NCBI GenBank assembly: GCA_003021015.1
Contig: PXRK01000042.1
Coordinates: forward strand, 1 to 34,749
DNA length: 34,749 bases
From: Halobacteriales archaeon QS_4_66_20
GTDB lineage: Archaea > Halobacteriota > Halobacteria > Halobacteriales > Haloarculaceae
Direction of reading: 5' to 3'
In this document: piece after piece, positions 1 through 34,749 of the stretch
Layout of the letters: each line of letters opens with the position of its first letter
Numbering within the stretch: position 1 is the stretch's first letter
Translations under genes and position numbers: made by a program
The notes under the pieces: generated by a model
What the model was told of the DNA's origin: nothing
The model's database searches: none
What the model saw: only the letters and a program-made list of their open reading frames with translations

Positions 1-122
1 CGAAGCGTAGCGAAGTGAGCGCAGTCGAGCGACCTGGGGCGTTCTCTGTCTCGAACCTGCTGTTTCATCTCTCCCAGATCCCTCAATAGCTTCTGTGAAT
101 TACTAACGCGCGGCGATGGTTG
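1..122. other. Intergenic leader with GAGCG-type low-complexity DNA
   Basis: No gene is visible. The first 40 bases are a run of overlapping GAAGCG/GAGCGCAG/GAGCGAC words, the same kind of low-complexity sequence that fills the non-coding stretch at 19,790-20,265. It could be the trailer of a gene that ends outside the window. Confidence 0.4.
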
Positions 123-197
123 ATGAGTGCCAGTGATGCGTGGCTCCGCCGGCGTCGAACGGTACGGTTTAACGGCCCCACTCCCAACGACGGCACA

Positions 198-620
198 GTG
201 AGTGATTCGGACGACGGCTCCGCCGGGGCAGCGCAGGGCGACTCCGACGGGAGTGAAGCGGCCGGGACCCCGGAGCGGCCAGCAGGCGAAACCCCGCGGG
301 AGGGGAGCGACGGCGAGTTCAGTTACGAGATTGCGGGCGGGGTGCTGGCCGGGCTGGGGTTCGTGTTCACGCCGCTCGTGACCGCGGCGCCGGCCGGCTA
401 CTGCGCGCTGAAAGTCCGGGAGAGCAATCCGGGCGCCTACTACGGCATCCTCGCCTTGGTCGCTGGGACCTGTCTGTTCTGGCTGATCGTCGTGTTCGCC
501 GCGGAACTGTTCGCGGTGCTGCTCTCGGCGCTGAACGCCGGCTCGCTGACGCTCGTGCTGATCGGCGTCCCGCTCGTAGTTCTCGTGGTCGTAGTGGCCG
601 GCGTCGCGTATCTGGTGTAG
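198..620 (+). CDS. Small acidic multi-pass membrane protein, unknown function
   Basis: The function is not recognised. The predicted protein is 140 residues from the GTG at 198. It has an acidic, Ser/Gly/Asp-rich N-terminal third, typical of a halophile cytoplasmic tail, followed by about three hydrophobic segments, the last ending at the C-terminus ([15 protein letters not shown]). The frame is open back to an ATG at 123. I prefer 198 because a TTTAAC box at about 167-172 is spaced for a leaderless transcript starting there, and because the extra 25 residues are basic and unlike the rest. It lies just upstream of srp54 on the same strand, with 103 bases between them containing a separate srp54 promoter. 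Its position suggests nothing certain; a link to membrane targeting is only guilt by association. Confidence 0.7.
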
Positions 621-723
621 GCCTGATCGGGAGTTACCTCGCTGCAGTGGGGTCGATTCGACGGCGAGCGCGGCGGCACCACGACAGAAGGCTTTACGGG
701 GCCCACCACGTAGCGGGGAGCAA

Positions 724-2124
724 ATGGTACTCGACGATCTCGGCAGTTCGCTCCGGAGCACGCTCGACGACCTCCGGGGGAAGTCCCGCATCTCCGAGGA
801 GGACGTCGACGAGGTGGTCAAGGAGATCCAGCGCTCGCTGATCCAGGCCGACGTCGACATCGAACTGGTCCAGGGGCTCTCGGAAAGCATCAAATCCCGG
901 TCGCTGGAGGAGGAGCCCCCCGCGGGCACCTCGCCGCGGGACTGGGTGCTGCGCATCGTCTACGAGGAGCTGGTCGGCCTGCTCGGCGAGTCGACGGAGA
1001 TCCCCTTAGAGGAGCAGACGATCATGCTTGCGGGCCTCTACGGGTCGGGGAAGACCACGACCGCGGCGAAGATGGCGTGGTGGTTCTCCAAGAAGGGGCT
1101 GCGCCCGGCGATCATCCAGACCGACACCGACCGGCCCGGCGCCTACGACCAGGCCGAGCAGATGGCCGAGAACGCCGAGGTGGCGTTCTACGGCGAACCC
1201 GACACCGACGACCCGGTGGCGATCGCCGAGCGCGGGCTGGCGGAGACCGCAGACGCCGACGTCCGCATCGTCGACACGGCGGGCCGTGACGGCCTCAACG
1301 AGGAGCTGATCGACCAGATCGAGCGCATCGAGGCCGCCGTGAATCCGGACCGGAACCTGCTGATCCTCGACGCTGCGATGGGCCAGAGCGCCAGGGAACA
1401 GGCCGCCGAGTTCGAGGAGTCGATCGGCATCGACGGCGTCGCGATCACCAAGCTCGACGGGACCGCGAAAGGCGGCGGCGCGCTCGCGGCCGTCGACCAG
1501 ACCGACTCCACCATCGCCTTCCTCGGGACGGGCGAGACTGTCAAGGACATCGAGCGGTTCGAGCCCTCGAGTTTCGTCTCGCGGCTGCTGGGGATGGGCG
1601 ACATCGAGCAGCTTGCCGAGCGCGTCGAGCGCGCGATGGAGGAGACCCAGGCGGAGGACGACGACTGGGAGCCCGAGGACATCCTGGAGGGGCAGTTCAC
1701 GCTGTACGACCTCCAGAAGCAGATGGACGCGATGAACCGCATGGGGCCGCTCGACCAGGTGATGGACATGATCCCCGGGATGGGCGGCGGCCTCATGGAC
1801 CAGCTCCCCGACGACGCGATGGACGTCACCGAGGAGCGCATGCGCGATTTCGAGGTGATCATGGACTCGATGACCGAGGAGGAACTCGAGAATCCGCGGG
1901 TGATCGGCGCGAGCCGCACCCGCCGGATCGCCCGCGGCTCCGGCAAGCCCGAGGACCGGATCCGCGAACTGCTCCAGCAGCACAAGATGATGGAGCAGAC
2001 GCTCAAGCAGTTCCAGGGGATGGGCGACGCCGACATGGAGCGGATGATGGAGCAGATGCAGCAGGGCGGCGGTCCCGGCGGCCCCGGTGGCATGGGCGGT
2101 GGCGGCGGAAACCCGTTCGGGTGA
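724..2124 (+). CDS. srp54: Signal recognition particle protein SRP54
   Basis: SRP54 is the GTPase subunit of the signal recognition particle. It binds 7S RNA and hydrophobic signal sequences and docks on FtsY. The 466 residues show the full NG-M layout. The N domain covers about residues 1-90. The GTPase domain has its P-loop GLYGSGKTT at 104-112, DTDRPGA near 134-140, DTAGR at 184-188 and TKLDG at 242-246. A methionine-rich M domain from about 296 contains MIPGMGGG and ends in a Met/Gln/Gly-rich tail. A CTTTACG box at 692-698 places the transcript start almost at the ATG. Every isoleucine codon I checked in this gene is ATC, a useful contrast with the island genes downstream. Confidence 0.98.
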
Positions 2125-2192
2125 GATACGTGCGATCACAACAAGAGCAGGCGGGTATGGTCGCCCGCACGTACCGGGGTGACGGGGAGTGA

Positions 2193-2272
2193 TAGTGATT
2201 ATTGTGAGTCGTTCCGGGATCGACCGAGCGACTGCGTGCGGTCGACCCGGTAAACAGTCACAATAATCACTA
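2193..2272. mobile_element. MITE copy A (80 bp, internally deleted), inserted at the rnp2 start codon
   Basis: The element has perfect 15-bp terminal inverted repeats, TAGTGATTATTGTGA at 2193-2207 and its reverse complement at 2258-2272. It is flanked by direct repeats TGA at 2190-2192 and 2273-2275. The interior adds a second stem (CCGGG-TCGACCG arms at about 2214-2226 and 2240-2250), so the whole element can fold into one long hairpin. The right arm carries the subterminal GACTGTTTACCG also found in the copies at 4354 and 32175. The last base of the element supplies the A of the rnp2 ATG. Confidence 0.85.
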
Positions 2273-2751
2273 TGAGACACCTCCCGAAACACCTCCAGCC
2301 GAGCTGGCGGTACCTCGCTGTCGAACTGGAGGCGTGGCCGGACGCCGACCTCGACCGCGACGGATTCCAGCGGGCGCTGTGGTTCGGCGCGCAGAACCTC
2401 GTCGGCGACGCCGGCAGCGCCTCGATCGGCCTCTCGGTGATGCAGTTCCGGTATCGGGCGGGTGAGGGGGAGGCGATCGTCCGGGTCCGCCGGGGCGAGG
2501 TCGAACCCGCACGGGCCGTTATCGCCTGTCTTGACGCCGTCGAGTCCGAGCCCCTCGGCGTGCGTATCGGGGGCGTCGCAGGGACGGTCCAGGCCTGTGA
2601 GGAAAAGTATATGGGGCGCGGACGGGAAAACCCGGACCAGAGACACGTCGTGTTCGAGGACGCCGACCGGTCCGCGTTCGTCAGGGATGGTCGCGTGGAC
2701 GTCCGGACCGATGACGCGTTCGTGGGCGCGACGACCCTCGATATCAACTAA
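2272..2751 (+). CDS. rnp2: RNase P protein component 2 (Pop5/Rnp2)
   Basis: Rnp2 is a protein subunit of archaeal RNase P, which matures tRNA 5' ends and pairs with the Rpp30 subunit. The 159-residue protein begins MRHLPKHLQPSWRYLAVEL and contains the Pop5 pattern ALWFGAQNLVGDAGSA followed by VRVRRGEVEPARAVIACL. The gene encoding the usual partner Rpp30 is not next to it. It ends two bases before the psmA ATG (TAACTATG), so the two genes are co-transcribed. The start is unusual: the ATG is formed by the last base of MITE copy A plus its duplicated TGA. Removing the element restores GTGAGACAC in the same frame, so the ancestral start was probably GTG. The insertion moved the gene 83 bases away from whatever promoter it used. 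Confidence 0.93.
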   Translation: MRHLPKHLQPSWRYLAVELEAWPDADLDRDGFQRALWFGAQNLVGDAGSASIGLSVMQFRYRAGEGEAIVRVRRGEVEPARAVIACLDAVESEPLGVRIGGVAGTVQACEEKYMGRGRENPDQRHVVFEDADRSAFVRDGRVDVRTDDAFVGATTLDIN

Positions 2752-2753
2752 CT

Positions 2754-3521
2754 ATGCAGGGACAAAACCAACAGCAGGCCTACGACCGGGGGATCACCAT
2801 CTTCTCCCCGGACGGTCGCCTCTACCAGGTCGAGTACGCCCGCGAAGCGGTCAAACGCGGGACGGCAAGCATCGGCATCAGAACGAACGACGGCGTAGTC
2901 ATCGCGGTCGACAAGCGGATCCGCTCGCCGCTGATGGAGCGCGACAGCGTCGAGAAGATCCACAAGGCCGACGACCACGTCGGCATCGCCAGCGCCGGCC
3001 ACGTCGCCGACGCGCGCCAGCTGATCGACTTCGCACGCCGGCGCGCTCAGGTGAACGAACTCCGGTACGGCGAACCGATCGCTGTCGAAACGCTCACCAA
3101 GGAGGTCACCGACTACATCCAGCAGTACACGCAGGTCGGCGGCGCACGCCCGTTCGGCGTCGCGCTGATCATCGCCGGCATTGCCGACGGCGAACCCCGC
3201 CTCTACGAGACTGATCCCTCCGGGACGCCCTACGAGTGGAAGGCCCTCGCTGTCGGCGCCGACCGCGGCGACATCAGAGAGTACCTCGAAGAGCACTACG
3301 ACGAGGGGATGGACCTCGACGGCGGGGTCCGGCTCGCACTGGAGGCGCTGGCCTCCGTCAACGACGAGGAGCTCACCCCCGAAGGGATGGGCGTCGCGAC
3401 GATCCCCGTCGACACCGAGCAGTTCCACGAACTCACCGAGGACGAGAGAGTCGAGTACTTGGAGGAGTTCGACCTGCTCGCTGCGGAGGACGAAGGCGAC
3501 GAACCCGAAGGCGACGAGTAG
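2754..3521 (+). CDS. psmA: Proteasome subunit alpha
   Basis: This is the alpha-ring subunit of the 20S proteasome, which gates entry to the proteolytic chamber and docks PAN/Cdc48-type ATPases. The 255-residue protein carries the alpha-type signature YDRGITIFSPDGRLYQVEYA at residues 10-29 and the usual GTASIGI segment. It keeps the N-terminal H0 helix and lacks the catalytic N-terminal Thr of beta subunits. The C-terminal tail is Glu/Asp-rich, as is common in haloarchaeal PsmA1. It is translated from a start two bases after the rnp2 stop, and sdo1 follows with its own promoter. Confidence 0.98.
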   Translation: MQGQNQQQAYDRGITIFSPDGRLYQVEYAREAVKRGTASIGIRTNDGVVIAVDKRIRSPLMERDSVEKIHKADDHVGIASAGHVADARQLIDFARRRAQVNELRYGEPIAVETLTKEVTDYIQQYTQVGGARPFGVALIIAGIADGEPRLYETDPSGTPYEWKALAVGADRGDIREYLEEHYDEGMDLDGGVRLALEALASVNDEELTPEGMGVATIPVDTEQFHELTEDERVEYLEEFDLLAAEDEGDEPEGDE

Positions 3522-3585
3522 CGACCTGAAGCGCGGCGTTTTCGCGGACGGTGCAACCGGCAGGAGCCTCGACAGCACAAACACC

Positions 3586-3591
3586 TTTAAA
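3586..3591 (+). promoter_or_regulatory. TATA box of sdo1
   Basis: TTTAAA, centred 25 bases before the ATG at 3614, fits a leaderless haloarchaeal transcript. It rules out the in-frame upstream start at 3551, which would lie before the box. Confidence 0.75.
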
Positions 3592-3613
3592 TGCTGCTCC
3601 AGTAGACGACGGT

Positions 3614-4339
3614 ATGATATCGCTCGACGAGGCGGTCACCGCACGGCTCGAATCCCACGGGGAGCGATTCGAGGTGCTGGTCGACCCTGACGCGGCGCTG
3701 GCGATCAAACGCGACGAGTTCGAGGACGACCTGGAGGACGTGATCGCCGCCGAGGACGTCTTCGAGGACGCCTCCCGCGGTGACCGGCCCCCGGAAAACG
3801 CCCTCGAGGAGGTGTTCGGAACCACCGATCCCCTGGAGATCATCCCGGAGGTGATCAAACGCGGCGAGATCCAGATCACGGCCGAGCAGCGCCGCGAGAT
3901 GCAGGAACGCAAGCACAAGGATCTGGTCAACCGCATCACGCGCAACGCCGTCAACCCCCAGATGGACGACGCGCCACACCCGCCAGAGCGCATCGAGTCG
4001 GCGCTGGAGGAGACCGACTTCCGGATCGATCCGATGGAACCGGTCGAGGCACAGATCGACGACGCGCTCGAGGCGCTACGGCCCGTGATCCCGATCCGGT
4101 TCGATACCGTGACGGTCGCCGCACACCTCCCCGCCGATTACGCCGGCAGCGGGCAGGCCAAGATCCGCGAGTTCGGCGACCTCCAGAGCGAGGAGTGGCA
4201 GCCCGACGGCTCCTGGATCGGCGTCGTCGAGTTCCCCGCCGGCATGCAGAACGATTTCTACGACCTGGTCAACGAGGTCTCCAGCGGCGAGGCCGAGACC
4301 CGCATCGTCAAAGACGAGGACGATATCAACACCCGATAA
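3614..4339 (+). CDS. sdo1: Ribosome maturation protein SBDS (Sdo1 homologue)
   Basis: This is the archaeal SBDS orthologue, which in eukaryotes works with EF-2-like GTPases to release the anti-association factor from the large ribosomal subunit. The 241 residues from the ATG at 3614 start MISLDEAVTARLESHGERFE and run through the FYSH domain (FEVLVDPDAAL...VFGTTDPLEIIPEVIKRGEIQ). The helical middle domain (RREMQERKHKDLVNRITRNAVNP) and the ferredoxin-like C-terminal domain follow. The gene lies just after psmA, a known archaeal neighbourhood linking proteasome and RNA-processing genes. The transcript is probably separate because of the strong TATA box at 3586. The convergent neighbour is the metE pair, with MITE copy B between them. 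Confidence 0.96.
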   Translation: MISLDEAVTARLESHGERFEVLVDPDAALAIKRDEFEDDLEDVIAAEDVFEDASRGDRPPENALEEVFGTTDPLEIIPEVIKRGEIQITAEQRREMQERKHKDLVNRITRNAVNPQMDDAPHPPERIESALEETDFRIDPMEPVEAQIDDALEALRPVIPIRFDTVTVAAHLPADYAGSGQAKIREFGDLQSEEWQPDGSWIGVVEFPAGMQNDFYDLVNEVSSGEAETRIVKDEDDINTR

Positions 4340-4353
4340 CGCCGGGCCGTTCA

Positions 4354-4462
4354 TAGTGATTGTTGTGACTCTTTACCGCCGTGTATTCGCCAGACGCCAG
4401 TTTCGGGACGTGAAACCGCCGCTACTGCGATGTGGTGCCGAAAATACTCACAACAATCACTA
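4354..4462. mobile_element. MITE copy B (109 bp), abutting the stop codon of the metE-like gene
   Basis: The 15-bp terminal inverted repeats are TAGTGATTGTTGTGA (4354-4368) and its complement (4448-4462). The flanking direct repeats are TCA at 4351-4353 and 4463-4465. The right TCA is, on the minus strand, the TGA stop of the metE-like gene. Subterminal arms ACTCTTTACCGC (left) and AGTATTTTCGG (right, reverse strand) match those of copy C. It lies between two convergent genes and could also act as a hairpin that ends transcription. Confidence 0.85.
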
Positions 4463-5524
4463 TCAGTCGTCGGCGACTGCCTGGGACTGGCCGGCACTGA
4501 TCTCGCCGGCGTCGAGGTCCGCCTCGACGTTTCGGGCTGCCTGCACGAGGTTCTCCATTTTCCCGTAGCCGACCTCGCGGGGAAGCAGCTTCAGCCCGCA
4601 ATCGGGGCTGATCGTAAGCTGCTCCGGCGGGACGACCTCCAGTGCCTTCCGGATGTTCGCCTCGATCTCCTCGACGGACTCGACCTCGCCGACGTGGGCG
4701 TCGACGACGCCGAACGCGAGGTCCTTGGTGAACTCGGGGTCCTTGAACACGTCGAGCTGTTCGTAGTCCTTGTTGCAGAGCTCGATGTCGAACTCGTCGA
4801 CCGGGAACTCCAGGATCTCGGGGTAAATCCGCGAGTAATCGCCGTAACAGACGTGCAGACAGAGCCGGACGTCGGCGGGGACGTCGGCGGTGATCCGCTC
4901 GAGACACTCGCCGACGATGGCGTGGTCGTCGGGCGTCGTCGCCAGCGCGGGCTCGTCGATCTGGATGTAGCGGGCACCGGCCTCGACCAGCCCTTCGATC
5001 TCCTCGTTGACCAGTTCTGCGAGTTCGTATGCCAGCTCCTCGTCGGTCTCGTAGGCCTCGTTGAACGACCAGTTCGCGAGCGTGTAGGGGCCGGTGATCG
5101 GCACCTTCACCGGCCGGTCGGCGACCGCCGCGGTGAACTCGTACTCGGAGATCAGCCACTCCTCGTCGTACTCGACCTCGTCGACGACGCTTGGCTTGTC
5201 GAAGTAGTTGTGACCCCACACCTTGACAGGCCCGTTGAACTCACAGCCGTCGATGCGGTGGGCGAAGTACTCGACCATCTCGTTGCGCCGCATCTCGCCG
5301 TCGACGACGACGTCCAGCCCGGCGCGCTCGTGTTCTTTCGTGATGAGCCGCGAGGCGTCGTTTTTGGCCTCCTCGAAGTCGTCGTCGTCGAAGCTGTTCT
5401 CGTCGTCGTTCCACATGTCGCGGGCGCGGTGGAGCCACTTCGGCTTCGGGTACGAACCCACGACCGTCGTGAGCAGGAAGTGCTCGTTGTCGTGCTCCGG
5501 CGGGCGGAACTGGTCGCGCGTCAT
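4463..5524 (-). CDS. Cobalamin-independent methionine synthase-like protein, catalytic (MetE C-domain) type
   Basis: This protein belongs to the MetE/MtrA-like family, which transfers a methyl group to homocysteine through a zinc-bound thiolate. The 353 residues are about half of bacterial MetE, as in archaeal short MetE proteins. The zinc-site pattern is present as HVCYGD in the middle and DCGLKLLP near the C-terminus, and IDEPAL marks a barrel strand. Its start ATG overlaps the TGA of the upstream paralogue by four bases (ATGA at 5521-5524), so the pair is translationally coupled. The stop codon is immediately followed by MITE copy B. The methyl donor cannot be read from the sequence; archaeal MetE proteins often use methylcobalamin or another corrinoid. 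Confidence 0.9.
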   Translation of the reverse strand: MTRDQFRPPEHDNEHFLLTTVVGSYPKPKWLHRARDMWNDDENSFDDDDFEEAKNDASRLITKEHERAGLDVVVDGEMRRNEMVEYFAHRIDGCEFNGPVKVWGHNYFDKPSVVDEVEYDEEWLISEYEFTAAVADRPVKVPITGPYTLANWSFNEAYETDEELAYELAELVNEEIEGLVEAGARYIQIDEPALATTPDDHAIVGECLERITADVPADVRLCLHVCYGDYSRIYPEILEFPVDEFDIELCNKDYEQLDVFKDPEFTKDLAFGVVDAHVGEVESVEEIEANIRKALEVVPPEQLTISPDCGLKLLPREVGYGKMENLVQAARNVEADLDAGEISAGQSQAVADD

Positions 5525-6558
5525 GCTGTCACCTCCAGGTGTGCGGCGTTCGCAAGCGTCTCGAGTTTTGCCTCGACCTTGTTCTCCGGCAGGTAGAACA
5601 GTTCGGTGTTCGGGACGGCGTAGACGGTGCCGTACTCCTCGCTCGGCGTCGACCCGGTGAACCAGTCGACGCGCTCCCGGACGGTCTCCGGCGACTCGAC
5701 GAGCGTGTTCTGCCCGTCGACTAAGCCCAGCGCAACGTCGTCGGTCGTGCCGTACTCCTGGACGTTGTACACGTTGTCGTCGGGCTCGGAAACCAGATCG
5801 TAGCCCAGCGCGTCGACGTCGGCGTCCAGCACGTGAGCGTGCGTCTTCTCGTCCAGGGCACCCCAGTAGGGGTAGACGACGACCTCGGCGTCGACCGCAC
5901 CGGCGAGCGTGTCGATCGCGTCGGTCACGGCCTCGCCCTCGATCGCGTCGCTGAACGCGTCCTCGCCCTCGCCCTCGTCGTAGCCCGCGCGCGGCGGGTT
6001 CTCGACGAGCGACGGGTCCAGCAGGAGCAGTGTCTCGACATCCGGGAACGCCCCGGCCTCGCCCGCGAGGAACTCCGCGACGGCCGCGAGGTACTCCGCG
6101 GGGTCGCCGTAGTACTCGTCGGTCCCCAGGTCCGCGAGCGAGTACGGCCCGGGCAGCACCGCCTGCAGTCCGTCGTCGACCTGCGACGCTGCGTCGTCGA
6201 GTTCCGCCGCGACGTCGCCGTCAGCGGTCAGCTCGTCGGTGACCACTGGCTCGCGGTAGAAGTTGTTGTTGTCGTAGTAGCGGACGATGCCCCGTGTCTC
6301 GACGGCCTCGTGGACGGCAAGGGGGTGCGCGAGCATGTCGTCCCATCGTGCCTGGCCTTCGACGACCTGGTTGAGGCCGGCGTCAGCCTGCGTCTCGATC
6401 AGTTCCGCGCGTACGCGGTCGTACACAGCTTCCGTCTCGTCGTCCAGATCTGGTCCGATCAGATCCTCCTTCTGGTTGCCTTTCAGGTCCGACAGCTCTT
6501 CTTTGGCTGTGTCGGGTAGTGGGTACAGTCCCGTCGTCGTGGAGACTATCCGTGTCAT
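5521..6558 (-). CDS. MetE-like protein, partner of the catalytic MetE gene
   Basis: This 345-residue MetE-family barrel lies directly upstream of, and overlaps, the catalytic MetE-like gene. The start MTRIVSTTTGLYPLPD and the GPYSLADLG motif place it in the UroD/MetE superfamily. The zinc-binding His-x-Cys and Cys of the partner are not visible, so it is probably a non-catalytic or substrate-delivering partner, or acts on a different methyl donor. The two genes form one operon. An AT-rich TATA-like stretch (TTTAATATT at 6583-6591) lies about 28 bases before the ATG, consistent with a leaderless transcript. The haloarchaeal tandem metE1/metE2 arrangement is the closest precedent I know. Confidence 0.85.
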   Translation of the reverse strand: MTRIVSTTTGLYPLPDTAKEELSDLKGNQKEDLIGPDLDDETEAVYDRVRAELIETQADAGLNQVVEGQARWDDMLAHPLAVHEAVETRGIVRYYDNNNFYREPVVTDELTADGDVAAELDDAASQVDDGLQAVLPGPYSLADLGTDEYYGDPAEYLAAVAEFLAGEAGAFPDVETLLLLDPSLVENPPRAGYDEGEGEDAFSDAIEGEAVTDAIDTLAGAVDAEVVVYPYWGALDEKTHAHVLDADVDALGYDLVSEPDDNVYNVQEYGTTDDVALGLVDGQNTLVESPETVRERVDWFTGSTPSEEYGTVYAVPNTELFYLPENKVEAKLETLANAAHLEVTA

Positions 6559-6609
6559 TACTCCGGGCTACAAGATGCAGGCATTTAATATTTCTTATTT
6601 CGGTTATGC

Positions 6610-6984
6610 TCAATGGTTATTCCGAACGGTGACGCAGGCCCCACCCTCGATGCCCGCGAGCGGTTCGACGTCATCAATCAGCCCGACGACCGAAACCGGC
6701 GATGCCGCACGCGGTTCCTCGCCAGTACTCGCAGGAGTTGGCCCCCAGAAGAGACAGAGTGCGTTCCCCTGCGGCCAGTACGCGACAGCACCGACGGGAA
6801 CCTCTGTCCGACCGTTCTCCGGCGGGACGTCGACGGGGATCGAAAAGTACAGCTCTTGGCCCCACCGCGTCGCGTCACCCGACAGCGGGAGCGCATCGGC
6901 GATCGCGTCGCGGGTCTCCGGGTTCTCGTCGATCCAGCTGGCGGACAGCTCCCGGCCGTCGACCTCGATCCACAGGTCTACCAT
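6610..6984 (-). CDS. Cyclophilin-like domain protein (DUF369/PF04126 type)
   Basis: The 124-residue protein matches the small cyclophilin-like family typified by Thermotoga TM1367. Diagnostic stretches are TRWGQELYFSIPVDVP, VPVGAVAYWPQGNALCLFWG and TP.S.......PVSVVGLI. The fold resembles prolyl isomerases, but the family's activity is not established, and the substrate-binding residues of true cyclophilins are not evident. The gene starts 14 bases after the dnaK stop on the same strand, so it is very likely co-transcribed with dnaK, in the place often taken by dnaJ in haloarchaea. A chaperone-related role is therefore suggested by position only. Confidence 0.82.
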   Translation of the reverse strand: MVDLWIEVDGRELSASWIDENPETRDAIADALPLSGDATRWGQELYFSIPVDVPPENGRTEVPVGAVAYWPQGNALCLFWGPTPASTGEEPRAASPVSVVGLIDDVEPLAGIEGGACVTVRNNH

Positions 6985-6998
6985 CGCTCTACGCGGAG

Positions 6999-8966
6999 TT
7001 ACTCGTCGTCCTCTTTGTCGCCGCCATCCGCGTCGACGTCCTCCTCGTCGTCGACATCCTCGAAGTCGGCGTCGACGTACTCCTCGCCGGCGCTGGCTGC
7101 GCCACCGGGACCGCCCGCTGCGCCGCCGGCAGCGCCACCCGCGGCACCGCCAGGGCCGCCGGGTCCGGCATTCGGCCCAGCGCCGCCGGGGCCCGCGCCG
7201 GCGCCGCCGGCAGCACCCTGGGCCTGCTCCTGGTACATCTGCTTGCCGATCTCCTGCAGTTCCTCGGCGAGTTCCTCGGTCGCCGCCCCGATCTCCTCCT
7301 TCGTCGCATCGTCGTCTTCCAGGACCGACTCGACGTCCTCGATGGCGCTCTCGATCTGGTCGCGGAGCTCCTCGTCGACTGCCTCCTCGTTCTCGTCGAG
7401 CAGTGTCTCGGCACGCTGGATCGTGGACTCGGCCTGGTTGCGCGCCTCGATCCGTTCGCGGCGCTTCTCGTCCTCCTCGGCGTGTTTTTCGGCCTCCTCT
7501 TTCATCTGATCGATCTGGTCGTCCGAGAGGCCCGCGCCGCCCTCGATGGTTATGTCCTCCTTGTTGCCCGACCCCTTGTCTTCGGCTTCGACGTTGACGA
7601 TCCCGTTCTCGTCCAGCGAGAACGTCACCTCGATCTGGGGTGTCCCCGCAGGCGCGGGCGGGATCCCGGTCAGTGTGAACTCGCCGAGCAGTTCGTTCTC
7701 CTCGGCGATCTCGCGCTCGCCCTGGAAGACGCGGATCTGGACCTGCGTCTGGTTGGCCTGCGCCGTGGTGAAGATCTTCGACTCCTCCGTGGGGATCGTC
7801 GTGTTCTTCTCGATCAGGCGCTCGAAGAGGCCACCCTTGACCTCGACGCCGAGCGACAGCGGCGTGACGTCCACGAGGACGATGTCGTCGACGTCGCCCG
7901 AGAGGACGCCACCCTGGATCGCCGCACCGAGCGCGACGGCCTCGTCGGGGTTGACGTTCTTCTTGGGCTCCTGGCCGGTCATCTCCTCGACTTTGTCCTG
8001 GATCATCGGCATCCGCGTCGACCCGCCGACCAGCAGCACTTCGTCGATGTCCTCCTTGGTGAAGCCGGCGTCCTCCAGCGCCTGTTCCGTCGGCCCGACG
8101 GTCCGGTCGACCAGGTCCTCGGTCAGCGACTCGAACTTCGCGCGGGTCAGCGACGCTTCGAGGTCCTTCGGGCCGTCGTCGTCCGCGGCGATGAAGGGGA
8201 GGGTGATCGTGGTCTCCTTGCGGTTCGACAGTTCGATCTTGGCCTCCTCGGCGGCCTCGTGGAGGCGCTGGAGTGCCTGGCGGTCCTCCCGAAGGTCGAT
8301 CCCGTGCTCCTCGTGGAACTCCTTGGCGAGGTAGTCGATGATCGCCTGGTCCCAGTCGTCGCCGCCGAGTTCGTTGTCGCCGTTGGTGGCGACGACCTCG
8401 TAGACGCCGCCGCCGAGTTCGAGGATCGAGACGTCGAAGGTCCCCCCGCCGAGGTCGTAGACGAGCACGGTCTGGTCGGACTCGTCGTCGAGCCCGTAGG
8501 CCATACTCGCGGCCGTGGGCTCGTTGATGATGCGTTCGACCTCGAAGCCAGCGATCTCGCCGGCGTCCTTGGTCGCCTGGCGCTGGCGGTCCGAGAAGTA
8601 CGCCGGAACGGTGATGACCGCTTTCTCGACCTCGTCGCCGAGGTAGTCCTCCGCGTCGCGCTTGATCTTCTGGAGGATCATCGCCGAGACTTGCTCGGGC
8701 GTATACTCCTCGCCGTCGAGTTCGACGGCGTAGTTCTCCTCGCCCATGTGGCGCTTGATCGATTCGACGGTGTCGCCGGGGTTCTGGACAGCCTGGTTTT
8801 TCGCCGGTTTGCCGACCAGCTGCTCCCCGTCGGAGAAGGCCACCACGGAGGGCGTCGTCCGGTCACCTTCGCCGTTGACGATGATCTCCGGGTCACCGCC
8901 TTCCATGACCGCGAACGCGCTGTTCGTGGTCCCGAGGTCGATGCCCAGAATCTTGTTGCTCGTCAT
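6999..8966 (-). CDS. dnaK: Molecular chaperone DnaK (Hsp70)
   Basis: This is an ATP-dependent Hsp70 chaperone. From the ATG at 8966 it has 655 residues. The start is [18 protein letters not shown], with the phosphate-1 loop at residues 9-14. The ATPase domain contains [30 protein letters not shown] and [14 protein letters not shown]. The substrate domain contains [10 protein letters not shown]. The tail is a long Gly/Ala/Pro repeat ending in an acidic stretch, common in haloarchaeal DnaK. The frame is open 32 codons further upstream, but an ACTTTTAACC box at 8993-9002 lies within that extension and fits transcription starting just before 8966. The co-chaperone grpE lies upstream on the same strand; dnaJ is not in this window. 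Confidence 0.98.
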
Positions 8967-9054
8967 CTTGTGCGAATGTATCTGATTGTCCCGGTTAAAA
9001 GTTGCTAGATTCCGTTTTCCGCCGCGACGGCCACGGGCCGCTCTCCCGCAGTTT

Positions 9055-9077
9055 TGCCCCACGGCGATCGCCTGGGG
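9055..9077. terminator. Palindromic hairpin between grpE and dnaK
   Basis: A near-perfect inverted repeat (GCCCCACGGCG/CGCCTGGGGC around GATC) could form a very stable stem. It sits after the grpE stop and before the dnaK promoter, so it may separate the two transcripts. No T-run follows it, so termination is only inferred. Confidence 0.45.
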
Positions 9078-9101
9078 CCAAAGATCGTAGTTGAATGCAA
9101 C

Positions 9102-9119
9102 TCACCCCAACAATCACTA
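9102..9119. mobile_element. Solo MITE end (copy D) at the grpE stop codon
   Basis: On the minus strand the grpE stop TGA (9120-9122) is followed at once by TAGTGATTGTTG, identical to the first 12 bases of MITE copies B and C. No matching second end is found before the dnaK promoter. It is probably a decayed element or a one-ended remnant. Confidence 0.5.
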
Positions 9120-9932
9120 TCAGGCGTCCTCTTCGTCTGCGTCCTCAGTTCCGCCGGCGTCCGTCCTGTCCTCCTGGACCGATCCATCGCTGACCGCGAC
9201 CTGTGCGGGACGCAACACTTTCCCCGCCATCTCGTAGCCCGTCCGGTGTATCTGGGCGATCCGATCTTCGGGCTGGTCGGACGCGATCGTGACCAGGACC
9301 TCGTGGCGCTGGGGATCAACCTCCTCGCCAGGCTCCGGTTCGATCGGGCTCACGTTCTCGCGGTCGAGCTCGCGGTCGAACTGTTCCAGCGTCGATTCGA
9401 CGCCGCCCCTGATATCGGCGTCCTCATTCTGCTGCAGCGCGCGGTCGAGGTTATCGCGGACGTCCAGCAGGCGCGTGACCAGGTCCTCGGTCGCGCGCCC
9501 GATCTCCTCCTCCATGCGCTTTTCCTGGCGCTGCTTGTAGTTCTGGAAGTCCGCCTGCTTGCGCTTCAGCCGCGACTCGAACTCCGCCGCGCGTTCGCGC
9601 TGCTCGGCGGTCGCGGATTCGAGCGCGTCGACGTACGACCGCAGGAGTTCGATCGCGAGCGCGACGGTTTCGGGGTCGCTCGCATCCACCTCCTCGACGA
9701 GCGCCTCGTCGACGACCACCGATTCCGGATCCGGCTTTTCGACTGACTCGACGTCGCCGGCCTCGACGGCATCCATGATGACGTCTGATAGCGCCACGTC
9801 GACGTCGCCGTCCGGTTCCTCGGCGATCTCCGAGAGCTGCTCGTCGACATCCTCGGGTTCCTCGGTTCCCTCGAGGCCGTTCGAGTCGTCGTCCGCGCCC
9901 TCGGAGCCCGTATCGCCGTCCTGCTCGCTCAT
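9120..9932 (-). CDS. grpE: Nucleotide exchange factor GrpE
   Basis: GrpE releases ADP from DnaK. The 270-residue protein from the ATG at 9932 is long for the family because about 110 acidic, low-complexity residues precede the core. The core has the long dimerising coiled coil (AAEFESRLKRKQADFQNYKQ onward) and the C-terminal beta domain with PQRHEVLVTI and HRTGYEMAGKVLRPAQVAVS. An alternative ATG at 9956 is rejected because the TTTTTATTG box at 9954-9962 fits a leaderless start at 9932. The dnaK gene follows 153 bases downstream with its own promoter. The stop codon is the insertion point of a MITE end. Confidence 0.94.
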   Translation of the reverse strand: MSEQDGDTGSEGADDDSNGLEGTEEPEDVDEQLSEIAEEPDGDVDVALSDVIMDAVEAGDVESVEKPDPESVVVDEALVEEVDASDPETVALAIELLRSYVDALESATAEQRERAAEFESRLKRKQADFQNYKQRQEKRMEEEIGRATEDLVTRLLDVRDNLDRALQQNEDADIRGGVESTLEQFDRELDRENVSPIEPEPGEEVDPQRHEVLVTIASDQPEDRIAQIHRTGYEMAGKVLRPAQVAVSDGSVQEDRTDAGGTEDADEEDA

Positions 9933-10054
9933 ACGCGAATGGACTCGTCTCATCAATAAAAAGGGCGCGACATCCGTGCCTCCTCCGTCTCACCGTCTGA
10001 TACTGATGGTCGGCATCGCGGCGGCCGACGGCGTTGTCACGCCGTACATGCTGA

Positions 10055-10087
10055 TACTGGTGAGTAAAAGAATTACAGCCATCAGTA
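10055..10087. mobile_element. 33-bp mini-MITE between grpE and the ABC ATPase gene
   Basis: This compact palindromic unit starts TACTGGTGAGT and ends ACAGCCATCAGTA. It is flanked by TGA at 10052-10054 and 10088-10090. Its reverse complement matches the interrupted copy at 11383-11526 at 30 of 33 positions. A further TGA-TACTGATGG at 9998-10009 may be a second, partial end. The rest of the 250-base gap between grpE and the ATPase gene holds no gene that I can support. Confidence 0.7.
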
Positions 10088-10182
10088 TGAACTCCCCGGT
10101 GAAGCTATCCTCTCGTTCGAGACCGGGATGGCCGTGAAGGTCCGCGAGAGCGTCGCGGAAAGCGAGTAACGACACGGCAGGG

Positions 10183-11313
10183 TTAGATAGAGCGCTGCTG
10201 AGCTTCGACCTCCTCGCTGACGACGCGGTTCTTGATGGCGTCACCAGTTTCGGGGTCGAAGAGGTGGACGCGTTCGGGCGGGAAGAGCACGTCGAGTGGT
10301 TTGCCAGGGTCGAACACGAGTTCACCAGAGACGCTTGCCGTGTACGTCTGGTCACCGATGTCGATGTACACGTACGAAAGCTCACCCATCGGCTCGACGA
10401 CGCTGACAGTCGTCGGAATCGAGTTGTCGTCGCCGTCGCTCGCGAGTTCGATATCCTCGGGCCGGATACCGAGCACGAGGTCCTGACCAGGCTCGACATC
10501 CCGTTCGACCAGTTCGGGAATCTCGTAGCTGAAGTGGTCGTGTTCGAGCACGCCGTCACGAGCGGTGACGTGCAGGAAGTTCATGCTCGGGCTGCCGATG
10601 AAGCCGGCGACAAACTGGTTCTGTGGCTTGTGATACAGCTCCAGAGGGGTGCCAATCTGCTGGAGCTGTCCGCCGTCGAGCACTGCAATCCGGTCGCCCA
10701 TCGTCATCGCCTCGGTCTGGTCGTGGGTGACGTAGATGGTCGTCACGCCGAGGTCCTGCTGGAGTTCCTGAAGTTCGGTACGCATCTCTGCGCGGAGCTT
10801 GGCATCCAGGTTCGACAGCGGCTCGTCCATCAGGAAAATCTCGGGGTCACGGACGAGCGCGCGCCCGAGCGCGACCCGCTGTTGTTGCCCGCCCGAGAGT
10901 TCCTTTGGCTGGCTATCGAGCAGTTCGCTGATACCCAGCAACTCCGCGGCCCATTCGGCTTTCTCGTGGCGCTCGGCTTTCGAGAGGTCCGTCGTCATCT
11001 TCAGCCCGAACGACATGTTCTTGCGGACACTCATGTGTGGGTACAGGGCGTAGTTCTGGAACACCATCGCCACGCCGCGCTCGACGGGCCGTTTGTGCGT
11101 GACGTCGACGCCGTCTAGTTCTATCGTTCCATGGGTGACCTCTTCGAGGCCCGCAATGCAACGAAGTGTCGTTGATTTCCCGCACCCTGATGGACCGACC
11201 AGTACCAAGAACTCCCCATCCTGAATCGTTATATCGAGGTCTTTGACGGCGACGATGCCGCCGCCGCCCCCCGAGTAGATTTTCGTAAGATCGTTGATTT
11301 CGACAGTTCCCAT
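10183..11313 (-). CDS. ABC transporter ATPase, MalK/UgpC-type (sugar import)
   Basis: This is the cytoplasmic ATPase of a carbohydrate-uptake importer. From the ATG at 11313 it has 376 residues. Walker A GPSGCGKST is at 40-48, the signature LSGGQQQ at 139-145, Walker B IFLMDE at 159-164 and the switch histidine H196. A TOBE-type C-terminal domain (LVLGIRPEDI) marks the MalK/UgpC class. The matching permeases and binding protein lie 5 and 11 kb away in the same island, and no other ATPase is present, so it most likely serves them. A TTAATAAA box at 11355-11362 gives a short leader. The in-frame upstream ATG at 11328 is less likely. The gene marks the left edge of the accessory island. Confidence 0.92.
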   Translation of the reverse strand: MGTVEINDLTKIYSGGGGGIVAVKDLDITIQDGEFLVLVGPSGCGKSTTLRCIAGLEEVTHGTIELDGVDVTHKRPVERGVAMVFQNYALYPHMSVRKNMSFGLKMTTDLSKAERHEKAEWAAELLGISELLDSQPKELSGGQQQRVALGRALVRDPEIFLMDEPLSNLDAKLRAEMRTELQELQQDLGVTTIYVTHDQTEAMTMGDRIAVLDGGQLQQIGTPLELYHKPQNQFVAGFIGSPSMNFLHVTARDGVLEHDHFSYEIPELVERDVEPGQDLVLGIRPEDIELASDGDDNSIPTTVSVVEPMGELSYVYIDIGDQTYTASVSGELVFDPGKPLDVLFPPERVHLFDPETGDAIKNRVVSEEVEAQQRSI

Positions 11314-11382
11314 GGTATTATCTCGCAATCGATGTCTTGGTTTGGAAAGGGCGGTTAATAAAACCCACCCCGGGATAACTCA

Positions 11383-11526
11383 TACTGGTGGCTGTACTTC
11401 GTTTACTCATACTGTCGGACGTAATTTCGTGGAGTCACGCGTCACATTCAGCCGTTCAACCGTGCGAATACAGCCAGGAGAGTGTCACGATGTGACACAG
11501 AGTTACGTCCGACAGTATCACCAGTA
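11383..11526. mobile_element. 33-bp mini-MITE interrupted by a nested MITE, at the GH31 stop codon
   Basis: Outer ends TACTGGTGGCT (11383) and CACCAGTA (to 11526) are flanked by TCA at 11380-11382 and 11527-11529. The right TCA is the TGA stop of the GH31 gene on the minus strand. When the inner element at 11410-11517 and one of its TCA repeats are removed, what remains is a 33-bp unit that matches the uninterrupted copy at 10055-10087. Confidence 0.8.
11410..11517. mobile_element. MITE (108 bp) nested inside the 33-bp element
   Basis: Perfect 15-bp inverted repeats TACTGTCGGACGTAA lie at 11410-11424 and (complement) 11503-11517. TCA direct repeats flank it at 11407-11409 and 11518-11520. 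Subterminal arms GTAACTCTGT and GTAATTTCGT match the arms of the element at 31036. The empty site is visible in the sister copy at 10055, so this is a dated second insertion. Confidence 0.85.
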
Positions 11527-13884
11527 TCAGGCAGCGACGGCAACGACGAGTTCGCTCTCGCTCGTCGTCCACTCGCCAGGGGTGGGTTCCCCGTCAACGC
11601 TCGTCAGTTCCGACCCGTCGATAGAGACTGTCTCGGGGGCCGTGTCGACCGGTATCCGGAACTCACACGTCGGTGCTGTCCCATCGATGGTGATTGCGAC
11701 ATTCTGGCCCTCGTGGCGGACCGACAGGTCGACGAGCGCGTCCTGGCTCTCGTCGTAGTACTGGCCCGTCGCCTCTCCGTCAGCCAGCGGCGCGAACAGT
11801 TCGAGTCGGTCGGGCGGCCCGGCCTGGACTGTCTCACCCGGCTCTCGCTGTGGGATGATACCGCCGGCACGGACGAACAGCGGAATCTGGTCAAGCGGGA
11901 CCGACAGGTCGACTGTCTGCCTGCCGCTGTAGCGCTCCCCACGCCACCAGTCGTGCCAGGTTCCCTCGGGGAGGTAGACCGTCCGGCGTTCGGAGGCGTC
12001 GAACACCGGGGCCACAAGCAGGTCCGGCCCCAGGAGATACTGGTCGTCGATGTCGTGGGTCCGGGGGTCGTCCTGGTAGGAGAGAACGAGTGGGCGGACC
12101 AGCGGGAGGCCAGTGCGTGCAGTCACTGTCGCCTGCGAGTAGAGGTACGGAAGCAGGCGGTAGCGGAGGCGAGCAGTCGACCGGAAGATGTCGGTCGCGC
12201 GGTCGCCAAACGCCCACGGTTCCCGCGGCGTCGTCCCGTGACACCGCGAGTGACTCGACAGCAGGCCGAACTGCGCCCACCGGACGTACAGCTCCTGTGA
12301 TGGCTCGCCGGCGAACCCACCGATGTCGTGGCTCCAGTAGCCGATTCCCGACAGGGACGCACTGAGTCCACCCCTGAGCGCGGCGGCCATACCGTTGAAC
12401 GATGTCTGTGGGTCACCGCCCCAGTGGACCGGGTAGCGCTGGCTGCCCGTCCAACCCGAGCGGCCCCAGACGAACGCCGCCTCGTCGCCCCGCTCCTCCG
12501 CAATCGTCTCGTACACCGTCTTGTTGTACAGGTAGGGGTAGAGGTTGTGTCCTGACTTGCCGGTCTGCCCGTCCGCGAAGACAGCATCTTCCGGGATGTA
12601 CTCGCCGTAGTCCGTCTTGAACGTGTCCACGCCAATGGCCAGCAGGTCGCGGTGTTTGTCCGCCCACCAGTCCGCGGCCTCGGGATTGGTGAAATCGACG
12701 ATTGCCCCCCGGTAGTCTCCCTGACAGAGCCGTTCCAGCAGGTACGGTGAACCGGTGCCGTCTTTCAGGAAGTACTCCTCCTCGACTCCAGTCTCGAACG
12801 CCTCCGTCCCGACGGGGACGTGAGGATGTTCCCACAGCGAGAGGTGGAACCCCTGGTCGTGGAGGCCCTCAATCATCCCCTCCGGCTCCGGGAACTGCTC
12901 GCGGTCCCAGACGAGGTCTGTCGACTTGTACTCACGCATCCAGAACGGGTCGAGATGCAGCACGTCCGCCGGTATCGACTCCTCGCGCAGACGCGACGCG
13001 ATGGACTCCAGTTGCTCGCGGGACTCGTAGCCCAGCCGCGACATCCAGACCCCGAAGCTCCACTTCGGCGGGCGCTCTGGCCGGCCGGTCAACCCGGTGT
13101 AAGTCTGCAGGATATCCTCGAAATCGGGGCCGTAGAAGAACACGAACGAGAGTTCGTCGTCTTCGACACCGATGCTGCCACTGGCAGTCGAGGACGCGCC
13201 GAGGTCGTACCGGACACGACAGGTCGTATCGACCAGCAGCCCGTACCCCCGGGTCGAGAGGTGAAAGGGGACGTTCTTGTACGCGCGACTGCTCTCGGTG
13301 CCGAGTGGCTCGACGTGCCAGGATTCGGCGCGCTGGCCGCGCTTGTCGAACCCGGTGAACGACTCGCCGAGCCCGTACAGTGATTCGCCCGGCTGCAGAC
13401 CGAACGACAGCCCCGTCTCTGTCACTCTGTACGGGCCGTGGTTGATTTCCTCCTCGACGAAGCCCAGCGGGTCGACCCGGTGGTCGCCCCTGACGTCGGT
13501 GTCGCTTCGCTGCTCGCTGAAGACAACATCGTCGTCGTCCTCGACACGAAACGACCAGGCGTCGAGCCCGACGACGATAGTGAGCGCGTCTGTCTCCAGT
13601 CGAAGTTCCGAATCGGACTCGGTCGCATCGATAGTGACCGGTTCCGCAATGCGGTCCTCGAAGAAGGGTGGCTCCTCGTCACGCTCGGTGATGGGCCCCG
13701 CCGCCTCGGGGTTTGCCTGCAGCGAGAAGCGAAACGTCGTCGGCGTGAGAAACTGCAGACAGACGGGAACAGTCCGGTCCGGGCTTCGTGGCGTCTCGAG
13801 TGTCCGGTCGGTCTCACACTCGAAAACGACACCGCTTTCCAGCAGTTCGTACGACCGGACAGCGTCGATACTGGTCCGTTCCAT
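11527..13884 (-). CDS. Glycoside hydrolase family 31, YicI-like alpha-glycosidase
   Basis: This 785-residue retaining alpha-glycosidase has no signal peptide, so it acts inside the cell on imported glycosides. The catalytic nucleophile is D425 in FKTDYGEYIP. The acid/base is D491 in PVHWGGD. Other family landmarks are LDPFWM (311-316), SHDIGGF (518-524) and FGLLSSHSR. These stretches are closest to alpha-xylosidases of the YicI type. GH31 also contains the sulfoquinovosidases (YihQ), but the Arg and Trp that I recall as sulfonate ligands in YihQ are not found at the aligned place, where this protein reads KSTDLVWDREQ. Substrate is therefore open: alpha-xyloside, or a sulfoquinovoside bound in a different way. 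A CTTTATGTG box at 13908-13915 sets the start. The dehydratase gene is divergent from it. The stop codon carries a MITE. Confidence 0.92.
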   Translation of the reverse strand: MERTSIDAVRSYELLESGVVFECETDRTLETPRSPDRTVPVCLQFLTPTTFRFSLQANPEAAGPITERDEEPPFFEDRIAEPVTIDATESDSELRLETDALTIVVGLDAWSFRVEDDDDVVFSEQRSDTDVRGDHRVDPLGFVEEEINHGPYRVTETGLSFGLQPGESLYGLGESFTGFDKRGQRAESWHVEPLGTESSRAYKNVPFHLSTRGYGLLVDTTCRVRYDLGASSTASGSIGVEDDELSFVFFYGPDFEDILQTYTGLTGRPERPPKWSFGVWMSRLGYESREQLESIASRLREESIPADVLHLDPFWMREYKSTDLVWDREQFPEPEGMIEGLHDQGFHLSLWEHPHVPVGTEAFETGVEEEYFLKDGTGSPYLLERLCQGDYRGAIVDFTNPEAADWWADKHRDLLAIGVDTFKTDYGEYIPEDAVFADGQTGKSGHNLYPYLYNKTVYETIAEERGDEAAFVWGRSGWTGSQRYPVHWGGDPQTSFNGMAAALRGGLSASLSGIGYWSHDIGGFAGEPSQELYVRWAQFGLLSSHSRCHGTTPREPWAFGDRATDIFRSTARLRYRLLPYLYSQATVTARTGLPLVRPLVLSYQDDPRTHDIDDQYLLGPDLLVAPVFDASERRTVYLPEGTWHDWWRGERYSGRQTVDLSVPLDQIPLFVRAGGIIPQREPGETVQAGPPDRLELFAPLADGEATGQYYDESQDALVDLSVRHEGQNVAITIDGTAPTCEFRIPVDTAPETVSIDGSELTSVDGEPTPGEWTTSESELVVAVAA

Positions 13885-13943
13885 TGCCCTGACCGGCGGG
13901 CGTTTCGCACATAAAGCTGTCTCACGTTCTGTTGTGGTACCGA

Positions 13944-13953
13944 CAGTCGACTG
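13944..13953. promoter_or_regulatory. Palindrome in the divergent GH31/dehydratase promoter region
   Basis: The perfect 10-bp palindrome CAGTCGACTG is widened by GACAG/CTGTC flanks. It lies between the TATA box of GH31 (about 13910) and that of the dehydratase (about 14010). The position suits an operator controlling both genes; no protein is known to bind it. Confidence 0.35.
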
Positions 13954-14040
13954 CTGTCCCGCACTGCACGACCCGAAATATCATATCTTTCCTGACACCA
14001 CCCGCAATCGTTATGCTCGCAGCGTCCACGCGGTCCGTAC

Positions 14041-15300
14041 ATGACAGACGAACCAGAGTACCGGATTCCGGCCGGCGGCGGGGTACCGTGGCGGGACATG
14101 GGCGGCGACCACATCAGCAGGCCGCCCGACCGGGACATCGAGATTACGGCCGTCGAGACGATGGCTATCGCAGGCAACTTCACGTGGGGTATCGTCAAAA
14201 TCGAGACCGACACCGAACAGTACGGTATCGGCGAAACCTTCCGTGCGGAGGCAGCGCTGGATATGGCCGAGCGGATGGAACTCGAACTCGTCGGTGAGAA
14301 CCCGCTCGATACGGACCGCATCGTCGAGATGCTCAACCAGCGATACACCGGCTGTGGTCGCATCGGCCAGGCGGCCTTTACTGCCCTCGAGACGGCGTGT
14401 TACGACCTCAAGGGGAAGATGCTCGACGTCCCGGTGTACGAACTGCTCGGCGGGAAGTATCGCGACGAGATTACCATCTACTGTGACACCCACGGCGGCG
14501 AGTCGCTGGGCGAAGCCGAGTCTGCAGCGCCACAGGAGGTGTACACCCCCGAGGGCTACGCCAGGGCGGCCCGCGAGGTCGTCGACGCAGGGTTCGACGC
14601 GCTGAAGTTCGACCTGGACGTGCCGACCCACGAACAGTACGACGAGGCCAACCGCCGCATGGACAACGAGGCCATCGAGCACAAAGTCTCGCTCGTGGAA
14701 GCAGTCCGGGACGAAATCGGCTACGACGTGACCCTCGGGATGGACCTGCACTGGAATTTCACCACGGAGACGGCGATTCGACTGGGCAAGAAACTCGAAC
14801 GGTTCGACCTGGCGTGGCTCGAAGACCCCGTCCCGCCCGAGCGCCTCGACTCCCAGCGCCGGGTCACGCGCGAACTCGACCTTCCCGTGTTGACCGGTGA
14901 GAACCTCGTCACCCCCTCGCAGTTCAACGAATACGCCCGCGAGGGAGCCATGGACATTGCCGCCCCTGACGTCAACAAATGCGGCGGCCTCGGCGAAATG
15001 CGCAAGATTGCGACTATCTGTGACCTCTATGGCATCCCGATTGCCTCGCACAACATCTCCAGTCCCGTCGGAACCGTCGCTGGCGCGCACCTCTCGGCGG
15101 TGATTCCGAACTTCATCGCGATGGAGTATCACTCCCGTGACGTCCCCTGGTGGAACGACTTCGTCGAACGGACTGCCGGGTCGGGACCGATTCTCGACGA
15201 CGGCACCATCCGCGTGCCCGAAGGCCCCGGCCTCGGAGTGGAAATCAACCGTGACCTTGCCCGCGAGTATCTCACTGACGGCTCGGAACTGATTGTGTGA
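14041..15300 (+). CDS. Enolase-superfamily sugar-acid dehydratase (mandelate racemase subgroup)
   Basis: The protein dehydrates an aldonic acid to its 2-keto-3-deoxy derivative, using a Mg2+-stabilised enolate. The 419 residues show an N-terminal capping domain and a barrel with K189 (KFD), metal ligand D235 in the DLH motif with H237, E261 (WLEDPVP), E287 (TGENL) and base H337 (SHNISSPVG). The D-x-H at the third strand is typical of galactonate/gluconate/xylonate dehydratases. Haloarchaeal xylonate dehydratase XacD belongs to the same subgroup. In this island the substrate may be xylonate or, by pathway context, 6-deoxy-6-sulfogluconate. A TATA-like ATCGTTATGC lies about 30 bases before the ATG. 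The gene is divergent from GH31, with the 2-hydroxyacid dehydrogenase downstream. Confidence 0.88.
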   Translation: MTDEPEYRIPAGGGVPWRDMGGDHISRPPDRDIEITAVETMAIAGNFTWGIVKIETDTEQYGIGETFRAEAALDMAERMELELVGENPLDTDRIVEMLNQRYTGCGRIGQAAFTALETACYDLKGKMLDVPVYELLGGKYRDEITIYCDTHGGESLGEAESAAPQEVYTPEGYARAAREVVDAGFDALKFDLDVPTHEQYDEANRRMDNEAIEHKVSLVEAVRDEIGYDVTLGMDLHWNFTTETAIRLGKKLERFDLAWLEDPVPPERLDSQRRVTRELDLPVLTGENLVTPSQFNEYAREGAMDIAAPDVNKCGGLGEMRKIATICDLYGIPIASHNISSPVGTVAGAHLSAVIPNFIAMEYHSRDVPWWNDFVERTAGSGPILDDGTIRVPEGPGLGVEINRDLAREYLTDGSELIV

Positions 15301-15409
15301 GCGCTGGCGGTCGGCGGTCCGCCTGACTCGCGTGGCGTGCGCCGGCGAGCGTGCCCGCGAGGTCACGAGGGACACCGAACTTTTTCTACCCGCCACGCAC
15401 AGTCCCGGT

Positions 15410-16378
15410 ATGGCCAACTACACCGTCGTGGTGACCGACCACGACTTCGACGACCTCTCGATAGAGCAGGACATCCTCGATGGCATCGCGGACGTGACCG
15501 CCGTGGCAGACGGCGTCGACGCCGACGACGAGGCAGTCCGCGAGGCCCTCCGGGACGCCGATGGCGTGTTGAACCTGCGCCATGACCTCGACGCGGCGGA
15601 CATTGAGGCAGCAGCGGACTGTCGCATCGTGGCCCGGTACGGCATCGGCGTCGACAACGTCGATATCGAGGCGGCGACGGAACGGGGTATCTACGTGACG
15701 AACGTCCCGGAGTACTGTCTCGAAGAGGTGTCGACGCACACGCTGACGCTGTTGCTCGGACTGCTCCGTGGACTCCCCCAGTACCAGCGCTCAGTCGCGG
15801 CTGGCGAGTGGGAGCGCGAGGCTGCGCCGCCGATGCATCGCCTCTCGACGCGAACAGTCGGCGTCGTCGGGTTCGGCGCAATCGGGCGGACCGTCGCCGA
15901 CAGTCTCGGGTCGCTTGCTGGTGACGTCATCGCCTCGGACCCCTTCGTCGACAGCGAGACGATGGCCGAGCACGGCGTCGAGAAAGTCGAGTTCGAGACG
16001 CTGCTCGACCGGGCCGACGCCGTGACAATCCACTCGCCGCTGACCGACGAAACACGCGGGCTGTTCGACGAGGGCGCGTTCGAGCGGATGCGGGACGACG
16101 CCGTGCTGGTCAACGTCGCCCGCGGCCCAATCGTCGATGTCGACGCCCTGCTGGCCGCACTCGACGCTGGCGAGATCGGCGGTGCCGGACTCGACGTGTT
16201 CCCGACGGAGCCACCGGCCGCCGACCACCCGCTTTGCGACCACGAGCGCGTGCTCGTGACGCCACACGTTGCGTGGTACTCCGAGGAAGCAAACAACGAG
16301 CGCCGTTGGACTGCTGCCGAGAACGTGCGTGCTGCACTCCAGGGGGAAACGCCCGTTGACGTTGTCAACGACGTCTAA
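15410..16378 (+). CDS. D-isomer-specific 2-hydroxyacid dehydrogenase, SlcC-like by context
   Basis: This NAD(P)-dependent dehydrogenase interconverts 2-hydroxy and 2-keto acids. The 322 residues from the ATG at 15410 carry the nucleotide loop GFGAIG at 154-159 and an Asp (D177) after the second strand, which favours NAD. The catalytic set is R238 (ARGP), E267 and H286 (TPHVAWYSEEA). The family includes glyoxylate/hydroxypyruvate reductases, phosphoglycerate dehydrogenase and (S)-sulfolactate dehydrogenase SlcC. Because SuyAB-, ComC- and exporter-like genes lie in the same island, SlcC is my preferred role; a glycolate/glyoxylate or glycerate role is the alternative. The ACTTTTTCTA box at 15379-15388 fixes the start. 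Its TAA stop is the left flank of MITE copy C. Confidence 0.82.
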   Translation: MANYTVVVTDHDFDDLSIEQDILDGIADVTAVADGVDADDEAVREALRDADGVLNLRHDLDAADIEAAADCRIVARYGIGVDNVDIEAATERGIYVTNVPEYCLEEVSTHTLTLLLGLLRGLPQYQRSVAAGEWEREAAPPMHRLSTRTVGVVGFGAIGRTVADSLGSLAGDVIASDPFVDSETMAEHGVEKVEFETLLDRADAVTIHSPLTDETRGLFDEGAFERMRDDAVLVNVARGPIVDVDALLAALDAGEIGGAGLDVFPTEPPAADHPLCDHERVLVTPHVAWYSEEANNERRWTAAENVRAALQGETPVDVVNDV

Positions 16379-16487
16379 TAGTGATTGTTGTGAGTCTGTA
16401 CCGCTATCGACCCATCAGACTCCGGTGTTAGCCCGTGAAACTCCCGAAAATGCGATGCGACTCCGAAAATAATCACAACAATCACTA
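16379..16487. mobile_element. MITE copy C (109 bp), abutting the stop codon of the SlcC-like gene
   Basis: Fifteen-base inverted repeats TAGTGATTGTTGTGA lie at 16379-16393 and (complement) 16473-16487. The interior is clearly related to copy B and has the same length. The flanks are TAA (16376-16378, the stop codon) and TGA (16488-16490): both TNA, but no longer identical. It sits between two convergent genes. Confidence 0.85.
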
Positions 16488-16532
16488 TGAGAAGCGCAGC
16501 AATGGCGTCAAATAGCGGCTGTAGAGGCAGTT

Positions 16533-17399
16533 TTACTTGCCGATACCTTCCGTCAACCCTTCGATAATCTTGGTCTGGAAGAGCACGAGCAGCAGGATGA
16601 GCGGGACGATGGCCATGAAGACGGCGGCCATGATAGTGCCCCACGGGTTCTGGAACTGGCCGCCGTAGAGTGCGATGCCGACAGTGACAGTGTACATCTT
16701 CTGCTCGCTCATGAAGGTGAGCGCGAACAGGAACTCGTTCCAGGCGAAGATGAACACGATGACCGCCGTCGTCGCCATCGCGGGCGCCGAGACCGGCAGG
16801 ATAATCCGGAACAGGACGCCCAGATGCGTGAGGCCGTCGATACGGCCGGCCTCTTCCAGCGAGTCAGGTAACTCCTTGAAGTACGCCTGGAAGATCCAGA
16901 CGGCAAACGGGAGCTGGAACGCGGTGTAGGGGATGATGAGGCCGAGATAGCTGTTGAGGAAGTTATACTCCAGTGCAAGCTCGAACAGCGGAATCAGGCG
17001 ACCGAAGAAGGGCAACATCGCCGAGACCAGAATCAACATCAGGATGGGGAGCTTGAACCGGAACTCCAGGCGCGCGAGCGCGTAGCCCATCATCGAGCCC
17101 AGCACGACACAGAGAACCGCCGTTCCGGATGCGACGACGAGGCTATTGAACAGATACCGCCCGAGTGGCTGCTGGTCGAACGCGTCCTGGAAGTTCTGAA
17201 GCGTTGGTGACTCCGGGATGTAGGTGACGGGGAACTGGACGACGTCTGCGGGTGGCATCAGCGCGGTCCGGAGAATCCACAGCACGGGGAAAAACGACAC
17301 CAGACACAGCAGGACGATGAGGAAGTAGAAGCCGACTGTCTCACCGAACTGTCTCGATTTCCCCTCCCTGAGTTCCTGAAGGCGGGTACGCACACTCAT
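16533..17399 (-). CDS. ABC sugar transporter permease, MalG type
   Basis: This is an inner-membrane subunit of the carbohydrate importer, with 288 residues and about six membrane helices. The EAA loop that docks the ATPase is EEAGRIDGLTHLGVLFRIILP-like near residue 190. Its ATG follows the stop of the MalF-type gene after one base (TGAGATG), so the two are translationally coupled. By island membership it works with the MalF-type permease, the distant ATPase at 10183 and the binding protein at 22972. The substrate is inferred to be the glycoside processed by the GH31 enzyme. Confidence 0.93.
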   Translation of the reverse strand: MSVRTRLQELREGKSRQFGETVGFYFLIVLLCLVSFFPVLWILRTALMPPADVVQFPVTYIPESPTLQNFQDAFDQQPLGRYLFNSLVVASGTAVLCVVLGSMMGYALARLEFRFKLPILMLILVSAMLPFFGRLIPLFELALEYNFLNSYLGLIIPYTAFQLPFAVWIFQAYFKELPDSLEEAGRIDGLTHLGVLFRIILPVSAPAMATTAVIVFIFAWNEFLFALTFMSEQKMYTVTVGIALYGGQFQNPWGTIMAAVFMAIVPLILLLVLFQTKIIEGLTEGIGK

Positions 17400-17400
17400 C

Positions 17401-18360
17401 TCACCGCACCTCCGGTTCGTAGAGGACGACGACGTAGATGAGACAGATGATGAGCGCCATAATCGTGATGAGGTTCGCCGCCGCAGCGCCCTCGCTGAAG
17501 TTCAGCGAGTTGAACGTCTCCCGGTGTGCCCACAGCACGAGCGTCGTCGTCGACTCGCCGGGGCCTCCGTCCGTCAGGCCGTAGGGCAGTCCGAACACCT
17601 GGAACGCCGGGAGCGTCCGGAAGATGAGCGCCACGAGGATGACCGGCTTCAGGAGCGGAAGCGTCACGTGCCAGAACCGCCGTATCTTGCTCGCGCCGTC
17701 AATCTTCGCCGCTTCGTAGAGGTCACTGGGAATGCTCTGCAGGCCGGCGAGAAGAATCAGCGCGACGAACGATGTCGTCTTCCAGATAGTCACAAAGAGC
17801 ATCGAGTAGAGGGCGGCGTCGGGTTTCGCGAGGAACGAGAACGTCTCGTCGAGGATGCCGATTCTGACGAGGATGTCGTTGATGACGCCGTACTGGCCGT
17901 GAAAGAGCCACGCGAATATCTCGGCGTTGATAATCGTGGGCAGCGCCCAGGGAAACAGGATGGCGCCGAGAGCGACGTACCGACCCCGGAAATTCCGGTT
18001 TATCAGGATAGCCAGTCCGAGCCCCAGCACCATTTCGATGGGAACGCTCACGAACGTATAGATCATCGAGACTTTGAAAGCGTTCCAGAACGAGTCGTCA
18101 TCGATCACTGTCTGGTAGTTTTCAAGCCCAACCCACGTCTCACTCCGTGTCGGCAACACCGACCCCTGGTGGAGACTTGTCCAGACGGTATCGAGGATGG
18201 GATAGTAAGAGATGACCGCGAGAAACAACAGCCCCGGCGAAATCAGCATCGCAGCCATCTCCGCATCGGTGAACTGAAGCTCCCGGTATCGTCTCGCTTT
18301 TGTCTTTACTGACGAGCCGATTCCCCCGTCTTCGGGAGACTTCGATACATCGGTTGCCAT
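17401..18360 (-). CDS. ABC sugar transporter permease, MalF type
   Basis: This is the second membrane subunit of the importer, with 319 residues from the ATG at 18360 (MATDVSKSPEDGG). It has about six helices and an EAA loop (YEAAKIDGASKIRRFWHVTLP). The frame stays open far upstream, but a TATA-like ACATTTATGT at about 18390-18400 fits a start at 18360, and the extra residues look non-coding. The promoter region of 147 bases is shared with the divergent small membrane protein and exporter genes, suggesting coordinated expression of import and export. Confidence 0.93.
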   Translation of the reverse strand: MATDVSKSPEDGGIGSSVKTKARRYRELQFTDAEMAAMLISPGLLFLAVISYYPILDTVWTSLHQGSVLPTRSETWVGLENYQTVIDDDSFWNAFKVSMIYTFVSVPIEMVLGLGLAILINRNFRGRYVALGAILFPWALPTIINAEIFAWLFHGQYGVINDILVRIGILDETFSFLAKPDAALYSMLFVTIWKTTSFVALILLAGLQSIPSDLYEAAKIDGASKIRRFWHVTLPLLKPVILVALIFRTLPAFQVFGLPYGLTDGGPGESTTTLVLWAHRETFNSLNFSEGAAAANLITIMALIICLIYVVVLYEPEVR

Positions 18361-18475
18361 TTGTACACACACCTCAAAACCAGAGTGGACACATAAATGT
18401 ACGGTGCGCCACGGCGTCCGGTGATTCCTGGTCCTCTGCTTGCTTCCCGAAACACAGCTTGCCGGATTTCCAATC

Positions 18476-18485
18476 ATATAAATAG
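18476..18485 (+). promoter_or_regulatory. TATA box for the small membrane protein/exporter operon
   Basis: ATATAAATAG-type sequence, about 27 bases before the ATG at 18508, is one of the best-matching haloarchaeal TATA boxes in the window and supports a real 56-residue gene there. Confidence 0.75.
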
Positions 18486-18507
18486 CCAGATATCTGTATT
18501 TTCGGGG

Positions 18508-18678
18508 ATGACCGGTTCGAATCGTTCGCCAGATACCAGGAGACGGGAGGCGGTCGAGCAACACGTGAGAGCGGTGATGAGTTACTGGCGAGCGCTCGAA
18601 CCGGACTGGCAGAGCGTCCTCGTTGCAGTCGTCCTCGTCGCGCTGGTCGTCGGACTGGAGGTCCCAATACCCGGATAA
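18508..18678 (+). CDS. 56-residue single-pass membrane protein coupled to the exporter gene
   Basis: I do not recognise this small protein. It starts MTGSNRSPDTRRREAVEQHV and has a charged helix (about residues 12-30). One hydrophobic segment (SVLVAVVLVALVVGLEVPIPG) follows at the C-terminus. Its TAA overlaps the ATG of the exporter gene by one base (TAATG), so translation is coupled. The TATA box at 18476 drives both. The arrangement suggests a small partner or a split-off first helix of the exporter. In its favour, the start has a strong promoter, the coupling is tight and the charge pattern is protein-like. Confidence 0.65.
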   Translation: MTGSNRSPDTRRREAVEQHVRAVMSYWRALEPDWQSVLVAVVLVALVVGLEVPIPG

Positions 18679-19694
18679 TGTCCGGGGACGAGGCGACCGA
18701 ACAGGCACCGGTTCGCGTCATCGCGGCAGGTATTAGCGTTCTCGTCGTCGGGGCCGTTGTGGCCTGGCTGCTCGGCGCGCTCGTCCCGTGGCCAGACCCG
18801 CTGTTGCTCGCTGTCGTCATCGGCGTGGTGCTTGCGAACGTCGTCGGCGTCCCGGAGTGGCTCGAACCCGGAATTGCGACTCACAAGGTCTGGCTGGGTG
18901 CCGGTATCGTCCTGCTCGGTGCATCGGTCTCTGTCCAGTCGCTGGTCGCCGCTGGCCCGGTGGTGCTTGCGCTGGTCGTTGCGGCGGTCTGTGCGACAAC
19001 ACTGCTTGTGGAAGGGCTCGCACGGAACGTGTTCGGCATCCGCGAGCGGCTGAGTTCGTTGCTTGCGGCAGGCACTGGAATCTGTGGCGTCTCGGCAGTC
19101 GTCGCCGTCGCCGGCAGTATCGACGCCAAAGAGGAGACGATCGCGTACGCCGCCGGGACGATACTGCTGTTCGACGCTGTCACACTCGCAGTGTATCCGG
19201 CCGCCGGGTCGCTGCTCGCGGTTCCCGACCAGGTGTTCGGCGTCTGGGCCGGTGTAAGCATGTTCAGCACCGGACCGGTCGTCGCAACTGGGTTCGCTCA
19301 TTCGGAGGCTGCGGGCCAGTGGGCGACACTCACGAAACTCGCGCGCAACGCGCTCATCGGCGGCGTCGTCCTGGCATACGCGGGCTACTACGCACGGCGC
19401 GGAGCAAAGACGACAACCAGCCTCGGAACCGTCTGGACGGAGTTCCCGAAGTTCGTGGTGGGCTTTCTCGTACTGGCCGGCATCGCCAGCCTCGGCGTGT
19501 TCACGTCCGCGCAGGTGACAGCCATCGAGAACGCCTACGACTGGCTGTTCCTGCTTGCGTTCGTCGGACTGGGCACCGAGCTCCAGGGGGACGTGTTCAG
19601 AAATGCCGGCATCAGACCGGTGCTGGTGGTCCTGGTGACGTGGGCCATCGTCGCGTCGACGACACTTGTCGGCCTCTGGATGCTGTTTGGCTGA
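18678..19694 (+). CDS. COG2855/PF03601 (YeiH-type) membrane exporter, putative sulfite/sulfate exporter
   Basis: This 338-residue integral membrane protein has about nine or ten helices. The family hallmark GTGICGVSAVVAVAGSIDAK and the later WAGVSMFSTGPVVATG...AT..KLARN block place it in the UPF0324/YeiH group. Members of this family next to sulfolactate sulfo-lyase or taurine genes (SuyZ/TauZ) have been proposed to export sulfate or sulfite. Here it lies upstream of a SuyA/SuyB-like pair, which supports that role. Translation is coupled to the small membrane protein before it. The transport direction and the ion are inference from context. Confidence 0.85.
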   Translation: MSGDEATEQAPVRVIAAGISVLVVGAVVAWLLGALVPWPDPLLLAVVIGVVLANVVGVPEWLEPGIATHKVWLGAGIVLLGASVSVQSLVAAGPVVLALVVAAVCATTLLVEGLARNVFGIRERLSSLLAAGTGICGVSAVVAVAGSIDAKEETIAYAAGTILLFDAVTLAVYPAAGSLLAVPDQVFGVWAGVSMFSTGPVVATGFAHSEAAGQWATLTKLARNALIGGVVLAYAGYYARRGAKTTTSLGTVWTEFPKFVVGFLVLAGIASLGVFTSAQVTAIENAYDWLFLLAFVGLGTELQGDVFRNAGIRPVLVVLVTWAIVASTTLVGLWMLFG

Positions 19695-20342
19695 GCGGCA
19701 TATCTGTCGCTTCCAGCCCCGCAGCACTCGGATAGGGGCCCTCAGCGACTCCGTTCGCGTCCGCTCACCGCGAGCCCGCCTCACGGGTCGTTACTCCCCG
19801 TTCGGTTCGAGGCGCTCCGGAGTCGCGCCACGCTCGCCTCGCCCGTTCGATCCGCCAGGCCCGCCGTCCCCCACGGCGTGCGCGAGAAACGCGCGCGAGG
19901 TTCCCGCGAGCGAAGCGAGTGGGAGCCAGAGAGTCGCAGCCGAGCGACCGCAGGGAACGAGGATCGTCTCTCGTTGGGGGAGGAGCGCAGCGAGGAGCCC
20001 CCGACGAGTGAGCACCGCACCCGGTTGGGGAGGATCGAGGTACCCTGTCTGGGTGGATCGAAAGGGGCCGGCCCGCTCGCGCCATGCGAGGCGCGACCAC
20101 AGGGAGCGCCTCGACCCAGGCGAGCGGCGAAGCCGCGAGCCCAGGGAAGTCGCTGAGCGGGCCACTATTCGAGGCGGAGCGCAGCGGAGCCGAGAATATC
20201 CCGGTCAGCGGCCGCGAGCGTGCCGGGGGCTTTCCCGGCGGTGGAGGCGTCGACCAACACCGTGTCGGGAAAAATTAATGCACGACTGTATCAGGGGGAC
20301 ACTCTCGCAAGCTATTTGGCCCGCGGGTTGTCCAGTTGAGCT
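19695..20342. other. 648-base non-coding stretch rich in GAGCG/GCGAGC words and hairpins
   Basis: No convincing gene is present; long open frames on both strands are a by-product of high GC. From about 19,790 to 20,265 the sequence is packed with short words such as GAGCGAAGCGAG, GAGCGCAGCGAG and GAGCGCAGCGGAGC, with several self-complementary arms. At 20,272-20,342 normal composition returns, with a TATA-like CTATTTGG at about 20,313 that serves the next gene. It may be an old mobile-element scar or a structured untranslated region. Confidence 0.5.
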
Positions 20343-20657
20343 ATGGGTGATTCCCACATCATCGTCGTCGACTCGACGGACAACCTCGCAACCGCAGTCC
20401 GGACGGTCGACGCTGGCGAAACAGTGACTGTCGACATCGGCGGGACCGAGCGCACGATTACGGTCGGTGACGACATCCCGTTCGGCCACAAAATCGCCCT
20501 GACAGACATCGACGAGGGCGAGACCGTCTACAAGTACGGGAAGAGCATCGGCTACGCGTCGGAGCCAATCGCGGCCGGCGACTGGGTCCACGTCCACAAC
20601 GTCGAGAGCAACTACGGTCGCGGCGACCAGGCTGCCGAACAGACAGCAGACGGATGA
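20343..20657 (+). CDS. suyA: UxaA/SuyA-type small (SAF domain) lyase subunit
   Basis: This 104-residue SAF-domain protein ends in HVHNVESNYGRGD, the conserved signature of the N-terminal part of altronate dehydratase UxaA and of the alpha subunit of (2R)-sulfolactate sulfo-lyase. The DDIPFGHKIALTDIDEGETV stretch is the other family hallmark. It is a separate gene, as in SuyAB, whereas E. coli UxaA is a single chain. The large subunit follows after ten bases. I favour SuyA because an exporter of the SuyZ type lies upstream and a ComC-like dehydrogenase downstream; a split altronate/galactarate-type dehydratase remains possible. Confidence 0.75.
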   Translation: MGDSHIIVVDSTDNLATAVRTVDAGETVTVDIGGTERTITVGDDIPFGHKIALTDIDEGETVYKYGKSIGYASEPIAAGDWVHVHNVESNYGRGDQAAEQTADG

Positions 20658-20667
20658 GAAGTCAGCT

Positions 20668-21831
20668 ATGAGTGAGTTCTACGGCTACGAACGAAGCGAC
20701 GGGAGTATCGGCATCAGAAACTTCGTCCCGATTATCGCAACTGCACCGTACGCGAACGATACGGTCAAGCGGGCTGCGGAAATCGTCGACGACGCTATTC
20801 CAATCACCCACCCGCTGGGCCGATGTCAGACCAAACCTGACGTGTTCCAGACCTACCGGACGCTGCTCGGCTACGGCACGCATCCAAACACGTACGGCAC
20901 AGTCGTCGTCGCTCACGCCGGTGAGATTGTCGACGGTGACGAACTCGCGGACGATATCGCGGAGACAGGTCGCCCCAGCGCGAGCGTCAATATCCACCGC
21001 GAGAAAGGCGTGATGAAAGGGCTCGAAGCGACGGTGAACACAGCCCAGGAGATGGTCCAGGACGCAAGCGCGATGCGCCGGGAGCCATTCGATATCTCGC
21101 ATCTCACCTTCGGTATCAACTGTGCCACGTCAGACACCACCAGCGGTCTCTGTCAGCACAAGGCGACCGCCGGTGCAGCCTGGCGGCTCATCGACCAGGG
21201 TGGCCGCGCCGTCTTCGCCGAGACGCCGGAGTTCTTCGGCGGCGAGGATGGGCTTGCAGCCCGCGCGGTCAACGACAAACTGAACCAGGAGATTCTCGAC
21301 CGCGTCGAGAACTGGGACCAGCGGCTCCGGGACACTGGCTACGACGTCCGCGGCGCACAGCCGACCCCGGACAACATGGACGGCGGCCTGACCACCATCG
21401 AGGAGAAAGCGCTGGGTGCACTCGTCAAATCCGGCGACGGCCCCATCCAGGACATCGTCGACTACGGCGAGAAGATTCCCGACGGAAGCGGGATGTACAT
21501 CATGGACACGCCCGGCCACGGTGCCGAGTCAGTCACCGGCATCGGGGCGGGCGGTGCCCACTTCATGGTCATCTCGACCGGTCAGGGCCACACCCTCTCG
21601 AACGCCATCATGCCGACAATCAAGATTACGGGCAACCCCAACAGTGCCGAGCGCGTCCCGGAGGAAACCGACATCGACGTGAGCGACGCACTGGTCGGGG
21701 ACGCCAGCATCGAGTGGGCGACCGACCAGCTCTGGGACGAGGTTATGGAGGTCGCCAACGGCAAACAGACGCTGTCCGAGGTGCTCGGTGAGAGCCAGTT
21801 CGCGATTCACCGCATCGGTCCATCGACCTGA
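20668..21831 (+). CDS. suyB: UxaA/SuyB-type large lyase subunit, putative (2R)-sulfolactate sulfo-lyase
   Basis: This 387-residue catalytic subunit of the UxaA superfamily starts FYGYERSDGSIGIRN. It has the invariant GGLTTIEEKALGALVKSG, and later STGQGHTLSNAIMPTIKITG followed by DIDVS. The TGQG..xN.I.P.IK...NP...DIDVS pattern looks closer to what I recall of SuyB (TGQGN..GNP..PVIKL) than to UxaA (STGRG......PTVK). SuyAB removes sulfite from (R)-sulfolactate, giving pyruvate. Gene order exporter, small subunit, large subunit, LDH2-type dehydrogenase supports this. Several Ile codons are ATT (for example in IPIIATAP), unlike srp54, suggesting a different history from the flanking core genes. 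Alternative: altronate or galactarate dehydratase. Confidence 0.72.
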   Translation: MSEFYGYERSDGSIGIRNFVPIIATAPYANDTVKRAAEIVDDAIPITHPLGRCQTKPDVFQTYRTLLGYGTHPNTYGTVVVAHAGEIVDGDELADDIAETGRPSASVNIHREKGVMKGLEATVNTAQEMVQDASAMRREPFDISHLTFGINCATSDTTSGLCQHKATAGAAWRLIDQGGRAVFAETPEFFGGEDGLAARAVNDKLNQEILDRVENWDQRLRDTGYDVRGAQPTPDNMDGGLTTIEEKALGALVKSGDGPIQDIVDYGEKIPDGSGMYIMDTPGHGAESVTGIGAGGAHFMVISTGQGHTLSNAIMPTIKITGNPNSAERVPEETDIDVSDALVGDASIEWATDQLWDEVMEVANGKQTLSEVLGESQFAIHRIGPST

Positions 21832-21839
21832 GCGTAGTG

Positions 21840-22844
21840 ATGACCGGGACCATCGAAATCGACCGCAGCCGGGCGAAAGCGACCGCACGGGCGGCGTTCG
21901 AACAGTACGGCATCAGTCGCCAGGACGCCGACGTGACCGCGGATATGCTCGTGACGGCACAGGCACGGGGCAAACAGTCACACGGACTGATCCGGCTGTC
22001 CCGGTACGTTCGGGGCATCGAACACGGCAACGTCGACCCGGATGGCAATATCGAGATAGTCCGTGACGCGGGGGCGGCGGCGACAATCGATGGCGGTGCA
22101 CGTCTCGGACCGGCCGTCGCAGTCGAAGCGCTCGGGGAGGCAACCGCCCGTGCCGACCAGAATGGCGTCGGTCTCGTCGGCGTCCACAACAGCACACACC
22201 TCGGCGCGCTCGGCTACTACACCGACCGGGTCCGGCGTGACGGCTACATCTGTCTCGCGATGACCAACACCGAACCGGCGATGCCACCCTACGGCGGTGT
22301 CGAACCGGTGCTCGGGACGAACCCACTCGCGCTCGGCCTCCCGACTGACCCACCGTTCAATCTGGATATGAGCACCGCCGCCATCGCGCGCGGATCGCTC
22401 GAAGAGGCCGCCGAGCGCGGCGAACAGATTCCGGAGGGCGTCGCACTCGACGAGGGCGGCGAGCCGACGACCGACCCGAAAGCTGCCCTCGAAGGCACTA
22501 TCCTCCCGTTCGGGGGGCCAAAGGGGTCGGGCCTTGCAATCGCCATCGAGGTCCTTGCGGGCGGGCTCGTGGGCGCGGCCATGGGCGAGGACGTGACCGG
22601 CACCTACCACACCGAAGACCCCTGTACGAAAGGTGACCTCTTCCTTGTCGTGGACCCGACAGCAGTCGGCGGTGAGGAAACCACAGCACGGATCGAGACG
22701 TTCCTCGAACAACTGACACAGCGGCAATCGGCGGCCGACTCGGAGATTCAACTCCCCGGCGCGTCGTCGCTTCGCAACGAGCGAATCGAAACGATTCACG
22801 TCGACGAGGAGCTCTGGACCGAGATATTGGCGCTGGCCGAGTGA
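21840..22844 (+). CDS. LDH2/malate dehydrogenase-type oxidoreductase, ComC-like (R)-sulfolactate dehydrogenase by context
   Basis: This NAD(P)-dependent 2-hydroxyacid dehydrogenase belongs to the LDH2 family (sulfolactate, ureidoglycolate, diketogulonate dehydrogenases). The 334 residues from the ATG at 21840 show SHGLIRLSRY near 47-56, STHLGALGYY, MPPYGG and the late GPKGSGLAIAIEVLAG block. It follows suyB by eight bases and is clearly in the same operon. In bacteria ComC, with SlcC, inverts sulfolactate through sulfopyruvate so that SuyAB can use it, and both partners are found in this island. A GTG at 21837 directly before the ATG is an equal start. A 17-base tandem repeat covers the stop codon. 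Confidence 0.85.
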   Translation: MTGTIEIDRSRAKATARAAFEQYGISRQDADVTADMLVTAQARGKQSHGLIRLSRYVRGIEHGNVDPDGNIEIVRDAGAAATIDGGARLGPAVAVEALGEATARADQNGVGLVGVHNSTHLGALGYYTDRVRRDGYICLAMTNTEPAMPPYGGVEPVLGTNPLALGLPTDPPFNLDMSTAAIARGSLEEAAERGEQIPEGVALDEGGEPTTDPKAALEGTILPFGGPKGSGLAIAIEVLAGGLVGAAMGEDVTGTYHTEDPCTKGDLFLVVDPTAVGGEETTARIETFLEQLTQRQSAADSEIQLPGASSLRNERIETIHVDEELWTEILALAE

Positions 22845-22862
22845 CTGGCGCTGGCCGAGTGA
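22828..22862 (+). repeat. 17-base tandem duplication across the ComC-like stop codon
   Basis: TGGCGCTGGCCGAGTGA occurs at 22828-22844 and again at 22846-22862, one base apart. Each copy ends in TGA, so the second copy is untranslated. The perfect identity suggests a recent slippage duplication. Confidence 0.85.
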
Positions 22863-22928
22863 ACCGGCAAACGCATGTAGAAAAAGAACCCCCCTATTTT
22901 TAATTTATGTTGTTATCTATAAGAAAAA

Positions 22929-22950
22929 TAACATGCAATGTTAAATGTTA
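22929..22950 (+). promoter_or_regulatory. AT-rich promoter with dyad and tandem repeat before the binding-protein gene
   Basis: The dyad TAACAT-GCA-ATGTTA (22929-22943) is followed by a direct repeat of AATGTTA (22937-22943 and 22944-22950). The second copy acts as the TATA region about 25 bases before the ATG at 22972. The overlap of dyad and core promoter suggests a repressor or activator site. The upstream 22,880-22,928 is unusually AT-rich for this genome. Confidence 0.45.
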
Positions 22951-22971
22951 ACAGTGAGTGAGTCAGAGCGT

Positions 22972-24330
22972 ATGACGGATCGACCACAACACCCCAGTCG
23001 TCGTGAGCTTGTCACTGCGCTTGCAGTCGGGAGTGCAGGCATGCTGGCTGGCTGTATCGGCGGCGACGATGAAGGCGGGAACGGCAACGGAGATGATAAC
23101 GGCAATGGCAATGGCAATGGGAATGGCAACGGGAACGGTAACGGGAACGGCAACGGTGATATGGCGACAGAGGTTTCGTTCACGCATATTTCATCGTTCG
23201 AGCCCGAGGCCGCAGACCTCCAGTCACGGCTGTCAGACGGGGAGGAGGGCATCACGCTCTCGCCGAGTGCGACACCGGCAGAATCCGCATCCACACGGGA
23301 GTACCTGCTGAACCAGTTTGTCGCACAGTCCTCCGAGTTCGACGCGTCGATGATGGACGTGGTCTGGCCGGCAGAGTTCGTCGAAAACGAGTGGATTGCA
23401 CCGGTCGAGGATACGTCGGGCGTGACCGACAACATGCTCGACACCCCGGTCGAGGCCAACAGTATCGACGGCGAGCTGTACGGCATCCCGATGTTCACTG
23501 ACGCGAACGCGTTCTACTACCGCAGTGACAAGCTAGAAGAGTACGGCTTCGAGCCCCCGGAGACGTACATGGAAGTCGTCGAGCAGGCACAGACGATTCT
23601 CGACGAGGACGACGAGATGGAGAACGGGTACATCTGGCAGGGCGGGACGAACGAGGGACTGACTATCATGTGGCTCAACTGGCTGTGGGGCTTCGGTGGA
23701 AGCGTCCAGCAGGGCGACGAACTGGTGGTCAACTCCCAGGAAGGAGTCGATGCGCTCCAGCACGCGGTCGACCTCATCCACGAGTACGAAATCACACCCG
23801 ACAACATCCCGGCGAGTGGGACCGACGGGAACCGCCAGACGTTCCAGAACGGGAACACGCTGTTCATGCGCCAGTGGCCCTACGCGGTCTCGATTTACGA
23901 AGATGACACGCCTGTCACCGGCAAGTTCGACGTCACGACGATGCCGAAGGCAGAGGGTAACGAGGACGCGAACAACTCCTGTCTCGGCGGCTGGAGTATC
24001 CTCATCAACAACTTCTCGGAGAACAAGGAGGCGGCAAACACGCTCGCGAACTACGTCGGCTCCATGGAGGTCCAGGAGATGCTGGCACTCGAGTACAGTC
24101 GGCTCCCAGTCCGCGAGGAACTGTACTCCGAGGAGTACTACGAACAGCAGGGCTCGCTCGAAATCTTCGCAGAGGCGCTCCAGCAGACGAGCGCTCGCCC
24201 GGCGACGCCACAGTACGGCGAGTTCTCCGAAATCGTCTACACGAACTGCAACCAGGCGCTGGTGCAGGAGAAAACCCCACAGGAGGCGCTCGACGACGCT
24301 CAGGAGGACATCGACGCCAACATCAACTGA
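22972..24330 (+). CDS. ABC transporter sugar-binding lipoprotein (Tat-exported)
   Basis: This family 1 extracellular solute-binding protein has 452 residues from the ATG at 22972. The twin-arginine motif is PSRRELV (R10, R11). The lipobox is LAGC with lipidated C28. Residues about 31-62 form an acidic and then Asn-Gly repeat linker (ten NG units) that holds the domain off the membrane. The mature domain contains DGELYGIPMFTDANAFYYRS, typical of maltose/trehalose-type binding proteins. An ATG at 22945 lies inside the promoter and is rejected. It completes the importer with the permeases at 16533-18360 and the ATPase at 10183. The ligand is unknown, presumably an alpha-glycoside such as sulfoquinovosyl glycerol or a xyloside. 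Confidence 0.93.
   Translation: MTDRPQHPSRRELVTALAVGSAGMLAGCIGGDDEGGNGNGDDNGNGNGNGNGNGNGNGNGNGDMATEVSFTHISSFEPEAADLQSRLSDGEEGITLSPSATPAESASTREYLLNQFVAQSSEFDASMMDVVWPAEFVENEWIAPVEDTSGVTDNMLDTPVEANSIDGELYGIPMFTDANAFYYRSDKLEEYGFEPPETYMEVVEQAQTILDEDDEMENGYIWQGGTNEGLTIMWLNWLWGFGGSVQQGDELVVNSQEGVDALQHAVDLIHEYEITPDNIPASGTDGNRQTFQNGNTLFMRQWPYAVSIYEDDTPVTGKFDVTTMPKAEGNEDANNSCLGGWSILINNFSENKEAANTLANYVGSMEVQEMLALEYSRLPVREELYSEEYYEQQGSLEIFAEALQQTSARPATPQYGEFSEIVYTNCNQALVQEKTPQEALDDAQEDIDANIN
23098..23157 (+). repeat. Hexanucleotide AAYGGN repeat (ten units) coding the Asn-Gly linker
   Basis: Ten in-frame AAY-GGN units encode an Asn-Gly tether just behind the lipidated cysteine. Third bases vary between units, but the run could still change length by slippage and so alter tether length. 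Confidence 0.9.
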
Positions 24331-24360
24331 TTCCCGACGGCGGGAATCCGGTTCGCTTTT
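24331..24360 (+). terminator. Hairpin plus T-run after the binding-protein gene
   Basis: TTCCCG (24331-24336) and CGGGAA (24341-24346) form a stem directly after the stop codon, followed by TTTT at 24357-24360. This suits the end of the suyA-to-binding-protein transcript. Confidence 0.5.
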
Positions 24361-24379
24361 GCCCGCTCGACCAGCCTTA

Positions 24380-24937
24380 GTTCTCGAACTCGCTGACGGA
24401 AGTTCGAGGAGCAAGCCCCGCTGTGAACGGCGGGGATGAATCCGACAACTCCGCCACAACCGCCGGAATTAAGCATCCTGACAGCGTATCGTGGGGCAAG
24501 CACAACGGGCAAAAACTGGCGGTTGGATTGGGGTCCGCCCGGACGACGAAGGCCACCAAACCGTTCCCGAGAGGGCGTCTCCGAGGCCGTGGCAACACGG
24601 CAGGCAAAAAGCGACCCTCGCTCGATTGTGCCTGCCCACTGTGGCACGAAGGGCAGGCAGGCCGATGGCACGGCCCGTGCCCGGACGCGGGGAAACCCGC
24701 GACCGGGGGCATTCCCGCCGTCTCTCCGAGACGAACGGGATGCACGGTGCAAGCGGATACCGCGTCTGAATGGACGCCCAACACGCCACACCCCTCGCGG
24801 GGCCGACGTATCGCGCACACACCCGGTATCGCCTCGCCGGACCCCATCCGGCAAGCGAGAAGTTGTCAGCGGGGACGCGGGACCGGCCCGCTGTCCCGCG
24901 CTGGAATCCTCGCCCTTTAGAGCGGGGAGGATGTCAA
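24380..24937. mobile_element. IS200/IS605-type deletion derivative (PATE-like), no tnpA or tnpB
   Basis: About 555 non-coding bases are bounded by subterminal hairpins typical of haloarchaeal IS200/IS605 elements. The left end has CTCGAACT/AGTTCGAG (24383-24408) and CCCCGC/GCGGGG (24416-24435). The right end has GCGGGAC/GTCCCGC (24877-24899) and the ATCCTCGCCC...GGGGAGGAT stem (24906-24932), ending at GTCAA (24933-24937; TTGAC on the other strand). This resembles the tails of tnpB elements and the palindrome-associated elements described in Haloquadratum. No transposase or TnpB fragment is recognisable in the interior. The right end forms the last codons of the aldolase gene. Confidence 0.65.
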
Positions 24938-25804
24938 CTGCTCGAAACAGGCAGTCAGGCGCGCACGCGCATCGTCGGTCAGTTCCGGGAGCGGTGCGAG
25001 CGCGTTGCCGATGTTGTAGCCACGCAGTGAGACCAGATGCTTGATTGCTGGTGCCGTCGGCACGTCCGCCGTCGCGCTGACGACAGGGTGGACGACCGAC
25101 TGCATCACGTTCTGGACCTGTTCGGCGTCGTCGCGGCGGGCGGCTTCGAACATCGCAGAAAGGTGTTCGGGGAAGACGTTCGCCGGGCCGGCGACCATCC
25201 CGTCGGCACCGGCATCGAGCGATGCAGCCGACAGCTGTGTGGCACCCTGGAGCACTGAAAAGTCCGCGGGTGTGCGTTCGATAACGTCATAGAGGTAGGT
25301 GAGATCGCCGGACGTATCCTTGATGCCGACGACGTTCTCGTGGCCGGCCAGGTCGACGACCAGGTCACGCGAGAGTGCCTCTCCGGTCAGGGCCGGAATA
25401 TTGTACAGCACGACTGGTAGCGGTGCGCTGTCGGCGACAGCCTCGAAAAACCGTCGGAGCCCCGACTGTGTCGTACTCAGGTAGTAGGGCGTCACGACGA
25501 CTGCAGCGTCAGCGCCCGCGTCGGCGGCTGCACTCGCATGGTCGAGGACGGCCGTGACGCTCGTGTCTCCACAGCCCGCGAGTACTGACGCGTCCTCGGT
25601 TGTTCGTGCAACTGTCTCGATGACCGTCTCGCGCTGGGCGGCCGTCAGGCTACTGAACTCGCCAATCGACCCACAGGGAAAGAGCCCGTGGACGCCGTGC
25701 TCGACGAGAAACCCAGTGTAGCGTTCGAGTGCATCGGTGTCGATGTCGGGCTGGCTGTCGACTGTCGGCGTCGGCATCGGACAGATTGTACCCTCTATGT
25801 CCAT
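24917..25804 (-). CDS. DapA-family 2-keto-3-deoxy-sugar-acid aldolase
   Basis: This is a class I Schiff-base lyase of the DHDPS/N-acetylneuraminate lyase/KDG aldolase superfamily. The 295 residues from the ATG at 25804 show GSIGE (45-49) and TPYYLS (105-110). The catalytic tyrosine is Y134 in YNIP and the Schiff-base lysine is K162 in GIKDTSGD. Archaeal KDG aldolases share this form. In this island it would split a 2-keto-3-deoxy acid into pyruvate and an aldehyde (sulfolactaldehyde in the sulfosugar model, glycolaldehyde from a pentonate). A dehydratase role, as in L-KDA dehydratase, is the alternative. The last residues TSSPL and the stop are encoded by the end of the IS605-like element, so the original C-terminus was probably replaced. 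It is divergent from the aldehyde dehydrogenase gene, with 88 bases between starts. Confidence 0.88.
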   Translation of the reverse strand: MDIEGTICPMPTPTVDSQPDIDTDALERYTGFLVEHGVHGLFPCGSIGEFSSLTAAQRETVIETVARTTEDASVLAGCGDTSVTAVLDHASAAADAGADAAVVVTPYYLSTTQSGLRRFFEAVADSAPLPVVLYNIPALTGEALSRDLVVDLAGHENVVGIKDTSGDLTYLYDVIERTPADFSVLQGATQLSAASLDAGADGMVAGPANVFPEHLSAMFEAARRDDAEQVQNVMQSVVHPVVSATADVPTAPAIKHLVSLRGYNIGNALAPLPELTDDARARLTACFEQLTSSPL

Positions 25805-25892
25805 GTTGCTACGGTCGGTGAAACTGTACAAAACCGTTGGGGCAAAACTGTCAGCAAAGAGTTCATGCCACTGTAGCGGCAACCCGGTGTGT

Positions 25893-27359
25893 ATGAGTCC
25901 CACATACCAGACAGTAGCGAAACACGCCGAAATGTTGGTAGACGGCGAGTGGGTCGACGCCGACACACGGCGCGACGTCATCCACCCGTACGACGGCGAA
26001 GTCGTTGGGTCCGTTCCGGTGGCGACACCGGAACAGGTCGAGCAGGCAATCGAGGCTGCCGACCGGGCGGCCGAAGAGACGACTCTCTCTGCCTACGAGC
26101 GGTACGAACTGCTCTACCACGCGGCCGAGCGACTGGAAGAGGAAGCCGAGGAGATGGCCCAGCTAATGACCGCAGAGCAGGGCAAACCAATCACGGAAGC
26201 TCGCGGGGAGGTAGACCGCGCGGTCCAGACGCTGAAACTCTCGGGAGAGGAAGCAAAGCGGATGTTCGGCGAACACGTCCCGATGGACGCCCAGCGGGGG
26301 TACGACCGCACGCACGCGTTCGCCCAGCGCGAACCCCTCGGCGTCGTCGCCGGCATCACTCCGTTCAACTTCCCGCTGAACCTGATGGTCCACAAGGTCG
26401 GACCGGCGCTGGCTGCCGGGAACGCCTTCGTCGGGAAGCCGGCCATCAACACGCCGCTGGTATCGGTCAAACTGTTCGAGCATCTCGACGAGGCCGCCCA
26501 GGAGGTCGGGGCACCCGATGGACTCGTGAATCTCCTCACGGGTCGTGGAAGCACCATCGGCGACATCATCCTCGAAAGCGACGCGGTCGAGGCCATCTCG
26601 TTTACCGGCAGCACGCGCGTCGGCAAGTACCTCGCCAACAACAGCGGGATGAAAGAGCTGACACTCGAACTCGGCGGGAACGACCCGACAATCGTCTGGG
26701 AGGACGCCGACCTCGACGACGCGGCACAGCAGGTCATCGGCGGCGCCTGCTCGAACGGGGGACAGGTGTGCAACAGCGTCGAGCGTGTCCTCGTCCACGA
26801 GACAGTCGAAGACGAGTTCGTCGACGCACTGGTCGAGCACGCCCGCTCGCTCAAAGTTGGCGACCCCTTCGACGAGGAGACCGATATCGCCGCGCTGATT
26901 CACGACGACCAGGCCGAGAAGGTCCAGCGCATCTACGAGGAGACGGTCGAGGCGGGTGCGACCGTCGAGTACGGCGGTGACTCCGACGGCCGCGTGTTCG
27001 AGCCGACGGTGCTATCCGGAGTCACACCGGAGATGCCAGCGGCGAACGAAGAGGTGTTCGGCCCGCTCGTTCCCGTCATTCCGGTGTCCGATTTCGATGG
27101 GGCAATCGACGAGGCAAACAACACCGAGTACGGACTGGAGGCCGGCCTGTTCACCCAGGACATCGACCGCGCGAAGCAGGCTGCCGACCGCATCGATGCC
27201 GGCGGTGTCAACGTCAACACCGTCAGCGGCTTCCGGACCGACCACATGCCCTACGGCGGCTTCAAGGACAGCGGCAAGGGCAAAGAAGGTATCAAATACG
27301 CAGTTGAGCACTTCAGTCGGACGAAACTCGTCGGCTTCCACGCCGGCAAGAACGCGTAA
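25893..27359 (+). CDS. NAD(P)-dependent aldehyde dehydrogenase (lactaldehyde/semialdehyde type)
   Basis: The 488 residues from the ATG at 25893 form a complete aldehyde dehydrogenase. PFNFP (157-161) lies at the nucleotide site, the general base is E259 in ELGGNDP and the nucleophile is C293 in NGGQVCNSVERV. The late block HMPYGGFKDSGKGKEGIKYA resembles archaeal lactaldehyde/glyceraldehyde dehydrogenases and also GabD-like enzymes. It would oxidise the aldehyde made by the divergent aldolase: sulfolactaldehyde to sulfolactate in the sulfosugar model, or glycolaldehyde to glycolate in a pentose model. The upstream in-frame start at 25737 overlaps the aldolase gene and is rejected. The Gfo/Idh gene converges 14 bases after the stop. 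Confidence 0.9.
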   Translation: MSPTYQTVAKHAEMLVDGEWVDADTRRDVIHPYDGEVVGSVPVATPEQVEQAIEAADRAAEETTLSAYERYELLYHAAERLEEEAEEMAQLMTAEQGKPITEARGEVDRAVQTLKLSGEEAKRMFGEHVPMDAQRGYDRTHAFAQREPLGVVAGITPFNFPLNLMVHKVGPALAAGNAFVGKPAINTPLVSVKLFEHLDEAAQEVGAPDGLVNLLTGRGSTIGDIILESDAVEAISFTGSTRVGKYLANNSGMKELTLELGGNDPTIVWEDADLDDAAQQVIGGACSNGGQVCNSVERVLVHETVEDEFVDALVEHARSLKVGDPFDEETDIAALIHDDQAEKVQRIYEETVEAGATVEYGGDSDGRVFEPTVLSGVTPEMPAANEEVFGPLVPVIPVSDFDGAIDEANNTEYGLEAGLFTQDIDRAKQAADRIDAGGVNVNTVSGFRTDHMPYGGFKDSGKGKEGIKYAVEHFSRTKLVGFHAGKNA

Positions 27360-27373
27360 CGCGACAAAAACGC

Positions 27374-28456
27374 TCAGGGAATCGGCTCCCACCCGCCGGA
27401 GGCATCGGATCCGTACACGGCCTCCATCGCCTGCATGTCGACGACACCGTGGTCGCCGTCGGGAAGGATTGATTCCTCGCCCCGGAGCCGGTCTGCGAAG
27501 TAGTCAAACTCCTCGAGCATCTGGTCGACCCGGTCGATAGTTATCGAGGTGCGCGTATCTCCACGCGAGAGGTGTAGCTCACGTGTCCTGTTCTGGAAGA
27601 AGGCCGGCTCGATGCGGATTTCTCCCTCCGTACCAGTGACAGTGATGGCGCTAGACTGGTGGGCGTTGTGACTCGCGAAACAGGAAGCGTACAGTTCGTC
27701 GGGGAACTCGACGGTGAAGGTGACTGCCTCCTCGACCTCGTCGAACGCCTCGTGAGTGCTCTGCGTTCGGCCGGTGACCGCGACTGGGTCGGCGTCGAGC
27801 AGGAACCGGGCAGTGTTCAGCGGGTAGATGCCGATGTCGAACAGCGCGCCACCGCCCGCGAGTTCCTCGTCGAGTCGCCACTGGTCTGTGTCGGGGTTGA
27901 CATGGTCGAACATCACCTGTGACATGTGCCCTCTGACGCTTTCCGGCGTTCCGACGTAGCCGTCTGCGAGTAGCTCCCGAGCACGCCGGACTGCTGGTTC
28001 GGTGTGCATCCGGTACCCGACCATCAGCGCGACACCACTGTCCGCGCAGGTTTCGACGAGTTCGCGTGCCCGCTCGGTCGACCGTTCGAGTGGTTTCTCA
28101 CAGAGCACCGCCTTCCCGAACTCACTGGCGGTCTCCGCGTAGGGCAGATGCAGGGCATTCGGCGTGCAGATGTACACCGCATCGTAGGCGTCGCTGGCAA
28201 CGCCCTCGTGGAACTCGTCGTAGGTGATGCCGTGGTCGGGGGTCTCGAACTCACGTGCAACGCGGTCTGCTTTCTCGCTCGTACTGCTGACCAGCACCGT
28301 CGGCTCGCACCGGTCACTCGCTTCCAGCGCCGGGAGCGCGCGGCCACGCGTAAACCAACCGAGGCCGATGACGGCGAACCGAACGGGCTCGACAGACGAC
28401 GCGTCGACGCTCTCCCAGTCACGACGGGTACATTCCGCCAGTGTCGAAACGTCCAT
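27374..28456 (-). CDS. Gfo/Idh/MocA sugar dehydrogenase (haloarchaeal xylose dehydrogenase type)
   Basis: This 360-residue NAD(P)-dependent oxidoreductase has an N-terminal Rossmann fold (VIGLGWFTRG, with glycines 31 and 33), the EKP motif at 120-122 (CEKPLE) and the C-terminal D-x-G-x-Y block (FDIGIYPLNTARFLLDADP). Sequence layout, including the lead MDVSTL...RRDWES, is like the haloarchaeal D-xylose dehydrogenase that starts oxidative xylose breakdown. Members also oxidise glucose-type sugars, so sulfoquinovose to sulfogluconolactone is possible here. An ATTAT box at about 28,481-28,485 fits a leaderless start at 28456. It is the right-hand end of the island; mutY follows. No lactonase gene is adjacent. 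Confidence 0.87.
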   Translation of the reverse strand: MDVSTLAECTRRDWESVDASSVEPVRFAVIGLGWFTRGRALPALEASDRCEPTVLVSSTSEKADRVAREFETPDHGITYDEFHEGVASDAYDAVYICTPNALHLPYAETASEFGKAVLCEKPLERSTERARELVETCADSGVALMVGYRMHTEPAVRRARELLADGYVGTPESVRGHMSQVMFDHVNPDTDQWRLDEELAGGGALFDIGIYPLNTARFLLDADPVAVTGRTQSTHEAFDEVEEAVTFTVEFPDELYASCFASHNAHQSSAITVTGTEGEIRIEPAFFQNRTRELHLSRGDTRTSITIDRVDQMLEEFDYFADRLRGEESILPDGDHGVVDMQAMEAVYGSDASGGWEPIP

Positions 28457-28544
28457 AGAGTCTTGCCGGCCGGTCCGATAATGAACGTTTCTCCGCCGTG
28501 ATCAAGAGTGCGATTGCCGGCGCGACATCCATGCAGGGCCAGAG

Positions 28545-29462
28545 TTACTGTTTGAGGCGGGCGACCTCGCCGTCGAGTTCTGCGAGACCGTCGACTTCGA
28601 GGTCGGTAACGAGTTCCCGGAGCCACTCGCGACCGTACTCGCCATCGGGGACGTAGTCAACCCGAACCCGCGGTCCAAGGTCGTCGAGTTCGAGCGGACC
28701 GTGCTCCCGCAGCGCACCGATCACGCGTCCCCGGAACTGCCGCCGGCTCCCCTCGAACTCGGGCTGTGTCGGGACGTCCGGGGCGGTGAAGTCGCCGGTT
28801 TGATAGGCGTGACACCACTCCCGCCACGGGCACTCTTCTTCGTCGCATCGGGGCGTTTTCTGACAGGCAACGCCCCCCAGTTCCATGATCGCGTTGTTCC
28901 AGACGCGGGATCGGCCTTCCGGCATGAGGGCGTTCGCTATCTCCTCATACGGTGGGTCGTCCGCATTACGGATTTCCGCAAACGCCCGGTAGAGGACCCG
29001 CTTGACGTTCGTGTCCACGACGGCGTCGCCGTTGTTGAATGCAAAACTCGCGACGGCGTTGGCGGTGTAAGGTCCGACGCCCATCAGCTCCTGCAGCTCC
29101 TCGGGGTCTTCAGGAAACTGGCCGTCGTACTCCGAAACGACCTGCTGGGCAGCCTCCTGGAGGTACCTGGCGCGATTGTTGTACCCGAGGCTGTGCTCGG
29201 TCCAGAACCCCACGACCTCCGCGCGATCGGCATCAGCAAGCGCTTCGACCGTGGGCCAGCGGTCGAGGAAGTCGTGCCAGGCGTCCACGACGCGGCCGAG
29301 TTGTGTCTGCTGGCTCATCACCTCCGAGACGAGAATTTTGTAGGCATCGTCGGTCTCCCGCCAGGGGAAGTCCCGGTGGTCATCGCGGTACCACGACAGC
29401 AGTGCCTCCCGGACGGCGTCGGGATCGACGCCCTCGAAGGCGTCGGTGGCCGCATCACTCAT
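28545..29462 (-). CDS. mutY: A/G-specific adenine DNA glycosylase MutY
   Basis: MutY removes adenine mispaired with 8-oxoguanine. The 305 residues carry E47 in SEVMSQQTQLGRV and the helix-hairpin-helix LMGVGPYTANAVASF near 126-140, with catalytic D150 in VVDTNVKRVL. An iron-sulfur loop of cysteines lies at 200, 206, 211 and 217. The C-terminal NUDIX-like 8-oxoG domain of bacterial MutY is absent; a short winged-helix-like tail (GRVIGALREHGPLELDDLG) replaces it. The cysteine spacing 5-4-5 differs from the usual 6-2-5. It returns the map to conserved haloarchaeal genes. Confidence 0.93.
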   Translation of the reverse strand: MSDAATDAFEGVDPDAVREALLSWYRDDHRDFPWRETDDAYKILVSEVMSQQTQLGRVVDAWHDFLDRWPTVEALADADRAEVVGFWTEHSLGYNNRARYLQEAAQQVVSEYDGQFPEDPEELQELMGVGPYTANAVASFAFNNGDAVVDTNVKRVLYRAFAEIRNADDPPYEEIANALMPEGRSRVWNNAIMELGGVACQKTPRCDEEECPWREWCHAYQTGDFTAPDVPTQPEFEGSRRQFRGRVIGALREHGPLELDDLGPRVRVDYVPDGEYGREWLRELVTDLEVDGLAELDGEVARLKQ

Positions 29463-29514
29463 CGGTCCCAGTTGGCAGGCGGGGGATTTGGAGGCTCCGG
29501 TCCGTCTTCGCCCA

Positions 29515-30141
29515 CTACTCCGGTCCGGCGATGACGGCCAGATGGTCGTCGTGATACGGCTCCAGTCGTTCGGTCGCGAGAATTTCGTACGCCCCCTCCA
29601 GAGTCGCTATCGCGTCCTGGAAGACCGCCTCGGGATCGCGTGTCACGTCCTCACTGCGCGCCTTGATTGCGAGGACGAGCCGGCCATCGTCGTGGAGAAA
29701 CTGGCGGTTCTCGACCGCCACTCGCGCTTGCCCGCGCGTCGCGACATCCTGGACAATGGCGTCGACAGGTTCGACGACGTGGGCGTACGTCTCGGGACTG
29801 CGGGTGTCTTTCAGGAGGGGGAACAGCCGGTCGCGACTCTCTGCGACGGAAAGCAGGTCTCGCATCGGTCGAGCGGCGAACTCGACCGCGTACGTGGGGC
29901 CGGCGAAGTCGGCGACGTGGCTGACGGTCGTCCCACTCGCAGCCCCGAGATACAGCACGGTGTCGTCGCCAGCGAGTCCCGTGTCGATGCCCTTGGTCAG
30001 CATCGCACCCAGTTTCGACCGGTGAGGGTCCCACCGCCGCCACTCGCCGTCGGTCGGCTCGCCGTACACCGTCTCGCCACGGGTCGCCAGGCCAGTCTCG
30101 CTGTCGATGGATCGACGTTCGACGCCGTCGGGTAGCGTCAC
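29515..30141 (-). CDS. flpA: Fibrillarin-like rRNA/tRNA 2'-O-methyltransferase
   Basis: This is the methyltransferase of the archaeal box C/D sRNP. The 208 residues include the fibrillarin core WDPHRSKLGAMLTKG, the SAM loop VLYLGAASGTTVSHVADF and the VVEPVDAIVQDVA strand. It uses S-adenosylmethionine to methylate ribose 2'-OH at guide-selected positions. Its ATG overlaps the nop5 stop by four bases (ATGA at 30138-30141), the usual archaeal nop5-flpA pair. Confidence 0.97.
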   Translation of the reverse strand: MTLPDGVERRSIDSETGLATRGETVYGEPTDGEWRRWDPHRSKLGAMLTKGIDTGLAGDDTVLYLGAASGTTVSHVADFAGPTYAVEFAARPMRDLLSVAESRDRLFPLLKDTRSPETYAHVVEPVDAIVQDVATRGQARVAVENRQFLHDDGRLVLAIKARSEDVTRDPEAVFQDAIATLEGAYEILATERLEPYHDDHLAVIAGPE

Positions 30142-30986
30142 GTCGAATCACGAGCGCGGATGCGCTCGATCCGGTCGGCCAGTTCGGCCTCAAGTTCCGG
30201 GCGGTAGTCGCCGCTGTAGTGATCGACGCGTGCGGCGATCGCCAGTTTGCCGGCGAGCGCCCGCGCCGCGGAGCCGCGGTGCTCCCTGGCTGTCCCCCGG
30301 ACGGCCTCGTGAGTGAAGATAACGCCGTGTTTCGGCGACGGTGCGTTCCCGCGAAGGTGGGCGAACAGCGCGTCCTCCGCCCCGAGCACCTGGACAGTCC
30401 CCGAAGGCATCCGTGCGAGCGCTTCGAGGCTGCCGGCGAGCGAGATCAGCCGCGCCGCGAGCACCGGCCCCGCCAGTGCGGAGAGGTTCGGGGCCACGTC
30501 GGGCGCGGACTGCTCGACGAACGCCCGGAGTTTGTCGGCCTCGTCGTCGAGTTCGGCCGCGCGCGCAGCGAGCGCCGTGAGCCGCTGTTCGACCGGGTCC
30601 TCTCCCGTCCCTTCCGCCAGTTCTCGGATGTACTCCATGTCGACGCGGGCCGATTCGTCGTGGGTTCCGGCCCACTCCGCGACGCGCTCGGCGAGTTCGT
30701 TGCTCGTTCGCGTGCAGTCGTCGAGCGCCCGGATCGCGTGCGCCAGCTGTCGGTCGTCGGCGCTCTCCCTGCGGGCGACCGCGGCGCGTGCGGCAGTGAT
30801 CGTCGCCGCCCGGAGTAGCTCGTAGTACTGCACCTCGTCGTCGGCAAACCCGGTCTGGACTGCGACTGAGGGCCACTCGTGTGGCTCGGCTGCCTCACCG
30901 TCGTCGATCCCCGCCGCTGCAGCGTCGACGTCGTCCGGATCAACCCCCTCGAACCAGCCCGGATCCGGAGGGTTTCGCGCGTTCAT
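30138..30986 (-). CDS. nop5: Nop5/Nop56-related box C/D sRNP scaffold
   Basis: Nop5 bridges fibrillarin and the L7Ae-bound guide RNA. The 282 residues from the ATG at 30986 have an N-terminal fibrillarin-binding region, a coiled coil in the middle and the NOP domain (LSALAGPVLAARLISLAGSL...PSGTVQVLGAEDALFAHL...PKHGVIFTH). The lysine-rich tail of eukaryotic homologues is missing, as in haloarchaea. An ACATTTACAG box at 31008-31018 fixes the start and rejects the in-frame upstream start at 31088. It is translationally coupled to flpA. Confidence 0.96.
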   Translation of the reverse strand: MNARNPPDPGWFEGVDPDDVDAAAAGIDDGEAAEPHEWPSVAVQTGFADDEVQYYELLRAATITAARAAVARRESADDRQLAHAIRALDDCTRTSNELAERVAEWAGTHDESARVDMEYIRELAEGTGEDPVEQRLTALAARAAELDDEADKLRAFVEQSAPDVAPNLSALAGPVLAARLISLAGSLEALARMPSGTVQVLGAEDALFAHLRGNAPSPKHGVIFTHEAVRGTAREHRGSAARALAGKLAIAARVDHYSGDYRPELEAELADRIERIRARDST

Positions 30987-31035
30987 GCCTCCCTCTTGCG
31001 GGGCGTCCTGTAAATGTGTTCGCGAATGGGGCCGA

Positions 31036-31143
31036 TACAGCCAGACGTAACTCCGTACAGTGCCAGGACAGTCCATCGGCTGTGTCATGCCCCGAAAACT
31101 GGAGTTGGGACGGCATGGCTCAAGTGAATCACGTCTGGCTGTA
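31036..31143. mobile_element. MITE (108 bp) between nop5 and the HIT gene
   Basis: Terminal inverted repeats of 13 bases, TACAGCCAGACGT (31036-31048) and its complement (31131-31143), bound the element. The subterminal arms GTAACTCCGT and GTGATTC match those of the nested element at 11410, although the tips differ. An intact TNA duplication is not seen here (CGA and GAT flank it); the HIT stop codon lies two bases outside the right end. Length equals that of the nested element. Confidence 0.7.
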
Positions 31144-31145
31144 GA

Positions 31146-31691
31146 TCAGGCGTCCTCGACCCGGACAGCAGTCGATGGATCCCCGCGTTCGACGCCGTCC
31201 TGCTCGCCGAACGCCTCGTGCAACCGGTCGTACGTGTCCGCGACGGCCTCGACGATCACCGTCGTGTCGCTGATCGTCGGCATGAAGTTTGTGTCGCCGC
31301 TCCACCGTGGCACGACGTGCGCGTGGAGGTGATCGCCGATCGACCCGCCTGCCGCGTCCCCACCGAGGTTGTGCCCGACGTTGTACCCGTCCGGCGCCAT
31401 CGCCGTCTCCAGTGCGTCGATTGTCCGCTGGACGAGCCGCTCCTTGGCGAGCAGTTCCTGCTCGTCGAGATCGCGGTACTCGCCAGTGTGCTCGTACGGG
31501 ATCACCATCGCGTGTCCGGGATTGTACGGGTAGTTGTTCAGCAGGACGTAGGCGTGCTCCCCACGCGCCAGCAGGTTGTTCTCCCTGTCGTCGTCCCAGT
31601 CCGGAAGCGCGCAGAACACGCACTCGGCGTCGCTGCCGGGGTCCGACCGCTCGACCCACTCGATCCGCCACGGTGCGAACACCTGCTCCAT
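31146..31691 (-). CDS. HIT-family nucleotide hydrolase/transferase
   Basis: This histidine-triad protein has 181 residues from the ATG at 31691. The active-site triad is H121-L-H123-A-H125 in GDHLHAHVVPRW. A CVFC pair (C24, C27) near the N-terminus is likely a zinc site, as in archaeal and actinobacterial HIT proteins related to Ap4A phosphorylase. It probably acts on dinucleoside polyphosphates or nucleotidyl-phosphoramidates. A CTTTATTGCC box at 31712-31719 fits a leaderless start. The longer in-frame start at 31814 would precede the box and is rejected. Confidence 0.92.
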   Translation of the reverse strand: MEQVFAPWRIEWVERSDPGSDAECVFCALPDWDDDRENNLLARGEHAYVLLNNYPYNPGHAMVIPYEHTGEYRDLDEQELLAKERLVQRTIDALETAMAPDGYNVGHNLGGDAAGGSIGDHLHAHVVPRWSGDTNFMPTISDTTVIVEAVADTYDRLHEAFGEQDGVERGDPSTAVRVEDA

Positions 31692-31743
31692 GTCCCAGCC
31701 TGAGGGGCCCGGCAATAAAGGACTCACTCCTCTGGCGACACTC

Positions 31744-31762
31744 CCGGTCCAACCCGGACCGG
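31744..31762. other. Perfect 7-bp stem-loop upstream of the HIT gene
   Basis: CCGGTCC (31744-31750) pairs with GGACCGG (31756-31762). It sits in the 285-base gap between the HIT gene and the zinc-ribbon gene, along with an AT-rich stretch around 31,790-31,800. No RNA gene family is recognised. Confidence 0.4.
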
Positions 31763-31976
31763 CTGTAAAGGAGCGTGAGTTTCGAACTTGTATTAATATC
31801 TTTCGGCCGTTCACGCGGCCTGACTTCGGTTGCGCAGCTACTACCCAACTCTGCTGTATTCTGCCGCTTCAGAGCTTCAAATGCAGCTTTTTTCCGAATT
31901 ATTGTGTTTAAACCGGTCAAATTGTGGGCAACGGTCGACCCGGTTTATGCAGTGTCTGGGTCATGGGAAAAATACG

Positions 31977-32174
31977 ATGGCAACGACAAGCCCTGTTTCG
32001 GACGTGACGGAGGACTGTGATCGCTGTGAGCGGTCGACACCGCACGAGGTTGCAGTGGAGATCCTAACTGAGAGTGGAAAAACCGAGAACGCCGAGTTCT
32101 CCCGCGAGCCGTACCGCGTGAGCGAGTGTCGCGTGTGCGGGGCGACGACGAAACGGCGGATGAATAACGCGTGA
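31977..32174 (+). CDS. Small zinc-ribbon protein, unknown function
   Basis: This 65-residue protein from the ATG at 31977 has two CxxC knuckles, CDRC near the N-terminus and CRVC near the C-terminus, so it probably binds one zinc ion. Similar tiny zinc-ribbon proteins are common in haloarchaea; some affect motility or gene expression, but the role of this one is unknown. A GGTTTATGC box at 31,942-31,950 lies about 28 bases upstream and supports the start. Its TGA stop is the left target repeat of the MITE that follows. Confidence 0.78.
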   Translation: MATTSPVSDVTEDCDRCERSTPHEVAVEILTESGKTENAEFSREPYRVSECRVCGATTKRRMNNA

Positions 32175-32309
32175 TACGGTCGTGCGTGAGTATTTTCAGC
32201 ACTGGGACTCAATATCGCTGTTCAGCATTGGGGCTCAATATCGCTGGTTTCACGGGCTGAAACGCACAACACGCGATTCCACAGCGGTAAACAGTCGCGC
32301 ACGACCGTA
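32175..32309. mobile_element. MITE (135 bp) with an internal 26-bp duplication, at the zinc-ribbon stop codon
   Basis: Terminal inverted repeats TACGGTCGTGCG lie at 32175-32186 and (complement) at the right end to 32309. TGA repeats flank it at 32172-32174 (the stop codon) and 32310-32312. The subterminal arms GAGTATTTTC and GACTGTTTACCGC match those of copies A, B and C despite quite different tips. The interior has a duplicated 24-base block (32197-32220 and 32223-32246, two mismatches, 26-base period). Without one unit the element would be 109 bp, the same as copies B and C. Confidence 0.85.
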
Positions 32310-32366
32310 TGACTGCGGTTCTGGTAAATCAAGCCAGGCAAGCCGCCAAACAACGCACCGCTGTTC

Positions 32367-33629
32367 CTAGGCCAGTTGTTCGATCCGCCCGACAACGGCG
32401 TCGGCGAACTCGGAGGTCCCCAGTTTCTCGGCGTCTTCGAGGTTCCGTTCGAGGTCGTAGGTGACCTCGCCGGCGGCGATGGTCGCCTCGACGGCGTCGC
32501 GCACCAGGTTCGCGGCGTCCGTCCAGCCCAGGTAGTCGAACATCATCTCGCCGGAGAGGATCATCGCGGTCGGGTTGACCTTGTCCTGGCCGGCGTACTT
32601 GGGCGCGGAGCCGTGGACCGGTTCCGCGAGACAGCGCGCGTCACCGAAGTTGGCGCCCGGCGCGATGCCGAGACCGCCGATCTGCGCGCCACAGGCGTCG
32701 GAGATGTAGTCGCCGTTGAGGTTCATCGTCGCCAGCACGTCGTACTGGGTGGTCCGCGTGAGCACCTGCTGGAGCATGTTGTCCGCGATGCGGTCGTTGA
32801 CCACCAGGACGTCCTCGGGCGTCTCGCCGTCGCGTTCTTCCCAGAGCGTGTCCTCGGTGATGACCTCGTCGCCGTACTCCTCGCGGGCCACCTCGTAGCC
32901 CCAGTCGCGGAACTGCCCCTCGGTGAACTTCATGATGTTGCCCTTATGGACCAGCGTCACCGAGTCCCGATCGTGTTCGAGCGCGTAGTCGATGGCCCGC
33001 CGGACGAGGCGCTTGGTGCCTTTCTCGCTGATCGGTTTGACGCCGATGCCGACCGGTCCCTCGTGGAACGTGTCGTCAAAGCCCATCTCGTCCTCGACGA
33101 ACTCCCGGACCTGCTCGACCTCGTCGGTGCCTTCCTCCCACTCGATGCCGGCGTAGAGGTCCTCGGTGTTCTCCCGGAACGTCACCATGTCCATCTCCTC
33201 GGGCTTCGACACCGGGGAGGGGACGCCCTCCAGGTGGTAGGTCGGGCGGACGTTCGCGTAGAAATCGAGCCTCTGCCGGAGGGCGACGTTCAGCGACCGG
33301 TACCCAGAACCGACCGGGGTCGTCAGCGGGCCCTTGATCGCGACCCGAAACTCCTTGATCGCCTTGACCGTGTCTTCGGGAAGGTTCTCGTCGTACTTCT
33401 CGCGGCCGGACTCGCCGGCGTAGACGCGCAGCCAGCTGATGTCGCGGCCTGTCGCCCGGGCGGCCGTCTCGAGCACAGTCTGTGCTGCCGGTCCGACGTC
33501 GACGCCGATCCCGTCGCCGTGGAGGATTGGGATGATGGGGTGATCGGGAATGTCCAGCTCGATGCGCTCCTCGTCTACAACCTCGATCGGCTCGCCTTCG
33601 TCTGGCACCTCGATCTTGTCGTACTCCAT
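32367..33629 (-). CDS. icd: Isocitrate dehydrogenase (NADP+)
   Basis: This TCA-cycle enzyme converts isocitrate to 2-oxoglutarate. The 420 residues from the ATG at 33629 match the prokaryotic IcdA type. Recognisable stretches are IPILHGDGIGVDVG, GPLTTPVGSGYRSLNVALRQ and DMVTFRENTEDLYAGIEW, then KPISEKGTKRLVRRAIDYA and NLNGDYISDACGAQIGGLGIAPGAN. The last contains the usual metal-binding Asp residues. An ATAAATTTAC box at 33,652-33,664 fits a leaderless transcript. Longer in-frame starts overlap the insertion sequence and are rejected. The IS inserted about 120 bases upstream, leaving the core promoter intact. Confidence 0.97.
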   Translation of the reverse strand: MEYDKIEVPDEGEPIEVVDEERIELDIPDHPIIPILHGDGIGVDVGPAAQTVLETAARATGRDISWLRVYAGESGREKYDENLPEDTVKAIKEFRVAIKGPLTTPVGSGYRSLNVALRQRLDFYANVRPTYHLEGVPSPVSKPEEMDMVTFRENTEDLYAGIEWEEGTDEVEQVREFVEDEMGFDDTFHEGPVGIGVKPISEKGTKRLVRRAIDYALEHDRDSVTLVHKGNIMKFTEGQFRDWGYEVAREEYGDEVITEDTLWEERDGETPEDVLVVNDRIADNMLQQVLTRTTQYDVLATMNLNGDYISDACGAQIGGLGIAPGANFGDARCLAEPVHGSAPKYAGQDKVNPTAMILSGEMMFDYLGWTDAANLVRDAVEATIAAGEVTYDLERNLEDAEKLGTSEFADAVVGRIEQLA

Positions 33630-33752
33630 ATGCCTGGAGCTTCCGTACCCGGATGTAAATTTATGCCGTTTTCCGCGTGCAAATGGGACGGAAACGTGGT
33701 TTCGTTCCCCCGATTGGTGAACTCCGCCGCCGGTCGGCGGATGTTTATTACA

Positions 33753-34749
33753 GGGTTCGCTCTTGTGAAGCAGATTGTTGATAGTGAGAGCTGTGGCTGA
33801 AAGTCGAAGAGGACAAGGGCACCGCGGCAGCGGTGCCCGATATGTTCCCAATCCACCGCTTTGTGTCGGAATCAGCCGCAGCGGACCTGCTGGAACAGGT
33901 TCGCTGGCGAAACGGTGTTGAATGTCCCCGCTGCCGTTCTGACCGCACGGTCAGAAACGGCAGCTATCGGGTCTATCAACGGTATCTCTGTAAGAATTGC
34001 GGTCGCACGTTCAACGATAAGACCGGCACGATCTTCGCTCATTCCAAGCTAAAACTCAAAGAGTGGTACTTCACGATCTACACCTTCATACGGTTCAACA
34101 CGAGTATTCGCCAAATTGAGGCTGAACTCGATCTGTCCTACCGAACGCTGAGAGAGCGCGTCGAGCAGTTCGCCAGAACGCTCAACGCGCCCTCAATCAC
34201 ACTGACTGGCCCTGTTGAAATCGACGAAGTGTACGTTTCTGCTGGACTCAAAGGCCGCGAGCGCGACCAAGAGCCGCGCTCGCGTGGCCTCGCCACGCGT
34301 GGGCGCGGCTCGTACGCGGGTGACAAACCACCAGTGTTCACGCTTGTTGACCGTGGAACGAACAATCGTTACGTGATCCCTGCGAAATCCGCCGACGAAT
34401 CGACTGTGCGACTCCTGCTCGACAACCACGAGCAGGAGTCGCTGACCGTCTATACTGACGGATTTCGGGCCTACGAACCACTGGACGACGACACGTTCGA
34501 CCGCCAATATGTCGTCCACAGTGACGGTGAATACGCTGATGAAGAGGTTCACATCAATACCTGCGAGAGCCACGGCTCGCTGCTGCGACCGTGGCTCTCG
34601 CCCCATCGGGGTATCTCAAAAGACAAGCTTACACCCTATCTCAGAGCCTTTCAACTCCGTAGAGAACTCTACAGAAAACCTGGTGACGAAGCGCTCAAGC
34701 AAGCCATCGATGCTGCGCTCTGAAATCAACAATGTACTTCCGAAGAGCG
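33753..34749 (+). mobile_element. IS1595/ISH4-type insertion sequence (right end cut by the window)
   Basis: The left end GGGTTCGCTCTTGTGAAG (33753-33770) and the reverse complement of the last bases of the window (CGCTCTTCGGAAG, then ATTGTTGAT) form imperfect inverted repeats. The final few bases of the right repeat fall outside. The eight bases before the left end (TTATTACA) would be the expected 8-bp target duplication, to be checked beyond the window. One transposase gene fills the element. Confidence 0.8.
33842..34723 (+). CDS. IS1595-family (ISH4 group) transposase
   Basis: The 293-residue transposase has an N-terminal zinc ribbon (C28, C31, C50, C53: CPRC and CKNC) and an ISXO2-like catalytic domain. 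The catalytic acids appear in PVEIDEVYV and VYTDGFRAY, with the third motif in the HINTCESHGSLLRPWLSPHRG block. Length and motifs are complete, so it may be active. A GTG at 33833 in the same frame is an alternative start. It has no similarity to the ends of the small MITEs in this window that would make it their obvious transposase. Confidence 0.93.
   Translation: MFPIHRFVSESAAADLLEQVRWRNGVECPRCRSDRTVRNGSYRVYQRYLCKNCGRTFNDKTGTIFAHSKLKLKEWYFTIYTFIRFNTSIRQIEAELDLSYRTLRERVEQFARTLNAPSITLTGPVEIDEVYVSAGLKGRERDQEPRSRGLATRGRGSYAGDKPPVFTLVDRGTNNRYVIPAKSADESTVRLLLDNHEQESLTVYTDGFRAYEPLDDDTFDRQYVVHSDGEYADEEVHINTCESHGSLLRPWLSPHRGISKDKLTPYLRAFQLRRELYRKPGDEALKQAIDAAL

Follow-up and report, generated by a model that had tools for sequence, protein, structure and literature searches.

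A haloarchaeal gene island with a probable role in the uptake and complete catabolism of a 6-deoxy-6-sulfohexose

Introduction

The sulfo-Entner-Doudoroff (sulfo-ED) pathway of the Pseudomonas putida type uses an SDR dehydrogenase, a lactonase, a PF00920 dehydratase and a PF03328 aldolase. P. putida excretes sulfolactate and so works without a lyase tail. The bacterial sulfolactate system consists of the two-subunit lyase SuyAB, the paired dehydrogenases SlcC and ComC and the PF03601 exporter SuyZ. A tandem sulfofucolytic ED - sulfolactate sulfolyase pathway was described in 2025 for Paracoccus wurundjeri; in the available part of that report the pathway is demonstrated with an MR_MLE dehydratase, and homologs of SlcC, ComC and SuyAB are proposed for the rest (PMC12421959). 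The available part of a January 2026 review presents all known sulfoquinovose degradation as bacterial, with none characterised in archaea (PMC12890257). A literature search by titles and abstract openings gave no archaeal sulfosugar pathway among the matches listed.

Here we describe an island in contig PXRK01000042.1 of Halobacteriales archaeon QS_4_66_20; the window, i.e. the whole stretch analysed, has 34,749 nucleotides. Judged from its genes, the island would allow the cell to take up a 6-deoxy-6-sulfohexose such as sulfoquinovose, sulfofucose or a closely related sugar, probably as glycosides, and to break it down completely. We give this reading a probability of about 0.72.

Results

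The island spans positions 10183-28456 and consists of 14 genes, assigned by family matches unless other evidence is named. The earlier note had placed a series of gene families in this one island; every one of them is present, together with the small SuyA subunit. An Rfam scan of the window gave no match reaching the gathering score. The ABC importer comprises an ATPase of MalK/UgpC type (10183..11313, minus strand, start set 5 codons inside the open reading frame), sugar permeases of MalG type (16533..17399, minus) and MalF type (17401..18360, minus, start set at MATDVSKS), and a sugar solute-binding lipoprotein (22945..24330, plus, alternative start possible 9 codons further in). With a YicI-like GH31 α-glycosidase (11527..13884, minus), a candidate sulfoglycosidase, it would supply the free sulfosugar. 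A Gfo/Idh sugar 1-dehydrogenase of a distinct subset of haloarchaeal Gfo6 (27374..28456, minus) would oxidise C1. The lactone could open spontaneously or through an enzyme encoded outside the island; a family-model search found no match to a lactonase family among the island genes. The sugar acid would be dehydrated by an MR_MLE (enolase superfamily) dehydratase (14041..15300, plus) and cleaved to pyruvate and sulfolactaldehyde by a DapA-family protein (24917..25804, minus, start set at MDIEGTIC), a candidate 2-keto-3-deoxy-sulfosugar-acid aldolase. An aldehyde dehydrogenase (25893..27359, plus, start set at MSPTYQTV) is the candidate for oxidation of sulfolactaldehyde to (S)-sulfolactate.

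The remaining genes would form the C3 tail. An SlcC-like D-2-hydroxyacid dehydrogenase (15410..16378, plus, start set at MANYTVVV) and a ComC-like Ldh_2 dehydrogenase (21837..22844, plus) would carry (S)-sulfolactate through sulfopyruvate to (R)-sulfolactate. The latter would be split into pyruvate and sulfite by the SuyA-like small subunit, with its SAF domain (20343..20657, plus), and the SuyB-like large subunit, assigned by GD_AH domains and residues (20668..21831, plus). Sulfite would leave the cell by a SuyZ-like exporter of PF03601/COG2855 (18678..19694, plus).

Comparison with Known Systems

The P. wurundjeri cluster, as given in the available part of its description, likewise unites an ABC importer, a sugar dehydrogenase, a PF13378/PF02746 dehydratase, an aldolase and SlcC, ComC, SuyA and SuyB homologs; a TauE-type exporter lies elsewhere in the genome. 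However, it is bacterial, with a PF13561 (SDR) dehydrogenase and a PF03328 aldolase where the island has Gfo6 and DapA; it has a lactonase and no sulfofucosidase candidate; and no SLA dehydrogenase was found for it, a step for which the island offers an aldehyde dehydrogenase candidate (PMC12421959). Sinorhizobium mexicanum is a species mentioned in the same part of that report; one of its loci has homologs of the same gene kinds, with a SuyB 33% identical to that of the island. The predicted pathway of the island resembles the Paracoccus sulfofucose pathway, with other dehydrogenase and aldolase families. In both, a sugar-acid module and an SlcC/ComC/SuyAB module stand together in one cluster, as in a tandem sulfosugar - sulfolactate lyase pathway.

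The step order proposed here, oxidation, dehydration, retro-aldol cleavage and oxidation to sulfolactate, is also that of P. putida SQ1 in the available parts of the two sources (PMC12890257, PMC12421959), although the enzyme families (Gfo/Idh, MR_MLE, DapA) are different. With the bacterial SuyAB/SlcC/ComC/SuyZ system the island shares the two-subunit lyase, the paired dehydrogenases, the exporter family and the SuyB-type residues. Its lyase, however, shares 34-36% identity with the bacterial enzymes and stands in a deep haloarchaeal lineage of its own. The dehydrogenase family and the dehydratase superfamily are also those by which haloarchaea oxidise D-xylose (Gfo6, XacD type), but by identity the relatives of the island proteins fall into sets of their own, and the island adds an aldolase and a C3 tail.

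Conservation and Exchange of the C3 Tail

One stretch of a Haloarcula litorea plasmid repeats all 14 genes, and most of them occur in many other haloarchaeal loci in altered order, with 45-89% protein identity by gene. Because the set recurs while its order changes, the grouping is not due to chance. A check for an empty insertion site in five relatives of the same genus did not reveal one: GrpE and MutY homologs lie on separate contigs in four of them, and MutY is without a match in the fifth.

In a sample of 391 Halobacteria genomes, 15 have the SuyB clade (80-89% identity) and 20, the source genome included, have the sugar genes (dehydratase at ≥78%, GH31 at ≥59%). Both modules are present in 13 genomes, the sugar genes without the SuyB clade in seven and the reverse in two (Fisher p about 1e-17, kinship among genomes being ignored). 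This co-occurrence supports the proposal of the earlier note that a sulfo-ED-like route built from archaeal families is joined to sulfolactate desulfonation.

A C3 tail is present in 20/20 sugar clusters. Tail A, with SlcC, ComC and SuyAB, was found in 12 genomes, in one of which (G346) its genes are split between two contigs (L049, L156). Unmatched open reading frames of the clusters lacking SuyAB were gone through for another desulfonation enzyme, which gave tail B, an FAD/Fe-S hydroxyacid dehydrogenase with a PLP enzyme. It occurs in eight genomes, one of which has SuyAB nearby too. The tail has switched at least four times on both the dehydratase and the GH31 tree, and is exchanged as a block among sugar clusters. 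A PF03601 exporter accompanies 8/12 tail-A and 6/7 tail-B-only clusters; in the stretches read, it was not found in the other four tail-A clusters. Clusters without SuyAB or exporter were seen around dehydratase homologs at 72-73% identity. These clusters, the missing exporters, the genomes with one module alone and the split tail of G346 count against the sulfosugar reading.

Relatives of the SlcC-like protein at 58-69% are found in G029 and in all tail-A genomes besides the source genome (11), and those of the ComC-like protein at 61-68% in G029 and tail-A genomes; the eight tail-B genomes gave no relative of either in these ranges. The SlcC-like protein has phosphoglycerate dehydrogenases as its best models and structures and shares 34% identity with a Rhodococcus koreensis protein that is a candidate SlcC, its function being itself inferred. 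For the ComC-like protein the best solved relative is the L-sulfolactate dehydrogenase 2X06. It scores 324 bits against the NCBIfam sulfolactate dehydrogenase model NF040650, below the cut-off of 500, and this is still its best model, the next giving 213. In Paracoccus versutus, the exporter encoded next to SuyAB belongs to the Pfam family of the island exporter.

The Lyase and its Gene Context

The lyase consists of separate SAF and GD_AH subunits, as in SuyAB. In a quick tree, computed with long-branch warnings, the large subunit falls in its own clade of 18 rows (SH-aLRT 100), outside a 79-row clade that includes the context-backed SuyB and outside both sugar-acid dehydratase sets. Identity is 41-42% to the other haloarchaeal UxaA clade versus 34-36% to bacterial SuyB, and the tree nests the lyase in neither. 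The haloarchaeal SuyB is, from its sequence, a separate deep lineage, which may be sister to the known-SuyB clade; this fork is weakly placed.

The residues R52, T157, A286, Q306 and E332 are present in 25/25 rows of the clade, 22 of them distinct. This set, which we call SuyB-type, was defined within the present analysis, and R52 and T157 are circular for 76 rows chosen by pattern. All five are found in SuyB of Cupriavidus pinatubonensis (annotated hpsN/hpsO locus). Position 306 is Q in 79/79 rows of the known-SuyB clade versus R in 16/16 rows of the other haloarchaeal UxaA clade, in which R52 occurs in two rows and T157 in one.

Beside the sulfonate gene context within the island (SlcC, ComC, PF03601), the SuyB clade was examined wherever it occurs. 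Of its 20 places, 12 lie within sugar clusters. In the stretches read at the eight others, a PF03601 or TauE homolog is near SuyAB in every case (L031, L034, L035, L036, L039, L040, L044, L046). At L034, L044 and L046 SuyAB is accompanied by DHPS-type genes, namely an HpsN-like second HisD paralog, an SDR and a TRAP binding protein; at L036 a SorT-like sulfite dehydrogenase is nearby. The HpsN-like proteins are 37-41% identical to bacterial HpsN versus 41-42% to the remaining HisD-type copy in their own genomes; identities alone do not separate these, and the HpsN-like reading is made because the second HisD copies adjoin SuyAB in three genomes. The exporter homologs at all eight places and the DHPS-type genes at three make the predicted desulfonation of sulfolactate by SuyAB well supported.

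Identity of the Sugar and Alternative Readings

The GH31 protein scores 448-441 bits against YicI chains and 216 against YihQ. The E. coli YihQ sequence has the sulfonate-binding residues R301, W304 and Y508; the alignment shows gaps there in the island protein, ruling out a YihQ-type sulfoquinovosidase. An NAD-dependent GH188 sulfoquinovosidase was also considered for the Gfo/Idh protein but is not supported, as judged by its nearest solved relatives, which are aldose-aldose and glucose-fructose oxidoreductases. The best NCBIfam model of the aldehyde dehydrogenase is lactaldehyde dehydrogenase (559 bits, under the cut-off of 650). The earlier note had named sulfoquinovose as the sugar; this is unproven, because the GH31 resembles YicI and the sulfonate-binding residues of YihQ are absent from it. 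The lack of a lactonase family match and the dehydratase superfamily shared with the proven sulfofucose pathway, as far as its report is available (PMC12421959), bear on it likewise. The predicted substrate is a 6-deoxy-6-sulfohexose, and sulfofucose or another 6-sulfohexose fits as well as sulfoquinovose.

Within this reading, sulfofucose (6-deoxy-6-sulfogalactose) specifically is rather unlikely. In the part of the report available, the sole proven pathway has the PF13378/PF02746 dehydratase, an ABC importer and SlcC, ComC and SuyAB homologs, whereas bacterial sulfoquinovose sulfo-ED has PF00920 (PMC12421959). However, the island dehydratase is just 27% identical to the MR_MLE protein of the S. 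mexicanum locus, and the available part of a report on Haloferax volcanii gives sulfoquinovose in its S-layer glycan (PMC4343526). Such a glycan is a possible source of sulfoquinovose, besides the sulfolipids of algae such as Dunaliella, a putative source put forward in the earlier note.

A plain hexose could instead pass through a non-phosphorylative Entner-Doudoroff route to glyceraldehyde and glycerate, since Gfo6, MR_MLE, DapA and aldehyde dehydrogenase are families of such archaeal routes. Both tails can be read as glycerate handling: the SlcC-like and ComC-like enzymes would invert glycerate and the SuyAB-like lyase dehydrate it to pyruvate, while in tail B the flavoprotein would give hydroxypyruvate, then serine, deaminated by the PLP enzyme. 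This is improbable, as it leaves unexplained the PF03601 exporters of both cluster types, the exporters at the eight other SuyAB places, the HpsN-like and sulfite dehydrogenase-like neighbours and the SuyB-type residues.

More doubtful still is a Dahms-type D-xylose pathway for xylosides (α-xylosidase, xylose dehydrogenase, xylonate dehydratase, 2-keto-3-deoxyxylonate aldolase, glycolaldehyde dehydrogenase); the sulfolactate genes would then be unrelated neighbours. GH31 passes the NCBI α-xylosidase model (611 bits, cut-off 606) and Gfo/Idh the D-xylose 1-dehydrogenase Gfo6 model NF041392 (499 bits, cut-off 350). However, by identity sets the island Gfo6 relatives (65-72%) stand apart from the Gfo6 proteins that Haloferax and Haloarcula hispanica have (50-54%). 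The 10 plasmid records that contain these island relatives are also those with the relatives of GH31 and the dehydratase, and none of the 20 clusters lacks a C3 tail.

The lyase might also be a sugar-acid dehydratase in a route for hexuronate/altronate or galactarate. This has the GD_AH domains and the nearest haloarchaeal paralogs (near GH28 and DgoD in L052, one locus with annotation read) in its favour, but is hardly credible: the separate clade, A286, Q306 and E332 as in SuyB and the gene context led to rejection of this identity of the lyase, and the family-model search gave no match to a uronate gene family among the island genes.

Biological Meaning

Sulfosugars are a major pool of organic sulfur, and haloarchaea dominate brines. 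If catabolism of a 6-deoxy-6-sulfohexose is the correct reading, an archaeon imports a sulfonated sugar, splits it and releases its sulfur as sulfite, a breakdown so far characterised in bacteria only. Somewhat short of even odds, we would go further and regard the island as the first archaeal sulfosugar catabolism: a sulfo-ED from archaeal non-phosphorylative families, a GH31 that would be a new non-YihQ sulfoglycosidase, and two interchangeable desulfonation tails. One would be SlcC/ComC/SuyAB; in the other an FAD/Fe-S D-2-hydroxyacid dehydrogenase would give sulfopyruvate, transamination would give cysteate, and a threonine-synthase-like PLP enzyme would act as cysteate sulfo-lyase. Since the full cluster is present in named strains, among them Haloarcula litorea and Halohasta litorea, the claim is open to growth experiments now. 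Sugar genes with a C3 tail are present in 20 of the 391 sampled haloarchaeal genomes.

Gene content of the island

The earlier note had proposed that a set of named families for sulfosugar import and catabolism occupies window positions 10183-28456, and all fourteen genes are located there. The sugar side consists of an ABC sugar importer, a GH31 glycosidase, an MR_MLE dehydratase, a DapA-type aldolase, an aldehyde dehydrogenase and a Gfo6-type dehydrogenase. The side that would finish the three-carbon (C3) sulfonate consists of two dehydrogenases, one SlcC-like and one ComC-like, a PF03601 exporter and a lyase with a SAF-domain small subunit (SuyA-like, 20343-20657) and a GD_AH large subunit (SuyB-like, 20668-21831). 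Open reading frame starts were reset inward by inspection, by 39-116 codons in four cases and by 5 in the ATPase. The NCBI-model names D-xylose 1-dehydrogenase (27374-28456) and alpha-xylosidase (11527-13884) are probably misleading for these genes. Two stretches of about 600 bases each, before suyA (19695-20342) and between the binding protein and aldolase genes (24331-24916), contain only weak repeats, with no recognised gene and no Rfam match. A transposase of IS1595 type lies at the contig end (33833-34723).

The large lyase subunit

The tree by which the earlier note would have judged the large subunit sets the haloarchaeal clade apart from the altronate and galactarate dehydratase rows. 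In this quick tree of 120 rows, for which the program warned of long branches, the clade forms a single group of 18 rows (SH-aLRT 100), outside the haloarchaeal UxaA pairs and also outside a clade of 79 rows (73 bacterial, 6 from other archaea) containing three context-backed SuyB proteins (L055-L057); it may be a sister group of these 79 rows. The 79-row clade can be taken as SuyB as a whole only by inference, because sulfonate markers were seen in part of its rows: 76 were retrieved by pattern, 45 of these with some marker in the stretch read and 30 with both ComC and SlcC homologs.

The window protein has an identity of 41-42% with the haloarchaeal UxaA clade compared with 34-36% for bacterial SuyB. 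The SuyB residues R52, T157, A286, Q306 and E332 are all present in 25 of 25 rows (22 distinct) of the window lyase clade, R52 and T157 being part of the retrieval patterns and informative solely for rows found by tblastn. In the 79-row clade Q306 occurs in 79, A286 in 77 and E332 in 78 rows. All five residues are found in SuyB of Cupriavidus pinatubonensis (annotated hpsN/hpsO locus) and of Sinorhizobium mexicanum. In the haloarchaeal UxaA clade position 306 is R in 16 of 16 rows, while R52 occurs in two rows and T157 in one. Of 16 degenerate second UxaA copies, one has Q306, seven have A286 and one has E332. No more than two of the five residues are found in any of three other UxaA-type pairs. 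The haloarchaeal UxaA-type tandem (loci L016-L030 and L052) has two large subunits, the second lacking many residues conserved in the first; in L052 the small subunit lies between them, with GH28 and DgoD nearby.

Conservation and genomic context

Among 391 Halobacteria genomes, a sample drawn from a larger group, relatives of the large subunit at 80-89% are found at 20 places in 15 genomes (own included), all others being at most 45%. Dehydratase relatives of at least 78% occur in 20 genomes, and GH31 relatives of at least 59% in the same 20 and in G304. The gene set recurs in other haloarchaea, a point that the earlier note had asked to be checked: lyase and sugar genes occur together in 13 genomes, the lyase without sugar genes in two (G029, G206) and sugar genes without the lyase in seven (Fisher p = 1.2e-17, kinship between genomes ignored). 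In plasmid records the best relatives of dehydratase, GH31 and Gfo6 share one set of 10 records; the lyase is in 8 of these and in 2 further ones. Between loci the content of the island is mostly retained and gene order is variable. Five same-genus genomes gave no lyase, dehydratase or GH31 at the cut-offs used.

Twelve of the 20 lyase places are within sugar clusters. At all eight others an exporter homolog lies in the stretch read: PF03601 at L034, L040, L044 and L046, TauE at L031, L035 and L036, and both at L039. Loci L034, L044 and L046 are of DHPS type, with IclR, SDR, PF03601 exporter, SuyA, SuyB, an HpsN-like second histidinol dehydrogenase (HisD) paralog and a TRAP binding protein (assigned by Pfam at L044 and partly at L034, otherwise by tblastn). 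In genome G386 such a locus adjoins the sugar island, and at L036 a sulfite dehydrogenase resembling SorT is encoded. These surroundings are evidence for a sulfonate substrate that does not depend on the sugar genes. Contig C1 of G386 carries three SuyAB copies in about 53 kb (697152-750438), in DHPS, sugar island and TauE contexts. At L031, L035, L036 and L039, SuyAB and TauE are near a fumarase/ArgH-type lyase and an SDH-like flavoprotein with its Fe-S subunit. These family assignments come from tests at L036 and from annotation at L031; at L035 and L039 they rely solely on the size and order of the ORFs. The genes might turn 3-sulfopropionate, by way of sulfoacrylate, into sulfolactate, a sulfonate mirror of succinate-fumarate-malate.

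Two C3 tails

Tail A (SlcC, ComC and SuyAB) is present in 12 of the 20 sugar-gene genomes, split across two contigs in G346. In 7 of the 20 it is replaced by tail B, a FAD/Fe-S YdiJ-like 2-hydroxyacid dehydrogenase with a threonine-synthase-like PLP enzyme; 6 of the 7 genomes with tail B alone have the PF03601 exporter. Natribaculum luteum (G247) has tail B, with SuyAB and TauE about 10 kb away. Tail B lies beside sugar genes at loci L148-L154, L158-L163 and L143 (genomes G216, G278, G175, G075, G349, G137, G312 and G247).

When 22 genomes were searched in full, ComC at 61-68% (own copy 100%) was found in the 12 tail-A genomes and G029 but in none with tail B. SlcC shows the same distribution at 58-69%, and a single homolog at 54% lies at another site in G312. 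The PLP enzyme is at least 89% identical in six tail-B genomes; in the other two, G075 and G312, the cluster copies are at 53% and 49%. Its relatives in tail-A genomes reach 51% at most. Flavoprotein paralogs occur in 21 of 22 genomes, so only the position of this gene is informative. The tail switches at least four times on the dehydratase and GH31 trees, which also include rows from named strains. This exchange of a whole block suggests that both tails have the same role, at the end of the C3 sulfonate route. Tail B may represent a cysteate sulfo-lyase route.

The sugar substrate

The sugar may be sulfoquinovose, sulfofucose or another 6-sulfohexose. The island GH31 is YicI-like (YicI being an alpha-xylosidase) and the sulfonate-binding residues R301, W304 and Y508 of the sulfoquinovosidase YihQ are absent; Gfo6 passes the xylose dehydrogenase model. 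Among the best 40 records listed, the island Gfo6 relatives (65-72%) are apart from the next Gfo6 (at most 54%). In the clusters of the nearest dehydratases beyond the island family (72-73%) no SuyAB or exporter was seen. Such MR_MLE dehydratases occur with DapA at L146, L147 and L157, the first two also having a 51% SlcC-like protein.

Comparison with other pathways

The tandem principle, a sugar route joined to a sulfolactate lyase, is already known, in bacteria since 2025. The sulfofucose pathway of Paracoccus wurundjeri has a PF13378/PF02746 dehydratase with SlcC, ComC and SuyAB homologs, and the paper on it also names S. mexicanum (PMC12421959). According to a January 2026 review, archaea have no characterised sulfoquinovose pathway (PMC12890257), and a full-text literature search, judged by titles and abstract openings, found no archaeal sulfosugar pathway.

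Non-halophilic archaea (Thermoplasmata, Thaumarchaeota, Metallosphaera and Sulfolobales; L080, L088, L090 and L095) have genes for members of the 79-row SuyB clade. Distant MR_MLE homologs (25-31%) lie no more than a few kb from these genes, in some cases with ALDH, SDR or ComC homologs, and these loci may possibly represent a second archaeal sulfosugar route. The S. mexicanum locus gave tblastn matches to ABC parts, SDR, MR_MLE, ALDH, SuyA, SuyB, PF03601, SlcC and ComC. However, its MR_MLE protein is only 27% identical to the island dehydratase, and for this reason the archaeal pathway looks to have been assembled independently of the bacterial one.
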